This document shows positions 1 through 64,000 of a stretch of DNA of 64,000 bases, piece by piece (positions within the stretch are counted from its first letter, which is position 1; each line of letters opens with the position of its first letter). This DNA comes from Dysgonomonas sp. Marseille-P4361 (GTDB lineage Bacteria; Bacteroidota; Bacteroidia; Bacteroidales; Dysgonomonadaceae), in NCBI RefSeq assembly GCF_900343125.1, contig NZ_OPYL01000001.1, positions 496,001 to 560,000 of the forward strand, given 5' to 3'. The translations under genes were made by a program, and so were the position numbers. The notes below the pieces were generated by a model, which worked only from the letters and a program-made list of their open reading frames with translations, had not been told where the DNA came from and searched no databases.

Positions 1-489
1 GATGTAAAGAGTGGTGATCCTGATAATTACGAAGCCCGGGCTGCCGCTTATTACTGGAAAGAGGCTTTTCCTAAAATCGATAATTTTGTAAGAGGTAGGG
101 ATGAACTTCCTCCTAACAATCTGTTAAATTATGGCTATGCCATTCTTCGGGCGATTGTGGCACGTTCACTAGTTTCAAGCGGATTATTGCCTACTTTTGG
201 GATACATCATCACAACCGTTACAATGCCTATTGCTTAGCAGACGATATTATGGAACCTTATCGCCCTTTTGTAGACAGTATTGTACTTTCGATAGTTGAT
301 ACTGGAGAAGGTTTTGAAGAATTATCACGATCTGTAAAAACACAGTTATTGCAAATACCGACTATAGATGTAATGATTAATAGCAGAAAGAGTCCTTTGA
401 TGGTCGCAATAAGCCAGACCACCTCTTCATTAGCACAATGTTTTGAAGGTAAATTGCGAAAAATAAAATATCCTGAATTTGTATTGTGA
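1..489 (+). CDS. cas1: CRISPR-associated endonuclease Cas1, type II (5' truncated by window edge)
   Basis: C-terminal ~162 residues of Cas1, the metal-dependent integrase that with Cas2 inserts new spacers. The frame is open from base 1, so the gene begins outside the window. Visible signatures are the Glu-containing segment NYEARAAAYYW (first metal ligand), LNYGYAIL, and GIHHHNRYNAYCLADDIMEP, which holds the His and Asp ligands. It is followed 9 bp later by cas2 and then by a 47-bp-repeat array, the cas9-cas1-cas2 order of type II-C; cas9 would lie to the left, outside the window. Confidence 0.95.
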   Translation, partial: DVKSGDPDNYEARAAAYYWKEAFPKIDNFVRGRDELPPNNLLNYGYAILRAIVARSLVSSGLLPTFGIHHHNRYNAYCLADDIMEPYRPFVDSIVLSIVDTGEGFEELSRSVKTQLLQIPTIDVMINSRKSPLMVAISQTTSSLAQCFEGKLRKIKYPEFVL

Positions 490-837
<348 letters not shown>

Positions 838-838
838 A

Positions 839-871
839 AAAAAAATCCTGATCGAAATCAGGATTTTTTTT
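839..871. terminator. Intrinsic terminator after cas2, probably bidirectional
   Basis: A perfect stem (AAATCCTGAT / ATCAGGATTT, loop CGAA) is flanked by A-runs on the left and T-runs on the right. It can end cas2 transcription on the plus strand, and any minus-strand transcript coming from the array side. Confidence 0.85.
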
Positions 872-926
872 CAAATACATCACTTTTTAAAATCCTAACA
901 AGTTGCGATAATCATTGAAATACAAT
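841..926 (-). ncRNA. Candidate tracrRNA / anti-repeat next to the array
   Basis: Bases 902-921 resemble the reverse complement of the CRISPR repeat: 14 of 20 positions match, and 15 of 20 would pair once one G-U pair is allowed. A minus-strand transcript from about 926 would carry this anti-repeat and end at the 841-870 hairpin. This is inference: the pairing is imperfect, and in many type II-C loci the tracrRNA lies by cas9, outside this window. The segment could also be a decayed inverted repeat. Confidence 0.25.
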
Positions 927-943
927 ATGTTATGAATACCTCT

Positions 944-1296
944 GCTGTATTTCAAGGAACTAATATACAAAATTGAAAGCTTATCACAATGTATTTGCTC
1001 TCGGATGTAATTTGGACGAAGCTGTATTTCAAGGAACTAATATACAAAATTGAAAGCTTATCACAATCCAGTTACAGGAGAAGTATAAGTAACCTTGCTG
1101 TATTTCAAGGAACTAATATACAAAATTGAAAGCTTATCACAATGGAAATCAACGACATAGCTTTCTGCAACTCGCTGTATTTCAAGGAACTAATATACAA
1201 AATTGAAAGCTTATCACAATGTTTACGCATGATGACGCAAATGAATACTGCTGTATTTCAAGGAACTAATATACAAAATTGAAAGCTTATCACAAT
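944..1296. CRISPR. Type II-C CRISPR array, 5 repeats, 4 spacers
   Basis: Five identical 47-bp repeats start at 944, 1021, 1097, 1174 and 1250. Each begins GCTGTATTTCAAGGAA and ends GCTTATCACAAT. The four spacers are 30, 29, 30 and 29 bp (991-1020, 1068-1096, 1144-1173, 1221-1249). Length and the reverse-complement start (ATTGTGATAAGCTTTCAA) fit the Bacteroidetes type II-C repeat family, which suggests crRNAs are read from the minus strand. No repeat is degenerate, so the old and new ends cannot be told apart. I noticed no spacer match inside the window. Confidence 0.97.
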
Positions 1297-1730
1297 ATGA
1301 TTGAAGGTTAAACAAATACACTTTATATCAAACTAAGGCCAACAATACCATTCCTCTTCGTGAGGTTCTCGATGAAGAAAAGATTCCTCCCGCGCTAAAA
1401 GGCTGCAAAATGTACGCTAATATTTGCACGCTACGCTAATATGAAACTGTATAGGAAAATTCATTGATGGCATTTGATAAATTGAATAGGATGTATATGT
1501 AGTTTTCTTTTCCTTTGGTGGATTGTAATACTTGATTTATAGGATTCGAATAGCTTTTTCTCCATAAAGAAAATTGTTGTTTTAAAATAACCATTTATTA
1601 TCTGTGTGGTGATTGATAGTATGCTTTGTATAGCATTATTTTAGCTTGGTATTTTATGTTAGTTTTACTTTTATAAAAAATAGAACTTGTAAATAGTTTA
1701 TAATCAAAGATAAATATTTATACAATGATA
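1297..1730. other. Gene-poor stretch right of the array
   Basis: No complete gene is visible. Bases 1305-1439 on the plus strand are an open frame of about 44 codons without a start codon, containing the coding-like peptide IPLREVLDEEKIPPALKG; this may be the tail of a lost gene. A 10-bp direct repeat ACGCTAATAT occurs at 1414 and 1433. The rest is AT-rich. If crRNAs are read on the minus strand, the leader would lie here, but I cannot define it. Confidence 0.3.
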
Positions 1731-1925
1731 TTAGTTAATATAAATTAACAAAAAAAATAACGAGGAGGGTACTCTTGTTTGCGCGGAAGCCATATATATA
1801 ATTTGGCCGTATTTTCCAAGTCCGATTTTTTCTGGTATGGTTATTATAAAACTACTTTTTGAGATTTCTGATTTTCCGGCGGGGGCGATTTTACCAAGTC
1901 TGGGTTTTGTTAAAAGTTGACGCAT
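1731..1925 (-). CDS. Small hypothetical protein (uncertain)
   Basis: A possible 64-residue protein starting MRQLLTKPRLGKIAPAGK and ending in a hydrophobic tail. Its only support is position: it starts 4 bp after the stop of the frameshifted gene at 1930-2287 on the same strand, as in a small operon. I recognise no family, and it may be spurious. Confidence 0.25.
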   Translation of the reverse strand: MRQLLTKPRLGKIAPAGKSEISKSSFIITIPEKIGLGKYGQIIYMASAQTRVPSSLFFLLIYIN

Positions 1926-1929
1926 AGAA

Positions 1930-2287
1930 TTAAGTTTTTTTTAAGGCAAAAAGCACTGTCTGGGATAACTCTCCAAGCGGCACGTAAAAGTGCCTAAAAA
2001 GCACCTTAAAATAGCTCTGCATTGATTTATTAACCAGTCCTATAAGCTTAAGTTTATACAGAGTTTTTAGGATCTCTTCTCTCAGATATGTGTTAAGCTC
2101 CAAAAGCAGCCCTTAAATATATCTGGGTTAAGGGTGTATTATTTTTATCCAAAAATTCAAGAATAACCAACAAATAGTCCCAAATTTTGTACTCTAATGA
2201 GTAAACAGAGGTTTGGCGCAGACTATATACTTTATGATTAATATTTTCAATGTTATCAGTGAAAATTGCAGCAAGACCATAGAGCAT
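1930..2287 (-). pseudogene. Frameshifted small hypothetical gene
   Basis: Two coding-like segments on the minus strand sit in different frames. The first (to about 2093) ends with EFLDKNNTPLTQIYLRAAFG. The second (2100 down to 1930) starts ELNTYLREEILKTLYKLKLI and runs 56 codons to TAA. They join within about 20 bp around 2093-2112, so I read one gene of roughly 115 residues broken by an indel. The family is unknown; the composition suggests a phage- or plasmid-type helical protein. The 5' end overlaps the start of the plus-strand gene at 2234 by about 54 bp, so the true start may lie further in. Confidence 0.4.
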
Positions 2288-3214
2288 ATAGTCATATTTT
2301 TGAAATCAGTTAGAGCAAGTCAGGAAGTTGATGAGCTCGCAATACGACAACTATGCTACCAGATGTTTTCTATCAAGATTCTCTTTGCACCTAAATCCGC
2401 GAAGAAGTTTGATACGATAACATTTCAAGACTTCAAGAAATGGCTGTATACCCAATCTCCCAACAACGGAGATGTGGTAACGTACGAAAACTGTTCTAGT
2501 ACCCAAAAGATGATATCTATCGTTCACTTTGTAGGTCTCCACAACATAATTTCAGGAGCCACTTTATATGAAAACGGAGATATTATAACATCCGACACTA
2601 AACTCCCTCTGGATAAACACAGAAGCTCTACGAATGAAGAAACACAACTAATCCACCAAGCATTAAGCTCAAAAGGGCTGGAGTGGAGTTATGAATACAG
2701 CAAGCCTGTTGAAAAATACACTCCTGTATCTGGTAGCTACGTTCGCGTAACGTTCTCAGACGGCAGTGTTGGGGCTGGTGTATTTGGATGGAGAGATGGC
2801 GATGATGCTATCATGATGTGTATAAAGAAAGGCGATGAGCCAATCCAGTACGGGTTTGGAATCAACATCGGAAATATACATCAAGTTGTATTTAAGACTT
2901 TGGATGCTATCGAAAAGAAAACTCTATTAGCTCAACTGAATGATGCTGGTAAAGATTGGAATCCTCATGTTCGAAGAATCGAGGAGCTTAATCTTCGTGT
3001 AAAAAAAGGTAGGCCATACTACTGCATAAATGATCGAATGTATGTAGTGAAAGTACATGAATCATTATCTACTCTGGACAACAGGAGGTATGCTAATGGG
3101 AATTATTTTAAAACAAAAGAAGATGGCATGGAAGCCCTATCACGAGCAATCCATGCCATCAAAAAGTTCCACGCCAGACCTAATCCGGATTCTACTGGCG
3201 GAAGTATTGTATAG
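2234..3214 (+). CDS. Hypothetical protein of the phage/plasmid-like module
   Basis: 326 residues, family not recognised. I chose the ATG at 2234 over a TTG 21 bp upstream. The N-terminal ~100 residues are helical; the middle has a beta-rich segment (YVRVTFSDGSVGAGVFGWRD); the C-terminal ~60 residues (YYCINDRMYVVKV, then RRYANGNYFKTKEDGMEAL) resemble a Tyr/Trp-rich module often seen in Bacteroidetes phage and plasmid proteins. The gene ends exactly where the convergent initiator-like gene ends, with no base between the two stop codons. It carries one copy of the GTAACGTTC motif that recurs in that neighbour. Confidence 0.7.
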   Translation: MINIFNVISENCSKTIEHIVIFLKSVRASQEVDELAIRQLCYQMFSIKILFAPKSAKKFDTITFQDFKKWLYTQSPNNGDVVTYENCSSTQKMISIVHFVGLHNIISGATLYENGDIITSDTKLPLDKHRSSTNEETQLIHQALSSKGLEWSYEYSKPVEKYTPVSGSYVRVTFSDGSVGAGVFGWRDGDDAIMMCIKKGDEPIQYGFGINIGNIHQVVFKTLDAIEKKTLLAQLNDAGKDWNPHVRRIEELNLRVKKGRPYYCINDRMYVVKVHESLSTLDNRRYANGNYFKTKEDGMEALSRAIHAIKKFHARPNPDSTGGSIV

Positions 3215-5551
3215 TTATCGCCGCACTCTGTTGCGTCGTTCACGAGGGAGAGGAATGTATGGTTTTTCTTCCTCGTTGTCGTCTGTATCGTTCTTCGCAA
3301 CGTTCTCTGGAGTCACACCCTTTAGCGTGTATCGGTTGTTGTAGGTGTTATACTCAGACACGCTTAGAATGTTGCTGAAATTTCCTACACCACTACCAGT
3401 GCGATTGTATTTTTTTAGCAGAGCATCACATATTTGATTCATTTCCCACTCTTCCAGAACTTTACCATCAGTAAAGCCCAAGAACTTGAAGGCCTCAGAT
3501 AAGGATGGTTTTGCTGGGATCTTTCCTTCAGGGGTAAGTTTGATTCTCGCTGGCTTAAATTTTTCTAGAAGTTCTGAGTAATCTAATTTATCGCTGTAGA
3601 CCATGCTCCCGTTCGATTTAAGCAACTTTAAGTCTCTCTCCCTACGTTCGGACTCGATTTCCTCTTGCTGCTCGTAAATCGTCTTAAAAGGCGCTCTTAT
3701 TCCAGTTACACAATCTTCGCTATACTGGATTCGTATCAGCCCATCAAAACCGTTAAGAACGCTATAGCTGTTGTATTCATAATTCCCGATCTTGAAAAGG
3801 CCTATGTCAACCATGTTGTCTTGCATCGCACAAACCATATCGTTGACCATGTGCTTTTCGTTTTCTGGGAATTGCTCGTTGAAGCGTTCCACTAAGATCT
3901 CGTGCTTTTCAAAGTCCATCAGTTCTATTTGCTCCTCAGTGAACGTATGCTCATACTGTGAATGAAGTCTCTGGAATTCTTCGTAACGTTCCTCTGGCGA
4001 CTGATACGGTCTCTCTGTGTAGTTCACAAACACTGTTCGCCCCTCATGTTGGAAATATGGGAATATTCGCTGGTGTTCGTATCTACAGAATCGTTTTAGC
4101 TCAATCAACTTAAAGATTTCCTCGTAACGTTCCTTTTCTTCATCAGTTAATCGTTCTTCGTCCCAGTCTTCCCCGATTATAGAGTCAAGGGAAGCTTCAA
4201 CCAATTCTCCGGTTTCAGGGTGAGGCACCTCTGCTACAAATAATTCATCTAAGATTTCTTTGAGGTACTCTATGAATTCTTTACCTGTGATCTGAGAGCC
4301 ATCTTCGAACTTGTCTTTTATTAAACGATAAACCATGTTGATGATAGGATCTTTTAATTTTTCCTGAGCAAACAATTCAAGTTCTCGTTTAGTGTACCAA
4401 TCAAACTCACCAAAGATATCATATCCCATCTGAAGTTTATTATCATCTTCCGTAACGTTCCCCTCTTCGTTCTCTTCAATCCAAACATTAGAGTTTTCTA
4501 AAGAGCTGGAAGAAGCGAATGCTTCCACTTGATTGTTTTGGTTCTTTTCTAAAAGAACATTTATTTGATTTCTGAGAGATTGGTTTTCTTTGTCCGATTT
4601 ATCAAATTCTGTATTATATTTTATTATATCTATATTATATCTATTATATACTGTGCTCAAAAATTGACGGTAAAAACTCAAAAATTGACGATTTGATGCG
4701 CAAAAATTGACACCCTTTTCGTCAAAAATTGACGATTTTGAATCGGTGTTTTTAGCCTCATTTTCGTCAAAAATTGACGATTTTGTTCCAATTACATCAA
4801 TTTCTCCATTCTCGAACGAAAAAGCCAACTCTCCAGTCCAATCATCAGGTGTAAGTACAGCCAAAATGCTCAAAATTTGAACATTTTCAGGTAGACCACT
4901 TTCCAAAATCGTCAAAATTTGCGCTTTTCGTTCTTCTTCACGACCTAAAATCGTCAAAAATTGACTGTTTTCGTTCAAAATCGTCAAAAATTGAGCTTTT
5001 TTCTCATCGACTCCTAAAATCGTCAGTTTTTGAGCATTTTGGGTTTTGTCATCTAAAATCGTCAGTTTTTGCGCTTTTTCAGGATCATCCAATGACGATA
5101 CCGGAGGAGGGCTGAAATTTGTAGCTGGACGAAACCCATAAGATTTAAGACCATCCTTATCCCCAGCCAAAAATAGATCCTGTATCTTCAGTACATCGTC
5201 ATCGGACGCATTGTTTATTATAGATATCACGCCAAGAACATACGGTATATCTAATATCATTGAGCTTGAATTTAGTTGTTCTTTGAGAACATGTATCTCA
5301 CACATATGGGCTATCGACGCTCTCAGTGTGTTCGGGCTCTGACCTAGGTATTTTTGCAGAAACGTTCTTGGAATTCTCATTTTACATGGGTTTGGGTATT
5401 TTGCCGGAAAGCTCCTCTGGAACATGTACTGGGAAAACAGCCAAGACCACAATTTAAAGTTGTTTGCTTGAGGAAACAACCAAGTTGATTTTGGGTACCA
5501 CATAGAATAGCTGTGCATTAAACCTTCGTATGTGTTGCTAATATTCGCCAT
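3215..5551 (-). CDS. Putative replication initiator with in-gene origin
   Basis: 778 residues. Residues ~1-130 look like a winged-helix DNA-binding region (RIPRTFLQKYLGQSPNTLR then a helix to HVLKEQ). Residues ~160-300 are a low-complexity linker of repeats such as AQKLTIL, AQFLTIL, AQILTIL and KSSIFDE. The DNA of this linker is an iteron array (4655-5073) next to an AT-rich tract (4612-4652). The C-terminal ~450 residues are acidic and helical and end in a basic tail (PRERRNRVRR). I name no family: the initiator role is inferred from the lambda O-like layout of an N-terminal DNA-binding region with the origin in the linker DNA. Its ATG lies directly beside the stop of the antirepressor pseudogene upstream. 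Confidence 0.6.
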   Translation of the reverse strand: MANISNTYEGLMHSYSMWYPKSTWLFPQANNFKLWSWLFSQYMFQRSFPAKYPNPCKMRIPRTFLQKYLGQSPNTLRASIAHMCEIHVLKEQLNSSSMILDIPYVLGVISIINNASDDDVLKIQDLFLAGDKDGLKSYGFRPATNFSPPPVSSLDDPEKAQKLTILDDKTQNAQKLTILGVDEKKAQFLTILNENSQFLTILGREEERKAQILTILESGLPENVQILSILAVLTPDDWTGELAFSFENGEIDVIGTKSSIFDENEAKNTDSKSSIFDEKGVNFCASNRQFLSFYRQFLSTVYNRYNIDIIKYNTEFDKSDKENQSLRNQINVLLEKNQNNQVEAFASSSSLENSNVWIEENEEGNVTEDDNKLQMGYDIFGEFDWYTKRELELFAQEKLKDPIINMVYRLIKDKFEDGSQITGKEFIEYLKEILDELFVAEVPHPETGELVEASLDSIIGEDWDEERLTDEEKERYEEIFKLIELKRFCRYEHQRIFPYFQHEGRTVFVNYTERPYQSPEERYEEFQRLHSQYEHTFTEEQIELMDFEKHEILVERFNEQFPENEKHMVNDMVCAMQDNMVDIGLFKIGNYEYNSYSVLNGFDGLIRIQYSEDCVTGIRAPFKTIYEQQEEIESERRERDLKLLKSNGSMVYSDKLDYSELLEKFKPARIKLTPEGKIPAKPSLSEAFKFLGFTDGKVLEEWEMNQICDALLKKYNRTGSGVGNFSNILSVSEYNTYNNRYTLKGVTPENVAKNDTDDNEEEKPYIPLPRERRNRVRR
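4612..4652. other. AT-rich tract beside the iterons (candidate DNA-unwinding element)
   Basis: About 40 bp almost wholly A/T, built of repeated TATTATAT/TCTATTATAT blocks, directly abutting the first iteron at 4655. With the iterons it forms the layout of a theta origin. In the initiator gene's direction the order is iterons then AT-rich tract, as in lambda ori. Confidence 0.6.
4655..5073. repeat. Iteron-like array, about 11 copies, inside the initiator gene
   Basis: Copies of a palindromic element, best form CGTCAAAAATTGACG (6-bp arms, 3-bp centre; perfect at 4720-4734 and 4765-4779). Variants have their TCAAAA core at about 4657, 4678, 4700, 4870, 4912, 4954, 4984, 5023 and 5062. The cluster nearest the AT-rich tract is spaced 21, 22, 22 and 45 bp (two helical turns); two outer gaps are 42 bp. 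Outer copies usually carry a flanking AAAATC. The array is translated as the LTIL-type linker repeats. Confidence 0.8.
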
Positions 5552-6256
5552 TTATACTGATTTGTAGATTGGTTGGTTTGATAATGTGATTATTTTGCAT
5601 GAACTGCTGTCTTGTTCGGCTTTCAAGCCTTCCAGAATGTTGTTTATAAACATCTTGCCCTTGTGAGTCCATTTCAAAAACATCGCCTCTAGTGTGCGTA
5701 CTCTATCTTTTGTCGAGTAGAATGGAGTTGGAATCGCCAGCCCTTGACCTTCATATTGAGGATTTAATACCCAGTCTTTATTGCATTTGACTTGCAGTCC
5801 TAAATGTGATAACATAGCGTTCATGTCGGCAGCTGTCATGTCGTATTCTGAAGCTATCTCGGTGATGGTGTATGTTTTGGCTGACTCTGGGAGTCTAGGC
5901 GCTTTACGCTTAACTCTTTGGCTCTGCTGAGATCTCGCCTGTAATTCCAGTTCCATCCATCGGAGAACCAAACGAGCTCTGGCTTCATCGTTAAATTTGG
6001 TTGCAACATACAGACACTCGTATTTGTTTAGGTTCTACATTGGCTCTTGTTTTACTCCGCCGTTAGGTAACTCTCTAGTAATGAACGAAAGCTGAAATTT
6101 CAGCTCGTGCACTTTTTCCCATGCCGGCTCCATCTCACGAATGGATTGTAATACATTTTTGTGCATTTTTCCTGTAATTTCAGCTATCTCTAGGCTGGTA
6201 ATTGTTTCGGCGTTTAAGTGGTCAATTCTTATGTTATCTTTGTTCTTCTTTTGCAT
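5552..6256 (-). pseudogene. Phage antirepressor (Rha N-domain + KilAC), broken by an amber codon
   Basis: The upstream part (6256-6035) is a Rha-type N-domain (TSLEIAEITGKMHKNVLQSI ... LPNGGVKQEPM). After one in-frame TAG at 6035-6037 the same frame continues with NLNKYECLYVATKFNDEARA, then an ANT/KilAC C-terminal domain (YTITEIASEYDMTAADMNAM ... FINNIL). In intact homologues the run is PMY.LNKYECLYVATKF, so TAG replaces a Tyr codon, a single-base change. Without it the protein would be about 234 residues. Antirepressors of this kind control prophage induction, so the gene marks a phage-like origin for the module. The KilAC part alone could still start at an internal ATG (5971). Confidence 0.85.
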
Positions 6257-7172
6257 TAATTGCTTAAATTTTTAAATAATTTGAAAATCTTTTGGTGGGT
6301 GCCTCAGTTGATAATCTATCTCTTCTAATTGTCTCAGTATGTGAGGAGGATGCAATGATAATGCTACATTTATCCTGTGTGATGATGGCTGTTGCAATTG
6401 ATTTGACAATATATTTGCTTTTGTATCTAACAGCCGTATTGGCTTCGGGTGTGACGCAATATAGTTATGTAGAAACCCTTAGTGTGCATCTTTGTGGCTT
6501 GAAATTGATTATTTATTTTTAGAATAATTCGCTAATTTATTGAGGTAACTCATTCTTTATTTTATAACTATTCAGCAATGTGTTTGTTGTGCGGATAGTT
6601 ATCTTTTGTTGGTAGGAAAGTATTGATTATGGCTTTGGATTACGTTGTACTCATATGTTAAAATTAAACTTAAATTAGTAATGTCCTGCTATTAAGGTGC
6701 TATGTCATTTTATCCTAAGATTGGTTTAGGGGATGTGGAATGGAGTTGTGGTTTTAAGTCATACAGAGTGGATTAAAAAAACTTTTGTTAGGTGGATTGT
6801 TGGTTATTAGGACTTCGTGTAAAGCCTATACATTGCATCAAAGACAAGTATTAAACATTGATTAAGTTAAACGTATTCCCAGAATCGTTTTTAACTGCCT
6901 TGATTTTCTTATATTGGGGGGAGTTGGCTTTTGTCTTTTTATAAGTGTTGCAAATTGCCAACCTGTTCATTTACAGCATTAAATGTATGGAAGATTAGAT
7001 CGGGTATAAGAGTAGTGCTGTTCTTTCTATGCTCTTAGGGCTAATCATGTTGCAAAGATATGTTATATGTTAAAATGGTGCAAGTTTTATTGGTGTTATT
7101 TTTTCTGTGTGAGGTAAAATTGTATATTCACTATGTAGTAAATTTGAATGTGGACATTAATATTATTGTGTT
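6257..7172. other. Long non-coding stretch between antirepressor and excisionase-like gene
   Basis: About 0.9 kb without a convincing gene. The only longer frame, 6292-6522 plus strand, needs a TTG start, codes for a Cys/Val-rich hydrophobic peptide and matches nothing I know. The stretch probably holds the control region for the antirepressor and decayed phage sequence. Confidence 0.4.
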
Positions 7173-7400
7173 ATGATAGATGGTATTGTTGATTGTTGGA
7201 TGTCTGAAAAAGATGCTCAATTATATACAAGGTTGTCAAGGACTACTTTGGCTAATGCAAGGTATGGAGGTAAATTGACTTTTAGGCAGTTTGGGCGAAA
7301 AGTATTGTATACAAAACAAGACTTAGATAACTATATAAAAGCCAATTCTCAATTGTATTTATCTGATGAAGACTATTATAAGAGCAGAGGAGAAAGATAA
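7173..7400 (+). CDS. Excisionase-like HTH protein
   Basis: 75 residues with a MerR/excisionase-like winged helix: MSEKDAQLYTRLSRTTLANA (recognition part), FGRKVLYTKQDLDNYIK (wing and last helix). Such proteins bind beside att sites and direct excision by tyrosine recombinases. It is convergent with the integrase at 7439-8662 and separated from it by 38 bp and a terminator. The best reading is the Xis of the same element; a plain repressor is possible. Confidence 0.65.
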   Translation: MIDGIVDCWMSEKDAQLYTRLSRTTLANARYGGKLTFRQFGRKVLYTKQDLDNYIKANSQLYLSDEDYYKSRGER

Positions 7401-7418
7401 TTCCTCTGCGTTCTTTCT
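7384..7418 (+). terminator. Hairpin at the end of the excisionase-like gene
   Basis: Stem GCAGAGGA / TCCTCTGC overlaps the stop codon of the gene and is followed by GTTCTTTCTGTAATTTT. It separates two convergent genes. Confidence 0.6.
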
Positions 7419-7438
7419 GTAATTTTATACTTAATAGG

Positions 7439-8662
7439 TTATAAAAGATTTTTCATTGCTTCGTCAATCTGACTATTCTCAAAGCTGTCAAGGTAAATTT
7501 GAGTTACTTTTTCCGAGCTATGACCAAGTGATTCACTAATAATTGAAGTGTTGACTCCAGACCGCTTCAAAACGGTTGCGTAAGTATGCCTTGCTACATA
7601 GGTAGTCAGGATTGCATCAATTTTAGCACGTTTGGCTATCTCTTTAAGGTTGAGATTGATTTTCCCCATAATCTTATGAATACGGTTATATCTTTGAATT
7701 GGGGTCTTATGGATGCGTTTATTGAGTATTGGAAAAATAAAGTCGTCAGGGTCTGCATTCCCTACATGATATAAGTCTAAAATCCGTTGGGCTTCTTCTT
7801 GGATAGCTATATTAATTAGTCGTTTGGTCTTTTGTCTTATATATTGGATACGACCGTTGGTTATGTTCTCGTATTTGAGATTTGCTATATCTGTCAGATT
7901 TATTCCGCTCTGTAGGTAGCTAAAGACGAATAGGTCTTTGCTTAATTGCATCAATGGTCTTTCATTTGTGAAGTCAAGGCTTATTATTCGTTTTATCTCG
8001 GTCTTTGTGATTGACCTCTTTTTAGTTTTGGTGTTGAATTTTGACATTTTGAATGAATCGAAAGGGTAGTCTTCTCTTCTTGCTGCATTCTGTTCTATAG
8101 CTTTGTTATAAGCACTTCTTAGAGTTCTAAAAAGTAGGCTCATAGTCGTTTCGGCTCTATTGTTGCTAATCATCCATTTTTCATATTCATTCAACCATAC
8201 GAGGTCAATTTCAGAGAAAAGAAAGTCGAGATTATCGCTCTTTTTAAAGGTCTTTATCGAGTTGAAAGAGTCTCTATAGATATTAGCGTTTCCTACTTTA
8301 CCTATAGCTTTGTAGTGGCTGATTAAATCTGTGTAAAATTCACTGACAGTCTTGATTGCTCTAACTCTGTTCGTGTGTTCTACCAAAGAAGATACAGTGA
8401 AGTTCTTGTTTGCTGTTTTTAGCTCTAATATTTGGGTCTGATACTCGGCTTTTTTGTCTAGAATAATCTTTTGAATTAGCTCTCGGTCGGGGCAACTAGG
8501 CTTTGGCTGATTCTTTTTGAAGTCCCAAAATTTGGGGTTGACTGAAATGCCTAAACTTAGATATTTCATCTTTCCTTGTTTGCAAATTCTCAACATTATA
8601 GGATTCTCACCGTTTTTTAATGTCTTCGATTTGTAGCAAACCGCATTAATAGTAGCGTTCAT
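7439..8662 (-). CDS. Tyrosine recombinase/integrase beside tRNA-Gly
   Basis: 407-residue site-specific recombinase. N-terminal arm-binding domain (residues 1-90, ending near FKKNQPKPSCPDRE), SAM-like core-binding domain (~95-200), catalytic domain (~215-407). Catalytic motifs: ARHTYAT with the usual second Arg, SLGHSSEKVT (His) and TQIYLDSF (nucleophile Tyr). The first catalytic Arg is not obvious (QSGINLTDI), and the HxxR His is Tyr (YVAR), as in many Bacteroidetes integrases. Its 5' end lies 105 bp from the 3' end of tRNA-Gly, so tRNA-Gly is the likely attachment gene of an element extending left. No second copy of the tRNA end was found to the left within the window. Confidence 0.9.
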   Translation of the reverse strand: MNATINAVCYKSKTLKNGENPIMLRICKQGKMKYLSLGISVNPKFWDFKKNQPKPSCPDRELIQKIILDKKAEYQTQILELKTANKNFTVSSLVEHTNRVRAIKTVSEFYTDLISHYKAIGKVGNANIYRDSFNSIKTFKKSDNLDFLFSEIDLVWLNEYEKWMISNNRAETTMSLLFRTLRSAYNKAIEQNAARREDYPFDSFKMSKFNTKTKKRSITKTEIKRIISLDFTNERPLMQLSKDLFVFSYLQSGINLTDIANLKYENITNGRIQYIRQKTKRLINIAIQEEAQRILDLYHVGNADPDDFIFPILNKRIHKTPIQRYNRIHKIMGKINLNLKEIAKRAKIDAILTTYVARHTYATVLKRSGVNTSIISESLGHSSEKVTQIYLDSFENSQIDEAMKNLL

Positions 8663-8722
8663 GATGGTTTTGTGGTTTAAGTCTCGGTTTAAGTCTAACC
8701 ATTAAAACCAACTAAAAACGCA

Positions 8723-8755
8723 TAAAAAAAGCGACTACATTTAATTGTAATCGCT
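8723..8755 (-). terminator. Terminator of the tRNA-Tyr/tRNA-Gly transcript
   Basis: On the minus strand GCGATTACA pairs with TGTAGTCGC (one mismatch) and is followed by seven T. It lies 12 bp beyond the 3' end of tRNA-Gly. Confidence 0.75.
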
Positions 8756-8766
8756 TGATTTTCAAG

Positions 8767-8839
8767 AGCGGAAGACGGGGCTCAAACCCGCGACCCTCAG
8801 CTTGGAAGGCTGATGCTCTATCAACTGAGCTACTTCCGC
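8767..8839 (-). tRNA. tRNA-Gly (anticodon TCC)
   Basis: 73-nt cloverleaf. Acceptor arms GCGGAAG/CTTCCGC, D-arm GCTCAGTTGATAGAGC, anticodon loop CTTCCAA giving TCC, T-loop GGTTTGAGCC, discriminator T. CCA is not encoded. It follows tRNA-Tyr by 8 bp in one transcript. Confidence 0.97.
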
Positions 8840-8847
8840 AAAGTAAG

Positions 8848-8930
8848 TGGGCAGTGATGGATTCGAACCACCGAAGACGTAAGTCAGCTGAGTTACAGTC
8901 AGCCCCATTTGGCCACTCTGGTAACTGCCC
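8848..8930 (-). tRNA. tRNA-Tyr (anticodon GTA)
   Basis: 83-nt class II tRNA with a long variable arm. Acceptor arms GGGCAGT/ACTGCCC, anticodon loop CTGTAAC giving GTA, T-loop GGTTCGAATCC, discriminator A. First of a two-tRNA transcript. Confidence 0.97.
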
Positions 8931-8965
8931 AGTTTCCTTTAGCGTTGCAAAGGTAATACAAAATT

Positions 8966-9463
8966 TTATTCTTGCAAATTTCTACGATAAAAATCTATCA
9001 TTTTTATTGCTGTTATTGCGCACTCATCTCCTTTGTTACCGTGCTTTCCGCCCGCTCTGTCAGTCGCTTGCTCCATAGTATCGGTAGTTAAAAGTCCGAA
9101 AATGAAAGGGATATCATATCTAATATTCATATCGGCCATTCCTTGGGTAACGCCGCTACAAACGTAATCAAAATGCGGAGTATCTCCTCTAACTACACAA
9201 CCCAATGCTATTACTGCATCAATTTCTTTGTTTTCTATTAGATGTTTTGATCCAAATATAAGTTCGAAGCTTCCAGGAACATAATCTACTATAATGTTTT
9301 CTTCCTTTACGCCATGTTTTACCAATGTCTTATATGCACCGTCTAGTAACGCATTGGTTACATTATCGTTCCATTCCGAAACAACTATTCCTACTCTCAT
9401 ATCTTTTCCGTTAGGAACTGTATTGGGGTCGTATGATGATAAATTGTGATATGCTGTTGCCAT
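8966..9463 (-). CDS. ribH: 6,7-dimethyl-8-ribityllumazine synthase
   Basis: 165 residues. Condenses 5-amino-6-ribitylamino-uracil with 3,4-dihydroxy-2-butanone 4-phosphate, the penultimate riboflavin step; forms a 60-mer or pentamer in the cytosol. Motifs: [24 protein letters not shown] and [16 protein letters not shown], where the RGDTPHF loop holds the catalytic His; then [15 protein letters not shown]. Full length. It stands apart from the other riboflavin genes, as is common in Bacteroidales. Confidence 0.95.
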
Positions 9464-9521
9464 TACTTATATGTTTTAGTTAAAAAATAAAGTTATAAAA
9501 ATTATCTGATTTAATGATTGC

Positions 9522-10388
9522 TTAGTCTTCTATACTGGTTAATAAATTATTTGCTAACCTACTGGCTCCAATACGGAAAAACTCGTTATTTAAATAATCG
9601 TCACCTAAGACTTCTTTTACTATCGTATAGTACTTGACTGCGTCTTCGGTGCTAGAAACGCCTCCAGAGGCTTTAAAACCGACTTTACGACCTGTCTTTT
9701 GAGTATATTCCTTTATTGCGCTACACATTACGTAAGCAGCTTCTAAAGTTGCACCTTCATATCCTTTACCGGTTGATGTTTTTATGAAATCTGCACCTGA
9801 GTACAAGGCAAGGAGGGATGCCTTCATTATATTGGATGCCGATTTTAAAGCTCCTGTCTCTAAGATGACTTTTAATTTAGCATCGCGACATGTATCTTTT
9901 ATTTCGTCGATCTCTTCAGCCAGCTCTTCATAATTTTCATCAAAGAAGTAGCCTAGATTTAGTACAATATCGATTTCATCAGCACCACTTGCTATGGCCA
10001 ATGCTGTTTCGGCTATCTTAACTTCCTGAAATGTCTGCGAAGAAGGAAATCCTCCGGCAACTGAAGCAATCTTAACATTGGCTGTTAAAGCTTCTTTTAC
10101 TGTTTCTACAAAATTTGGATATACACATATAGCAGCAACATTTTGAATGTCTGTAGAGCCTTCAAAATCGTTTATTTGCTCAGCTAGTTTCCATATATCT
10201 TCACGTGTATCTGTTGCATTCAAAGAAGTAAGGTCTAAACAAGAATATATTCTTTTATAAACTTCTTTATTGTTGTTTTGGCTGAACTTCTTATTGATAA
10301 TTTCATTTACTTTTTCTGAAATTTCTTTATCATCCAGATTGGTATTGTATTTTTTTAATGTGTCTATATATTTATCTATTTCTGCCAT
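9522..10388 (-). CDS. deoC: Deoxyribose-phosphate aldolase
   Basis: 288-residue class I aldolase that splits 2-deoxyribose-5-phosphate into glyceraldehyde-3-phosphate and acetaldehyde in deoxynucleoside catabolism. The TIM barrel includes SVAGGFPSSQT, EIDIVLNLGYF (conserved Asp), KVILETGAL and ADFIKTSTGKG, with the Schiff-base Lys in IKTST. The N-terminal ~50 residues are an extension seen in Bacteroidetes versions. It starts 1 bp after the stop of the MazG-like gene and is read in the same operon. Confidence 0.95.
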   Translation of the reverse strand: MAEIDKYIDTLKKYNTNLDDKEISEKVNEIINKKFSQNNNKEVYKRIYSCLDLTSLNATDTREDIWKLAEQINDFEGSTDIQNVAAICVYPNFVETVKEALTANVKIASVAGGFPSSQTFQEVKIAETALAIASGADEIDIVLNLGYFFDENYEELAEEIDEIKDTCRDAKLKVILETGALKSASNIMKASLLALYSGADFIKTSTGKGYEGATLEAAYVMCSAIKEYTQKTGRKVGFKASGGVSSTEDAVKYYTIVKEVLGDDYLNNEFFRIGASRLANNLLTSIED

Positions 10389-10389
10389 C

Positions 10390-10716
10390 TTATTTTAATT
10401 TATCGTTGTTTAAATGTCTTTCTTTATCTCTGTTTGTTTTCTTTTCAATGTTCTTCTTCAATGCTTCGGTCAAGTCAACTCCGGTCTGATTAGCTAAACA
10501 AATAAGAACCCATAATACATCGGCCATTTCATCTGCTAAATTTTTATCTAAATCAGATTTTTTGAAGGACTGATCACCATATGTTCTTGCCATAATGCGA
10601 GCCAGCTCACCAACCTCTTCGGTCAGTATGGTCATATTGGTAAGCTCGCTAAAGTAGCGTACTCCTATTGTTTTTATCCATTTATCAACTTCCTGTTGAG
10701 CTTCTTGTATTGTCAT
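10390..10716 (-). CDS. MazG-like nucleotide pyrophosphohydrolase
   Basis: 108 residues, all-alpha NTP-PPase. The metal-binding signature is present as TEEVGELARIMART (ExxE) and LADEMADVLWVL (ExxD), enough for a house-cleaning dNTP pyrophosphohydrolase; the exact substrate cannot be read. Packed between dtd and deoC with 1-bp gaps, so translation is probably coupled. Confidence 0.9.
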   Translation of the reverse strand: MTIQEAQQEVDKWIKTIGVRYFSELTNMTILTEEVGELARIMARTYGDQSFKKSDLDKNLADEMADVLWVLICLANQTGVDLTEALKKNIEKKTNRDKERHLNNDKLK

Positions 10717-10717
10717 T

Positions 10718-11170
10718 TTATTCTTTTGTCTTAGAGTCTATCCATATGGTTACAGGCCCATCATTTATTAATTCTACTTGCATATCTGCACCAAACTCTC
10801 CTGTTGCAACAGGTTTTCCCAATTTAGCCTCTAGCGATTTACAAAATTGCTCGTAAAGAGGAATAGAGATATCAGGCTTAGCTGCTCGTATATAAGATGG
10901 ACGGTTCCCTTTTTTGGTAGATGCATGAAGTGTAAACTGCGATACGACTAGCATTTCGGCATCTATATCCATTGCCGATAGGTTCATAACCCCGTTTTCA
11001 TCATCAAAAATACGAAGATTTATTAATTTATTAGATAGCCATTCTATATCATCTTGATTATCTTCATTCTCTATACCTAACAATATTAATAAGCCTTTGT
11101 TTATTTTCGACTTGACTTTATTTTCTATTGTTACTGATGCCTTACTCACTCGTTGTATTAACAGTCTCAT
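10718..11170 (-). CDS. dtd: D-aminoacyl-tRNA deacylase
   Basis: 150 residues. Hydrolyses D-amino acids wrongly attached to tRNA (D-Tyr and others). Family motifs: MRLLIQRVSKASV at the start, VVSQFTLHASTKKGNRPSY (SQFTL motif) and GKPVATGEFGADM with the Gly-x-Pro cross-subunit motif, followed by INDGPVTIWID. The gene overlaps the 3' end of the upstream membrane protein gene by 29 bp. Confidence 0.96.
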   Translation of the reverse strand: MRLLIQRVSKASVTIENKVKSKINKGLLILLGIENEDNQDDIEWLSNKLINLRIFDDENGVMNLSAMDIDAEMLVVSQFTLHASTKKGNRPSYIRAAKPDISIPLYEQFCKSLEAKLGKPVATGEFGADMQVELINDGPVTIWIDSKTKE

Positions 11171-12683
11171 TTATATGGTTTTTTCTTTTGAATAAATATA
11201 TCTCAGCATGTGGATATTCTTTTTCTTTATAACTGCTTATTAAGTCATAATTAGCTTCTAAATAAGGAAATTCTTTCAATGCTGATACTATAAACATTGG
11301 ATCTGAGTTCTCTACCAGTTTAAACTGATATTTCCTGATAGATGGATATTTTTCTTCTCGTATTGCAGGATGGAAAAAATATAAATAGGAAGGAACTATA
11401 TTGGCTGCTGTATATATTCCTTTATCTAGTCCAAGATCTAATAGGGTAGGGTTATCTTCTTGATTGATAATGTCTGCAAAATTTTTTTGTCCAAAACTGC
11501 AATTTTCTTTACAGAAGGGTGCATGTGGCTCACTCTTAAATAATCCTTTATAATCAATGTCGAATATTAATATACCAATAAACGCACATATGTAGACTAG
11601 ATAAGTATATATAGGTTTTTCTCTTTTCACGTATTTATTTAGTAAACTGAATATATAGACTAAACTAACTATTGCAAAAAAGTATAGAATCATATATCCA
11701 TATAAGTGATGATCGCGGCTATTTGCAACAGGTAGATATATTAATATAAATGAGATCAATATTGCGATTCTATATGACCATTTCTTAATATATTTATTAT
11801 CTAAGAGTAATATTGCTACACCTAGTATGATGAGAGGAAAAGCTATATAATACCATTTAATCATTCTATAAAAACGAGCTATTATATTTAATACAACATC
11901 AACATTGAACGTTGTATCAGCATACATAGAATTGAATGTAAAGTAGGCATATATACTATCTGAAATAGCCCCATTAATAATGAAATAGATTAAAAAAGGT
12001 AAAAATAAAGCAGCGAATCCTAATGTAAAGTATTTAATATACAATATAATTAAGGGGTATTTTTTCTCTACAATTAGCTGATAAAGTATAGCAATCATAG
12101 GAGGTATCCAGAATAAGCATACGCTAAACTTGATCAAAAATGTAAATGCAAAAGTTAAACCTTGTATAAGCATTATTTTTTTGCTGCCTTTTTGGTCTAA
12201 GCCTTCTTGGAAGTAGAGAAGGAAGTAATAGAAACTAACGGTAATAGCGGGGGCTATAAATTCATCAGCAGAACCTCCTGACTCACTTCTTGTATGTAGT
12301 AAAACAGAGTAAAGTAATGCTATTATAAATGAATAAGGTTTGTCTAAAAATAAGCGTGCTATTTTATAGGCAAACAAGAGATTAACAAACCAGAAACAAG
12401 ACTGTAGGATATATATTCCTGCTAAAGATGCATTGGATATTAAGTAGCCGATGCCATATATAAAGTATATAAGGGGGCCTTTATGGTCGAAAAGATCTTT
12501 ATAAGGTACTTTACCATTGAATATACCTTTTCCTATAGAGAAATAGATATGGGGGTCGCACCACTCATTGAAGAAATACAGAGGTGAATTGAGCGTATTG
12601 AAATAACAAGTAATAAAGGCAAATAATAATAGAAATATGTATATATAACTATCTTCTTTGTTTATTTCAGGACTCTTGGCCAT
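11142..12683 (-). CDS. Integral-membrane glycosyltransferase, GT39/ArnT-like
   Basis: 513 residues with about 12 membrane spans. The first extracytoplasmic loop carries EWCDPHIYFSIGKGIF followed by GKVPYKDLFDHKGPLIYFIY, the Asp-rich loop pattern typical of GT-C/PMT-like transferases using polyprenyl-phosphate sugars. The C-terminal ~120 residues form a soluble tail with FKSEPHAPFCKENCSFGQKN. Acceptor and sugar are unknown. First gene of the dtd-mazG-deoC operon and overlapping dtd. Confidence 0.75.
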   Translation of the reverse strand: MAKSPEINKEDSYIYIFLLLFAFITCYFNTLNSPLYFFNEWCDPHIYFSIGKGIFNGKVPYKDLFDHKGPLIYFIYGIGYLISNASLAGIYILQSCFWFVNLLFAYKIARLFLDKPYSFIIALLYSVLLHTRSESGGSADEFIAPAITVSFYYFLLYFQEGLDQKGSKKIMLIQGLTFAFTFLIKFSVCLFWIPPMIAILYQLIVEKKYPLIILYIKYFTLGFAALFLPFLIYFIINGAISDSIYAYFTFNSMYADTTFNVDVVLNIIARFYRMIKWYYIAFPLIILGVAILLLDNKYIKKWSYRIAILISFILIYLPVANSRDHHLYGYMILYFFAIVSLVYIFSLLNKYVKREKPIYTYLVYICAFIGILIFDIDYKGLFKSEPHAPFCKENCSFGQKNFADIINQEDNPTLLDLGLDKGIYTAANIVPSYLYFFHPAIREEKYPSIRKYQFKLVENSDPMFIVSALKEFPYLEANYDLISSYKEKEYPHAEIYLFKRKNHINETVNTTSE

Positions 12684-12709
12684 CTAGTTTATTCGTAATG
12701 ATTTATAAA

Positions 12710-12752
12710 AAGGTTGTATATTTTATGCAAATATACAACCTTATAACTTAAT
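12710..12752 (-). terminator. Terminator downstream of the hdeD-like gene
   Basis: Perfect 11-bp stem AAGGTTGTATA / TATACAACCTT; on the minus strand it is followed by TTTTTATA. It separates the hdeD-like gene from the membrane transferase gene. Confidence 0.8.
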
Positions 12753-12778
12753 TATATTCTATGATAAATTTTCTTCTT

Positions 12779-13360
12779 TTATTTATCTGCATCTTCCAAC
12801 TCTTTGTGGATAGATCTAAGTCTGAATCCATAAAATATTCTTACAAATCCGTAGGTCAGTAAGATGAATGCAAATAGATAGATTATAAATCCGGCTGCAA
12901 ATAAAGGATTTGTAATAAGGATGAATGAGAAAATAAGACCTAATATACCAAATGCCAGTACCCATCCCCAGCCTTTAATACCAGATCTTTGCAACTCAAT
13001 AGCTGAGCCAATTGCCCATATAGACTGGAACATAGCCCAAAAACCAACAAAGAACAGCAGTACGGTTATAGTTTCTATTGGCATTCCTAATAGTATGAGA
13101 CCAAATAGAATGCTAATAATACCACTAGCCAAGGTCCATCCCCATCCATTCAGAACTTCTCTGTTAGAAATAGCAAATACACCTTCAAACAAGCCGCTTA
13201 TAAGGAAACCAGCAACAAATAGTGCAGCCAGCATACTAAGGGTTGTTAAAGGATTGGCTAAACATAATACACCCAATATTATAGCTATTACGCCAATAAT
13301 AGGAGATATCCACCAGTACTTTACAGCTTTTTTTACAGAGGATAGAAAGTAATTTTTCAT
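12779..13360 (-). CDS. HdeD-family DUF308 membrane protein
   Basis: 193 residues, six predicted membrane spans in three DUF308 hairpins (WWISPIIGVIAIILGVLCLA, WGWTLASGIISILFGLIL, WGWVLAFGILGLIFSFIL). E. coli HdeD, the family model, is linked to acid resistance; the role here is unknown. Single gene between two terminator-like or intergenic regions. Confidence 0.85.
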   Translation of the reverse strand: MKNYFLSSVKKAVKYWWISPIIGVIAIILGVLCLANPLTTLSMLAALFVAGFLISGLFEGVFAISNREVLNGWGWTLASGIISILFGLILLGMPIETITVLLFFVGFWAMFQSIWAIGSAIELQRSGIKGWGWVLAFGILGLIFSFILITNPLFAAGFIIYLFAFILLTYGFVRIFYGFRLRSIHKELEDADK

Positions 13361-13470
13361 AATGTTTGTATTTTATTGTTATCTATTATAGATAGAACAA
13401 CTGATATGGACAGGGGTTTTGGTATTTAACAATTGTTAAACCTTAATTCAGTTATTCCTTTCTATCACAA

Positions 13471-14535
13471 TTAGATAATCCATTTGTTAAGAACTGGTAT
13501 TTTCCTGATTATTAATACTACTCCCAGAGATGCAAAATATACAAACAAGGAAAGTATTGGTACAGATAGTATCGCAGGGAAGGTATTTGTTCCTATGCCT
13601 ACAAGGTTGAGTAAAATATTAAATAAATCGTGTGCCAGATATATTCCTAAAGTACAATTTGCCAGTAGTGTAATGTATTTATTATCCTGTAGTTTCTGCA
13701 TCGTTTTATTATTACTGATAAAGTCTTTTGCAAGTGTAAATACAAAAAATGCAATCAACATTGTTTGTGGGCCCATGTTTTCGAAGTAGTGTGTTCCTGG
13801 GTATCCATAGGTATGAGCAAAGTAAAAGGATGATGCAACATTCCATATCAAAGCAAGTGAGCCTGCTATATAAATAATACGTTTTATGACTGTTCCCAGT
13901 TCAAATTTAGCAAAGAAATACCCTGCTATAAAATATCCGGTATATGAATACAATTCATTGATGCCAAAGCTTATATTTACCTGATATGTGTTATTGAGTT
14001 TTGGGATAACTGCCCCAAAAATGAAATAAAGAGCCAAGAAATACAGGTAATGTTTCTTTTGTGCATGTGCTGTGAATACTCTAAGAAGTGGAGCTAATAT
14101 GTATAAAGCAATAATTGCATACATAAACCATAAGTGATACCAGGGCGTTCCTAAGAATATCTCAGTATATATCTTTTGCCAGTCGCCGGTAGTCACCTCT
14201 TTTATATCCAATAAGATGGAAACAGTAGGAGAGAGGGTTCTATATAATATAGCCCAAAATAAGAGGGCACATATTAGTCGGGGCAAAGCTTTTGTATATA
14301 ATTTTTTGAATGTTAGGTTGTAGCCCGGATCAAGAACAATAATTCCGCTAAGCATGAAGAAGACAGGAATACACCATCTTAACGATGTCATAAATGCATT
14401 TAGAACATACCATTCAGATGTTCCAAACGATTGATTCCATCTGGCTGTGCATACATGAATAATAGTAACTGCAAATATTGTTAAGCTTCTTAGAATATCA
14501 GCATATAAAATTCTGCTTCCTACTTGTTTTGCCAT
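13471..14535 (-). CDS. Acyltransferase family 3 membrane protein
   Basis: 354 residues, about 10 membrane spans, Acyl_transf_3 family (O-acetyl transfer to surface glycans). Starts with RILYADILRSLTIFAVTIIH, with the catalytic His at the end of the first span, then FMLSGIIVLDPGY and WYHLWFMYAIIALYILAPLL as in family members. Target glycan unknown. It stands alone after an intergenic gap. Confidence 0.85.
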   Translation of the reverse strand: MAKQVGSRILYADILRSLTIFAVTIIHVCTARWNQSFGTSEWYVLNAFMTSLRWCIPVFFMLSGIIVLDPGYNLTFKKLYTKALPRLICALLFWAILYRTLSPTVSILLDIKEVTTGDWQKIYTEIFLGTPWYHLWFMYAIIALYILAPLLRVFTAHAQKKHYLYFLALYFIFGAVIPKLNNTYQVNISFGINELYSYTGYFIAGYFFAKFELGTVIKRIIYIAGSLALIWNVASSFYFAHTYGYPGTHYFENMGPQTMLIAFFVFTLAKDFISNNKTMQKLQDNKYITLLANCTLGIYLAHDLFNILLNLVGIGTNTFPAILSVPILSLFVYFASLGVVLIIRKIPVLNKWII

Positions 14536-14581
14536 TTATGTAACTGGAAATTAGTTGTGTAACTTGGTGTTAAAAATACAT

Positions 14582-16387
14582 TCAACTTTCTTCATTTGCA
14601 AAATAATTGATAATTAGCTTTGCTTTATGTTCTCCTATTGTTTGTGTCAACTCTTCTTTAGTGGCTGATTTTATTCGTTTTACACTCTTAAACTTACTAA
14701 GCAAAGATTTTTTTGTCTCTTGCCCAATTCCTTTAATGTTATCCAATTCAGACTTTACCTGCTGTTTACTTCTCTGATTCCGATGAAAGGTGATTCCAAA
14801 TCTGTGGGCTTCGTCTCGCAAATGTTGGATTATTTTTAGTGACTCTAAATTTTTATCAAGGTATAGGGGAACAGAATCTTTCGGAAAGTATATCTCTTCC
14901 AGTCTTTCGGCTATGCCTACTATTGCTACTTTACCATAGATATTTAGCTTCTCTAAGGTTTCGCAGGCAACGCTAAGCTGTCCTTTTCCGCCATCAACCA
15001 CAATCAGTTGGGGCAGGGGAGATCCTTCTTCAATGAGTCTGTGATATCTCCTATGAATTACCTCTCGCATAGTAGAAAAATCGTTAGGGCCTTCAACAGT
15101 CTTCACATTAAAGTGACGGTAATCTTTTTTCGAAGGTTTTCCCATTTTGAATACTACACATGCTGATACAGGGTTGGTACCTTGTATATTTGAGTTGTCA
15201 AAACACTCTATATGTACAGGTAACTCTTTTAGGTTGAGGCTTTTTTGTAGTTCCTTAAGCACCCTTGTACTTCTTTGTTCGGGATTTAAGCTTTCCGCTT
15301 TTTTAAGCTTGTCAAGTTTGTATTGTCTTACATTTTGAGTGGAAAGCAGAAGTAATTTTTTCTTATCCCCTCGTTGAGGTATGATATATTCTACTCCATT
15401 TAAAGCAATGTCGGGATAAAATGGAACTACAATTTCTTTTGCTGATGATCCGAATCGTTCCCTCATTTCGATAATTCCCATTGCGAGAAGCTCCTCTTTG
15501 GCTTCATCCATTTTTTTACGATACTCGAAAGTATATACTTGGATAATAGCACCGTTATGTACATTTAGGTAGTTGATGTATGCCGCATTTTCATCTTCGT
15601 CGTAGCTATAGACATCTATATTGTAATTTATATTGCTTACAACTGTAGATTTACTCTTAAAGTTCTCAACGAGTAAATACTTTTCTTTCAGTTTATTAGC
15701 TTCCTCAAATTCATGTCTTTCGGCCATCTCTTGCATCTGATTGTATATCTCATCGCTTACTAAGTTGCTGTTCCCTTTCAATATTTGTTTGATAGATTCT
15801 ATGTTTTTTATGTATGCATCATGTTGCTGTAATCCGATGCATGGACCTAAACATCTTTTGATATGATACTCCAAACACACTTTATACTTTCCTTCAGCAA
15901 TTTTTTCAGGAGTGAGATTTAATGAGCAAGTGCGGATAGGATATAATTTATGAATAAATTCAAGTAATGTTTTTACACTCTGTACGTTAGAGTAGGGTCC
16001 AAAGTATTGGGAGCCATCTTTGACTATCTTTCTAGTGAGCTCTACTCTTGGGAAATATTCATTTCGGATAACGATGGAAGGATATGATTTATCATCTTTT
16101 AATAAAACATTGTACCTAGGCTGTAATTCTTTTATTAAATTATTCTCTAAGAGCAATGTATCTTCCTCATTATCAACGATTATATACCTTATATCTCTGA
16201 TTTTGCTTACTAATATTCTTGTTTTAGGGCTATTATCATGGCTTTTAGTAAAATAAGAAGATACCCGTCTTCTTAGATTCTTGGCTTTACCTACATATAT
16301 AACAATCCCCTTGTCATCATAGTATTGATAACAGCCTGGCTTCTCAGGGATATTTTTTATTATATTTTTTAGATAATCGTTACTCAT
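14582..16387 (-). CDS. uvrC: Excinuclease ABC subunit C
   Basis: 601 residues. Makes both incisions in nucleotide excision repair with UvrB. GIY-YIG nuclease domain (residues ~12-95: GCYQYYDDKGIVIYVGKAKNLR), Cys cluster RTCSLN...KVCLEYHIKRCLGPC, UVR domain binding UvrB (~205-240), RNase H-like nuclease domain with HIECFDNSNIQGT and IVVDGGKGQL, and a C-terminal HhH segment (LDNIKGIGQETKKSLLSKF). Full length. Confidence 0.97.
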   Translation of the reverse strand: MSNDYLKNIIKNIPEKPGCYQYYDDKGIVIYVGKAKNLRRRVSSYFTKSHDNSPKTRILVSKIRDIRYIIVDNEEDTLLLENNLIKELQPRYNVLLKDDKSYPSIVIRNEYFPRVELTRKIVKDGSQYFGPYSNVQSVKTLLEFIHKLYPIRTCSLNLTPEKIAEGKYKVCLEYHIKRCLGPCIGLQQHDAYIKNIESIKQILKGNSNLVSDEIYNQMQEMAERHEFEEANKLKEKYLLVENFKSKSTVVSNINYNIDVYSYDEDENAAYINYLNVHNGAIIQVYTFEYRKKMDEAKEELLAMGIIEMRERFGSSAKEIVVPFYPDIALNGVEYIIPQRGDKKKLLLLSTQNVRQYKLDKLKKAESLNPEQRSTRVLKELQKSLNLKELPVHIECFDNSNIQGTNPVSACVVFKMGKPSKKDYRHFNVKTVEGPNDFSTMREVIHRRYHRLIEEGSPLPQLIVVDGGKGQLSVACETLEKLNIYGKVAIVGIAERLEEIYFPKDSVPLYLDKNLESLKIIQHLRDEAHRFGITFHRNQRSKQQVKSELDNIKGIGQETKKSLLSKFKSVKRIKSATKEELTQTIGEHKAKLIINYFANEES

Positions 16388-16451
16388 TTTCCTTCACGTA
16401 TTCCGGGGCGAAAATTTTTTGAATGAAAATACGCCAAAGATTTTTTACAGG

Positions 16452-17003
16452 TCAAATAGGGTATTTTATAAGAGCTTTAACATCTACATCCTTCGGAAAA
16501 AGTTTTCGCCCTTCTAATTGTTCTAATTCTATAATAAAATTTACATAGACTTTTTTTACGCCCATTCTTTTAACAAGATTGTAGGCTGCAAACATTGTAC
16601 CTCCTGTTGCTAATAAATCATCATGGATTAGTACAACATCATCAGGAGCTAGCGAATCTTTATGTATTTGAATTTTATCTACTCCGTATTCTTTTTTGTA
16701 TTCTTCCTCAAATACAGCAGCAGGCAGTTTTCCGGGTTTGCGAATAGGAACAAATCCGGCTCCTAACTCAAGTGCCATAATTGGGCCCATGATAAAACCT
16801 CTTGACTCTATTCCTACCACTTTAGTAATTCCTTTATTTCGGTATTCATCCAAAAGAACATTGGTCAACATTGATAGTGATTCTTTTGTGTTGAACAAAG
16901 TTGTTACATCCTTAAATTGAATTCCCGGAATAGGGAAGTCCGGAACATTTCTCACAATTTTTCTAAGAGATTCTAATATTTGCTCTTTCTCTAATTCTTC
17001 CAT
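16452..17003 (-). CDS. apt: Adenine phosphoribosyltransferase
   Basis: 183 residues. Salvages adenine to AMP using PRPP. Motifs: FPIPGIQFKDVTTLF, VVGIESRGFIMGPIMALELG, RKPGKLP and the PRPP loop VVLIHDDLLATGGTM. About 10 residues longer at the C-terminus than the E. coli enzyme. Its 5' region contains the two parS sites that separate it from mnmG. Confidence 0.96.
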   Translation of the reverse strand: MEELEKEQILESLRKIVRNVPDFPIPGIQFKDVTTLFNTKESLSMLTNVLLDEYRNKGITKVVGIESRGFIMGPIMALELGAGFVPIRKPGKLPAAVFEEEYKKEYGVDKIQIHKDSLAPDDVVLIHDDLLATGGTMFAAYNLVKRMGVKKVYVNFIIELEQLEGRKLFPKDVDVKALIKYPI

Positions 17004-17024
17004 TTTATATTTTAAATTGTTATT

Positions 17025-17040
17025 TGTTTCACGTGGAACA
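17025..17040. promoter_or_regulatory. parS centromere site 1
   Basis: TGTTTCACGTGGAACA; its reverse complement TGTTCCACGTGAAACA is the textbook ParB-binding parS sequence. Lies just upstream of apt. Confidence 0.92.
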
Positions 17041-17069
17041 CCTCTCTGAAAAGGCTCTTGTTTTTGAAA

Positions 17070-17085
17070 TGTTTCACGTGAAACA
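17070..17085. promoter_or_regulatory. parS centromere site 2
   Basis: TGTTTCACGTGAAACA, a perfect 16-bp palindrome and exact parS match, 45 bp from site 1 and 8 bp from the mnmG stop. Two sites in one gap next to mnmG (gidA) point to an origin-proximal location. Confidence 0.95.
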
Positions 17086-17093
17086 TTGAGTTT

Positions 17094-18968
17094 TTATCTA
17101 CCCAAAAGTACTAATAAAATCGATATATCATTCGGAGAAATTCCCGGAATTCTGCTTGCTTGTGCAATTGTTTCTGGATCGATTTTAGTTAGTTTTTGTC
17201 TTGCTTCTGTAGAAAGTGAATTAATTTCTTCGTAGTTGAATTTTCCTTTTATGCGGATATTTTCAAGACGAGTTATCTTGTCTGCTATTAATTGTTCACG
17301 CTTTATGTAGCCGTCGTATTTAATAATAATTTCGGCAGCTTCTATTATTTCCTCTTTTCTGTTAGGTGTTTTATCTAGCTCTTCCTTGAATGCAGGTACT
17401 AGATTAGATATAGTTTCTATGGATATTTGAGGGCGTGTAATAATATCTTTTAGTTTTGCTCTTTGTTTCAGAGGGCTTGTACCTAGACTTTCTAAACCCT
17501 CGTTTATATACTCTGGTTTTAACGAATAGTTAGCGGTGAAATCGATAATGCGATTGATCTCTTCTTTCTTTTCTTTCAATAAAGAGATGCGTTCTTCTTT
17601 GGCAAGACCGATATTATATCCCTTTTCGGTTAAGCGCATATCAGCATCATCTTGTCTGAGTAGAATCCTATATTCGGCTCTCGAAGTAAACATTCTGTAA
17701 GGCTCATCTACACCTTTAGTTACGAGGTCATCGATCAAAACACCTATATATGCTTCATCTCTTTTCAGGATGAAATCGTCTCCACCGTGTGTTTTAATAT
17801 GCGCATTTATTCCGGCAATCAAGCCTTGTCCTCCGGCCTCTTCATAACCTGTTGTTCCGTTAATTTGACCGGCAAAGAATAGATTGTTGATTAGCTTCGT
17901 TTCCAATGTATGTTTCAATTGTGTTGGGTCAAAAAAGTCGTATTCGATAGCATAACCGGGTCTGTATATATGTATATTTCTGAAAGCAGGGACTCTTTGC
18001 AAAGCTTCAATTTGTATATGGAGTGGGAGGGAGGAAGAGAACCCGTTTAGGTAATATTCCTGTGTGTTTTCTCCTTCTGGCTCTAAGAATAATTGATGCG
18101 AAGTCTTCTCTGCAAAGGTTACTATTTTTGTTTCTATACTTGGACAGTATCTTGGTCCTATACTTTGTATCTGCCCATTATATAGTGGAGAGTCATCCAA
18201 TCCATCGCGTAATGTTGAATGTACATCTTCATTGGTATAAGTAATCCAACAGCTAAGTTGTTTTAATGTACGTGGAGCATAATCTAAGTATGAGAATTTA
18301 TGAAAATCATCGTCACCTTTCTGTTCTTCCATAAGGCTAAAATCAACGCTTCTTCCGTCAATTCTGGCAGGCGTTCCCGTTTTCATACGGTCTGTTGTAA
18401 AGCCTATTTCTTTCAGTTGTTCCGTGATTCCAAATGATGCCGGTTCCGAAACTCGACCACCTCCCATTTGTGTTTTTCCTACGTGTATCAGTCCATTCAG
18501 GAATGTTCCATTGGTTAATACAACGGATTTTGCGGTGAATTCGACACCCATTGCAGTCTTCACTCCAGTTACTGTTTTGTTCTCTATTGCTAGAGAAGTA
18601 ACTGTATCCTGCCATATAAATAAGTTGTCTGTTCTATCGAGGATTTCTCTCCATTTTAGTATAAATTGGGCTCGATCACTTTGTGCCCTTGGACTCCACA
18701 TCGCAGGTCCTTTCGATCTGTTCAGCATTCTGAACTGGATAGCAGTCTTGTCTGTCACTATCCCCATTTGCCCTCCTAAGGCATCAATTTCACGAACTAT
18801 CTGTCCCTTTGCAATGCCTCCTACTGCAGGGTTGCAGCTCATCTGAGCTATTTTGTTCATGTCCATTGTTATCAATAGGGTCTTAGATCCCATATTGGCG
18901 GCAGCTGCTGCGGCTTCACAACCTGCATGCCCCGCACCGACAACAATTACGTCGTATTTGAAATTCAT
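17094..18968 (-). CDS. mnmG: tRNA uridine-5-carboxymethylaminomethyl modification enzyme MnmG
   Basis: 624 residues. FAD-dependent partner of MnmE; modifies the wobble uridine (cmnm5U34) of several tRNAs. N-terminal FAD-binding motif VGAGHAGCEAAAAAANMG, then SCNPAVGGIAKGQIVREIDA, FFAGQINGTTGYEEAGGQG and the insertion SRAEYRILLRQDDADMRLT; the C-terminal helical domain binds MnmE. Full length. Often located near the chromosome origin, which fits the adjoining parS pair. Confidence 0.97.
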   Translation of the reverse strand: MNFKYDVIVVGAGHAGCEAAAAAANMGSKTLLITMDMNKIAQMSCNPAVGGIAKGQIVREIDALGGQMGIVTDKTAIQFRMLNRSKGPAMWSPRAQSDRAQFILKWREILDRTDNLFIWQDTVTSLAIENKTVTGVKTAMGVEFTAKSVVLTNGTFLNGLIHVGKTQMGGGRVSEPASFGITEQLKEIGFTTDRMKTGTPARIDGRSVDFSLMEEQKGDDDFHKFSYLDYAPRTLKQLSCWITYTNEDVHSTLRDGLDDSPLYNGQIQSIGPRYCPSIETKIVTFAEKTSHQLFLEPEGENTQEYYLNGFSSSLPLHIQIEALQRVPAFRNIHIYRPGYAIEYDFFDPTQLKHTLETKLINNLFFAGQINGTTGYEEAGGQGLIAGINAHIKTHGGDDFILKRDEAYIGVLIDDLVTKGVDEPYRMFTSRAEYRILLRQDDADMRLTEKGYNIGLAKEERISLLKEKKEEINRIIDFTANYSLKPEYINEGLESLGTSPLKQRAKLKDIITRPQISIETISNLVPAFKEELDKTPNRKEEIIEAAEIIIKYDGYIKREQLIADKITRLENIRIKGKFNYEEINSLSTEARQKLTKIDPETIAQASRIPGISPNDISILLVLLGR

Positions 18969-19095
18969 ATAATAAATTGTGGATGAAAAATTATTTTATA
19001 GATACAAAGTTAGTATTTTATTGTATTCTTTTTTACATATTTATCCTGCTATAGATAGAAACAATCGACTGTCGCATACATCTATATGCAACTAT

Positions 19096-19833
19096 TTATG
19101 CCTTGTTAGCATTTTCGATTGCTTTTTTTACTTTAGAAACATCAGTCCGAAGGATTGAATATTCTTCGTTGAAATCATCAAAATGAGAAGCTTTATACTC
19201 CATGCCTCCTGTATATCTACTCCTGAATGAGCCATGAAATTCTTTCAAGTTTGTAGCTTTTACCAACCCCGAAATATTCTCTTCATTTATTCCTCCTCCG
19301 GGCATAATAATGATTCTATCTTCAGCTTTTTCGATAAGCTCTTTTAGCACTTCTTTTCCTTCCAAAGCTGTTTTTTCTCCCCCTGAAGTTAATATCCGAT
19401 CACAACCTAACTCTATGACATCTTCCAATGATTTGAATAAATCGTTGCATCTGTCAAAAGCTCGATGAAATGTTACACTCATTCCATATTGCTTTGCGAT
19501 AGCTACAAGCTCGCTGTTTCTTTGCATATCTATGCTTCCGTCAGCATTGAGTATACCTATGACAACCCCGTCGCATTTTGCTTTTCCGCAATGATGGATA
19601 TCAGATTTCATCAAGTCAAATTCAAGATTGGTATATAAGAAATCTCCACCGCGAGGTCTTATTATCACATTCAATTGTATATGAAGCAGCTCTCTTGACT
19701 TCTCAATTTGTGATAGAGCAGGAGTTGTTCCGCCTTCAACCAAGTTGTCGCAAAGTTCAACTCTTACAGCTCCTCCTTTCTGTCCTTCGATGGCCGATTG
19801 TACCGATCCCGCACAAACTTCTAAAGATATCAT
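19096..19833 (-). CDS. cutC: CutC family protein
   Basis: 245 residues, TIM-barrel CutC family. Motifs: LEVCAGSVQSAIEGQKGGAVRVELC at the start (shown in part), VIIRPRGGDF, VTFHRAFDRC, ILTSGGEK and IIIMPGGGINEEN. The family was named for copper homeostasis in E. coli, but a direct copper role is disputed, so the function should be read as unproven. Shares its direction with the TlpA-like gene 32 bp downstream. Confidence 0.92.
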   Translation of the reverse strand: MISLEVCAGSVQSAIEGQKGGAVRVELCDNLVEGGTTPALSQIEKSRELLHIQLNVIIRPRGGDFLYTNLEFDLMKSDIHHCGKAKCDGVVIGILNADGSIDMQRNSELVAIAKQYGMSVTFHRAFDRCNDLFKSLEDVIELGCDRILTSGGEKTALEGKEVLKELIEKAEDRIIIMPGGGINEENISGLVKATNLKEFHGSFRSRYTGGMEYKASHFDDFNEEYSILRTDVSKVKKAIENANKA

Positions 19834-19865
19834 GTATTTAAAGTGTTGATTGTCTTTTAGTTACT

Positions 19866-20378
19866 TTATTTCGCTAATTCTTCTTCAATCAGAAGCATTA
19901 GTTCCTGAAATTCTTCTTTCTTGTAACCTTTTGATGCATAGATTATTATGTCATTTTGATCAACAAGATAGGTGCGAGGAATTGTTGTCTTTGCAAATTT
20001 TGATGTAAATCCTCTTTCGGGATCAGGATAGAGAGGGAAAGAGAATTGCTTCTTTTCGTTATATTTTGTTAGCTCATCATCGGTATGTTCTCGTCCTACA
20101 GTTAGCATTACAAATTTATCTTCGTCTTTGAACTTCGGCCATAAAGTCTTTTTTACTTCGGCTAGTTCTAACTGGCAAGGAGGACACCATGTAGCAAAGA
20201 TATTTATAAGCACTAATTTGCCCTTCAAATCTTTTGAGTTGATTTCTCCATGTTTGGCTGATGATAATTGAAATTCGGGCATTTTATCGCCTTTTGCAGC
20301 TATATCTCCACTCTCGCTTTGGGCAGACAGACTCAAATGAAAGGCTAGTATTGTTAAAAATAAAAAGGCTTTCTTCAT
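19866..20378 (-). CDS. Exported TlpA-like thioredoxin
   Basis: 170 residues. A signal peptide (MKKAFLFLTILAFHLSLSAQ) is followed by a TlpA/ResA-like fold: LKGKLVLINIFATWCPPCQ, with the WCPPC redox site, and a cis-Pro region TTIPRTYLVDQND. Periplasmic thiol-disulfide reductase by family. Located between cutC and ygiQ on the same strand. Confidence 0.9.
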   Translation of the reverse strand: MKKAFLFLTILAFHLSLSAQSESGDIAAKGDKMPEFQLSSAKHGEINSKDLKGKLVLINIFATWCPPCQLELAEVKKTLWPKFKDEDKFVMLTVGREHTDDELTKYNEKKQFSFPLYPDPERGFTSKFAKTTIPRTYLVDQNDIIIYASKGYKKEEFQELMLLIEEELAK

Positions 20379-20413
20379 TGCTTTATCAAATTAAGTGATT
20401 TTACGTATAAATT

Positions 20414-22240
20414 CTAGTTGTATAATCTTTTTATTAAATCTTCTCTTTTTAGCTTCTTCAGTGATTTGATTATCTGATTGCGATAATTTTTATCGTACCA
20501 GAAAAAATATTGGCGTTGAGCTAGCTTTTGCTCCTTTGTACGCGCTGTATATACTTTTTCGAGTGTATATGGATGATAACCTGTATAATAAATCTCTGTA
20601 GCCAATGTCATCGGAGAGGGGGTAAAATCCTGAATTTGCTCCAATTTGAAACCTAATGGCTTTGTGGTTGCTGCTAGTTCAGCCATATCAACTTCAGTAC
20701 ACCCCGGATGTGATGATATGAAATACGGTATTAATTGCTGTTTTAAGCCGTTTTCACCGTTGATCTTATCGAATATCCTGCGGAATGAATAAAATTGCTG
20801 AAAACTGGGCTTACGCATGTTGTTGAGCACATTGTCCGATGTGTGTTCCGGTGCAACTTTGAGTCGCCCCGATACATGGTTCACAATAAGTTCTTTTGTG
20901 TACTCGTCAGAGATTTTATTCAATCTGTTATCTTCATTCCGATGCAGAAGCATGTCGTAACGAACACCGCTTCCAACGAAAGATTTCTTAATCTTTGGCA
21001 ATGAATCTACCGCTTTGTATATGTCTAACAAATAAGAGTGATCTATGTTTAGATTCTTGCATATTTTGGGATGAATACAAGATGGACGCTTGCATTTGGC
21101 GCAAATCGTTTCATCCTTTCCTTTCATTTTATACATATTGGCCGAAGGGCCTCCCAAATCGCTCAGATAACCCTTGAAATCGGGCATTTCGGTCACTTGC
21201 TTTACTTCTTTTAGTATAGACTCTTTCGAGCGTGAAGCAATAAACTTCCCCTGATGAGCCGATATTGTGCAAAATGCACATCCTCCAAAACAACCGCGGT
21301 GCATATTTACCGAGAATTTTATCATCTCAAATGCTGGTATTGTCTTCCCTTTGTACTTAGGGTGAGGTAGTCGTGTGTAAGGTAAATCGAAGGATGCATC
21401 AATCTCCTTTTCACTCATAGGAGGATAAGGAGGATTAATCACAACAGCCTTATCATTGTATGTCTGTACAATTCGGGATGCATTTACCATGTTGGATTGC
21501 TCTTCTACTATGCGGAAATTCTTTGCTTGTTTGAGCTTATCTTCTAGGCACTCTTCGTGAGAGAAAAGATAGATATCGTTTTTCTCAACCGGAGATTGTT
21601 TTACCTTGTTCTTATCGGTGAGATAAACTGTTTGGGGAATGTCTGTTAGCTCATTGAATGATTTCCCGTCTTTAAGCTCGGTTATTATCGCTTTCAACGG
21701 ATTTTCGCCCATCCCATAAACTAGCAAATCTGCTTTAGAATCGATCAATATTGATTGGTGCAATTTATCGTCCCAATAGTCGTAATGTGTTACCCTGCGC
21801 AATGAAGCTTCAATTCCCCCTAAAAGTACGGGTACATCGGGGAAAAGCTCTTTTAAAATGTTGGTGTAAACAATAGAAGTTCTATCCGGACGCATCCCTG
21901 CTTTTCCTTCAGCAGTATAAGCATCATCGGAACGTAATCGTTTATTGGCGGTGTAATGATTGATCATGGAGTCCATTGCTCCGGCTGTTACACCGAAGAA
22001 ACGGCGAGGAGTACCAAGTTTCTTGAAGTCTCTCAGATCGTCTCTCCAGTTTGGTTGCGGTACAATAGCTACTTTCAGACCTTCAGCTTCGAGCATTCTG
22101 CCAATAACGGCTGCTCCGAAAGCCGGATGGTCTATATATGCGTCTCCTGAGAATAGAATTACATCCAATTGATCCCATCCTCTCAACTCTACCTCTTTTT
22201 TTGTGGTAGGTTGCCAATCTGTTAAACGATACTCTTTCAT
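20414..22240 (-). CDS. YgiQ family radical SAM protein
   Basis: 608 residues from the ATG at 22240 (MKEYRLTDWQPTTKKEVELR); a frame 17 codons longer exists upstream, but family members begin near this Met. Radical SAM [4Fe-4S] motif in HRGCFGGCAFCTISAHQG (CxxxCxxC). The N-terminal domain has FGAAVIGRMLEAEGLKVAIV, the C-terminal part LIPYFISSHPGCTEVDMAEL and QIQDFTPSPMT. The substrate of the family is not established. Confidence 0.93.
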   Translation of the reverse strand: MKEYRLTDWQPTTKKEVELRGWDQLDVILFSGDAYIDHPAFGAAVIGRMLEAEGLKVAIVPQPNWRDDLRDFKKLGTPRRFFGVTAGAMDSMINHYTANKRLRSDDAYTAEGKAGMRPDRTSIVYTNILKELFPDVPVLLGGIEASLRRVTHYDYWDDKLHQSILIDSKADLLVYGMGENPLKAIITELKDGKSFNELTDIPQTVYLTDKNKVKQSPVEKNDIYLFSHEECLEDKLKQAKNFRIVEEQSNMVNASRIVQTYNDKAVVINPPYPPMSEKEIDASFDLPYTRLPHPKYKGKTIPAFEMIKFSVNMHRGCFGGCAFCTISAHQGKFIASRSKESILKEVKQVTEMPDFKGYLSDLGGPSANMYKMKGKDETICAKCKRPSCIHPKICKNLNIDHSYLLDIYKAVDSLPKIKKSFVGSGVRYDMLLHRNEDNRLNKISDEYTKELIVNHVSGRLKVAPEHTSDNVLNNMRKPSFQQFYSFRRIFDKINGENGLKQQLIPYFISSHPGCTEVDMAELAATTKPLGFKLEQIQDFTPSPMTLATEIYYTGYHPYTLEKVYTARTKEQKLAQRQYFFWYDKNYRNQIIKSLKKLKREDLIKRLYN

Positions 22241-22331
22241 AATCAAGGTACAAAGGTATTGCTTTTTTCTGCTATGTTGTTGATCATGCACTTATTCTTA
22301 ACATTTTTACATGATCTAAATCTAAACATTG

Positions 22332-22339
22332 TATATTTG
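22332..22339 (+). promoter_or_regulatory. Bacteroidetes -7 promoter element for the tamL-like gene
   Basis: TATATTTG fits the TAnnTTTG -7 consensus and lies 20 bp before the ATG. The -33 region is weak (TTTTTAC at about 22305). Confidence 0.5.
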
Positions 22340-22359
22340 CTAACTGTTATTTTCTTTAA

Positions 22360-24660
22360 ATGAGGAAGATTAAAATCATACCAATTGCTTTTATCCTTAC
22401 CCTTGCGGCTTGTACAACTACAAAAAACATTCCGGAAGGGAGTTACCTATTGGATAATATGGAGGTGAAGCATGATACTAAAAATGCAACTTCCGACTTA
22501 GAAGATTTTGTACGTCAACAGCCAAATACAAGTTTTCCGCTGTTGGGAAAAGTCCGTTTGAAGATCTATAATATGGCTGGAGATACCAGTAAATGGATCA
22601 ACCGAACTATTCAGAAACTTGGTCAGCCGCCTGTCATATTCAGTAACTCTCAGACATTGATTTCAGCCAATCAGCTTAAGAAGCAATTGAATAATCAAGG
22701 ATATCTGAATGCACAAGTAGATACATTACTCAAAAAAGATGGTAATAAAATTTCTGTAACATACGATATCAAAGGAGGCGAACCTTATTTGATAAGAGAT
22801 TATACATATGCCATTGAAGATACAACGATGGCGAGAATAATGACTCGTATCCCTTCCAATCCTGTAATAGCAGGAGGTGATATGTACGATATGGCCATGC
22901 TTGAAGAAGAGAGGCTTAGAGTAAATGAAATAATGAGAAATGTGGGTTATTATAATTTCTCGAAAGAATACGTTTATTTCAAGGCAGATTCTACATTAAA
23001 TTCTCATCAGGTAGATCTTTTCTTGAATGTGTATCCAAGAAGGGATAGTCTTCCATATACCCGCTATAAAATCAATAAAGTAAAAGTAATTTCGGGAATA
23101 AACACCAGTGATTTTGCAGAAGCCGGGAGCGATGGAAGACCTGGTCCAGGAAGTTGGTTTTTTAGGAATGCGGATACTACAGAGTATCATAATATGACAA
23201 TTATCAGAGGTCGTAACAACTTTCTGCGTAATTCTACGATAAGACGTAATAATTATATTCGTAAAGGAAACTACTATTCCGATATGTTGCAAAACTGGAC
23301 CTATCAGTCATTTAGTAGGATAGGAGCTGTGAATCAGGTGAATATATCAACAACTCCGTCTGCTGAAGATAGTACATTGCTGGATGCTACAGTTGTTTTG
23401 TTACCGGCCAACTTCCATAAATTCAAAGCCGGATTGGATGGTACAAACTCAGCCGGAGACATCGGGGTTGCTCCAAGTATTTCTTACCAGCATCAAAACT
23501 TGTTTAATGGAGGGGAAGAACTAAGTATTCGATTGAAAGGAGCATATGAATTTATTCCTAAGAGTAAACAAGGTGATTTGTTAGGACAAAGTTATTATGA
23601 ATATGGTATCGAAACTGGTCTGAAGTTTCCAATGATTCTTTTCCCTTGGCTAAAAAGGAGTTGGAGAGAACAACCTTTTGCAGAGACTAATTTTAAGATT
23701 GGCTTGACGAATCAACATAGACCTGAATATACGCGGCAATTCTTCAATACGACTATCAACTATGACTGGCTGACTTATAACTTCAGATTAGGGCATAGTC
23801 TCGATCTGTTGGATGTTAACTATATCCGTATGCCTTACCGATCGGAACGGTTTGATAGCTTGTATATAGATAATGTAAAGAATCCGATGTTGCGAGAAAG
23901 TTATCAGGATCAGTTAGTAGCTCGTACTGCATATACATTTTCATTGGTAAATGGACGCAAATTAAACCCTCTATATCCTACTTATACACTACGTGGCTCG
24001 TTTGAAGTTTCCGGATTGCTGCCTCGTTTGGTAAGCACTATAAGAGGTGCTAAAGAGAATGAAAACGGGCAAAAGCAAATTCTAGGTGTTGCATATGCAG
24101 AGTATGTAAAAGGAAGTATAGATTATTCAAGAACGTTTTTCTTTTCCAAAAGACATTCATTAGCCTATCGAATAGGTCTTGGATTAGCTTATCCTTATGG
24201 TAACTCGAATGTATTACCTTTTGAAAGAAGGTTTTTTGCAGGAGGAGCTAACAGTATCAGGGGCTGGAGTACCAGATCGCTTGGTCCGGGAGCATATAAG
24301 CGACAAGATGACTTAGACTTTGTAAATCAAACCGGAGATATGAAACTAGAGTTCAGCATCGAGAATAGGTTTAAAGTGACCGATCTTTTTGAATTTGCTC
24401 AATTTATAGATGCCGGTAACATATGGACACTAAAGAAATATGAGAGTCAGCCGGGAGGACAATTTGCTTTCGATAGTTTCTATAAAGAGATTGCAGCTTC
24501 TTATGGTATAGGTCTTCGTTTCGATTTAAGCTTCTTGTTGCTCCGTTTTGACGTGGGTGCACAGATATACGATCCGTCAAGGGATACTGGTAAATTTGTT
24601 ATGTTTAAGCCAACTATCCATAAAATGGCATGGCATTTTGGGATAGGATATCCATTTTGA
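22360..24660 (+). CDS. BamA/TamA-family outer-membrane lipoprotein, TamL-like
   Basis: 766 residues. Lipoprotein signal (ILTLAACTTT, lipidated Cys near residue 18), a POTRA-like region (~residues 30-330, e.g. NQGYLNAQVDTLLKKDGNKISVTYDI), and a C-terminal 16-strand barrel domain (~350-766) with FERRFFAGGANSIRGW, the family RGW motif, ending in the aromatic FGIGYPF. A lipidated TamA-like protein of this kind (TamL) is typical of Bacteroidota and probably helps assemble outer-membrane proteins. It is divergent from the ygiQ-like gene. Confidence 0.9.
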   Translation: MRKIKIIPIAFILTLAACTTTKNIPEGSYLLDNMEVKHDTKNATSDLEDFVRQQPNTSFPLLGKVRLKIYNMAGDTSKWINRTIQKLGQPPVIFSNSQTLISANQLKKQLNNQGYLNAQVDTLLKKDGNKISVTYDIKGGEPYLIRDYTYAIEDTTMARIMTRIPSNPVIAGGDMYDMAMLEEERLRVNEIMRNVGYYNFSKEYVYFKADSTLNSHQVDLFLNVYPRRDSLPYTRYKINKVKVISGINTSDFAEAGSDGRPGPGSWFFRNADTTEYHNMTIIRGRNNFLRNSTIRRNNYIRKGNYYSDMLQNWTYQSFSRIGAVNQVNISTTPSAEDSTLLDATVVLLPANFHKFKAGLDGTNSAGDIGVAPSISYQHQNLFNGGEELSIRLKGAYEFIPKSKQGDLLGQSYYEYGIETGLKFPMILFPWLKRSWREQPFAETNFKIGLTNQHRPEYTRQFFNTTINYDWLTYNFRLGHSLDLLDVNYIRMPYRSERFDSLYIDNVKNPMLRESYQDQLVARTAYTFSLVNGRKLNPLYPTYTLRGSFEVSGLLPRLVSTIRGAKENENGQKQILGVAYAEYVKGSIDYSRTFFFSKRHSLAYRIGLGLAYPYGNSNVLPFERRFFAGGANSIRGWSTRSLGPGAYKRQDDLDFVNQTGDMKLEFSIENRFKVTDLFEFAQFIDAGNIWTLKKYESQPGGQFAFDSFYKEIAASYGIGLRFDLSFLLLRFDVGAQIYDPSRDTGKFVMFKPTIHKMAWHFGIGYPF

Positions 24661-24750
24661 CGAATATGATAATTGATTAAGATGCATTATCTTGATCCTT
24701 ATGTGTTTACTTGATAAAGGTCAAGCTAATATCTCTATTTCAAAATTTTG

Positions 24751-25287
24751 TTATTCATGATCGTGATGAGCCATATCTGATTCAGCCTTGTCTTTATGTA
24801 CAGTTCCATGCGGGTGTTCGGGTTTGGCATAGATTGAGTATAACTTTAAAGGTTTATTGCCCTTGTTTATAATATTATGCCACTTTCCCGATGGAACGAA
24901 AATAGCATCGTCATCGCTTGCTTGGCGAACAAATATCAATTTATCTTCACTGTCTCCCATCAAAACTTCAGCGTCTCCTTCTTCTATTCGCAGAAATTGC
25001 TCAATATCTTTATGCATTTATAACCCAACTTCGCCGCCTACAGGTATAGACATTACCGTCAACTGCAGATTCTGGCCAGTCCATATTGCTGTGCGGAAAG
25101 TATTGTTCTCTAACGTATAATCTTCAATATTAATCACAAGAGGATCGGCTCCATAGTCTTTAAGAACGACCTCTTTCTTTTCTTGTTTAGTTTTCTCTAC
25201 CGTCTGTGTGCCCTGTTCATTTTTATTCGATGGTTGGCAAGCAAATAGCCCGACAAGTATAACTCCTATAAAAATTAGTTTTTTCAT
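24751..25287 (-). pseudogene. Cupin lipoprotein gene split by an in-frame ochre codon
   Basis: One continuous frame interrupted by TAA at 25018-25020. Upstream 89 codons: lipoprotein signal (VILVGLFACQPS) and the first cupin strands ending LTVMSIPVGGEVGL. Downstream 88 codons: MHKDIEQFLRIEEGDAEVLM, IFVPSGKWHNIINKGNKPLK and the end of the cupin fold. Homologues read GGE(I/V)GLE.H.D.(D/E)QF, so TAA stands where GAA (Glu) is expected, a G-to-T change. Undisturbed length would be 178 residues. ATG follows the stop immediately, so restart is possible, but the second piece would lack export. Confidence 0.8.
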
Positions 25288-25487
25288 AATTTATTTGATT
25301 TTGGAATTATTAATCTTCTCAAGTTAAGCATAATTTAGTTGTATCTGTACTAATAAAAGTTAAGTTTAAGGCTAAGAGGTTTAATATTAATATGTTTAAT
25401 GTTGGATAGGATGTATGTATATCTTTGTAGCCATATAGCTTGTAACCCTAGTTTTGTATAATAATGTGTCATATATTTTTAATAAAC

Positions 25488-25520
25488 AAAGCCGATTAAT
25501 ACGTGATTAATCGGCTTTTA
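25488..25520. terminator. Hairpin terminator downstream of the FISUMP gene
   Basis: Perfect 13-bp stem AAAGCCGATTAAT / ATTAATCGGCTTT with a 5-nt loop and T-rich flanks on both sides. 20 bp beyond the stop of the minus-strand FISUMP gene. Confidence 0.85.
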
Positions 25521-25539
25521 TCTATCTAAGTTTTATCGT

Positions 25540-26982
25540 TTATTTAGTATCTTTTTTACAGCGAACAGAGAACGTTTGTTCTGCATCATGATAACTTCTA
25601 CTATAATTACCATGACCCCTATAGAATCTTCTCATATATCCTAAAGGGTAATTTACACTAGATAATTTGGACGAACTGGACCAAAAATATGCAGCTGTTC
25701 CGTATTCATAGACAGTAGCTGTACTTCCACTAGTCCCTACAAGGTAAGCATCGAATCCACTTGCACTAAATGTATTAGATAATCCTCCTGTAGATGAAGA
25801 TACAGCTGTTCTACTTTTCATTGCTTGACCTATACTCCCTCCTACAGTTACATCCATGCCTGAGTCAAAATCTACATTTGAAACAGAACCTTTTGACACA
25901 CCCGAAAACATACTGACATTATTTACTACTCCATTGGCCAAGTCAGTCCATTCCTGATCGCTAGGGAGATACCATCCGTCAGGACAGATTCCTTGATACA
26001 TAACATCTCTGTTTGTACTTCCTCCCTCTTCTACATTTATAGGCAATGTTGCTGGTCCGGTTGAGGTTCCTACACCTATAGCTGCTGCTCTATTATACAA
26101 TACCCCGTAATTGGTTGTTACCGAGCTAGCATTATTAGGTATATAATAATGAGGTTCTGATAGTTTTGTATAGTTTGATGATGTTTGTTTGATAAGAGAT
26201 GTCCCATTAGGTAATCTTAATGTGCGAAGATTTTGTGTCATCCATACTCCTTCATCAAACACCTTTGTAGTATCAATGTAGACTTCCGGAAGGAAAGCTA
26301 TTTCGTCCCAATTAGGTTCATCTGTACTACAAGAAAGGCTTCTTTTGATCTGATATCCTTCCATCAATAGCTTATAACCTACATAGAAACGAGAGGTCGT
26401 GTATGTATTGACAGAGCTTTCTCCCGGTCGCTGATCGCTTATATCTTCAGTACCATTTGGAGAAGATTTATCTGTGTTTACTATTCGTCCAAGTTGGTAA
26501 TAACCATTTGCTCTAGCTTCTTCCTTATTTTTTGGCCATCCTTTAGGATTGTTTGGATCTAAGAATTCAAAGCCTCGTTTGTAGGATATATAATCTCCTT
26601 TTTGAGTTTTTATTTCAGGGTATGGAACAAAAGGCTGCCATTTTTCTCCATCCCAAACGTGTATACCCGGGCAAAAACGGGTTTCCTCCGATTCTATATT
26701 CATACCGGTATTATACACTACAAGTCCGATGTGATCTAAATGTTCAAGAGTATTACCTTGAGTAGCTCCCATTGTCTTTCCAAGATCTTTTTCAGTCCTG
26801 ATGTTTTTTAGTTCTACACGAGGTAGACCCAATCCTTTAGTAGAGTTGACTCCCATATCCCCATTCATTTTGAGGTCTAATAATGCTCCTGCATTTGGAT
26901 TCTCATTACTCCCAATAGTTACCTGAGATAATAGGTTAGTACATAGCAATATTAAGCACGCTATGCTTAAGAATTTTTTCAT
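25540..26982 (-). CDS. Exported FISUMP-domain protein
   Basis: 480 residues with a signal peptide (MKKFLSIACLILLCTNLLSQ). The N-terminal part has the VTIGSNENPNAGALLDLK segment common in Bacteroidetes surface proteins. The C-terminal ~220 residues match the Fibrobacter succinogenes major paralogous domain: EGVWMTQNLRTLRLPNGT, ICPDGWYLPSDQEWTDLANG, AYFWSSS and the ending SVRCKKD. Probably a cell-surface adhesion or structural protein; the ligand is unknown. Confidence 0.88.
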   Translation of the reverse strand: MKKFLSIACLILLCTNLLSQVTIGSNENPNAGALLDLKMNGDMGVNSTKGLGLPRVELKNIRTEKDLGKTMGATQGNTLEHLDHIGLVVYNTGMNIESEETRFCPGIHVWDGEKWQPFVPYPEIKTQKGDYISYKRGFEFLDPNNPKGWPKNKEEARANGYYQLGRIVNTDKSSPNGTEDISDQRPGESSVNTYTTSRFYVGYKLLMEGYQIKRSLSCSTDEPNWDEIAFLPEVYIDTTKVFDEGVWMTQNLRTLRLPNGTSLIKQTSSNYTKLSEPHYYIPNNASSVTTNYGVLYNRAAAIGVGTSTGPATLPINVEEGGSTNRDVMYQGICPDGWYLPSDQEWTDLANGVVNNVSMFSGVSKGSVSNVDFDSGMDVTVGGSIGQAMKSRTAVSSSTGGLSNTFSASGFDAYLVGTSGSTATVYEYGTAAYFWSSSSKLSSVNYPLGYMRRFYRGHGNYSRSYHDAEQTFSVRCKKDTK

Positions 26983-27242
26983 TGTGTGTGGCTTTTATGT
27001 AAAAATATTGTGTGTTAAATAACTGTCGTGTCGAATGAAAGTACAAAATTAGGTGTTGTTTTGATATAAAAAAACAAAAACTGGGTTAAAATATGTATAA
27101 TTTGGTGTTTGTCAATATTTTCTATGTGCATTCATTTTTGCAAATATCTTCTATTGCTCGCTATGTTATACTTTTTATGTAGTTTTGCTTTACTTATGTT
27201 TGTATTTACAAACTTTTGAAATAAAATACTTATATTTAGCGG

Positions 27243-28343
27243 ATGATTAGAACAGAACCTGTACGTATCAGCAAATGGTTACTGCCATTTTCGTGGCTGT
27301 ATGGGTTTGTTGTGTATATACGAAACAAGTTCTTTGATTGGGGATTGCTAAAGCATGAAGAATTTGAAGTCCCTGTTATCTGTGTTGGAAATATAACTGT
27401 AGGTGGAACTGGGAAAACACCTCATACAGAATACTTAGTCCGTTTACTATCAAAACAATATAGGGTTGCAGTATTGAGCCGTGGATACAAAAGAAGTTCT
27501 AAAGGTTTTGTTTTAGCTACAGATTCTTCTACGAGTGCTATGATAGGAGATGAGTCATTTCAAATAAAGAAGAAATATCCTGATACAATTGTTGCTGTAG
27601 ATGCTGACAGGAGAAGAGGTATTCGTAAGCTTCTTGCTTTAGAGAATCCTCCTGAGATAATCTTATTGGATGATGCCTTTCAACATCGTTATGTGAAACC
27701 TTCTTATACAATAATTCTTTCGGACTATAATCGCCCAGTGTATGAAGATAGATTGCTTCCTGCTGGAAGGTTGAGAGAACCTTTTTCTAGCATGCGAAAT
27801 GCGAATATGATAATTGTGACGAAATGTCCGGATGATCTACAGCCAATCGACTTTAGGATTATATCACATGATATAAATGTATTCCCATATCAAGGATTGT
27901 ATTTCACTTCTTTCACATATAAGAATATAGAACCTGTATTCTCGGGAGCGAATCAGTCCGATTCTTTAGCAGCATTAAGAAATAAACATATTTTGTTGGT
28001 CACCGGTATTGCTTCACCTAAAGCATTATTGAAAGAACTTTCTAAATACACAGAAAAAATAGATACGCTGACTTATCCGGATCATCACAATTTCGGGTCG
28101 AAAGATATTAAGCATATAACAAATACTTTCAGAGGCATAAAGTCGGAAGATAAATTAATCCTTGTCACAGAAAAAGATGCAGCACGATTTGTATCAAGAG
28201 ACGATATAGATGAAGATTTAAGACAACGTTTATTCTACATCCCTATCGAAGTCACTTTTGTTGGTGAAGCGCGAGATTTTGACGAAAAAATATATAAACA
28301 TGTTAGAGAAAATATACGAAACCGCCGATTACTTAAGAAATAG
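27243..28343 (+). CDS. lpxK: Tetraacyldisaccharide 4'-kinase
   Basis: 366 residues. Phosphorylates the 4' position of the lipid A disaccharide at the inner membrane. N-terminal hydrophobic helix (WLLPFSWLYGFVVYIRNKFF), P-loop VGNITVGGTGKTPHTEYL, VLSRGYKRSSKGF, IILLDDAFQHRYV (catalytic Asp/His region) and VTEKDAARF. Full length. The purine nucleoside phosphorylase gene overlaps its last 44 bp. Confidence 0.96.
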   Translation: MIRTEPVRISKWLLPFSWLYGFVVYIRNKFFDWGLLKHEEFEVPVICVGNITVGGTGKTPHTEYLVRLLSKQYRVAVLSRGYKRSSKGFVLATDSSTSAMIGDESFQIKKKYPDTIVAVDADRRRGIRKLLALENPPEIILLDDAFQHRYVKPSYTIILSDYNRPVYEDRLLPAGRLREPFSSMRNANMIIVTKCPDDLQPIDFRIISHDINVFPYQGLYFTSFTYKNIEPVFSGANQSDSLAALRNKHILLVTGIASPKALLKELSKYTEKIDTLTYPDHHNFGSKDIKHITNTFRGIKSEDKLILVTEKDAARFVSRDDIDEDLRQRLFYIPIEVTFVGEARDFDEKIYKHVRENIRNRRLLKK

Positions 28344-29115
28344 AGCAGAGGTAATCCCTAATATAGCTATTATTCTTGGCACTGGTCTTGGTGAATTGGT
28401 GCATGAAATAGAAGATAAAAAAGAAATATCGTATGAAGATATTCCCAATTTCCCACTATCAACAGTTGAAGGACATAGTGGAAAATTAATTTTTGGGAAA
28501 CTGGGAGGGAAAGATGTGATAGCCATGCAGGGACGTTTTCATTACTATGAAGGCTATAGCATGCAAGAAGTAACATTTCCTATACGTGTTTTCCAAGCGC
28601 TGGGTATTCAGTATTTGTTTGTTTCTAATGCTGCCGGAGGTATGAACAACAGCTTCGAGATAGGAGATATCATGCTGATTGAAGATCATATCAATACTTT
28701 CCCAGAGCATCCGCTACGAGGTAAGAATTATAAAGAACTAGGAGTGCGCTTCCCTGATATGAGCAACGCATACGATAAAGACCTCAGGAGAATGGCTGCA
28801 GAGATAGCTAAAGAAAACAATATAAAACTGCAATATGGAGTTTATGTGGGAACACAAGGTCCAACTTTTGAAACTCCCGCTGAATATAATTGGTTCCGCG
28901 TAATTGGAGGGGATGCTGTAGGAATGTCAACAGTACCTGAAGTTATAGTTGCCAATCATGCTAAGATGAAAGTATTGGCCTTTTCTATTATCACAGATCT
29001 TGGTGTTATCGGTAAGATTGTTGAGGTAACACACGAAGATGTACAAGAAGCTGCACAAGTTGCTCAACCAAAGATGGCTCTTATAATGAAAGAGATCATC
29101 AAGCGAATAAGTTAA
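28300..29115 (+). CDS. Purine nucleoside phosphorylase
   Basis: 271 residues from the ATG at 28300 (MLEKIYETADYLRNRAEVIP); a longer frame begins 14 codons upstream inside lpxK but does not fit the family. Splits purine ribonucleosides with phosphate (PNP type I, trimeric). Motifs: AIILGTGLGELV, STVEGHSGKL, MQGRFHYYEGYSMQ, NAAGGMN, TQGPTFETPAEYNWF and GGDAVGMSTVPEVIVA. The overlap with lpxK suggests translational coupling. Confidence 0.95.
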   Translation: MLEKIYETADYLRNRAEVIPNIAIILGTGLGELVHEIEDKKEISYEDIPNFPLSTVEGHSGKLIFGKLGGKDVIAMQGRFHYYEGYSMQEVTFPIRVFQALGIQYLFVSNAAGGMNNSFEIGDIMLIEDHINTFPEHPLRGKNYKELGVRFPDMSNAYDKDLRRMAAEIAKENNIKLQYGVYVGTQGPTFETPAEYNWFRVIGGDAVGMSTVPEVIVANHAKMKVLAFSIITDLGVIGKIVEVTHEDVQEAAQVAQPKMALIMKEIIKRIS

Positions 29116-29172
29116 GCGTAAAAGTAATATTTATTTAGTTGTTTCATATTTAACTAATCTTCATAGGCTTTA

Positions 29173-30072
29173 ATGCTTACATCGTCCAAATATTGGTATC
29201 ATTTCATAACCATATTTACAATTATTGTTTGGGGTACAACATTCGTTTCTACCAAGGTACTTATCAATAATGGTCTTTCTCCTATTGAGATTTTTCTTTA
29301 CCGTTTTATACTAGCTTATGTGGGTATATGGTTCTTTTGTTCGCGAAGATTGTTTGCAAAGAACATAAAAGATGAGTTATTGTGCCTTGCTGCCAGTCTG
29401 AGTGGAGGATCGTTGTACTTTGTTTTCGAAAATACGGCTTTGGGTATAACATTAGCTTCTAATGTTTCTCTTATAATATGCACTACTCCTATTTTTACTG
29501 CATTTCTTTCCTTTTTGGTTTACAGAAAAGAGAAAATAAGAAAAGCTTTGATTATAGGATCATTAATTGCCCTCTGTGGGGTAGCTTTAGTCGTTTTCAA
29601 CGGAAGTTTTGTCCTTCAGATTAATCCTTTGGGAGATATTCTTACCATATTGGCTGCCTTGTCGTGGGCTTTTTATGGGGTTATTCTAAAACGATTGAAC
29701 AAGGACTATTCCATTTCATTTATTACGCGTAAAGTATTCTTTTACGGTATTGTTACACTATTGCCTTTTATTCTTTTCGGACAAGATGAGATTAATCCTC
29801 ATTTGCTTGTCAATCCAGCTACATTAGCTAATGTATTATTCCTCGGGATTGTAGCATCATTGATATGTTTTGTCGCTTGGAATACTGCTGTAAAAGAACT
29901 AGGAGTAGTTGAAATATCTAACTATCTCTATTTTGTGCCAATAGTAACTCTGATTACATCTGCTATCGTGATAGACGAACATATAACGATGATTGCATTG
30001 TTCGGGTCTGTTCTTATACTCTGCGGTGTGTATGTAGCAGAAAAAGGATTTAAATTAAGTTATAAAGATTAA
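29173..30072 (+). CDS. EamA/DMT-family transporter
   Basis: 299 residues with ten membrane spans in two EamA repeats. First repeat starts ITIFTIIVWGTTFVSTKVLI; the second GDILTILAALSWAFYGVILK; near the end SAIVIDEHITMIALFGSVLI. Probably exports a metabolite or amino acid; substrate unknown. Convergent with the lipoprotein gene, ending 2 bp from it. Confidence 0.9.
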   Translation: MLTSSKYWYHFITIFTIIVWGTTFVSTKVLINNGLSPIEIFLYRFILAYVGIWFFCSRRLFAKNIKDELLCLAASLSGGSLYFVFENTALGITLASNVSLIICTTPIFTAFLSFLVYRKEKIRKALIIGSLIALCGVALVVFNGSFVLQINPLGDILTILAALSWAFYGVILKRLNKDYSISFITRKVFFYGIVTLLPFILFGQDEINPHLLVNPATLANVLFLGIVASLICFVAWNTAVKELGVVEISNYLYFVPIVTLITSAIVIDEHITMIALFGSVLILCGVYVAEKGFKLSYKD

Positions 30073-30074
30073 TA

Positions 30075-30908
30075 TTATTGTAGGGTAAATTCAGCTGATA
30101 CTGGTGTTTTTACATATTTGCGTATTCGGTGTTTACCTGGTATAAAAAATTGATTCTCCTTGTATTTACTCTTATTTTGGTAACGAAACCATTGAGGATT
30201 ATTAGGCTTTATAGTAAATTCGGTTGACTCTCCAGATTGTATTTCTCTCCTTTCTGAATCATCATAGGGTAAAGAATAATAGTCTAGCCAGTTATCAGTT
30301 TTGTCATCATAATATGATAAAAAGTAGTGTTCCAGAGCGAAAGCAATGTTGCTGCTATTGTTTATAATAGAAAAAGAAATCCAATTTGTTTCTGTACTTA
30401 TGGTGTCATTATTCATAGCCATTACTACCTGATTCTCTTTTTTGTAAAAAGCATTCTTTTTAGATAAATCATTTTCAGCTACATAAAATTCGCTTTCGAG
30501 CTTGATCCTTAACTCGGTCGATATTTTATATCTTCCTCGCTCTATAGGGTTGTCAGATGTAAACCAATGCTTATAGTGTTTGTTTTCTCCCGCTTGTAGA
30601 TGATAAGCAAGATAGTTGAATCCGACATTAGAAGCAGGTAGAATTTCTTTCCAAGCAGAGTCTTTATAAAAGTATATTTTGAAATGGGATCCATATTCAG
30701 CATCCTGAGAGGAATTGTTGTATAGGGTTAACCCTATTTCATTTTCATTGTTGTATAGGGTTGCGGAGTCTAACTTCATATAAAAAGAGAGACTATTCTC
30801 TGTGGTAATAGTTTCGGTCTTATTGTCCAGTTTATTTTTTGCACTAGGTTTACAACCCATTATTAAGATCGCAGCTAAAAGAATCAATGTATATGTTATG
30901 TATTTCAT
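30075..30908 (-). CDS. Lipoprotein with two immunoglobulin-like repeats
   Basis: 277 residues. Lipoprotein signal with Cys in LILLAAILIMGCKPS. Two similar beta-rich halves: ~50-150 (EIGLTLYNNSSQDAEYGSHF, ERGRYKIS) and ~165-277 (WISFSIINNSSNIAFALEHY, PGKHRIRK). This resembles the bacterial immunoglobulin-like lipoproteins of Bacteroidales, of unknown function. Confidence 0.7.
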   Translation of the reverse strand: MKYITYTLILLAAILIMGCKPSAKNKLDNKTETITTENSLSFYMKLDSATLYNNENEIGLTLYNNSSQDAEYGSHFKIYFYKDSAWKEILPASNVGFNYLAYHLQAGENKHYKHWFTSDNPIERGRYKISTELRIKLESEFYVAENDLSKKNAFYKKENQVVMAMNNDTISTETNWISFSIINNSSNIAFALEHYFLSYYDDKTDNWLDYYSLPYDDSERREIQSGESTEFTIKPNNPQWFRYQNKSKYKENQFFIPGKHRIRKYVKTPVSAEFTLQ

Positions 30909-31011
30909 CTTTTTCTTGTTTTAAGCGGTAGTATTAAATAGAGTAGATAGGGTATATGAATTCCATATGCAGAGTGTGGGAAAAGACTATAATGTTTAAA
31001 ATAAAATTGAC

Positions 31012-31019
31012 TAAATTTG
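31012..31019 (+). promoter_or_regulatory. -7 promoter element for thiL
   Basis: TAAATTTG matches TAnnTTTG and lies 26 bp upstream of the thiL ATG; no clear -33 TTTG. Confidence 0.4.
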
Positions 31020-31045
31020 CCTTTCGATATTAAAAATGAAAATAA

Positions 31046-32074
31046 ATGAAACGAACAGAGATTTCTAGTTTGGGTGAGTTCAAGTTGATTGATCATCTTA
31101 CCAAGAGTATTGAATTGAAGAATTCTAGTTCAGAAAAGGGAGTAGGAGATGATGCTGCAGTATTGTCGTACGGCGATAAGAAAACACTTGTAACTACCGA
31201 CCTACTACTCGAAGGTATACATTTCGACCTGATGTATGTTCCTTTGAAACATTTAGGTTATAAATCTGCTGTCGTTAATTTTTCGGATATATATGCAATG
31301 AATGGGCAACCGAAACAAATAACGGTTTCGCTAGGTATATCGAAACGCTTTTCGGTTGAAGATTTAGAGTTGTTCTATGAAGGAGTATACCTCGCTTGCC
31401 AAGAATATGGAGTTGATGTGGTAGGTGGAGATACTTCTGCTTCGTTGACAGGTTTAACAATAAGTGTCACTTGTATTGGAGAAGGCGAAGAAAGCAAAAT
31501 TGTATATCGTAACGGAGCCAAAGATACAGACCTTGTTTGTGTTTCAGGCGATCTGGGTGCTGCTTTTATGGGCTTACAACTGCTTGAGAGAGAAAAAGCT
31601 GTTTATGATGGGAAAGAAGATTTTCAACCCGATTTTACAGGTAAAGAATATCTGCTCGAGCGTCAATTGAAACCCGAGGCAAGAAAAGATATTGTCAAAT
31701 TTTTAGCAGGAGGAGGTATTGTACCCACGTCTATGATTGATGTTTCCGACGGATTATCTTCAGAATTGAAGCATATCTGCAAGCAGAGTGGGGTAGGATG
31801 CCGAATCTATGAAGAGCGTATCCCTATCGATTACCAAACTGCGATGATGGCAGAACAATTCAATATGAATGTGACTACTGTTGCTATGAATGGAGGTGAA
31901 GACTATGAACTACTATTCACAGTTCCTCTGTATATGCACGAGAAAGTCTCTAAACTAAAGGGGATTCATGTAATAGGACATATAACGAAAGAAGATTATG
32001 GTCTATTGTTGGAAACACGCGATGGAGGCGAGATCGAACTAAAAGCTCAGGGTTGGGACTCTATTGAGGGATAG
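31046..32074 (+). CDS. thiL: Thiamine-monophosphate kinase
   Basis: 342 residues, PurM/AIR-synthase fold. Makes thiamine diphosphate from thiamine phosphate with ATP. Motifs: KGVGDDAAVLSYGDKKTLVT, TTDLLLEGIHFDL, YKSAVVNFSDIYAMNGQPKQ, VVGGDTSAS, CVSGDLGAAFMG, IDVSDGLSSEL and NGGEDYELLFTV. Full length. The last core gene before the tRNA-Phe insertion site. Confidence 0.96.
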   Translation: MKRTEISSLGEFKLIDHLTKSIELKNSSSEKGVGDDAAVLSYGDKKTLVTTDLLLEGIHFDLMYVPLKHLGYKSAVVNFSDIYAMNGQPKQITVSLGISKRFSVEDLELFYEGVYLACQEYGVDVVGGDTSASLTGLTISVTCIGEGEESKIVYRNGAKDTDLVCVSGDLGAAFMGLQLLEREKAVYDGKEDFQPDFTGKEYLLERQLKPEARKDIVKFLAGGGIVPTSMIDVSDGLSSELKHICKQSGVGCRIYEERIPIDYQTAMMAEQFNMNVTTVAMNGGEDYELLFTVPLYMHEKVSKLKGIHVIGHITKEDYGLLLETRDGGEIELKAQGWDSIEG

Positions 32075-32119
32075 GTATTAGTCTATTTTATCCCTTTTTG
32101 CATTTTTTTTTCTGATATT

Positions 32120-32150
32120 TTTGGTGAATTAGAAATATGTCCTATCTTTG
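32120..32150 (+). promoter_or_regulatory. tRNA-Phe promoter
   Basis: TTTG at 32120-32123 and TATCTTTG at 32143-32150, separated by 19 bp: the full Bacteroidetes sigma-ABfr consensus. The tRNA starts 18 bp after the -7 box. Confidence 0.85.
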
Positions 32151-32168
32151 CACTCGCAATAAGGCAAT

Positions 32169-32241
32169 GGTGCCATAGCTCAGTTGGTAGAGCAAAGGAC
32201 TGAAAATCCTTGTGTCCCCGGTTCGATTCCTGGTGGCACCA
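32169..32241 (+). tRNA. tRNA-Phe (anticodon GAA), attachment gene of the 22-kb element
   Basis: 73 nt. Acceptor arms GGTGCCA/TGGCACC, anticodon loop CTGAAAA giving GAA, T-loop GGTTCGATTCC, discriminator A. Its last 22 bases plus two more are repeated at 54400-54423, and the gene is intact after the insertion. Confidence 0.97.
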
Positions 32242-32243
32242 CT
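32220..32243 (+). repeat. attL: tRNA-Phe 3' end copy
   Basis: 24-bp sequence starting GGTTCGATTCCTGGTGGCAC and ending CACT, identical to 54400-54423. The bases on both sides differ between the two copies. Confidence 0.95.
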
Positions 32244-32351
32244 GAAAAAGAAAGTAAAATCAAGTAAACTCCTGAGTTTCAAGTAAATTCGGGAGTTTTT
32301 TGTTTTAGGCGTAAAGCAAAAAATAGCGGTTTAAAGCAATAAAATGGGACG

Positions 32352-32395
32352 AAATGGTGACTATTTTTTAGAGCTCTCAAAAAAATCACCTAATT
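32352..32395. promoter_or_regulatory. Integrase arm-type site candidates, left end
   Basis: GGTGACTATTTTTTAG (from 32356) and, in opposite orientation, AAAAAAATCACCTAATT (32379-32395). The second is the inverse of TAGGTGATTTTTT at the right end. They lie between attL and the integrase gene. Confidence 0.5.
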
Positions 32396-32481
32396 GAATT
32401 TATTGCATTGTTACACAGTGTTTTGCGTAGCTGTTGTGTCGGGCTAATTCCTTAATTTTGTATTACTTAAATTAAGGAGAA

Positions 32482-33717
32482 ATGAAAAGAAATGTATTTA
32501 GCATTTTGTTCTTTTTGAAAAAAGGACAGCCAATGAAAAACGGAGAAATGCCCGTTTGCTTAAGAATTAATGTGAATAGGCAACGTGTTGAAATCAGAAC
32601 ACGCAGAAGCATTGACCCAAAACTATGGTGTCAGGCTAAAGAACGTTCAAGAGGGCGTGACAGACTATCGCAAGACCTTAACCATTACATCGAAATCTCA
32701 CGAGTAAGGCTTTATCAGATTTTTGAAAAACTGGAAAGGGAAGAAAAGCCTGTTTCAGCAAAGATCGTCCTAGATATCTTCAATGGTAAGACTGAGAATA
32801 GTCAGCGAACATTACTTGGAGTATTCAAGGAACATAATGAGCAATGCCGTCAGTTGATAGGTATTGACTACGTCGCTATAACTGTCAATCGTTATGATTT
32901 GTGTTGTCGCTACCTTGGCGAATTGATCAGCAAAGAATATCATCTTGAGGACCTTCCATTGAAAGAAATAGATAATGAATTTATCAGAAAATTCGAACTG
33001 TATTTGAAAACAGAAAGAGGCTGTGCTCAAAATACTGTCATTCGTTATATGAAAGCTTTTAAGAAAGTCATCAATTTGGCTATCGCCAATGATTGGATTT
33101 CTTGCAATCCTTTTGCAGGAATTAGATTCCACGAAAAAGAAGTAGTTAAAGAAGTGTTGACAAAAGAAGAGCTTCAAATTATGATTCAGAAAGAGCTTTC
33201 TGTACCAAGACTGGAACTCGTTCGCGATGTGTTTATATTTTGCACTTTTACGGGTTTGGCTTTTGTGGATGTCAGTCAACTAAAACCAGAGCATGTTGTA
33301 AAGGATACTAAAGGTAAGCTATGGATAAGAAAACATCGGCAAAAGACAAAAAATATTTGTAACATCCCTTTACTAGAGATACCTCAAATTATTTTGGATA
33401 AATATAAAGACCATCCTATCTGTAAAAAGAAAGGTGTATGCTTGCCAGTTATGGCAAATCAAAAGATGAATTCTTACCTAAAGGAAATTTCTGATTTGTG
33501 TGGAATTGAGAAAAATATTAGCACTCATACAGCCCGACATACATTTGCTACCCAAATTTGCCTTTCAAATGATGTTCCTATGGAAACAGTTTCTAAAATG
33601 CTTGGACACTCCAGTCTGAAAATGACACAATTGTATGCTAAAGTGATTGATACAAAAATCAGCAAGGATATGGATGCTTTGGCTAATCGGATTGAGGGTA
33701 AATATGGGGAGATGTAA
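32482..33717 (+). CDS. IntDOT-like tyrosine recombinase of the tRNA-Phe element
   Basis: 411 residues. N-terminal arm-binding domain (residues 1-~85, LFFLKKGQPMKNGEMPVCLR), core-binding domain (~100-210), catalytic domain. Motifs: HTARHTFATQICL (HxxR), KMLGHSSLKMTQLYAKV (His and nucleophile Tyr). The first catalytic Arg is Ala (FTGLAFVDVS), as known for the IntDOT branch of Bacteroides integrases. Read away from tRNA-Phe and attL, 238 bp from attL. It should catalyse integration and, with an HTH partner, excision. Confidence 0.95.
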   Translation: MKRNVFSILFFLKKGQPMKNGEMPVCLRINVNRQRVEIRTRRSIDPKLWCQAKERSRGRDRLSQDLNHYIEISRVRLYQIFEKLEREEKPVSAKIVLDIFNGKTENSQRTLLGVFKEHNEQCRQLIGIDYVAITVNRYDLCCRYLGELISKEYHLEDLPLKEIDNEFIRKFELYLKTERGCAQNTVIRYMKAFKKVINLAIANDWISCNPFAGIRFHEKEVVKEVLTKEELQIMIQKELSVPRLELVRDVFIFCTFTGLAFVDVSQLKPEHVVKDTKGKLWIRKHRQKTKNICNIPLLEIPQIILDKYKDHPICKKKGVCLPVMANQKMNSYLKEISDLCGIEKNISTHTARHTFATQICLSNDVPMETVSKMLGHSSLKMTQLYAKVIDTKISKDMDALANRIEGKYGEM

Positions 33718-33908
33718 GTACCAGCTTTTTTCTTCTCTTCTCACAAAAGAACAGGAAGCGAATAAAACGCCAAACTCTAGTCCTTGCGGATTTCTGATCG
33801 AAAAGTTTGTCTAATTTATTCCACTTCCTGTAAGGGGAAGGTTACAGAAAAGAAAAAAAGAAAATAATATTTATTGGTTTATATGGGAGTGAGATTTGGC
33901 TGTATCAG

Positions 33909-34214
33909 CTAATCTTGCTCCCATGCTTTGTAATAGTTATCCTCCAACATTTTTTCTATATCCGATAGTTTGTAGAGAATCTTGCCTTCCAGTTTGTAGA
34001 AAGCAATTCTTCCCTTATCCCTGTAATCCTGCAAAGTACGTTGACTTATATGGAGCATCTCGCAAACCTGATTATTGTTCAAATAACGCTCTTGACTGTG
34101 AGAAGAAGATAAACAATCCAAGCCTGCTTCCAGATTCTCGGCTACTTCATCAATAGCAGTCAATAGTTCTTTTATCTCTTCCGAATTGGAGTTTAGAAAA
34201 TCGTTTGATTCCAT
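33909..34214 (-). CDS. HTH protein 1 (excisionase-like)
   Basis: 101 residues. The helical N-terminus (~50 residues) is followed by a MerR-type winged helix: YLNNNQVCEMLHISQRTLQD, YRDKGRIAFYKLEGKILYKL. Pairs of such genes next to the integrase are usual in Bacteroides mobilizable elements, where they act in excision or its control. Paralogue of the next gene, 23 bp away. Confidence 0.85.
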   Translation of the reverse strand: MESNDFLNSNSEEIKELLTAIDEVAENLEAGLDCLSSSHSQERYLNNNQVCEMLHISQRTLQDYRDKGRIAFYKLEGKILYKLSDIEKMLEDNYYKAWEQD

Positions 34215-34237
34215 ATTTTTACCTCAATATTTTTATA

Positions 34238-34507
34238 CTATCTTTTTGATTTCTCAACAAATGCGTGCACATCACTTGCCTTGTAGTAGCATTTATGACC
34301 GATCATCGAATAAGCAAGGACTCCTCTTTCCCGATAGCTTTGCAAGGTACGAAGTGAGATATTCAGTAGCTGACAGACATCCTGATTGTCCAGCCATTCT
34401 TCACTATTTCCATAACGAGCCAAACCCCTGCTCTTTTCAAGTAAAAGCTTAATACGCTCCGTCACCTTGTCTAAGGCTTTTCTATCTATAATTTTCAATT
34501 CCATCAT
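34238..34507 (-). CDS. HTH protein 2 (excisionase-like)
   Basis: 89 residues from the ATG at 34507 (MMELKIIDRKALDKV), preceded by an A/G-rich AAGGAAAAAG; a start 13 codons earlier is possible. Winged helix EWLDNQDVCQLLNISLRTLQ, SYRERGVLAYSMIGHKCYYK. Same fold as HTH protein 1 with which it is probably co-transcribed. Likely accessory factor for the integrase or a regulator of the mobilization genes. Confidence 0.85.
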   Translation of the reverse strand: MMELKIIDRKALDKVTERIKLLLEKSRGLARYGNSEEWLDNQDVCQLLNISLRTLQSYRERGVLAYSMIGHKCYYKASDVHAFVEKSKR

Positions 34508-34546
34508 ATCTTTTTCCTTTTTATTTATCGTTATACACTTCTGCAA

Positions 34547-35177
34547 ATAAATAGATTAATTTTCATAGTATCCCCTTGTTTTTAGTTACTGGCAGCTTGT
34601 GTCTGCCTATGTCTGAGATCTATGACATGAATATTATTCGCAAAAACAAAGATCTGTATTTGCTTGTAACAGATAGCAAAATCAAAATAAAGTTGTAGTG
34701 GTTGGCAGCGATTGGCTTCGCTATAAAAAACACGTTCGGACGAGATAACTCTAAATTATAAAAGATAGATTGCTTCATAATCTAATTTTACAATTAATCA
34801 ATCCCACAAATAGTTGTTCAATTATTCTATTGATTTGATGTTAAAACAGCCTCCTATATTTATTTCAATACTGCATTCACAAAGTCCATCATTATTATGT
34901 ACTCATACAGTACTATTTGAGATATACTTCTGTGTCAATCGGGAATTATCCATACAGCAGAATCCGGCACTCCAACCCTCTTTGCTATACGATTGAAAAT
35001 GAAAATTACAGCAATACAGCGAATAAGACTCTCTGATAATGTGTTGATAACTAGAGTCTAAAATCTTTTTAGTTTCTTGGGGATGATTCTTTACGTATTC
35101 AGGTTTTTATTTCAGAAATGAACGAAGTAGAGGAATTACTAAGTCCATCTTTTATTCACTCATTAATTCTTTAAATA
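34547..35177. other. Non-coding stretch in the element
   Basis: About 630 bp with no convincing gene. Short hairpins occur (GGCAG/CTGCC near 34590; AGCGA/TCGCT near 34708). It probably holds the divergent promoters for the HTH pair and the DUF3408-like gene. A 60-codon frame at 34814-34996 looks like chance. Confidence 0.4.
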
Positions 35178-35489
35178 ATGAAACACAAAAAGATCTCCAA
35201 AGAGAAATACATCGCTCTGTTCTGTCGGGATAAGCGTGTTCGGGGGCGCAATGCGATCTACGTCAGTCCCGAAGTACACAGAAGACTGAAAAGGATAGCT
35301 GCTTTATTCCGATTCGAGCATTATACCAGCTTGTCTTCTTTAGCTGATCGGATTCTAGATCATCATATTGAAACCTATGGGGAGCTTCTGACTCAACTGA
35401 AAGAAGAAGCCGACAATAGATTCTTGAACGGTTCAGGTTATTCAACGAATAACGAGGATCTTGACGAAGATCCTGAAGAAAGCGATTGA
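35178..35489 (+). CDS. DUF3408-like mobilization accessory protein
   Basis: 103 residues. Basic N-terminus, then IYVSPEVHRRLKRIAALFRF and LSSLADRILDHHIETYGELL, resembling the ribbon-helix-helix-like DUF3408 proteins of Bacteroides conjugative and mobilizable elements; an acidic tail follows. Probably binds DNA in the transfer region. The assignment rests on the pattern and on the place before oriT and mob genes. Confidence 0.6.
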   Translation: MKHKKISKEKYIALFCRDKRVRGRNAIYVSPEVHRRLKRIAALFRFEHYTSLSSLADRILDHHIETYGELLTQLKEEADNRFLNGSGYSTNNEDLDEDPEESD

Positions 35490-35522
35490 TTGTTATATGC
35501 TACTCAATCTTTCAATTGAATG

Positions 35523-35545
35523 AATCCGCCTCACAGCGGATTTTC
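35523..35545 (+). terminator. Terminator after the DUF3408-like gene
   Basis: Stem AATCCGC / GCGGATT with a 6-nt loop, followed by TTTC; 34 bp after the stop codon. Confidence 0.6.
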
Positions 35546-35668
35546 TTAGACACTGGTCTAAGGCGAGTTGTATTTTGAGCCACCGGAAATAAATTCCAGC
35601 CACTCAAAATAACTCGCCCACTCATCTGTCGATTCGGGGAAGGACAGCTCCCAAGTCGCCGTCCGAAT
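35546..35668. other. Candidate oriT region
   Basis: Three nested inverted repeats in 120 bp just upstream of the mob genes: TTAGAC/GTCTAA (35546-35561), a long pair GGCGAGTTGTATTTTGAG (35562-35579) against CTCAAAATAACTCGCC (35603-35618), and ATTCGG/CCGAAT (35632-35668). Transfer origins of Bacteroides mobilizable elements lie in this position and have such structure; the nick site cannot be read. Confidence 0.5.
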
Positions 35669-35709
35669 GATAAGTTTATGATAGAATAAAAACTTAAAGA
35701 CTTTTTACA

Positions 35710-36147
35710 ATGAAAAAAGAGAATCAGAATATTGGACGAAAGTCCAAGGTAGGCAGGAAGCCCAAAGCCAATCCTGCGATCTTTCGCTGTGATGTCCGAT
35801 TGAACGAAACGGATAACTGTAAGTTTGAAACATTATTCGAATTATCAGGATTTAAATACAGAGGACATTTCATTAAAGATAAAGTACTGAATACTCCTAT
35901 GAAAATTATAGAGATAGATAAGACAATCAACGATTATATCATCAAACTATCTCAAATCAGGAGTCAAATGAGAGGAATTGGCAATAATTACAATCAGGTT
36001 TTACGCTTACTTAAAGAACAGTTAGGTGAGCGAAAAGCATTGGCTTATCTCTATAAATTGGAGAAAGCCATGATCGAATTGGTACACACCTACAAAGAAG
36101 TAGAACAACAGTTACAAATACTGGAGATAAAATGGTTGCAAAAATAA
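35710..36147 (+). CDS. Mobilization protein (MobC/MbpA-type relaxosome component)
   Basis: 145 residues. N-terminus rich in Lys/Gly, then IFRCDVRLNETDNCKFETLF, FKYRGHFIKDKVLN and the helical IDKTINDYIIKLSQIRSQMR with GIGNNYNQVLRLLKE, the pattern of plasmid mobilization relaxosome proteins of the MobC type. It should bind oriT and help the relaxase. Its 3' end overlaps the relaxase gene by 16 bp. Confidence 0.85.
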   Translation: MKKENQNIGRKSKVGRKPKANPAIFRCDVRLNETDNCKFETLFELSGFKYRGHFIKDKVLNTPMKIIEIDKTINDYIIKLSQIRSQMRGIGNNYNQVLRLLKEQLGERKALAYLYKLEKAMIELVHTYKEVEQQLQILEIKWLQK

Positions 36148-37379
36148 GCTCGAATACCTCCCTTTTTGGTACACTTCTGTACAATAAAAATAAGATGGAT
36201 AAGGAGGAAGCGAAATTGCTTTCTTCTAAAAATGTATATGAAAGAGCAGACAGATTATTCTCTATGCAGACAACGATCAAGTCGTTTGAGCCTTACTTGA
36301 TAGCCAATAAGAGAACTGAAAAACCGATCTTTCATGTATCGCTAAATCCGAATGCAAAAGATATACTCTCAGATGAACATTACCAAGACATAGCCGACCG
36401 CTATATGGAAGACATGGGTTATGGGAATCAGCCCTATGTGGTATTTAAACATACGGATATAGACAGAATTCATCTTCACATTGTTTCCATCAGGATAGAT
36501 GAAGCTGGCAAGAAGTTGGATTCTAACTTTGAGAATATGCGTTCGATGAAGATATGCAGGCAAATAGAGAAATATTTTAATCTTCATCCGGCTACCAAAC
36601 AGGAACAGCAAGCTTATAGCATTCCAACCAAACCGCTCAATTACAAAGAAGGCAATGTAAAACAACAAGTGGGCAATATTGCCAAAGCAGTATTGAATAA
36701 CTACAAATTCCAATCCATAGGAGAATTCCGAACACTTTTAGAAAAAATTAATGTAAGTGTGGAAGAAGTCAAAGGCTTAAAAAATGGAAAACCTTATCAC
36801 GGACTTGTGTATTCAGCTTTAACAGACAATTCAACAATAATGAAAAAAGAGAAGATCGGTACTCCTTTTAAGTCTTCACTCTTTGGTAAATCTATTAATA
36901 TGCAAACTCTTGAAAAACACTTTGAGAAGTCGAAGCAACAGATACAGGACAGCAAGACAAAAGAATACCTCAAACCGATACTCGTTAAAGCGATGCAACA
37001 ATCAGGATCAATGGATGAGTTCAAATTGCTATTGAAAGAGAAAAACATAGAGCCGATATTCCGTCAGAATGAGGAAGGACAAATCTATGGTGTTAGCTTT
37101 ATAGATTATCAAAACAAAACGATTCTTAATGGCTCACGAATAGGGAAAGAGTTTGCGGCAAACGCATTTCATGAAAAGTTTGCGGATGAAAATAAAGTTT
37201 TGACTATATTAGCAGAGCAAACAAAGAACAAGATTGAATTTGAGCCGGATTTTATAGTTCCTTTATTCCCATCACTATTTGAGCAGCACAGCACAGATTA
37301 TGAGGCTGAGAATTTTGCAAAAGAAAAGCAAAAGGAGGAAGAAATCAGAAAGAGGAAAAACAAAGGTCGAGGTTTATAA
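36132..37379 (+). CDS. Relaxase/mobilization nuclease (MobP family)
   Basis: 415 residues. Relaxase domain in residues ~1-190: KPIFHVSLNPNAKDILSDEH, then YVVFKHTDIDRIHLHIVSIR with the metal-binding His triad (HTD...HLH) and VYERADRLFSMQ upstream; the likely nucleophile Tyr lies in the N-terminal part. The C-terminal half is helical and repeats a small module twice (FRTLLEKINVSVEEV, FKLLLKEKNIEPIF). Nicks oriT and pilots the strand through a helper conjugation system. It ends the mobilization block; a 190-bp gap leads to the glycan operon. Confidence 0.92.
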   Translation: MVAKISSNTSLFGTLLYNKNKMDKEEAKLLSSKNVYERADRLFSMQTTIKSFEPYLIANKRTEKPIFHVSLNPNAKDILSDEHYQDIADRYMEDMGYGNQPYVVFKHTDIDRIHLHIVSIRIDEAGKKLDSNFENMRSMKICRQIEKYFNLHPATKQEQQAYSIPTKPLNYKEGNVKQQVGNIAKAVLNNYKFQSIGEFRTLLEKINVSVEEVKGLKNGKPYHGLVYSALTDNSTIMKKEKIGTPFKSSLFGKSINMQTLEKHFEKSKQQIQDSKTKEYLKPILVKAMQQSGSMDEFKLLLKEKNIEPIFRQNEEGQIYGVSFIDYQNKTILNGSRIGKEFAANAFHEKFADENKVLTILAEQTKNKIEFEPDFIVPLFPSLFEQHSTDYEAENFAKEKQKEEEIRKRKNKGRGL

Positions 37380-37470
37380 TGTATTATCAAATCTGATAAT
37401 TGGATATATCATATGCTCTTTAAGTGTGTAATATAGGAATGTAATAATTAAAAGGTTTGTATATAAAATG

Positions 37471-37501
37471 TTGGTCGGTTGGTAATTAATCTTTAATTTT
37501 G
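37471..37501 (+). promoter_or_regulatory. Promoter of the exopolysaccharide operon
   Basis: TTGG at 37471-37474 and TAATTTTG at 37494-37501 with a 19-bp gap fit the Bacteroidetes consensus (one mismatch in -33). It leaves a leader of about 60 nt before the first gene. No invertible-promoter repeats were seen around it. Confidence 0.65.
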
Positions 37502-37569
37502 CAGGCGCGATAGTTGGATCGAAATGTTTGCAGCAGTAAACTGTTAATTTAAAGCACAATATCTACAGT

Positions 37570-39951
37570 ATGATAAAAAAGATATTTTTTCTTCTAATTT
37601 TAATTATGCCTTTATGTCTTTCTGCGCAGATGTCGGATAGTCAGGTAATCGAATATGTTAAGTCAGAACATGCAAAAGGAACAAGTCAAGATGCAATAGG
37701 GAAAGCATTACTCCAAAGAGGAGTGACTCAGGCTCAACTTTTAAAAATCAAAAGTCAGGTAGAGCAAGAAAAGCGAGCAAGCACTTCTACTTCCCAAAGA
37801 GCGTCTTCTGAGTCTGTATTGAGAGAAAGTGCTGAGGAATATTACCCTCAAAGGATGAAAGATTCAATACGCTCTTCTAAGCGCAAAATATTTGGTAAAG
37901 ATGTTTTTAGTCAGAAAGATTTGACTTTTGCTCCAACAATGAATATTCCTACTCCTACTAATTACAAATTAGGTGCTGGGGACGAAGTAGTCATTGATAT
38001 TTGGGGTGCATCACAAACAACAATAAGAAAAACAATAACTCCCGAAGGAAGTGTTAATATTGAGAGCTTAGGACCAGTCTTCCTAAGTGGAATGACTATT
38101 GAGCAGGCTAACGAAATTGTCCGTAGAAAACTTTCAAATCTGTATGCTGGTGTAGATGAGGAAGGTGGTGCTTCATACATAAGTTTGACATTAGGCCAAA
38201 TTCGTAGTATACAGGTTAATGTAATGGGTGAAGTTGTTACTCCTGGTACTTATACTGTATCCTCATTATCTTCTGTGTTTCACGCTCTATATTTAGCGGG
38301 AGGAATAAACGATATAGGATCTTTGCGTACTGTTAACTTGTACAGAGGAGGCAAGAAAGTCGCTTCGGTTGATATTTATGACTTTATTCTTCGTGGGCAA
38401 ACTCCAGATGATATTAGGTTATCTGATGGCGATGTTATTGTAGTTCCAGCTTATCAATCACTGGTAAATATCACAGGAGAGATCAAGCGTCCGATGTGGT
38501 ATGAAATCACTAGCGATGAGCATGCTAGTGATTTGATTAACTATGCTGGAGGATTTACTGGAGAAGCTAATGTTGAAAATATTAGCTTAAGTAGAAAAAC
38601 AGGTAAGTATAGGCAGATGTATACGCTTGACCCTGAGACAATGCTCTCTTTTACTCTGGCAGATGGTGACAGTATTGCTATCGGTAAAGGCTTGGACCGA
38701 TACGATAATAGGGTTCAGATAGATGGTAGTGTTTTATTCCCAGGCTATTATGAAATAGGGGGTGATATAAGAACTGTTGCTGATTTGATAAAAAAAGCCG
38801 GAGGCCTAAAAGAAGATGCGTTTCTTGATCGAGCCGTTCTTACTAGAGAAAAGGATGACTTGACTTTTGAAACATTAGCTTTGAATCTGAATAATTTAGA
38901 ATCTAGTGCTTCTGGAAATACTCAGTTGAAGAAAAATGATATCTTGTATATTGCTGCAAATACAATTGATGAAGATTTAGGGGATTTCACAATTGCAGGA
39001 ATGATTGCGAATCCAGGGCAATATAGCTTTGCCGAAAATACGACTATAAAAGACCTTATAGTAAGAGCCGGAGGTTTGCTTAGTTCAGCTTCTACAGCCA
39101 GAGTAGATGTTTCCCGTAGAATCATTGATCCTGCTAGTACTACTAATGCAACGATTATAGCAGAGACGTTTTCTTTTTCTATTGAAGATGGGTTAATTGC
39201 AGATGGTAAAGCTAATTTTGTGTTAGAGCCTTATGATCAAGTGTATGTAAGAAAAAGCCCAGGTTTTCAAGAACAACGTAATGTCCGAATTGACGGAGAA
39301 GTCCTATTCCCTGGGGCATATACATTGGTTGAGAAAGAACAAAGAGTATCGGAGATTATTAAGCTTGCTGGAGGCCTCTCAAACAATGCTTATGCAGAAG
39401 GTGCTCGTTTGATTAGAACAATGACGGATGATGAAATAGCTAGACAAAAACAATCTCTAGCAATGTTAGCCAGAGGTACAATGAAAGATTCAATTTCAAC
39501 AGAATCATTAGAAACAAGCAGGCAATATACTGTAGGGATTGAACTCGAACAAGCTATAAAAAATCCTAAATCAGAATATGATATCGTTTTAAGAGAAAAC
39601 GATAGATTAATTATCCCAGAGTTTAATAATACGATTAAGATAAATGGAGCGGTTATGCATCCGAATACCGTTTTATATAAAAAAGGGGAACCTCTTAAAT
39701 ACTATATAGAACAAGCTGGGGGCTATAGTGATCTTGCTGAAAAGAAGAGAGCTTATATCGTATATATGAATGGAATGACTGCAAAAGCTAAAGGTTCGAG
39801 TAAAGATTTGATAAAACCAGGGTGCGAGATAATTGTTCCAACTAAAGAAGAAAAAGAAAAAATGTCTCTGGGACAAACTATCGCTCTCGGTTCTAGTATA
39901 ACTTCTATGGCTTCTGTTATTGCTTTATTAATTAACTCTCTAACGAAATAA
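37570..39951 (+). CDS. Outer-membrane polysaccharide export protein, SLBB-rich (Wza-like)
   Basis: 793 residues. Signal peptide (MIKKIFFLLILIMPLCLSAQ), helical segment, Poly_export domain (~140-215: YKLGAGDEVVIDIWGASQTT), then about six SLBB repeats, e.g. INVMGEVVTPGTYTV-like, VNITGEIKRPMWYEI, VQIDGSVLFPGYYEI, FTIAGMIANPGQYSF, VRIDGEVLFPGAYTL and IKINGAVMHPNTVLY, and a C-terminal hydrophobic helix. Forms the export channel for the glycan. First gene of the operon, 3 bp before the chain-length gene. Confidence 0.93.
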   Translation: MIKKIFFLLILIMPLCLSAQMSDSQVIEYVKSEHAKGTSQDAIGKALLQRGVTQAQLLKIKSQVEQEKRASTSTSQRASSESVLRESAEEYYPQRMKDSIRSSKRKIFGKDVFSQKDLTFAPTMNIPTPTNYKLGAGDEVVIDIWGASQTTIRKTITPEGSVNIESLGPVFLSGMTIEQANEIVRRKLSNLYAGVDEEGGASYISLTLGQIRSIQVNVMGEVVTPGTYTVSSLSSVFHALYLAGGINDIGSLRTVNLYRGGKKVASVDIYDFILRGQTPDDIRLSDGDVIVVPAYQSLVNITGEIKRPMWYEITSDEHASDLINYAGGFTGEANVENISLSRKTGKYRQMYTLDPETMLSFTLADGDSIAIGKGLDRYDNRVQIDGSVLFPGYYEIGGDIRTVADLIKKAGGLKEDAFLDRAVLTREKDDLTFETLALNLNNLESSASGNTQLKKNDILYIAANTIDEDLGDFTIAGMIANPGQYSFAENTTIKDLIVRAGGLLSSASTARVDVSRRIIDPASTTNATIIAETFSFSIEDGLIADGKANFVLEPYDQVYVRKSPGFQEQRNVRIDGEVLFPGAYTLVEKEQRVSEIIKLAGGLSNNAYAEGARLIRTMTDDEIARQKQSLAMLARGTMKDSISTESLETSRQYTVGIELEQAIKNPKSEYDIVLRENDRLIIPEFNNTIKINGAVMHPNTVLYKKGEPLKYYIEQAGGYSDLAEKKRAYIVYMNGMTAKAKGSSKDLIKPGCEIIVPTKEEKEKMSLGQTIALGSSITSMASVIALLINSLTK

Positions 39952-39954
39952 GTT

Positions 39955-41010
39955 ATGATTGACAATAAAGAGGAAAAAGAAATAGATTTGTTAGAGTTAG
40001 CTCGTAAGCTATGGGATAACAAAAAATTCATTATTAAGGTAACTTTGATAGGGGCTATTGTAGGGTTGATTATTGCTTTTAGTATACCGAAGGAGTATAC
40101 TTCAACTGTTGTTTTTACTACAAAATCTAATGATGCTAAAACTGGTAATATGGGGGCTTTAGCCTCTTTGGCAGGAATAAATTTTAGTAATATGGGGGCA
40201 TCCGATGCTTTTTCTCCCGAACTATATCCCAATATAGTAAGTTCAACACCATTTATACAAGGATTGTATGATATTAATGTGAGTGATAAAAATTTAGGTG
40301 TAGATACAACTTTATATGGTTATTTATCCGATAAGCAGAAAAAAGCTTGGTGGACATATGTAATGGATATGCCTAATGCTTTTTTGAAGAGTTTTAAGGG
40401 TAAAAACGAAGAACTTGTTTCCGCAGAAAATAACAACTATCTTATTTCAGATGAAGAGATGAATGTTATAGAGAAACTAAGAAGTAGTTTTGAGATTAGC
40501 ACAGAAAAGAAAACAGGAATTACTAAGCTTGAAACAAAAATGCAAAGTCCTATTATAGCAGCGTTCTTAGCAGACACTCTAACATCTTACTTACAATCAT
40601 ATATTATTGAAGAAAGGACGAAGAAAGCTAAAGCCGATTTTACAAATACGCAAAGATTATATAATCAAGCAAAAAATGACTACTACTTTGCCCAACAAAA
40701 TTTGACATCCTTTATTGATGCAAACAAAAATCTTATATCTGCTAGATATAGACTAAATCAAGAAAAGCTTCAGAATGAGGTTGCTATTTCTTATTCTGTT
40801 TATACACAGATGGCGCAACAACTTCAAGTAGATAAAATAAGGGTACAAGACTACACTCCTGTATTTACTATATTACAACCTGCTATTCAATCAATTTACC
40901 CATCAGGGCCATCAAAAAAAATGATCCTAATTGCTGTTGCTTTTTTAGCTGCATTGACATCTTGCGTATTTATTTTAAGAAAGGATCTATTAAACATTAT
41001 AAAAAGTTAG
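39955..41010 (+). CDS. Chain-length determinant (Wzz-like) protein
   Basis: 351 residues. Two membrane spans frame a periplasmic region: first KFIIKVTLIGAIVGLIIAF (~27-45), last MILIAVAFLAALTSCVFIL (~321-340). The Wzz N-domain has SIPKEYTSTVVFTTKS and SPELYPNIVSSTPFIQGLYD; a coiled-coil segment spans ~215-290. No kinase domain, so chain length is set without a Wzc-type tyrosine kinase. Confidence 0.9.
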   Translation: MIDNKEEKEIDLLELARKLWDNKKFIIKVTLIGAIVGLIIAFSIPKEYTSTVVFTTKSNDAKTGNMGALASLAGINFSNMGASDAFSPELYPNIVSSTPFIQGLYDINVSDKNLGVDTTLYGYLSDKQKKAWWTYVMDMPNAFLKSFKGKNEELVSAENNNYLISDEEMNVIEKLRSSFEISTEKKTGITKLETKMQSPIIAAFLADTLTSYLQSYIIEERTKKAKADFTNTQRLYNQAKNDYYFAQQNLTSFIDANKNLISARYRLNQEKLQNEVAISYSVYTQMAQQLQVDKIRVQDYTPVFTILQPAIQSIYPSGPSKKMILIAVAFLAALTSCVFILRKDLLNIIKS

Positions 41011-41100
41011 ATGTGCCTAAAGTAAAACTAATGTAATAAAATCTTAGGGTAGCTAAAATCCTTTGCTAGTAAGATATTCAGATTAATTGAAAATAAAGAA

Positions 41101-42633
41101 GTGTCAGGAGCGAAAAAAATTTTATTGAATACTTCTGTATTATATGGGAAAATGATTGTAACAATCATTATTTCTCTTTTTACGGTTAGAATAGTATTAA
41201 ATGCGCTAGGTAGTTCAGATTTTGGCACATATAATTTAGTTGCAGGAGTCATCGCTATATTGTCTTTTTTGAATACTGCTATGACTGTGTCTACTCAGAG
41301 ATACTTATCCTTTTATCAAGGGAAGGATGATCTGGAATTACAGAAAAAAATATTTGGGAATAGCCTTTTTTTGCATATAAGCATAGGTATATGTCTTTTA
41401 CTTACAATGCAAATTATTGGCTTATTATTATTTGAAGAAGTATTAAACATAGAGTCCAATAGAATATTTGCTGCTAAAGTTGTATACCAATGTATGTGTG
41501 TTGCTGTATTTCTGAATATACTCTCTGTACCTTTTATTGCCTCAATAAATGCACATGAACAAATGCATTGGATTGCTATAGTAGACATTGTAGAAGTCAT
41601 GCTTAAATTTATTGTCGCATTAATGTTAATGTGGGATATAATCGATTTTGATAAACTGATTTTCTATGGATCAACAACAATGGCTATTAGCTTAATTGCA
41701 TTAGTTCTGTATATGATTATTAGTCTAAGTTTATATAACGAATGCTCTTTGAGAATTAAAGGATATATAGACAGGATGACTTTAGCGAAAATGTCTTCTT
41801 TTGCTGGGTGGAATCTTTTTGGTTCGCTATGTGCAGTTGGGAGGTTGCAAGGTGTAGCGGTTGTACTAAATGTGTTCAAAGGAACAACAATTAACGCTGC
41901 TTATGCAATATCTAATCAAGTATCAGGACAAATGTATTCCTTCTCTGGAATGATGATGAGAGCTGTAAATCCTCAAATAATGAAGAGCGAAGGAGCTGGT
42001 GATAGGAAACAGACACTTAGATTATCTATGACTTCATGCAAGTTTGGTTTTTTCTTATTATCATTTTTTGCCATACCATGCTTATTTGAGATAAATACTG
42101 TACTCTATATTTGGTTAAAGAATATACCTGATTATGCAATTTCATTCTGTTCTCTTACACTAATAACGACAATAATAAATCAACTGACAGTAGGCTTACC
42201 TTCAGCTATTCAAGCTACAGGGCGAATCAAAGGATATCAAAGTATCGTAGGATCCATATTGTTATTAAATGTACCCCTTGCCTATATATTATTAGCTGTT
42301 GGCTTAGATCCGATTTTTGTTCTTGTCGGTATGATGTTTGTAGAAATTGTCGCAGCATTATTCAGAATATATTTTGCAAAAAAAAATGTTGGATTATCAA
42401 TATATGGGTATTACAGCCTAGTCCTAAAAAAAATTACTATACCAGTTATAATAAATATTTCCTGCTGTCTGTTAGTGGTTAGTTCCACGACAGTAGAATA
42501 TCGAATATTAATCACAGTCCTATTTTCTGCTATGGTATATGGTATAAGTATTTTCTTGTTCGGTCTGGACAAAGAGGAAAAAATATTTCTGTTGTCTTTA
42601 ATTCAAAAGATATTAAGAAAAAGAAAAATGTGA
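41101..42633 (+). CDS. Polysaccharide flippase (Wzx-like, MATE/PST)
   Basis: 510 residues, about 12-14 membrane spans. Moves lipid-linked repeat units across the inner membrane. Begins KKILLNTSVLYGKMIVTIII, SLFTVRIVLNALGSSDFGTY. The start is GTG at 41101: the frame has a stop close upstream and the next Met lies 18 codons in, inside the first span. The C-terminal 60 residues hold two more spans and a basic tail. Confidence 0.9.
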   Translation: MSGAKKILLNTSVLYGKMIVTIIISLFTVRIVLNALGSSDFGTYNLVAGVIAILSFLNTAMTVSTQRYLSFYQGKDDLELQKKIFGNSLFLHISIGICLLLTMQIIGLLLFEEVLNIESNRIFAAKVVYQCMCVAVFLNILSVPFIASINAHEQMHWIAIVDIVEVMLKFIVALMLMWDIIDFDKLIFYGSTTMAISLIALVLYMIISLSLYNECSLRIKGYIDRMTLAKMSSFAGWNLFGSLCAVGRLQGVAVVLNVFKGTTINAAYAISNQVSGQMYSFSGMMMRAVNPQIMKSEGAGDRKQTLRLSMTSCKFGFFLLSFFAIPCLFEINTVLYIWLKNIPDYAISFCSLTLITTIINQLTVGLPSAIQATGRIKGYQSIVGSILLLNVPLAYILLAVGLDPIFVLVGMMFVEIVAALFRIYFAKKNVGLSIYGYYSLVLKKITIPVIINISCCLLVVSSTTVEYRILITVLFSAMVYGISIFLFGLDKEEKIFLLSLIQKILRKRKM

Positions 42634-42637
42634 GCGT

Positions 42638-43789
42638 ATGATAACAATAACTAATAAAGAAAATTGTTGCGGATGTAATGCTTGTTTACAATCTTGTCCA
42701 ACGGAATGTATTGAAATGGAAGAGGATAAGGAAGGCTTTTTGTATCCGAATGTGAATATATCTTTATGTATAGATTGCAATAGATGTGAAAAAGTATGTC
42801 CAGTTATTAATCAAGGACAGTCGCGTTTGCCACTTATGGTATATGCCGCTAAAAATAAAAATAATAAAATTAGGTTACAGAGTACTTCTGGCGGTGCTTT
42901 TTCTAGTATTGCAGAATATGTATTGAGTAATGAGGGTATCGTTTTTGGAGCTAAATATGATAAAGATTGGAATGTTGTACATGACTACATAACGGATATA
43001 TCTGATTTATCTTTGTTCTATGGTAGTAAATATGTAGAGAGCAAAATAGGTAGATCGTATGAAACAGTCCAACTTTTTTTGAAAAGCGGAAAACTCGTTT
43101 TATTTACAGGTACACCATGTCAGATTGCAGGACTTAATACCTTTTTAAGAAAACCTTTTGAGAACTTAATTACTGTTGATATTATATGTCATGGGGTTCC
43201 GAGTTCGAAAATATGGAGTAAATATTTAAAAGCAAGACAAAATGGGAATTTACAAAATATAGTATGTATCTCTTTTCGAAATAAAGATTTCGGTTGGAGT
43301 TCGTCTTCATTCAAAATTTTAACTAATGATAATAGCGATTCTTGCATAAAAGAGCCAAGTGGAACAAGTTTATTTCTAAAAGGTTTTTATAGGCACTTAT
43401 ATTTAAGACCATCTTGTCATTCTTGCCCAAGTAAATCGTTGAAATCTCAAAGTGATATAACTATAGGTGATTTTTGGGGGATATCATCTTTTCATTCAGA
43501 ATTTAATGATGAAAAAGGTGTCAGCTTAGTTTTAGTCAATTCAAAAAAAGGAGAGCAAATATTCAATATACTTAATTTAGACATAATATCTTCAGAATAT
43601 AAAATAGCATTAGCAAAGAATCCTTCAATAGAACAATCATGCCTCCCAAATAAGAATAGAGATAAATTTTTCAATGAATTGAATTCTTTAGATATTATTA
43701 CATTATTGAATAAATATACAAAACCCTCTTTTAAAGAAAGGGGTAGGTCATTTCTTAGAAAAATTACAAGCTGTTTATTGGAAAAATAG
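42638..43789 (+). CDS. F420H2 dehydrogenase beta-subunit-like ferredoxin protein of glycan loci
   Basis: 383 residues. Two [4Fe-4S] ferredoxin motifs (CCGCNACLQSCPTECIEM and CIDCNRCEKVCPV), then FrhB N- and C-domains (STSGGAFSSIAEYVLS, LFTGTPCQIAGLNTFL, VDIICHGVPSSKIW) and DITIGDFWGI. Proteins of this type accompany polysaccharide pyruvyl transferases in many glycan clusters, here at 44956; the reaction is unproven. The last ~20 residues are basic. Confidence 0.88.
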   Translation: MITITNKENCCGCNACLQSCPTECIEMEEDKEGFLYPNVNISLCIDCNRCEKVCPVINQGQSRLPLMVYAAKNKNNKIRLQSTSGGAFSSIAEYVLSNEGIVFGAKYDKDWNVVHDYITDISDLSLFYGSKYVESKIGRSYETVQLFLKSGKLVLFTGTPCQIAGLNTFLRKPFENLITVDIICHGVPSSKIWSKYLKARQNGNLQNIVCISFRNKDFGWSSSSFKILTNDNSDSCIKEPSGTSLFLKGFYRHLYLRPSCHSCPSKSLKSQSDITIGDFWGISSFHSEFNDEKGVSLVLVNSKKGEQIFNILNLDIISSEYKIALAKNPSIEQSCLPNKNRDKFFNELNSLDIITLLNKYTKPSFKERGRSFLRKITSCLLEK

Positions 43790-43814
43790 TATATCTCTTT
43801 TTTAGGATAGCTTT

Positions 43815-44972
43815 ATGAAAGTAATTATAAACATATTAGTAATAATCTTATGTACTAAATTTTATGGGGCACTTCCTGCTCCAATCAACTTACTTACGCT
43901 AGCTGTTGCTTTGGTATATTCATTGAATGTGTTTAAGAAGAAAGCTTTGTTTAAAAAGGGGATTACTCTGCTTTTCATCGGCATTATTATAAATGCTATC
44001 TCGGCCAAATATTTCAGAGATCAAGATATGCTTCAAACACTATCTGCAACAGGTAATGTTTTCTATATTTTACTGTATTTCTTCTTTTTGAAGATAGATT
44101 GCTCTTTAAAGGACTGTGAGAAAATTATTTTAATCTTAGGCTATGTCTTTTGTTTTTGCTACATTATACAATATATAGTTTATCCTTTTCCATTATTTGA
44201 TGGGGCTACATTTTCTTATACAGAAGATGTTCGAATACGTTTGACTGGTCAAGCAATCTTATTCCTCTCATATTTTTATGCATTAAATAAATTTCTTATA
44301 AAGCCAAATATTAAATATGCAGTATTGATTATTCTATCGGGTATAGTAGTTTTATTGATGGGCTTTAGGGTTATGTTATTTCTTTTATTTATTCTAAGTC
44401 TATTTTTAATATATAAAATTAATGGTTTGACCCTAAGAAGCCTATTGTATATTTTTTTAGCAGGGATATGTGTATTTATATTATTGCAAATCCCAGAATT
44501 TCAGGACAAAGTATTAGCAATTTTAGAAAGGCAAGAAAAAGATAATTTTGACAATGAGGATTATGTCAGAATCCTTAATATTAATTACTATTTAAATGAA
44601 CATTTTCATTCTGGATGGGAAATGTTCTTTGGCTCAGGAACTCCGAATGATTCATCAGAGTATGGAATATATATGAAAAATATAGCAAAAAATGACGGGT
44701 ATATTTATGAAGATATAGGCTTGTGGGGGTTAAGTTGGGTTATGGGAATTATACCTATCTTTGCGATGTTACTATATAGTATAAAGGCAATAAGGTTAAA
44801 AAAGATGATAGAATATAAATATTTAAGTCTCTTTTTCTTATTCCTAATATTGAGCTCAATATTATCGTCTGAATTTTTCAGGACAGGAAATTTTGTAATT
44901 CAGGCTTTTGCTCTTTATATTATTGATAAACATACAAATGAAATAAAAAATATAAATGGAACAGACAACTAG
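43815..44972 (+). CDS. O-antigen/exopolysaccharide polymerase (Wzy-like)
   Basis: 385 residues with about 10-12 membrane spans and a large periplasmic loop (~245-315: EFQDKVLAILERQEKDNFDN ... FFGSGTPNDSSEYG). Assigned by topology and place in the operon, because Wzy sequences are too variable for motifs. No other polymerase is present. Overlaps the next gene by 17 bp. Confidence 0.75.
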   Translation: MKVIINILVIILCTKFYGALPAPINLLTLAVALVYSLNVFKKKALFKKGITLLFIGIIINAISAKYFRDQDMLQTLSATGNVFYILLYFFFLKIDCSLKDCEKIILILGYVFCFCYIIQYIVYPFPLFDGATFSYTEDVRIRLTGQAILFLSYFYALNKFLIKPNIKYAVLIILSGIVVLLMGFRVMLFLLFILSLFLIYKINGLTLRSLLYIFLAGICVFILLQIPEFQDKVLAILERQEKDNFDNEDYVRILNINYYLNEHFHSGWEMFFGSGTPNDSSEYGIYMKNIAKNDGYIYEDIGLWGLSWVMGIIPIFAMLLYSIKAIRLKKMIEYKYLSLFFLFLILSSILSSEFFRTGNFVIQAFALYIIDKHTNEIKNINGTDN

Positions 44973-46047
44973 AAAAAGAATAGGGATACTAACATTTCAC
45001 TGTGCGCGTAATTATGGTGCTGTTTTGCAAACATATGCATTGCAAGAGTTCCTTAAATCACAGAATAATGAGGTTGATATAATTAATTATACCCCCTCCT
45101 TTCTTCAATTAGATCGTAAGCTATATTCAAAGAAAACTTTCAAGGATAGATCTATGCTGGGAAAGATAAAACAATTAATCGTCTCCCCTCTTACTTATTC
45201 GAAAAAAATAGCAAGGGCTAGAATATTTGCGTTATTTTCAAATAAAAACTTAGAAGTGAAAGATATTGACTCAAATATTATATATGACCTTGTAATTGTT
45301 GGTAGTGATCAAGTTTGGAATCTAAATTTAACTGAAGGAGAGGATCCATTTTATGGGGGTGAGACAAATAAAATATCTCGAAATCGTTTGATCTCATATG
45401 CGGCTAGCATTGGTCATTGTCCTATTAATGCTTCGAATTGTCAAAGTTGGAATAAATATTTAAATAATTTTGATGATGTATCTGTTCGAGAATATTCTTT
45501 GGTTGAAATCTTCGAGAATATTTCACATAAAAAGATTTCAAATGTATTAGATCCAGTTTTGCTTCTTGGACAAGAAAAGTGGGATAGATTAATTACAGAT
45601 TCTATAAATGAAAAATATGTGCTAGTATATCAAATTTATTCAAATAAGAATGTCATAGCAATTGCTAATAAACTAGCTAATGAAAGAGGCGCAAAAGTTA
45701 TAGAGCTCTCGTCGAAGGTCGATATATACACAAAGAAGAGTAAGAAAGAGAATGTATCTGTTGAGCAATTTTTGGCATATTTTAGGTATGCAGAATGTGT
45801 TGTTACGACCTCTTTTCATGGTACTGCATTTAGCATAATTAACAGAAAACCTTTTTATACAGTAAAAATGGGAGAAGGAATTGATGCCAGAGCGAGTGAT
45901 TTACTCAACTCTTTAGGTTTATCAAACCGGTTAATAGAGAAATCAGATCGTCCAACCTTTCAAGAGGTTAATTATTCGGAAGCTGAAACTTTATTAGACA
46001 ATCAGCAAGCCAATTCGATAAATTTTTTATTGAGAAATATTAAATGA
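44956..46047 (+). CDS. Polysaccharide pyruvyl transferase family protein
   Basis: 363 residues. Motifs: RIGILTFHCARNYGAVLQTY (N-terminal Rossmann), DLVIVGSDQVWNLNLTEG, SYAASIGH, VLDPVLLLGQEKWDRL and CVVTTSFHGTAFSIINRKPF. Should transfer pyruvate from PEP as a ketal on a sugar, giving the glycan negative charge. Starts inside the polymerase gene and overlaps the next gene by 4 bp (ATGA). Confidence 0.92.
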   Translation: MEQTTRKRIGILTFHCARNYGAVLQTYALQEFLKSQNNEVDIINYTPSFLQLDRKLYSKKTFKDRSMLGKIKQLIVSPLTYSKKIARARIFALFSNKNLEVKDIDSNIIYDLVIVGSDQVWNLNLTEGEDPFYGGETNKISRNRLISYAASIGHCPINASNCQSWNKYLNNFDDVSVREYSLVEIFENISHKKISNVLDPVLLLGQEKWDRLITDSINEKYVLVYQIYSNKNVIAIANKLANERGAKVIELSSKVDIYTKKSKKENVSVEQFLAYFRYAECVVTTSFHGTAFSIINRKPFYTVKMGEGIDARASDLLNSLGLSNRLIEKSDRPTFQEVNYSEAETLLDNQQANSINFLLRNIK

Positions 46048-47201
46048 ATATTTTATTTTACTTTGAAACAACTATTAACCCTGTTCTTGGTGGTGTTCAG
46101 AGAATTACTTATTTTCTTAGTAAATTCTTTGAAGCTAATGGGATTAGTACTTTTTTCCTTTCTGCGAGGAAAAAAGGCGATGTAATATTATCTAATCAAT
46201 ATCATCTTCCCATAGAAACAAGGGTGAATATAACTCAGAATGAAGTATTCTTTAAATCTCTTATTCGAGGAAAAAAGATTGATTTAGTAATAAATCAGTC
46301 TTCAATTAACCCTAGAGAAAGTGCTGATATTGTATTTTGGACAAAACAGTTAGATGTAAAAACAATCTCAGTATTCCACAGTACTTTAGATGGAATGTAT
46401 GGAGTTAGAGGTGGCCATTTGAATTTTATAAAAACAATACTGCCTTACGGTAGCTTTATGGCTAAAATTGCGGATTTAATGCTAATACATTTTTTTAAGT
46501 ACAAGTATTCTGAACAATATGAGAAAATAGGAAGAAATAGCGATGCTATAGTTACTTTATCTGATAAATTTAGAGATGAAGTTTCAATCTTCACAAAAAG
46601 TGAGGTTGACAAGGTTAGAGCTATTCCTAATCCCGTAACAATTAAATATCCAGAAATTGATATGGAGAAGGAAAAGACATTACTCTTCGTTGGACGTTTG
46701 TGCACTGAGAAACAAGTTGATATATTGGTTAATATTTGGAATAAAATATATAAAGATTTCCCAGATTGGAATCTGAAAATTTTAGGCAATGGAAGTAAAT
46801 ATTCAGAAATCAAAAATTTAATATCAAAGTTAGAAGTAAAGAATATAGAACTTTTAGGTTTTCAACAACCAGAGAAATATTATGAAAAGGCTTCTGCTTT
46901 TTGTCTGACTTCAGCCTATGAGGGTTTTGGGCTAGCTCTAGTAGAAGCAATGGCGTATGGGGTAGTCCCTATTGCTTTTAATAGTTACCCAAACGTCGTA
47001 GATATTATCGACGATCAAAAAAATGGTTATCTCGTAATGCCTTTTGATCTGGATGAGTATGCAGAAAAATTAAAAAAAATAATGAAAGATGATAGCTTGA
47101 GGAATGAAATGGCAAAGTCAGCTAAAGCTAAAAGTTTAGAGTTTAATATAGAGAGTATTGGTCACCAATGGCTTAATCTGTTTAATGAAATTTTGAAATA
47201 A
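46044..47201 (+). CDS. Glycosyltransferase family 4
   Basis: 385 residues, GT-B fold. N-domain with VLGGVQRITYFLSKFFEANG; C-domain with KTLLFVGRLCTEKQVDILVN, LKILGNGSKY, NIELLGFQQPEKYYEKASAF and CLTSAYEGFGLALVEAMAYG, the EX7E motif (E in YEGFG, E in LVEA). Retaining transferase from a nucleotide sugar; donor unknown. Confidence 0.93.
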   Translation: MNILFYFETTINPVLGGVQRITYFLSKFFEANGISTFFLSARKKGDVILSNQYHLPIETRVNITQNEVFFKSLIRGKKIDLVINQSSINPRESADIVFWTKQLDVKTISVFHSTLDGMYGVRGGHLNFIKTILPYGSFMAKIADLMLIHFFKYKYSEQYEKIGRNSDAIVTLSDKFRDEVSIFTKSEVDKVRAIPNPVTIKYPEIDMEKEKTLLFVGRLCTEKQVDILVNIWNKIYKDFPDWNLKILGNGSKYSEIKNLISKLEVKNIELLGFQQPEKYYEKASAFCLTSAYEGFGLALVEAMAYGVVPIAFNSYPNVVDIIDDQKNGYLVMPFDLDEYAEKLKKIMKDDSLRNEMAKSAKAKSLEFNIESIGHQWLNLFNEILK

Positions 47202-47206
47202 AAGTA

Positions 47207-48166
47207 ATGTTTGCAATATTAAAGAAGAAGCTTAAAAATAATGTAACGATTAAACATCTAGTATGGAAAACGAAGGCTATGTTGAGCCGCCTACTCTATA
47301 CTGATAAAGAATTTTTGTTTAAAAAATATAGACAAACCTATGGATATTTACCCAACATAGAATGCCCTAAGCTATTTAATGAAAAATTACTATGGACTCA
47401 GTTGAATTACAGAGACGATCTATATGCCAGATGTGCAGATAAGTATGCGGTTAGAGCTTATGTACAAGAGAAAGTTGGAGAGAAGTATCTCATAAAATGT
47501 TTAGGAATTTATCGTAAATGGGAAGAGATTAATCTGGATTCATTGCCAAAATCTTTTGTGTTAAAAGCTACACATGGATCAGGTTGGAACTTTCTTTGCC
47601 CTGATAAAGCAAGATTAAATATAAAGGATTGTAGGAATGAGATAAATTATTGGTTGTCTACAAACTACTATGTTAAGAATAGGGAATGGAATTATAAATA
47701 TATTGAACCAAGGGTGATATGTGAAGAATTTATTGGTGAAGAATCCGGAACTCCTCCATTAGACTATAAGTTCTATTGTTTTAATGGTGTTGTTAAATTT
47801 GTTCAGTTATGTATTGATCGGTATGAAGGTGAACAAAAACACAATATTTATGATACGGATTGGAAGCAGATCAAGAATGTCAGAACGACAATGGAGCAGG
47901 ATTTCACTAGGGAATATAAAAAGCCTGAGAAATGGGAAGAGATGCTTGAGATCTCGCGAAAATTATCAGAGGACTTCAACTTTGTGAGAGTTGATCTTTA
48001 CTACATTAATAATATAATATATTTTGGAGAATTAACTTTCTTCCCTGGTGGTGGTATATATACTCATTTTTCACCAAATTCTTTTCATGCTGAGATGGGT
48101 TCTTGGCTAACTCTTCCTGATAGGAATATTGATGTATGGAATGAACCAAATATATATATTGATTGA
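47207..48166 (+). CDS. TupA-like ATP-grasp protein
   Basis: 319 residues. Motifs of the TupA-like ATP-grasp family: YGYLPNIECPKLFNEKLLW, CADKYAVRAYVQEKVGEKYL, KSFVLKATHGSGWNFL, PRVICEEFIGEESGTPPLDY and the C-terminal FVRVDLYYINNIIYFGELTF, TFFPGGG. Family members occur in capsule loci and probably add an amino acid or other acid to the glycan through an acyl phosphate. Its end overlaps the next gene by 4 bp. Confidence 0.9.
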   Translation: MFAILKKKLKNNVTIKHLVWKTKAMLSRLLYTDKEFLFKKYRQTYGYLPNIECPKLFNEKLLWTQLNYRDDLYARCADKYAVRAYVQEKVGEKYLIKCLGIYRKWEEINLDSLPKSFVLKATHGSGWNFLCPDKARLNIKDCRNEINYWLSTNYYVKNREWNYKYIEPRVICEEFIGEESGTPPLDYKFYCFNGVVKFVQLCIDRYEGEQKHNIYDTDWKQIKNVRTTMEQDFTREYKKPEKWEEMLEISRKLSEDFNFVRVDLYYINNIIYFGELTFFPGGGIYTHFSPNSFHAEMGSWLTLPDRNIDVWNEPNIYID

Positions 48167-49080
48167 TAATAACTATGGTGACATTTTCAATAATAATTCC
48201 TCATAAGAATTCCACGAAGTTGTTGGATAGATTATTAAGTTCTATCCCCGATGTTGATGATATTGAAGTTATTGTAATCGACAATAATAGTACTAAAGAA
48301 GAAAAGGAGAAACTTCGTAGTATAGAGACCCGAGGGAATGTTATTCTTCTTGAAGATGATTCAGGACTAGGTGCTGGTAAAGCACGAAATGTAGGATTAG
48401 AAAGAGCGAAAGGAGAATGGATAATCTTTGCTGATGCAGATGACTATTTCTCTTCAGACATGTATTCATTAATAAATAAGTATAAAGATACGAAATATGA
48501 TATAATATATTTTGATACTTATAGTATTTATAATGAGTCTGGGAATGAAGCATATAGGCATCAAAGATATTCGAATTTAGTACATGATTTTATTAATAAA
48601 GGCGAGGAAGATGCATTAAGGTATTATTATACTCCACCTTGGGGAAAAATGATACGACGAAAAATCGTTTCTGATAATAAACTTGTATTTGACGAAGTGA
48701 TAACATCGAATGATATCTATTTTTCTCTTACATCGGCATTCAGAGCAGGGAGTATTGCGGCCTGTTCAAATGTCCTATATATAATCACAGTCACTGCTGG
48801 AAGTCTAACTAATACATTTAGTCTAAAACATTTCGATGCTCGATTAGAAACAGCTTTAAAAGCGAATTGTTTTTTGCGTAAAATTGGGAAAAAGAAATAT
48901 CAGCAATCTGTTTTGTACTTTATAGCAAAGTGTCCTAAATTCGGATTAGGATATTCTCTTAGTGTATTTAAAAGATTAATACAACATAGATCAAATATTT
49001 TTGTCGGATTCTCTAAGTTTTTTAAATATAAATCAGTATTGAAAGAGAGAGAAAATAGAAAATATTTAGTAAAGAGTTAA
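48163..49080 (+). CDS. Glycosyltransferase family 2
   Basis: 305 residues, GT-A fold. TFSIIIPHKNSTKLLDRLLS, VIVIDNNSTKEEKE, GAGKARNVGLERAKGEWIIF, ADADDYFSSDM (DxD metal site in DAD), then PPWGKMIRRKIV and SNDIYFSL. Inverting transferase; donor unknown. The ORF begins with MIITM and may start at the second Met (48175). Confidence 0.92.
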   Translation: MIITMVTFSIIIPHKNSTKLLDRLLSSIPDVDDIEVIVIDNNSTKEEKEKLRSIETRGNVILLEDDSGLGAGKARNVGLERAKGEWIIFADADDYFSSDMYSLINKYKDTKYDIIYFDTYSIYNESGNEAYRHQRYSNLVHDFINKGEEDALRYYYTPPWGKMIRRKIVSDNKLVFDEVITSNDIYFSLTSAFRAGSIAACSNVLYIITVTAGSLTNTFSLKHFDARLETALKANCFLRKIGKKKYQQSVLYFIAKCPKFGLGYSLSVFKRLIQHRSNIFVGFSKFFKYKSVLKERENRKYLVKS

Positions 49081-49086
49081 TGTTCT

Positions 49087-49833
49087 ATGGACAGGAAGAG
49101 AATTTTAAATATTAGTATAGATAATATATCAGAACAAGAACTTCTTGAGAAATTAACAGAAGGTTTTGTTGTGACTCCAAATGTTGATCATCTCGTGAAG
49201 TTGCAAAAAGACAAAGAGTTCTATGATGTATATGAATCAGCAGATATAGTTATTTGTGATAGTAAAATCTTAGCATTGGCTTTTAAATTTTTAGGTACTC
49301 CAATAAAAGAAGCTATACCTGGTTCATCTTTTTTTTCTCATTTTTATGAATATCATAAGGATAATGAAAATCTAAAAGTTTTTTTATTGGGAGCTGCAGA
49401 AGGAGTAGCACTAAAGGCTCAAGAAAATATTAATAAAAAGGTAGGTAGGGATATTATTGTTGGAGCGCACTCTCCATCCTATGGTTTCGAGAAAAATGAA
49501 GAAGAATGTATGCAGATAATCGATATAATAAACTCTTCGTCGGCTACAGTATTACTTGTAGGCGTGGGTGCTCCTAAACAAGAAAAATGGATATATAAGT
49601 ATAAAGACAAACTACATAATATTAAAATATTTTTGCCATTAGGCGCTACAATTGATTTTGAAGCTGGTTATGTAAAAAGAGCTCCTATAATATTTCAAAA
49701 GTTAGCTTTGGAGTGGCTATATCGAATATGTCAAGATCCTAAAAGGTTGATAAGTCGATATTTAGTTGATGATGTGATTTTCTTTAAGTATTTAATTCAG
49801 CAAAAGTTAAAATTATATCGGAATCCCTTTTAG
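49087..49833 (+). CDS. WecG/TagA/CpsF family glycosyltransferase (GT26)
   Basis: 248 residues. Motifs: FVVTPNVDHLVKLQKD, SADIVICDSKILALAFKFLG, EAIPGSSFFSHFYE, VFLLGAAEGVALKAQ, LLVGVGAPKQEKWI and LPLGATIDFEAGYVKRAP. GT26 enzymes add the second sugar (often ManNAc or a uronic acid derivative) to the undecaprenyl-linked primer, so this is likely an early step. The primer enzyme itself is not in the element. Confidence 0.93.
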   Translation: MDRKRILNISIDNISEQELLEKLTEGFVVTPNVDHLVKLQKDKEFYDVYESADIVICDSKILALAFKFLGTPIKEAIPGSSFFSHFYEYHKDNENLKVFLLGAAEGVALKAQENINKKVGRDIIVGAHSPSYGFEKNEEECMQIIDIINSSSATVLLVGVGAPKQEKWIYKYKDKLHNIKIFLPLGATIDFEAGYVKRAPIIFQKLALEWLYRICQDPKRLISRYLVDDVIFFKYLIQQKLKLYRNPF

Positions 49834-49855
49834 GCCAATTAATATATGACAAACT

Positions 49856-51681
49856 ATGGAATATAGAAAAGATATCCAAGGACTTAGAACAATTGCTGTT
49901 TTATTCGTCTTCATTTTTCATCTTAATTCAAACTGGTTACCCGGTGGATTTATTGGAGTTGATATTTTCTTTGTAATATCTGGCTACCTGATATCCTCCA
50001 TTATTTTATCGAAGTTAGATAGAAACAAATTCACGTTTATAGACTTTTATAAAAGTAGAATAAAAAGAATCATTCCGGCATACTATTTTCTATTACTTAT
50101 AGTGGCTGTCATAGGACTCTTTGCCATAATCCCACCAGAGGTTGGCTCTTTTAGAAAATCGCTATTTTGGTCATTACTTTTCAATTCAAATAACTATTTT
50201 GCTACACTAGACACCTATTTTGGTACTGCAAACATAGAGAATCCACTTCTGCACACCTGGACATTAGCTGTGGAAATGCAGTTTTACTTATTTTTACCTT
50301 TAATTTTATTTTGGGTAAAAAGAAAATGGTTACTCCCTTTAATTACTGTATTTACAATAGCTTTATTTGCATATTCCTCTGTTGAAATATTCCTTAATAA
50401 TAATCAACAGACTATGTATTATTCTTTATTATCACGTACTCCCGAATTTTTCATGGGGGTACTTATTAGTCTGATTCCTGCTTTTAAAACAAAGAAACCT
50501 GAAAAATACTCATTCCCTTTAAGCTTGGTTGGGCTAGTGTTATTATTTAGCAGTGCCTTTATTTTGAATGGAGAATCAGATTTTCCAGGTTTATATGCCA
50601 TTGTTCCTTGTTTGGGTGCAGGTTTGCTGATCGCTTACCCTAGCAATTACATTCAAAAGATTCTATCCCAAAAGTATATTGTATATATAGGAGAGCTATC
50701 GTATTCAATGTATTTGTGGCATTGGCCAATTATGGCATTTATAAGATACTATTATAATACAATATCATTATCCTTTTTACAATATGGGATTGTCATTGTA
50801 CTAACTATTTTATTATCTCTATTCTCTTATTATACAATAGAAACACCTCTGAGAAAGAAAAAAGATAGGAAGTTTATTATATATCTAGGAGGTATGGCTA
50901 TTCTTTGTTGTGGGTTAATCCTAACTATACCCAAAGCAAGTAAGAAAATTTCACCAATTCCACTAACATATATTATGCCTTCTTTTGGTTTGGAATCGCA
51001 TGGGCATACTTTTAAAGGAGTAGGGATATATGGTGATTCAACAGCAAGTAATGATAGCATACTGTTAATTGGAGATAGCCATGCTTCAAATTTCTCATGT
51101 TACATGGATTATCTTGGTAAAAAGAATCACTTTGCATTCAGAAAAATAAGCAATAACTCCTATCCTTTAATTCCAGAAATAGAGAGCGAAATATTTGGAA
51201 AAAAAGAACAAGGAGGCTATACGAACTATCTTAAATTAATTGAATATGCCAATAAAGAGATAGCCAATAGCAAGATTATCTTTTTGCAATATTTTGCGAA
51301 ACATAGTGAAAAATGGGAAGATGAAGTTTGTTCCCTTATTGATAACCTTAAAAACGATCAGTATCTTATATTAGTTTCCGATTTTCCTGAATTAGATAAA
51401 AATCCTGTTAGAGAAAACAGAAATTATATAAAGGACAAGAGTAGAGAAAACAAATATAAAGTGACTTGGCATAAACCAACGGAAAAAGTGATTAATTATA
51501 TAGCATCTAGTCCTAATGCGTTTACTTGGATTTATCATATACTAAGGTCTTTGACAATGCTCCATTTTATAATGATACGCTGATATATTATGATGTGAAT
51601 CATGTAAACGTATATGGAATGAAATTGTATGCACAAGATACTGAAAATGAGTTTGTCAAATTGCTTAACAGTCTGAGATAA
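49856..51681 (+). pseudogene. OafA/YrhL-type acyltransferase with SGNH domain, 3' frameshifted
   Basis: In-frame part 49856-51583 (575 codons): Acyl_transf_3 membrane domain (MEYRKDIQGLRTIAVLFVFI, FHLNSNWLPGGFIGVDIFFV, HTWTLAVEMQFYLFLPLILF) and the start of a periplasmic SGNH domain with LLIGDSHASNFSCY (catalytic Ser). The frame then ends in a nonsense tail (HILRSLTMLHFIMIR). From about 51544 the +1 frame continues as KVFDNAPFYNDTLIYYDVNH and runs to TAA at 51681; DVNH is the SGNH Asp-x-x-His. An indel near 51525-51545 therefore removes the catalytic pair. The membrane half could still be made. Confidence 0.85.
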
Positions 51682-51877
51682 ACTATAAAGATGGTTATTA
51701 ATGTGACAACTTTTATTTTTCTCTTGTAGTACGGATTAAAAAGTACGAATTATGCAATTGCGTGAATAGCTATCATCTAATGTGAAGTAGTAGTTCAAAA
51801 TAGAAAGCTTTGTTGATTTCTAAAGTATGATTACTAAGGGTTTTATGATAAAAGATGAATAATAAAATATTTGAATT

Positions 51878-52882
51878 ATGACTCAGGATAATACTACTCG
51901 TGTAGAGTGGGTTGACTTAGCTAAAGGTATAACAATACTTTTAGTTGTTCTTGGACATGTACTAAGAGGATTAGATTCTGCTAATCTTATTAATGACCAA
52001 GCTACATGGAACATTGATATTGATAGAATAATATATAGTTTTCATATGCATCTGTTTATGATATTGTCTGGACTTTTTTTTGTCAAAAGCATACATAAAT
52101 ATGAGCCGATAGGACTTCTGAAAAATAAAACAAAGACAGTTTTATACCCTTATATTGTATGGTCAATTCTTCACACAGCTATAGAAGTAGTTTTGTCAAA
52201 TTTTACAAATGGGAATATTCAACCCGATACACTTCTAACATGTGTTTTTATTCCTAGAGCACATTTTTGGTTTCTTTTTGCGTTATTTTTTATTAATTTA
52301 ATTAATATAATCTTTTATACTTTATTCAGGAGTCATTGGCTTATTCTCTCTTCTGTGATGGGGGGGATATGTTATTTTCTTTCTTTAGATTTATCTATTT
52401 TCACGGCAACATTCAAATTCCTCTTATTTTTTAATATTGGGATAATTGTTTCTACAACGATATTTGACACTAAAACAGTAACAATACTATCTAAGAAAAA
52501 ATATTTAATTTTATCTCTACTTATGTTTATTATAATTCAAAGTTTGAATTTATCTAGCAGTCTTACTTATTATACAGTATTTAAGTTTATTATTGCTATT
52601 ATAAGCAGTCTTTTCTGCATCATAGGGTCACTTGTTTTATCAAGCTATATGAGAAATATTTTTGCTAGGGGAATTAAACTTCTTGGCGAAAATACAATGT
52701 ACATATATATTATGCATATATTGATAACAGCAGGGATAAGAATATTTTTAATTAGGATTGATGTAACAAATGTTTATATCCATGTAATACTAGGGACAAT
52801 CATAGGAATTGTAATTCCTTGCCTTATTGCGATTAAATTTAGAAAGAATAAATACTTCGATATATTGTTTAGGTTACCATAA
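51878..52882 (+). CDS. Acyltransferase family 3 (fucose 4-O-acetylase-like) membrane protein
   Basis: 334 residues, about 10 membrane spans. RVEWVDLAKGITILLVVLGH (catalytic His), IYSFHMHLFMILSGLFFVKS, PYIVWSILHTAIEVVL and HFWFLFALFFINLINIIFY. Probably O-acetylates a sugar of the glycan. May partly replace the broken acyltransferase upstream. A 196-bp gap without gene precedes it. Confidence 0.87.
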   Translation: MTQDNTTRVEWVDLAKGITILLVVLGHVLRGLDSANLINDQATWNIDIDRIIYSFHMHLFMILSGLFFVKSIHKYEPIGLLKNKTKTVLYPYIVWSILHTAIEVVLSNFTNGNIQPDTLLTCVFIPRAHFWFLFALFFINLINIIFYTLFRSHWLILSSVMGGICYFLSLDLSIFTATFKFLLFFNIGIIVSTTIFDTKTVTILSKKKYLILSLLMFIIIQSLNLSSSLTYYTVFKFIIAIISSLFCIIGSLVLSSYMRNIFARGIKLLGENTMYIYIMHILITAGIRIFLIRIDVTNVYIHVILGTIIGIVIPCLIAIKFRKNKYFDILFRLP

Positions 52883-52900
52883 ATAAAAATTAATATAATA

Positions 52901-54223
52901 ATGAAAATAGTAATAGTAGGAACAGGCTATGTCGGATTAGTAACAGGGACTTGTTTTGCAGAAATGGGAACAGATGTTACTTGTGTTGATATAGATGAAA
53001 AAAAAATAGAGAACCTCCGAAATGGAATTATTCCAATATATGAACCCGGACTAGAAGATTTAGTGAAAAGTAATTATAAGTCAGGGCGGCTAAAATTCGC
53101 TACCGATCTTTCGTCTGTTGTAAATGATGTAGATATAATTTTCTCTGCAGTAGGAACTCCTCCTGATGAAGATGGAAGTGCTGATCTACGTTACGTATTA
53201 GATGTGGCACGAACTATAGGACAGAATATAAATAAATATATCGTTGTAGTGACGAAAAGTACTGTACCTGTAGGAACAGCTCAAAAAGTCAAGTCGGTAA
53301 TACGAGAGGAACTTGACAAAAGAGGTAAAACAGATATTGAGTTTGATGTTGCTTCTAACCCTGAATTCCTGAAAGAAGGTGCTGCTGTTCAGGATTTCAT
53401 GAGACCAGATCGTGTAGTCGTTGGTACCGAATCAGAAAAGGCAAAAAAAATGATGGAAAAACTCTACAGCCCTTTTATGCTGAATAACTACAGAATTATA
53501 TTTACAGATATTCCATCAGCAGAAATGATTAAATACGCTGCTAATGCTATGCTTGCAACTAGGATAAGCTTTATGAACGATATTGCTAACCTTTGTGAGA
53601 TAGTAGGGGCAGATGTCAATATGGTGCGCAAAGGTATAGGTACTGATACTCGTATCGGAACAAAGTTTCTTTATGCAGGATGTGGATATGGTGGAAGTTG
53701 TTTTCCTAAAGATGTCAAGGCGATTATCAAGACTGGAGAAAAATATGGTTATAAATTAGAGCTGCTTGAAGCTGTTGAAAATGTAAACGAACGTCAAAAG
53801 CATATTCTTTTTCAGAAACTGATGGATTATTATGACGGGAATATAAAGGGAAAAACAATCGCTTTGTGGGGACTATCTTTTAAGCCAAAAACAGATGATA
53901 TGCGTGAAGCTCCTTCTTTAGTATTAATAGATCAAATACTAAAAGCAGGAGGTAAAGTGAAAGCATACGATCCTATTGCTATTGAAGAGACTAAGAGACG
54001 CATAGGTGATACTATCGAGTATGCCAAGGATGCGTACGATGCTACAGTTGATGCTGATGCCATATTATTGGTGACCGAATGGAATGAGTTCAGGCTTCCA
54101 TCATGGAGTGTTATAAAGAAGACAATGAAAAAACCTGTAGTTTTTGACGGACGAAATATATATAACAAAAATGAGCTCAAAGATCTTGGTTTTGATTATT
54201 CAGGTATCGGAATAAGTATTTGA
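52901..54223 (+). CDS. ugd: UDP-glucose/GDP-mannose dehydrogenase family enzyme
   Basis: 440 residues. Oxidises a UDP-sugar twice to a uronic acid, most likely UDP-glucose to UDP-glucuronate. NAD-binding start MKIVIVGTGYVGLVTGTCFA, VDIDEKKIENL, STVPVGTA, NPEFLKEGAAVQDFMRPDRV, catalytic Cys in AGCGYGGSCFPKDVKA, and C-domain LWGLSFKPKTDDMREAPSL. Full length. Last gene of the element, 176 bp before attR. Symbol by family; the exact substrate is not proven. Confidence 0.93.
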   Translation: MKIVIVGTGYVGLVTGTCFAEMGTDVTCVDIDEKKIENLRNGIIPIYEPGLEDLVKSNYKSGRLKFATDLSSVVNDVDIIFSAVGTPPDEDGSADLRYVLDVARTIGQNINKYIVVVTKSTVPVGTAQKVKSVIREELDKRGKTDIEFDVASNPEFLKEGAAVQDFMRPDRVVVGTESEKAKKMMEKLYSPFMLNNYRIIFTDIPSAEMIKYAANAMLATRISFMNDIANLCEIVGADVNMVRKGIGTDTRIGTKFLYAGCGYGGSCFPKDVKAIIKTGEKYGYKLELLEAVENVNERQKHILFQKLMDYYDGNIKGKTIALWGLSFKPKTDDMREAPSLVLIDQILKAGGKVKAYDPIAIEETKRRIGDTIEYAKDAYDATVDADAILLVTEWNEFRLPSWSVIKKTMKKPVVFDGRNIYNKNELKDLGFDYSGIGISI

Positions 54224-54238
54224 TAAAATAAATGTATA

Positions 54239-54270
54239 AAGAGATTCATTGACAAATGAGTCTCTTTTTG
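54239..54270 (+). terminator. Terminator of the exopolysaccharide operon
   Basis: Stem AGAGATTCATT / AATGAGTCTCT (one G-T pair) followed by TTTTTG, 16 bp after the ugd stop. Confidence 0.8.
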
Positions 54271-54323
54271 TATCTTTGAATGAATAGGAATTTCCCAAAG
54301 CAATTCCTTGCAAAATACTGCGA

Positions 54324-54344
54324 AATTTAGGTGATTTTTTAGGG
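54324..54344. promoter_or_regulatory. Integrase arm-type site candidate, right end
   Basis: AATTTAGGTGATTTTTTAGGG. It shares TAGGTGATTTTTT with the left end, in inverted orientation, and lies 56 bp inside attR. Confidence 0.5.
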
Positions 54345-54399
54345 ATTACCACCAGAAGGAGGAATGATATAAGCTTGAATTAAAGCATTATATATTTAT

Positions 54400-54423
54400 G
54401 GTTCGATTCCTGGTGGCACCACT
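54400..54423 (+). repeat. attR: second copy of the tRNA-Phe 3' end
   Basis: Identical 24 bp to 32220-32243. The sequence before it (ATATTTAT) is not tRNA-like, so this is a fragment left by integration and not a tRNA gene. Confidence 0.95.
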
Positions 54424-54724
54424 TAAATAAAAGTTAAGCATCTATTTGTGAGATGTTTAACTTTGTTGCTTTATGCTATGTGTGCAACAGGAGTGCAACA
54501 ATGTGAATGTTTATAATCTGTGGGGTCTTAACCTTTTTCTCTAGTTTTGTTTTATGCAAAGAGGTTATGAATTATTATTACCTCAAGAGTTATTCGATTA
54601 CTTTTCAATTATTGGGTAGAGGATGGAGATACCATCATTCTTCATTTAGATAGGCCATATAAACTCTGAACATAACTCTTTTTGATGTCAATAACATTTC
54701 TAGAATGTTAAATTAAAACAGAAT
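54424..54724. other. Intergenic region beyond attR
   Basis: About 300 bp without a gene. This was the sequence downstream of tRNA-Phe before the element arrived. It begins with an imperfect hairpin (AGTTAAGCATCT / AGATGTTTAACT, 54432-54461) that is probably the original tRNA terminator. Confidence 0.5.
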
Positions 54725-55585
54725 CTAATAACATCCCTCTTCAAATTTGGGCCAATTAAAGTCAATAGGATTTGGATATTTTTGACTTAGCTCATTGTTA
54801 ATCTGCAAAATCAGTTCCTCAAATGTGAGTCCGATTATTTCTTCAAACTTTCCCATGCCACTCTGCCATAGAAGTTTTATTTTTTCCACTCCATAGTTTT
54901 GTATTAGGAATTCCACCATATAAGCTGTTTGGTTATAACTAATCTTACTATATGTAAAATCAGTCATTAATGAAGTGCTATTTATTAGCTTATTAGAATA
55001 TAGAAAAGCAGTATATTTTTCTTCAAAAAGATACCCATCACACTCAGCCTTAGGATCAGCATAGGTAGCCAAACCTTCATTCAACCATTGAAGGGGTAGC
55101 CCACCTTCTGGTATTCCCCATTTGCACATTGCTATCATATGCATCAATTCATGTTTCAAAGGAGATTTCTTCCCTCGATACAGACAGAAAATCATATTTC
55201 TATTCTCATTGTCTTCAATTAAAGAAATTTTACCAGCAACGTGTTCCCGAGTATACTTATACATTTCGTCAAGGTCTTGAACAAGTATTATGTCAAGAGA
55301 ATCTATAAATTCTGTTTCTTTAATTATTTTGAGATTGTCTTCTATATAAGTGTCACACTTAGTTATCAATATTTCCCTTTTTTTAGGTTCTATGTCTGAG
55401 CTGATTATGAATCTGACATTTCGATGTTGTTTATAAATTTTCCCTTCAAAAATGGGTTCTTGCATATTCTTCCAACCATTGTTGTCAGGAATGGTACTGC
55501 AACTAATAAAGATTAGTGCAATAAAAAATGCAAATATTCTTTTAAAATCACACACCAAAGTCAACTTAAAACATAATCTAACCAT
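54725..55585 (-). CDS. Lipoprotein gluzincin peptidase (peptidase MA-like)
   Basis: 286 residues. Lipoprotein signal with Cys near residue 29 (FALIFISCS form: FFIALIFISCSTIPD). Zinc site LKHELMHMI (HExxH) and the downstream Glu in QWLNEGLATYA, the gluzincin arrangement of peptidase MA/M1-like enzymes. Conserved C-terminal part AYMVEFLIQNYGVEKIKLLW. Should act at the cell surface or in the periplasm; substrate unknown. Divergent from its larger paralogue at 55860; the two share 270 bp of upstream DNA. Confidence 0.82.
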   Translation of the reverse strand: MVRLCFKLTLVCDFKRIFAFFIALIFISCSTIPDNNGWKNMQEPIFEGKIYKQHRNVRFIISSDIEPKKREILITKCDTYIEDNLKIIKETEFIDSLDIILVQDLDEMYKYTREHVAGKISLIEDNENRNMIFCLYRGKKSPLKHELMHMIAMCKWGIPEGGLPLQWLNEGLATYADPKAECDGYLFEEKYTAFLYSNKLINSTSLMTDFTYSKISYNQTAYMVEFLIQNYGVEKIKLLWQSGMGKFEEIIGLTFEELILQINNELSQKYPNPIDFNWPKFEEGCY

Positions 55586-55859
55586 TGCAAGTTAGTTATT
55601 TTTATTTTAGGGTAAATAAAAAGCCGAATAAAAAATCTTCGACTCTCATATTTGCTTTCAATTTAGTTTAAATTAATCTTACTAATGCCCACTTATAGGA
55701 TAAATATGACTACCTATACCTATATTACAAACGTATAATGTTCTTTAATCTCTATATGAGGATAATAGGCAGATCTCTCTTTTTTATTCGGATAGTTAAA
55801 TTGATATGATAATATAATTTCTTATCTTAGTTAATTGAAATCTTCATATTCTCGATAAT

Positions 55860-57452
55860 ATGAAAAAAATATTTGCATTACTCTGTTTCTTGGTCTTATT
55901 CTCTATCAACCTTGTAGCTCAAGAGTGGCAGCAGAAAGAATCAATATTCTTTAATAAAGAAAATAATATTTTCTTTATTGTAGATTCTACTATTAACAGT
56001 ATCGAAAGGGAGGAAATAGTAGATAAGACTAAAACATATATACAAAAAGACTTGGAGTTACTGCAAGGGGATGATTTAACAGAACCTCTATCAATCTTAT
56101 TTTTTGGTAGCAGGGAGGAAATGCATCTAAAAACAGGTAAGAGAGTATCTAGTTTTAGTATGCTTAAAAATAGTGGGAACCCTGTGTACTCTATAAATGT
56201 TGTATATGACTCTTTACATTGTCCATTAAACAGGGAATTAATTAAGATGATCATCTCTACTAAATGGGGGGATATGAAAGATAGTAAACTCATTTGGCTT
56301 AGAGAAGGCTTGTCGACTTATGCTACCCCCGAAGCTGATGACTGTAATAGTTATACCCTTGAGGATAAATATGCTTATCTATTACAAAATAATAAATTAA
56401 TTGATCTGGAAGAATTTCCTGTAAATGAGATTTCTCCTGATTATAAAGCAGCCCGTATACAAGCCGCTTATATTGTTTCTCTTCTTTTAGAGAAATATGG
56501 AATAGAAAAGTTTAAAAAACTATGGCTTGGCGGAATGGATAATTTTGAAACAATATTTGAAGAAAGCCTTAATTCAATAATTCAAAAATTGAATAAAAAT
56601 TTTGAGCAAAAATATAAAATACTTATCCCTATAGATTGGCAAACACTAACAAGTGACTGTATCTATCCACAACCTGACGACTGGTTATTTATATATGATC
56701 AAAACGGTCTTGGGAAATTAATGTCCAAAGAGGTTGATAGTATACAATTTATTATATCTTTAGACATAGATGTAGGCAAAGGAGATGAAATCGTTGAAAA
56801 GACAAAAGCCTACATTGCCCAAAATTTAGAATTAATCAATGAATCTGGATTAGAATCTTCTATGCATCTGGTTCTCGTGGATAGTAGAGAGGAGGTAGAA
56901 AAGGTATTAGGAGGTAAGCAAGCAGGGCTGGCTCAATTTAATGCAGAAGAAAAAATACATTCAATTGTTGCAGTATATAATGATCTGTTTCCGAGTGCTC
57001 TTAAGCACGAATTGATGCATGCAATATCTATTGAAAAATGGGGAAAACAAAGTCCTGATTTGTTATGGGTGGCTGAAGGCTTAGCTGTTTTTGCGGCTCC
57101 AGAAGCAGAAGAATGTACAGGCTATACTTTGGAGGAAAGATATGTTTACCTTTTACAACAGAACAAATTATGGGATGTAAATCATCTGTTTACTTCTTCA
57201 TGGACCAGAACTGAATATACCCAAGCAGGTTATATTGTCAAATATCTAATTGAGAAATTCGGGATAAAAAAACTGAAAAAACTGTGGCAGACAGGAATGA
57301 AAGACTTTGAGGAAATTTATGGACTAAATTTTGAGGAAATAATAAATAATATAAATGAGAATCTTTATCAAAGATATCCCAACCAAATGGAGCTTGATTG
57401 GGATACTTTTAATGAGGATTGTATCGAGTTTTTTATTACTCCTAAGCAGTAA
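55860..57452 (+). CDS. Exported protein with two tandem peptidase-MA domains, first one inactive
   Basis: 530 residues with a signal peptide (IFALLCFLVLFSINLVAQ). Two copies of the domain found in the divergent neighbour. The first (~25-265) has CPLNRELIKMI where the zinc motif should be: both His are lost (RELIK), though the later Glu remains (WLREGLSTYA). The second (~270-530) is intact: SALKHELMHAI near residue 383 and WVAEGLAVFA. An internal duplication with one decayed, possibly substrate-binding, domain. Confidence 0.82.
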   Translation: MKKIFALLCFLVLFSINLVAQEWQQKESIFFNKENNIFFIVDSTINSIEREEIVDKTKTYIQKDLELLQGDDLTEPLSILFFGSREEMHLKTGKRVSSFSMLKNSGNPVYSINVVYDSLHCPLNRELIKMIISTKWGDMKDSKLIWLREGLSTYATPEADDCNSYTLEDKYAYLLQNNKLIDLEEFPVNEISPDYKAARIQAAYIVSLLLEKYGIEKFKKLWLGGMDNFETIFEESLNSIIQKLNKNFEQKYKILIPIDWQTLTSDCIYPQPDDWLFIYDQNGLGKLMSKEVDSIQFIISLDIDVGKGDEIVEKTKAYIAQNLELINESGLESSMHLVLVDSREEVEKVLGGKQAGLAQFNAEEKIHSIVAVYNDLFPSALKHELMHAISIEKWGKQSPDLLWVAEGLAVFAAPEAEECTGYTLEERYVYLLQQNKLWDVNHLFTSSWTRTEYTQAGYIVKYLIEKFGIKKLKKLWQTGMKDFEEIYGLNFEEIINNINENLYQRYPNQMELDWDTFNEDCIEFFITPKQ

Positions 57453-57490
57453 ATTAGCAGCAAGAATAGACCTACTGCTAATTCTTTTAT
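57452..57490 (+). terminator. Terminator between convergent genes
   Basis: Perfect 9-bp stem AATTAGCAG / CTGCTAATT with TTTTATTG after it; it starts at the last base of the peptidase gene's stop codon. Confidence 0.75.
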
Positions 57491-57495
57491 TGTCA

Positions 57496-57900
57496 TCACA
57501 TATTAAGTTTTGTACATTGCTTTGTTCTCCATGAATTAAAAGGCATATTAAATTGTTTGCATTGCCCTATTCCACCATCTGGCATTACACAACTATCATT
57601 TACATCTTTACCTTTACACGGATATTCATAATCATTCATTTCGATACATCGAAGATAATTCTGGCCGGCTCCCCCAAGACAAGCATATGTATAACAAGAA
57701 GCTCTCTCACTCCTATCACCCGTTAATCCAAGGCTCTTAGCACAATCTGCATCACTGGTACACTCATCAGGACATGGCCAAGCTTCCGATCCACTGGCTG
57801 ATCCACTGGCAGATCCACTGGCAGATCCACTAGCTGACATTAGTTGCATACTGCTTAATGTTTCAACATCTTTTAATTTTAATTCTCTTAATTTACTCAT
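57496..57900 (-). CDS. Cys-rich precursor peptide with GG-type leader
   Basis: 134 residues from the ATG at 57900 (a longer frame of 24 more codons looks untranslated). The leader MSKLRELKLKDVETLSSMQL resembles Bacteroidales GG-leader natural-product precursors (LKL...LS..M..), followed by four SASG/GSAS units, then a core of ~95 residues with ten Cys (WPCPDECTSDADCAK ... SCYTYACLGG ... YPCKGK ... SCVMPDGG ... QCKQF ... QCTKLNM), enough for five disulfides. Next to a VKOR-thioredoxin gene and glycosyltransferase genes. Product and processing are inferred; it could also be a plain exported Cys-rich protein. Confidence 0.7.
   Translation of the reverse strand: MSKLRELKLKDVETLSSMQLMSASGSASGSASGSASGSEAWPCPDECTSDADCAKSLGLTGDRSERASCYTYACLGGAGQNYLRCIEMNDYEYPCKGKDVNDSCVMPDGGIGQCKQFNMPFNSWRTKQCTKLNM
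57788..57835. repeat. 12-bp tandem repeat in the precursor gene
   Basis: Four units of GATCCACTGGC(A/T) (the last has GATCCACTAGCT), coding in frame for Ser-Ala-Ser-Gly units between leader and core. Whole-codon length means copy-number changes would keep the frame. Confidence 0.9.
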
Positions 57901-58000
57901 TTTTGATTTTTGATTAATGATATTGTAGATTTTGTTTGCACGTGCTATCACTTTTGCCCTACAATTTAACAAAATGATATTCTTGATAATCTTTAAAAGT

Positions 58001-59560
58001 TTATTTTACAAAGTATAATGTTTCTTCGAGTTTATAATAATAAGGAAGTTCATGACCGTTAATCAGAACTGTCGGAGTTGCGTCTATTCCATTTTGTTCA
58101 TTCCATTCTTTATGTTTGTAGTATTCTTCTTCTACTACCTTATTCGTAATATTAAAATCATATTTATTGAAAAACTGCTCTTTATTATATTTCCCCTCGT
58201 TGAACCATTCATTGAAGATTTCTTTTTTCTTTTCTAAAGTAATGTCAGCTAAATAAGCTGCAGTTAAAAATTTTGCACTTGATTCCAGATTAGGATTGAA
58301 CGAAGTAAAAATGTATTGTACACAAATGTCGTTTCTTGCTATTCTTAATAATTTTTCAATTTGTTTATGTATCTCTGCACAAGGTGAACAATGAGGATTG
58401 GTTACAATGGAAATGAGCATTTTTGCTTCTTTATTTCCCAAAATGATTTTAGAAGTATATAAATCAACATTATAACGAGGTTGTTTCTTTAGTAATGCCT
58501 CAAATACTGCAGGCTTCATCCTTAGCTTGTTTACATCCTTAAGTAAGTATTCATATTTCTTATCACTGATGGCTTTGGGAAGATAAAGGCTAATAATGAG
58601 GAATGGTACTATATAGATAATTCCCAAAAGAAAAAATTCAGATATGATAATTGTAGGTACAGAAATATAGTTGAACGCTAGGTTAACGATAAAGGTTATC
58701 CATAATAATATTTGTACTATAAGGCACAGAGGACACCATTGTTTAGCTTTGAATCGCTGATACCAAACACTCCAAAAGCTGTAAGGAAGAGCACAGAGGT
58801 TGATTAAAGCCAAGTAGCTTACGAACTGAGGGAATAGCAGTACAATCAATAGATTAGAAATAAAGTAACTAAGTCCTACTTCGCTCCAACCGATTACTCC
58901 CATAAACTTTGCTGCGGGAGAATTTAACACATCATTGCAGCCTCCTTTCTTAAACAATGAGCATATTTTATCTGCATTACTATTGGGTATATACATTTGT
59001 TTTTGTATAAGCAGATATCCTATATATATGCCAATTACACTAATCGTTGTTAAAGATAATAGCCCCAAATTGGCATAAATTTCATTTGTAAGAAATCCAA
59101 TCAGAGCCAATGCTGCTATACATACAGCTAGTAGATTTTTTCGTAGCAGATTAAAAGTTTGTTGAATATAGTTTTCTTTGTAATTGAGTTCGAACGTTTT
59201 TTCAGTTTTTTCAGATAAGAGAACTATTCCATTCCATACATTCATAAATTCGGAGATTGCGAATTCTCTCCTTTTCCCTTTTTGTATACAATATATTTTC
59301 TTATCTGTCAATTTATGGACTAAAGTAATTTCCCCATAGAGGGTTATAATGCAAGGGAGCTCGAGTGAGTAGATCTCATTCTTATCATTCATCTTTAAGG
59401 TTACATTCTCAAGGTTATACTCAGATAACATTTTCGTGAATTCGAATAGGCTATTTGGGTCAGGGTTTTGAGAGTAAAGCTTATTGATGTTCATCTGGGT
59501 ATACTTGACTCCTAACTTTTTTAAATAGAGTTCAAGAATTTCTTTGTTTTTAATATTCAT
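58001..59560 (-). CDS. C39-like / VKOR / thioredoxin fusion protein
   Basis: 519 residues. N-terminal ~130 residues resemble a peptidase C39-like domain without the catalytic Cys (LELPCIITLYGEITLVHKLT, FAISEFMNVWNGIVLLSE). Then a VKOR membrane domain (~140-330) with Cys pair CSLFKKGGCNDVLNS and redox CxxC in KQWCPLCLIVQ. C-terminal DsbA/thioredoxin-like domain with NPHCSPCAEIH and cis-Pro GIDATPTVLINGHELPYYY. This build makes disulfides outside the cytoplasm. It directly precedes the 10-Cys precursor gene in transcription order (100-bp gap), pointing to it as the substrate. Confidence 0.88.
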   Translation of the reverse strand: MNIKNKEILELYLKKLGVKYTQMNINKLYSQNPDPNSLFEFTKMLSEYNLENVTLKMNDKNEIYSLELPCIITLYGEITLVHKLTDKKIYCIQKGKRREFAISEFMNVWNGIVLLSEKTEKTFELNYKENYIQQTFNLLRKNLLAVCIAALALIGFLTNEIYANLGLLSLTTISVIGIYIGYLLIQKQMYIPNSNADKICSLFKKGGCNDVLNSPAAKFMGVIGWSEVGLSYFISNLLIVLLFPQFVSYLALINLCALPYSFWSVWYQRFKAKQWCPLCLIVQILLWITFIVNLAFNYISVPTIIISEFFLLGIIYIVPFLIISLYLPKAISDKKYEYLLKDVNKLRMKPAVFEALLKKQPRYNVDLYTSKIILGNKEAKMLISIVTNPHCSPCAEIHKQIEKLLRIARNDICVQYIFTSFNPNLESSAKFLTAAYLADITLEKKKEIFNEWFNEGKYNKEQFFNKYDFNITNKVVEEEYYKHKEWNEQNGIDATPTVLINGHELPYYYKLEETLYFVK

Positions 59561-59617
59561 GATTCTGGTATTAATGTTTATTTTTCATTCTTCTATATAG
59601 ATAAATTCAAAAAAAAA

Positions 59618-59728
59618 TTATGCAGGAATATCGTCTTTCCAAGTTCCCATGTGTAGGAGGGCGATGTAGTTTCCAGAATGACGGCCTATTTCATTATGAT
59701 ATAGTAGCACACTTAAGGTATAAGCTTC
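59618..59728 (-). pseudogene. Coding-like remnant in frame after the GT2 stop
   Basis: After the TGA of the GT2 gene (59729-59731) the same frame stays open for 36 codons: EAYTLSVLLYHNEIGRHSGN, YIALLHMGTWKDDIPA, then TAA. The peptide looks protein-like but has no start of its own near the TGA. It may be a lost C-terminus, or the end of another deleted gene. No family recognised. Confidence 0.35.
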
Positions 59729-60562
59729 TCATATGTCTCGGAATTCTACATATTCAACTATATTTTTTCGGCTGTTGTAAATCCTAATGTTGGTGTTTAT
59801 ATACTCTTTTCTAGTTTCACCTTGTACAGTGCTGTCTGCATTTCCAGTATGTTCATCCCTTGAGTAGAATAGCTTGTTACTGTCAGGAACATCCATGTAG
59901 GGAAAGGAAGTAAGTCCAGCATTATATATCCTATTAGATAGATCGGGATGTTCAAACCCCCGCCGACCAAAAAGAGGAGACATCCCTCCACACATATCTA
60001 AACAAATGCGTTTATAATAACACATACATCCACGTGTGTGGGAATAGGCTCTGATATTACTATCTGAATATATCAAAAGAGTATCGTTCAATTTAGGTTT
60101 GTTTAAGCCTCTATATTCTTCAAATATATAGTTAAGATGAGATTCACGGCTTTCAATATAAGGCTTGTACCAATCTTCTACCACTGGGCAACAATCATCA
60201 TCAAACATAAAAAAGTGTTCACATCCTGCATTGTACAACAATTCAAAACACTTATTCTTAGCCCTCGCTATTCCCACATTCTGATTGAATCTATATGTAG
60301 CTTCCGGTACAGGTTTGTCGCTGGCATCATCTACCACTACAATTTTTGCATTGGCAGGGGCAAAACGTTGTATCTCTTCGTAGACTCTTTTGAAAATGTC
60401 GTATCTGTTGTGGGTTGTAATTCCAATACCTATGGATGGTATAACTTTGTGAGATGTAATACCGTCAATTTCCGTATTATTTCTTTTGGCAAGATTGGGA
60501 ATGTTATTCTTAATATCTTTAAATTTCTGATGCAATGGTTTGTTTAAATTATCTATATTCAT
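59729..60562 (-). CDS. Glycosyltransferase family 2
   Basis: 277 residues, GT-A fold. IGIGITTHNRYDIFKRVYEE, IVVVDDASDKPVPEATYRFN, QNVGIARAKNKCFELLYNAG and EHFFMFDDDCCPVVEDWYKP (DDD metal site), later GMSPLFGRRGFEHPDLSNRI. The N-terminal 40 residues are an extension before the GT domain. Related enzymes occur in phages and peptide-modification loci. Part of the minus-strand cluster of three transferases; acceptor possibly the Ser-rich precursor (inference). Confidence 0.85.
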   Translation of the reverse strand: MNIDNLNKPLHQKFKDIKNNIPNLAKRNNTEIDGITSHKVIPSIGIGITTHNRYDIFKRVYEEIQRFAPANAKIVVVDDASDKPVPEATYRFNQNVGIARAKNKCFELLYNAGCEHFFMFDDDCCPVVEDWYKPYIESRESHLNYIFEEYRGLNKPKLNDTLLIYSDSNIRAYSHTRGCMCYYKRICLDMCGGMSPLFGRRGFEHPDLSNRIYNAGLTSFPYMDVPDSNKLFYSRDEHTGNADSTVQGETRKEYINTNIRIYNSRKNIVEYVEFRDI

Positions 60563-60606
60563 AATTTTGTTAATCTTAATTTAAATTCGTTTTATTCTTT
60601 TCCTTT

Positions 60607-61308
60607 TTACCGCCAATCCCCAAAAAAATAATGGACAGCATAAGCATTTTTAATTTTGCTTTGTAATTCTTTATTATTCATCTCTCCTCTTAAATATTTT
60701 TGAGATTCCCTGCAGTCAAAAGGACTGACAAGCTTATCAGAAATCAAAAAGATCTCTTCTTTTTCTTTTTGACTTAAACTATTATACAAATCAATGAGCA
60801 TCCATGGACCAGCCGATGTGAATATTTCTATGTCTTTGGGTTTGTTGTTGTGCTTGTTCTTTTTAGAAAAAATAGTTTGTATTATTTTTTTCATAAACCA
60901 ATGATCAGGAGTACTAAGCATAAGAGCACCATTGAGCATAAACTCTTGTTCTTCTCTGCTGCGGTGACTAATCGGATCAAGAGCGAAACAGCACTCTTTA
61001 TTTTTAATTAAAGGTTCTATAGATAGAATTGATTCATAATCAAAATCGACATGCATCCCTCCTATTTTGTCTAAAATAAAATATCTAACAGCATCCCAAC
61101 GTTGCATATCGTATGGGAATTCAATAAATTGCTTATAATATTCAGGATAGTTGTTAAGGACAAAATCATTTATTCGTTTGTCATCCCAAAATTCATACTT
61201 CCAATTTGGATAGTCGTTCTTCCAGGTTTCACTTAAAATCTGAAAATGTTCTGGTAACTCTTTTTCCCCACCCCATATTTGATGGATAATCTTCGGAATT
61301 TTAATCAT
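60607..61308 (-). CDS. Glycosyltransferase family 32
   Basis: 233 residues. Typical GT32 start IPKIIHQIWGGEKELPEHFQ, then YDMQRWDAVRYFILDKIGGM and HVDFDYESILSIEPL with the DxD motif, and MLSTPDHWFMKKIIQTIF. Transfers a hexose (Man/Gal/Glc type) to an acceptor. 44 bp before the GT2 gene and 15 bp after the DUF6734-like gene. Confidence 0.92.
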   Translation of the reverse strand: MIKIPKIIHQIWGGEKELPEHFQILSETWKNDYPNWKYEFWDDKRINDFVLNNYPEYYKQFIEFPYDMQRWDAVRYFILDKIGGMHVDFDYESILSIEPLIKNKECCFALDPISHRSREEQEFMLNGALMLSTPDHWFMKKIIQTIFSKKNKHNNKPKDIEIFTSAGPWMLIDLYNSLSQKEKEEIFLISDKLVSPFDCRESQKYLRGEMNNKELQSKIKNAYAVHYFFGDWR

Positions 61309-61323
61309 AGTAATAAAGTTTAA

Positions 61324-62748
61324 TTAATCTGTATATATCAATTTATTATAGAAAAGATACTCCAATGCGTTTAGCAACATATTGTATACGATTTTACTCT
61401 CATTTGTTATTTTGGGAGGAATAGATACTCTAATTTGTTCTAATAAAGATTCAAGTGTCTTTTCTTTATCTAAGAGGATAAGTAGATTGTAGCTCAAATC
61501 ATCTATAAGAACTTCCTTATACCCTTCATTGAGAAGAACAGGGATGCAAACAATGTTAAAGTGATTAGAAAACTGATTTTGCTTCAACCTGTTTTTTGTA
61601 AACTCTTTTAATTCCTGAGGCCATTCTTTAGTGTCCTCGTAAATTGATAAGTGGGGATTTCGTTTTATTCTTGTAGATAACTTCTCATTTCTGTCCTTAT
61701 TCATAAAGCTGAGATAATGGCATAGTTTTTGGTCCATATTTAATAATTCCTTATTCTCTAGCCCCTTCCACTCTATAGATAAATCTCTCAGAAAAAGATT
61801 ATACTTTTTCATGCTTCTTAGTAATAGATTATTACCATAAAAAAATACATTTTGACTAGAATTATTTATACGAATATGATCCTGCGGGAATAGAGCTACA
61901 ATTCTATTATAGTATTCCGGATACTTATTTAATAAGGTTCGACTTAGCAATTCACATATTCTATCGTTCCTTTTGTGCCCTCCTATTATATGCATTATTT
62001 GACTGTTTTCGAAAGAGTAGAAATCACAGAAGTCATTATAAGTGTAGCCATTATCATGGATATTTCGATCAATAATTGTATCCACTCTTTCCCCCTCTTT
62101 TTCTGCAAGACATGCAAATAGTATTTGCTCGAATAATATATTGTGATTTCCATCTATATTTTGGCAATAGGCTTTATCTATATTGTTCCCTTCAATAAAA
62201 TCAAAAGCCTCTTGGCAATATTTTTTTATAAATTCAATATCATTTCCTCCGAATACCCCTGCATTATATGATGGTATAGATTCTCTTTCTAAACAGCTTC
62301 GCAAATATGGTTTAATATTAATCCCTCTTTGAAGGATTCTGTCCATGAATGTTCTATAGTAAGAGGTTCCACTCTCTTTGTTTTGGGCAATTAATTCTGT
62401 ATATTGCAAATTCTTATTAAGCCCATTAGGCAGATAAACATCTCCGTCTACATGAATAAAAGGTTCTTCTTGAAAATAGTAAGTTAGTAATTTGGCATAT
62501 GCCCAATGGTATTCATGACACTCTAAATTGTCGTACTGTTTAATAATTTTAGTATAGGGTAGTTGTAGTTTGTCTTTGAATAAAGTATAGCCGACTGAAT
62601 CTGTATACATCACCACCTCTTCGAAGTTTTTCTTTAAAGTCAAGCAACTTAATGCCCATGACATTAGATGATATTGTGGATGCATCCATCCAAAGCTGTT
62701 TATTAATGGATCTTTGCGTCCACTCCAAAATGTTTGTACTGCTTTCAT
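61324..62748 (-). CDS. DUF6734-like protein (glycosyltransferase-like N-domain)
   Basis: 474 residues. The N-terminal ~290 residues look like a GT-A type transferase (MKAVQTFWSGRKDPLINSFG, WAYAKLLTYYFQEEPFIHVD then GDVYLP with the DGD site, YNAGVFGGNDIEFIKKY, IMHIIGGHKRN), the pattern I associate with DUF6734. The C-terminal ~170 residues are separate, ending in a small helical region (ESLLEQIRVSIPPKITNESK), perhaps a PqqD-like or docking segment. First gene of the minus-strand cluster. Function inferred only. Confidence 0.6.
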   Translation of the reverse strand: MKAVQTFWSGRKDPLINSFGWMHPQYHLMSWALSCLTLKKNFEEVVMYTDSVGYTLFKDKLQLPYTKIIKQYDNLECHEYHWAYAKLLTYYFQEEPFIHVDGDVYLPNGLNKNLQYTELIAQNKESGTSYYRTFMDRILQRGINIKPYLRSCLERESIPSYNAGVFGGNDIEFIKKYCQEAFDFIEGNNIDKAYCQNIDGNHNILFEQILFACLAEKEGERVDTIIDRNIHDNGYTYNDFCDFYSFENSQIMHIIGGHKRNDRICELLSRTLLNKYPEYYNRIVALFPQDHIRINNSSQNVFFYGNNLLLRSMKKYNLFLRDLSIEWKGLENKELLNMDQKLCHYLSFMNKDRNEKLSTRIKRNPHLSIYEDTKEWPQELKEFTKNRLKQNQFSNHFNIVCIPVLLNEGYKEVLIDDLSYNLLILLDKEKTLESLLEQIRVSIPPKITNESKIVYNMLLNALEYLFYNKLIYTD

Positions 62749-62909
62749 ATTATTTGAGATATCTTAGATTTGTTCTTATAGATAAATTCCCAAATATTTG
62801 ATTCACTTCTTAAACATAAAAATATTCTAATCTTTTGTTCTTTAACAAATGGACTTGCGAACTTTGTTTGTACAGATAGTTAAGGGATAAAATTCAATAC
62901 ATTTATCCT

Positions 62910-63191
62910 ATGAAACAAAGAGTAGTTTATGACCGAGAGTTCAAAGCGAATGCCCTCAAGTTGAGTTATGAACGCAGTAATCTAAGTTTGTTTGCCCGAG
63001 AGCCAGGTGTCATAACTAAGAAACATTACAACTGGCGTAGCCAGCACAAGCAGAGAGGTTCTGAGAGTTTCCCCGGCAAAGGTAATACAGCAGTTGAAGC
63101 TAAAGTTTTAGCTAAGTTAAAAAAAGAGTCTGCATGTCTACAGCAGGAGCATGAGATTCTAAAAAAGCTATCAGATCATCTCCAAAAATGA
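62910..63191 (+). CDS. IS3-family transposase OrfA
   Basis: 93 residues, apparently intact. HTH region YDREFKANALKLSYERSNLS and KHYNWRSQHKQRGSESFPGK, then a C-terminal leucine-zipper-like helix (LAKLKKESACLQQEHEILKK) as in IS3/IS150-type OrfA. Its OrfB partner is destroyed, so the element is not active. Confidence 0.9.
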   Translation: MKQRVVYDREFKANALKLSYERSNLSLFAREPGVITKKHYNWRSQHKQRGSESFPGKGNTAVEAKVLAKLKKESACLQQEHEILKKLSDHLQK

Positions 63192-63194
63192 CCT

Positions 63195-63945
63195 GTGATT
63201 TATAAGTTTATACATAAGTACCGCTATATATGAAAGATCGGATTCTGACTGCCTATTTTATAAGAGACGTTATGGCAGTCCTCGTATCAGGGAAGAGCTT
63301 TGTAAGAGCGGGACTGATGTATCATTGCCTACAGTTGTAAAATATATGAGACCTATAGGATTAAAGAGTAAATATTCATGTAAAAACAAACCGACGACAG
63401 ATTCTTCGCATAAAGGATCTGTTGCTGACAATATCTTGGATCGTAATTTTCTTCTTTTCACCCTCCTGCAAGTGTGTTTCAGATACCACTTATTTGCTAA
63501 CCAAGGACGGATTATTATATCTGACTATTATCATGAACTTATTCAAATGTGACATTCAGGTTGGACATTAAGCTATAGAATGACAGCACAAAATACTGTT
63601 ATAGCAGCAATCAACAAGGCTGCAGCCAATACCTTTTCAAGAGAATATAATCTTTCATTCAAACAGAGGAGTACAATATGCAGCCAAGGCTAGGATTAAT
63701 ACCCTGAAGTCATATAACATCATCCAATCTATGAGTAGAAGGGCAACTGTTGGGGTAATGTAATAGTAGAGTTCTTTTTAAATAATTGAAAATGAAGTTG
63801 TTATATAATTGTGAGTCGATGGATAAAAACAGGTAGTGTTAGCTGTCTTTGAGTACATAGAAGTCTGGGACAGAAGGCAAGGAAGATATTCATCTCTGAA
63901 CTATCAAACTATCTAAGAATTTAATGACCAATGCAGAATATAAAA
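63195..63945 (+). pseudogene. Decayed IS3-family transposase OrfB
   Basis: Pieces of the DDE integrase in several frames: YGSPRIREELCKSGTDVSLP, then VVKYMRPIGLKSKYSCKN (~63270-63400), TVIAAINKAAANTF (~63595-63640), SYNIIQSMSRR (~63705), and FEYIEVW then SLNYQT (~63850-63915). Stops and frameshifts separate them. The right end of the element could not be defined. Confidence 0.88.
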
Positions 63946-64000
63946 GATGTCGCTTAACTTTTTGTTCGAAAAGAATTAGGATCTCCACTTTCAAAGAATA

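Follow-up and report, generated by a model that had tools for sequence, protein, structure and literature searches.

A 22-kb element at tRNA-Phe of a Dysgonomonas strain is very probably an integrative mobilizable element with a polysaccharide locus

Within the 64-kb window, the whole stretch of DNA from Dysgonomonas sp. Marseille-P4361 that was analysed, an element of 22,204 bp (both repeats counted) spans positions 32220-54423. Its left end lies in a tRNA-Phe gene whose 3' end plus one base forms a 24-bp core, and an exact second copy of this core is present at 54400-54423, as the original prediction had stated. By our own estimate, chance recurrence of an exact 24-mer within 64 kb is negligible. 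A 75-base tRNA-Phe query against the whole host genome (3.30 Mb, 13 contigs) returned a single full match, besides the 24-bp attR copy and two weaker hits at 76-78% identity. The following features mark the two ends:

32169-32242, plus strand: tRNA-Phe (GAA), the attachment gene, with its 3' end within the repeat (ARAGORN, Rfam RF00005; single full match in the genome)
32220-32243, plus strand: attL core, 24 bp (exact repeat)
32266-32298, plus strand: terminator-like hairpin just inside the left end (1 found, shuffle mean 0.3)
32356-32390, plus strand: inverted pair of putative integrase arm-type binding sites (32356, 32378), matched by a right-end copy at 54329
54238-54267, plus strand: terminator-like hairpin downstream of the final glycan gene (2 found in 54200-54600, shuffle mean 0.2)
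54286-54423, plus strand: right end of the element, with the arm-type site at 54329 and the attR core at 54400-54423 (54286-54420 aligned to the right end of the UBA5412 element, 78%)
54430-54464, plus strand: terminator-like hairpin just outside the element (one of the 2 found in 54200-54600)

The outer hairpin at 54430-54464 is probably the tRNA-Phe terminator, which the insertion would have displaced. Similar hairpins were seen by eye at the left ends of other elements. A TAnnTTTG box in the right end was considered as an int promoter of the circular form and dropped, as att and int are separated by a terminator and the box directly follows another terminator-like hairpin. The match between left and right arm-type sites was equalled by at most 9 of 300 shuffles in seven of eight elements and failed in that of genome G016 (73 of 300). 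The own right end was the best match of a left end in only five of the eight rows, and the left end of the Marseille-P4361 element matches the right end of the element in Dysgonomonas sp. UBA5412 better than its own.

When the right flank (54424-57500), which is variable and contains an IS-like remnant, was compared with 25 genomes of the genus, seven matched, the host included, and an exact empty site was not found, none of the matches listed adjoining tRNA-Phe; the nearest match on the same contig comprised 41 bases in G024, about 13 kb from tRNA-Phe. Because this flank is itself so variable, the missing empty site is not decisive. Downstream of tRNA-Phe in 17 genomes, we found an integrase of this family in nine, a distant integrase (23-24%) in two and none within 1.1-3 kb in six.

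Between the repeats, ORF and Pfam analyses recovered the predicted inventory of an integrase, an HTH pair, a mobilization protein, a relaxase and 13 glycan genes. The backbone comprises:

32482-33717, plus strand: tyrosine integrase, 411 aa (Pfam Arm-DNA-bind_5, Phage_int_SAM_5, Phage_integrase)
33909-34214, minus strand: HTH_17 protein, putative excisionase or regulator (Pfam)
34238-34507, minus strand: HTH_17 protein, putative excisionase or regulator (Pfam)
35178-35489, plus strand: DUF3408 protein, putative mobilization accessory factor (Pfam)
35519-35658, plus strand: oriT candidate between the DUF3408 gene and mobC, with a hairpin at 35562-35618 (conservation and fold)
35710-36147, plus strand: MobC_2 accessory protein (Pfam PF19514, E 2.3e-42)
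36132-37379, plus strand: relaxase of the CTnDOT MobB family (Pfam Relaxase; NCBIfam NF041325)

A tRNA end lies 236-306 bp upstream in 29 of the 38 loci of integrase relatives examined, and none was present in the available sequence of the other nine (UBA5412 counts three times among the 38, as L074, L035 and L040, the last a C-terminal fragment). Among the 20 relatives of at least 50% identity, 11 are at tRNA-Phe (238-242 bp), one each at tRNA-Leu and tRNA-Asp, and seven showed no tRNA. The relaxase resembles CTnDOT MobA/MobB in exceeding the cut-off of NF041325 (Bacteroid_MobB; 467.7 bits, cut-off 400); the best 10 plasmid records matching it are 39-48% identical, and six of these ten are annotated mobB. 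Unlike in CTnDOT, a coupling protein and tra genes were not recognised, nor did a Pfam scan of 19 element proteins reveal any conjugation family. An integrase flanked by att repeats in a defined target and an own relaxase, together with the lack of a recognised complete conjugation system among these 19 proteins, are as expected of an integrative mobilizable element (IME), in agreement with the predicted mobilizable element without its own conjugation system. Two helper profiles, PF07863 and TIGR03783, had no match in the host genome; PF07863 matched none of 14 controls, and TIGR03783 exceeded its cut-off in none of the 14, Bacteroides ihuae being without a match, and the negative result in the host therefore carries no weight.

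The oriT-like region of the original prediction could be placed at 35519-35658, which we propose as a candidate on the grounds of conservation and fold. This block has a mean column identity of 94% across five elements, the relaxases of those sharing it being 71-86% identical to that of the Marseille-P4361 element, and none of 200 shuffles folded as well as its hairpin. No covariation was detected in the hairpin: 98 of 100 cells were paired with no pair changed on both sides, and the two unpaired cells belong to the inner stem of G016, which folds in a shifted register. Another large intergenic region was 76% conserved compared to 96%, a contrast that we do not lean on because it stems in part from a stretch of about 190 columns that two of the four sequences of that region lack. 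A search of 72,556 plasmid records returned no match to the candidate. Relaxase relatives at E <= 1e-140 were found in two of 393 Bacteroidales genomes drawn, the host and G016, while UBA5412 and G030, positive in another search, were absent from these matches; the close relaxase lineage looks narrow.

Behind the relaxase, 13 glycan ORFs run in one direction from 37570 to 54223:

37570-39951, plus strand: large Wza-type polysaccharide export protein (Pfam Poly_export and SLBB; 84% to the copy in the UBA5412 element)
39955-41010, plus strand: Wzz chain-length protein (Pfam Wzz)
41101-42633, plus strand: protein with 10 TM-like stretches, probable Wzx flippase (48% to the gene downstream of wzz in G007)
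42638-43789, plus strand: FrhB/FdhB-type protein (Pfam)
43815-44972, plus strand: protein with 8 TM-like stretches, probable Wzy polymerase
44956-46047, plus strand: polysaccharide pyruvyl transferase (Pfam)
46044-47201, plus strand: glycosyltransferase group 1 (Pfam)
47207-48166, plus strand: TupA-like ATP-grasp protein (Pfam)
48163-49080, plus strand: glycosyltransferase family 2 (Pfam)
49087-49833, plus strand: WecG/TagA/CpsF glycosyltransferase (Pfam; TIGR00696 over cut-off)
49856-51583, plus strand: acyltransferase 3 fused to SGNH (Pfam)
51878-52882, plus strand: acyltransferase 3 (Pfam)
52901-54223, plus strand: UDP-glucose/GDP-mannose dehydrogenase (Pfam)

The product is probably an exopolysaccharide or capsule that is pyruvylated and acylated and contains uronic acid. 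Wza, Wzz and glycosyltransferases of a Wzx/Wzy-type locus were recognised by family; the probable Wzx and Wzy had no Pfam or NCBIfam match and are assigned by membrane topology, Wzx also by one relative. The cargo had been predicted to be a whole exopolysaccharide locus. A 13-gene operon does lie inside the att pair, but the set is whole only in part because Pfam revealed neither an initiating glycosyl-phosphate transferase nor a Wzc kinase within the element; two PF02397 transferases are encoded elsewhere in the host genome. Bacteroides CPS loci of the UpxY/UpxZ type have these regulators at the operon head. No such head was detected here, as none of the 13 glycan proteins had a NusG-type Pfam match at E <= 0.001. 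The element Wza is the only one of its large type in the host genome at E <= 1e-60. That the element provides the only export system of the genome was ruled out by two small Poly_export proteins at C10:57k.

The original prediction had proposed a search for the same int-mob backbone with other glycan cargo, and such an element was found in UBA5412: it shares both ends, the backbone and the Wza-Wzz head with the Marseille-P4361 element, and its middle holds a legionaminate-type cassette instead of the Marseille-P4361 sugar genes. Such elements may thus act as exchangeable coat cassettes. The mobilization module is also present in a second element of the host genome (integrase 50%), in G030 and in G016, with repeat pairs at tRNA ends or resembling them; the integrases that accompany the module vary (tRNA-Gln, tRNA-Lys), as does the cargo (RiPP-like genes, a polysaccharide-utilization locus).

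Behind attR in UBA5412 come a truncated wza and a CYTH region; in the host genome and in G003 the CYTH region is located about 225-230 kb away from tRNA-Phe. No wza was found among the ORFs of the CYTH regions in G010 and G000, and neither the missing 5' part of the truncated gene nor att-like sites were found in about 340 kb of the 3.1 Mb of UBA5412, made up of at most 20 kb from the start of each of 20 other contigs. The fusion of the right att to a 5'-truncated second wza might reflect a rearrangement by the integrase into an export gene already present there. For this junction we also weighed inversion, deletion and assembly error.

Divergence between the two capsule elements is uneven. 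dS to UBA5412 was 0.41 for int, 0.51 and 0.32 for the first and second HTH gene and 0.09 for the DUF3408 gene, compared to 0.88 for mobC, 1.58 for the relaxase gene, 2.00 for wza, 1.49 for wzz and 1.6 to saturated for core genes. The low values of int, the HTH genes and the DUF3408 gene against core-like values of wza-wzz imply that some backbone genes moved recently, the head and cargo having older, separate histories; mobC, the relaxase gene and wza-wzz give no sign of the same recent transfer. Recent movement of the glycan genes themselves is not borne out by dS, and, with backbone and cargo of different age, the att boundaries should not be taken to prove joint travel of cargo and integrase.

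These values favour the strongest alternative, a settled genomic island bearing the scars of a true IME that is no longer mobile as a unit, its locus kept by the host and its backbone genes swapped with those of related elements in one cell through homologous recombination. The mosaic backbone, with int, the second HTH gene and the DUF3408 gene closer to UBA5412 and the first HTH gene, mobC and the relaxase gene closer to the host's second element, and the host's sole large-type Wza are likewise as expected of such an island. However, all mobilization ORFs are open, the att cores are identical, arm-type sites are present at both ends and the oriT block is intact, and we consider a settled island unlikely. 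Still less probable is an origin from a larger conjugative element (ICE), of which this would be a remnant after loss of the tra genes, the glycan genes having been acquired afterwards. The CTnDOT MobB family of the relaxase and a tRNA-Phe element in G010 with a 57% identical integrase and tra-like genes (ORFs named by eye) would agree with this, but the compact int-HTH-HTH-DUF3408-MobC-relaxase module recurs in the host's second element, UBA5412, G030 and G016, and because unrelated genes directly follow the relaxase gene there, the small form looks like a stable unit. Separate insertions of an IME and of the glycan operon are the least credible, for although the sugar genes have 31.1% GC and the backbone 35.9%, wza-wzz is backbone-like at 35.4%, the operon lies within the att pair, and the relaxase-wza order and right end are common to UBA5412, the middle alone differing.

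We consider it very probable that the element is a Dysgonomonas IME with a Wzx/Wzy-type polysaccharide locus as cargo, although the divergence of mobC, the relaxase gene and wza-wzz, the missing exact empty site, the imperfect arm-site matches, the oriT hairpin without covariation and the narrow relaxase lineage speak against it. It would operate as follows. The integrase would recombine the 24-bp core common to the element and the tRNA-Phe 3' end; because this core is the shared 3' end, the tRNA stays whole, and the terminator in the left end would replace the displaced one. Excision presumably needs the integrase and an HTH_17 protein and would give a circle, whose oriT candidate the MobB-type relaxase is presumed to nick with MobC_2 and the DUF3408 protein. 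A co-resident CTnDOT-like element would supply the coupling protein and mating pore for transfer, and a chromosomal initiating transferase would start glycan synthesis.

The view that capsule loci in Bacteroidales are usually fixed chromosomal islands, held in the original prediction, is not supported in that form, given a report of 22 capsule loci, whole or in fragments, on mobile elements of the gut, where ICE9 has copies in more than one species, alongside 47 polysaccharide utilization loci (Jiang et al. 2019, PMC6907783). The novelty claimed was too strong because of this report, and the element is a new example of a known phenomenon. As in those capsule-carrying ICEs of gut Bacteroidetes, a capsule locus is cargo of an integrated, conjugation-dependent element in several species; the example named there is a conjugative ICE, whereas the present element has no recognised conjugation gene, belongs to another host genus and targets tRNA-Phe. 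Capsule-bearing IMEs may be among the 22 loci. The tyrosine integrase and MobP relaxase are shared with the Bacteroides IMEs NBU1, NBU2, Tn4399 and cLV25, and a tRNA 3' end as target with NBU1 and NBU2, which use tRNA-Leu and tRNA-Ser rather than tRNA-Phe (PMC5704250). The same review gives CTnDOT/CTnERL-type and IncP helpers for several Bacteroides IMEs, one accessory factor each in Tn4399 and cLV25, and bacteriocin and restriction-modification genes among IME cargo; neither 'polysaccharide' nor 'capsul' occurs in its main text. The pheV islands of E. coli likewise combine a tRNA-Phe target with modular cargo, the integrase being their only conserved gene and the kps locus serving as end mark in the methods, but they have a P4-type integrase and their account in PMC11537424 describes no relaxase module. 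Chromosomal Wza-Wzz loci of Dysgonomonas share the head followed by variable sugar genes, and the cassette of the one in G013 is homologous to that of the UBA5412 element. Nine of the 12 such regions examined lie behind a gmhA-like gene, none of the 12 matched int, HTH, mobC or relaxase, and ten Wza of these loci form a separate, weakly supported clade.

A surface-polysaccharide element is thus available with base-exact boundaries, an oriT candidate, conserved ends and a second species carrying another sugar cassette. It is conceivable, if rather doubtful, that this Dysgonomonas lineage is a capsule-switching vehicle in which int, mob, the Wza-Wzz head and the right end stay constant and a sugar cassette of about 13 kb (40935-54285) is swapped, homologous Wza-Wzz loci of the chromosome serving as donor pool. 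If so, entry or recombination of one element would change the cell surface in one step. The element makes it testable whether Bacteroidales surface coats travel between cells as cargo of IMEs or change solely through recombination of the chromosome.

The probable IME at 32220-54423 stands at the 3' end of a tRNA-Phe gene, and its ends carry the following features:

32169-32242, tRNA-Phe gene
32220-32243, left att core (attL), GGTTCGATTCCTGGTGGCACCACT, the final 23 bases of tRNA-Phe plus one base
32356 and 32378, inverted pair of arm-type sites
54329, the same arm-type site again
54400-54423, right att core (attR), an exact second copy of the 24 bp

A 75-base tRNA-Phe query against the element's own genome (3.30 Mb, completeness 99.8%) matched the gene itself and its 24-bp repeat; the only other hits were two weak ones, at 76-78%. 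When the left and right ends were compared, at most 9 of 300 shuffles reached the observed score in seven of eight elements, against 73 of 300 in the eighth, from G016, and the own right end was the best partner of the left end in 5 of 8 rows. One terminator is carried in the element's left end; a second, just outside attR, is probably the old tRNA-Phe one. In five of the eight elements a TAnnTTTG box, the form of the Bacteroidota -7 consensus, reads outward 128-133 bases before the right att (54271 in the window), with near matches in the right ends of G022 and G030. Just right of the element, 54534-54604 looks like an IS transposase remnant by its sequence and has matches in three compared genomes (G022, G024, G008), several near contig ends.

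A tRNA end lay 236-306 bp upstream at 29 of 38 loci encoding relatives of the integrase, and none was found in the sequence examined at the other 9. Among the 20 loci with integrase identity of at least 50%, this was tRNA-Phe at 238-242 bp in 11 and another tRNA in 2, with none in 7. Within the genus Dysgonomonas, an integrase of the family stands behind tRNA-Phe in 9 of the 17 genomes for which this region was available and a distant one (23-24%) in two, while six have no integrase within the 1.1-3 kb examined. Because integrases stand behind tRNA-Phe in so many of the loci and genomes examined, this gene is a hot spot. At G011:C6:24000-74000, in another compared genome, a tandem array at tRNA-Phe has three att copies, with a family integrase after the first two.

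Pfam searches identified an integrase (three domains), two HTH_17 proteins (HTH1, HTH2), DUF3408, MobC_2 and Relaxase on the element, and the relaxase passed the NCBIfam MobB cut-off. Behind it follow 13 ORFs in the same direction:

ORF 1, Wza
ORF 2, Wzz
ORF 3, 10-TM protein
ORF 4, FrhB-type protein
ORF 5, 8-TM protein
ORF 6, pyruvyl transferase
ORF 7, GT1
ORF 8, TupA-like ATP-grasp
ORF 9, GT2
ORF 10, WecG
ORF 11, AT3-SGNH
ORF 12, AT3
ORF 13, UDP-sugar dehydrogenase

We infer that the two membrane proteins (10-TM, 8-TM) are Wzx and Wzy. No initiating transferase was recognised among the element's proteins; two PF02397 proteins are encoded elsewhere in the genome, which has one large-type Wza at E <= 1e-60 and, at another place, two small Poly_export proteins.

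The DUF3408-mobC intergenic stretch, the candidate oriT, is 96% conserved in four elements, and its core 94% in five, whose relaxases are just 71-86% identical to that of the window; conservation of the second large intergenic region is 76%, a figure lowered in part by a gap of about 190 columns in two sequences. The candidate contains a 57-base hairpin and folds with z -3.25 (135 bases) or -5.45 (81 bases), and the G016 version also folds (z -7.35). In this hairpin 98 of 100 cells are paired and no pair has changes on both sides; it therefore rests on conservation, not covariation.

A sister element occurs in Dysgonomonas sp. UBA5412. Its integrase, apparently split by a further element, lies on two contigs, residues 1-339 with tRNA-Phe and 332-411 on the other. 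The second contig encodes HTH1 (94% identical to the window), HTH2 (88%), DUF3408 (96%), MobC (89%), relaxase (78%), Wza (84%) and Wzz (57%). DNA alignment covers window 33475-40934 (79%) and resumes at 54286-54420 (78%), ending in the att core; between them, 40935-54285 gave no alignment to this contig at E <= 1e-5. The UBA5412 middle segment encodes LegB, LegC, NeuD, NeuB and NeuC, which all score above their cut-offs, together with a nucleotidyltransferase and a protein resembling PseF (below cut-off), a predicted legionaminate-type pathway. Homologues of these seven sugar genes (43-83%) stand behind Wza-Wzz in a chromosomal locus of G013, where the compared sequence stops within the seventh.

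At the right junction of the UBA5412 element (G002:C10, reverse-complement 20841-23186) the att core runs directly into a second wza that lacks its 5' part, and the genes after it lie about 225-230 kb from tRNA-Phe in the window's genome and in G003. Inversion, deletion or misassembly may account for this junction. The EamA transporter gene (window 29173-30072) lies near tRNA-Phe, but its UBA5412 counterpart is in the CYTH region, where Dysgonomonas sp. Marseille-P4677 has one too; this difference in placement is a sign of rearrangement.

The backbone is a recent mosaic, and the Wza-Wzz pair is old. Between window and UBA5412, dS was 0.41 for the integrase (335 codons), 0.51 for HTH1, 0.32 for HTH2, 0.09 for DUF3408, 0.88 for MobC, 1.58 for the relaxase, 2.00 for Wza and 1.49 for Wzz; core genes gave 1.89 (thiL), 2.21 (EamA) and, for three from the CYTH region, 1.61, saturated and saturated. 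In a Wza tree of 15 rows the two element copies pair (100/99), joined by the truncated UBA5412 wza2 (100/100) and then by G007 (99/99). Another ten chromosomal rows fall into one clade, though with weak support (80/91), and the branch of G006 is long. Nine of the 12 chromosomal regions examined have Wza behind conserved genes, the last one gmhA-like, and three (G006, G007, G017) differ. At G019:C33:12949-15345 a lone wza follows a gmhA-like gene, and the sequence examined there contains neither wzz nor sugar genes, as if the rest of the locus had been lost.

The mob module recurs on a second element of the same genome (G000:C13, ~46890-74910; 28 kb between 18-bp repeats), with identities to the window of 96% (HTH1), 80% (HTH2), 96% (DUF3408), 89% (MobC) and 86% (relaxase), the integrase being 50% identical; dS for the five module genes was 0.18, 0.73, 0.25, 0.61 and 0.58. 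Its cargo is a polysaccharide-utilization locus (GH92, SusD, hybrid two-component regulator). ARAGORN found no tRNA at its repeat, which may be a tRNA-Lys end by its resemblance to G030; another integrase directly follows the right repeat. The module also stands on the G016 element (tRNA-Gln, 19-bp pair, 17.8 kb), which carries radical SAM, HlyD and GLF, cargo that appears RiPP-like, partly by eye. In G030, of another genus, it is found at tRNA-Lys, with a weak 15-bp pair 30 kb apart. The G017 element (tRNA-Phe, 22-bp pair, 19.9 kb) carries type I restriction-modification and a MobC at 40%; a search for a relaxase match found none.

Bacteroides has known IMEs that sit at tRNA ends, encode MobP relaxases and use helpers of the CTnDOT type (PMC5704250), and capsule loci on Bacteroidetes mobile elements are known as well (PMC6907783). 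A full-text search of a limited literature collection showed no report of an IME carrying a capsule locus in Dysgonomonas. Since the module recurs with other targets and cargo, these elements seem to be built from interchangeable components: the tRNA target, the mob module and the cargo. An interesting relative is the UBA5412 element with its switched sugar cassette.
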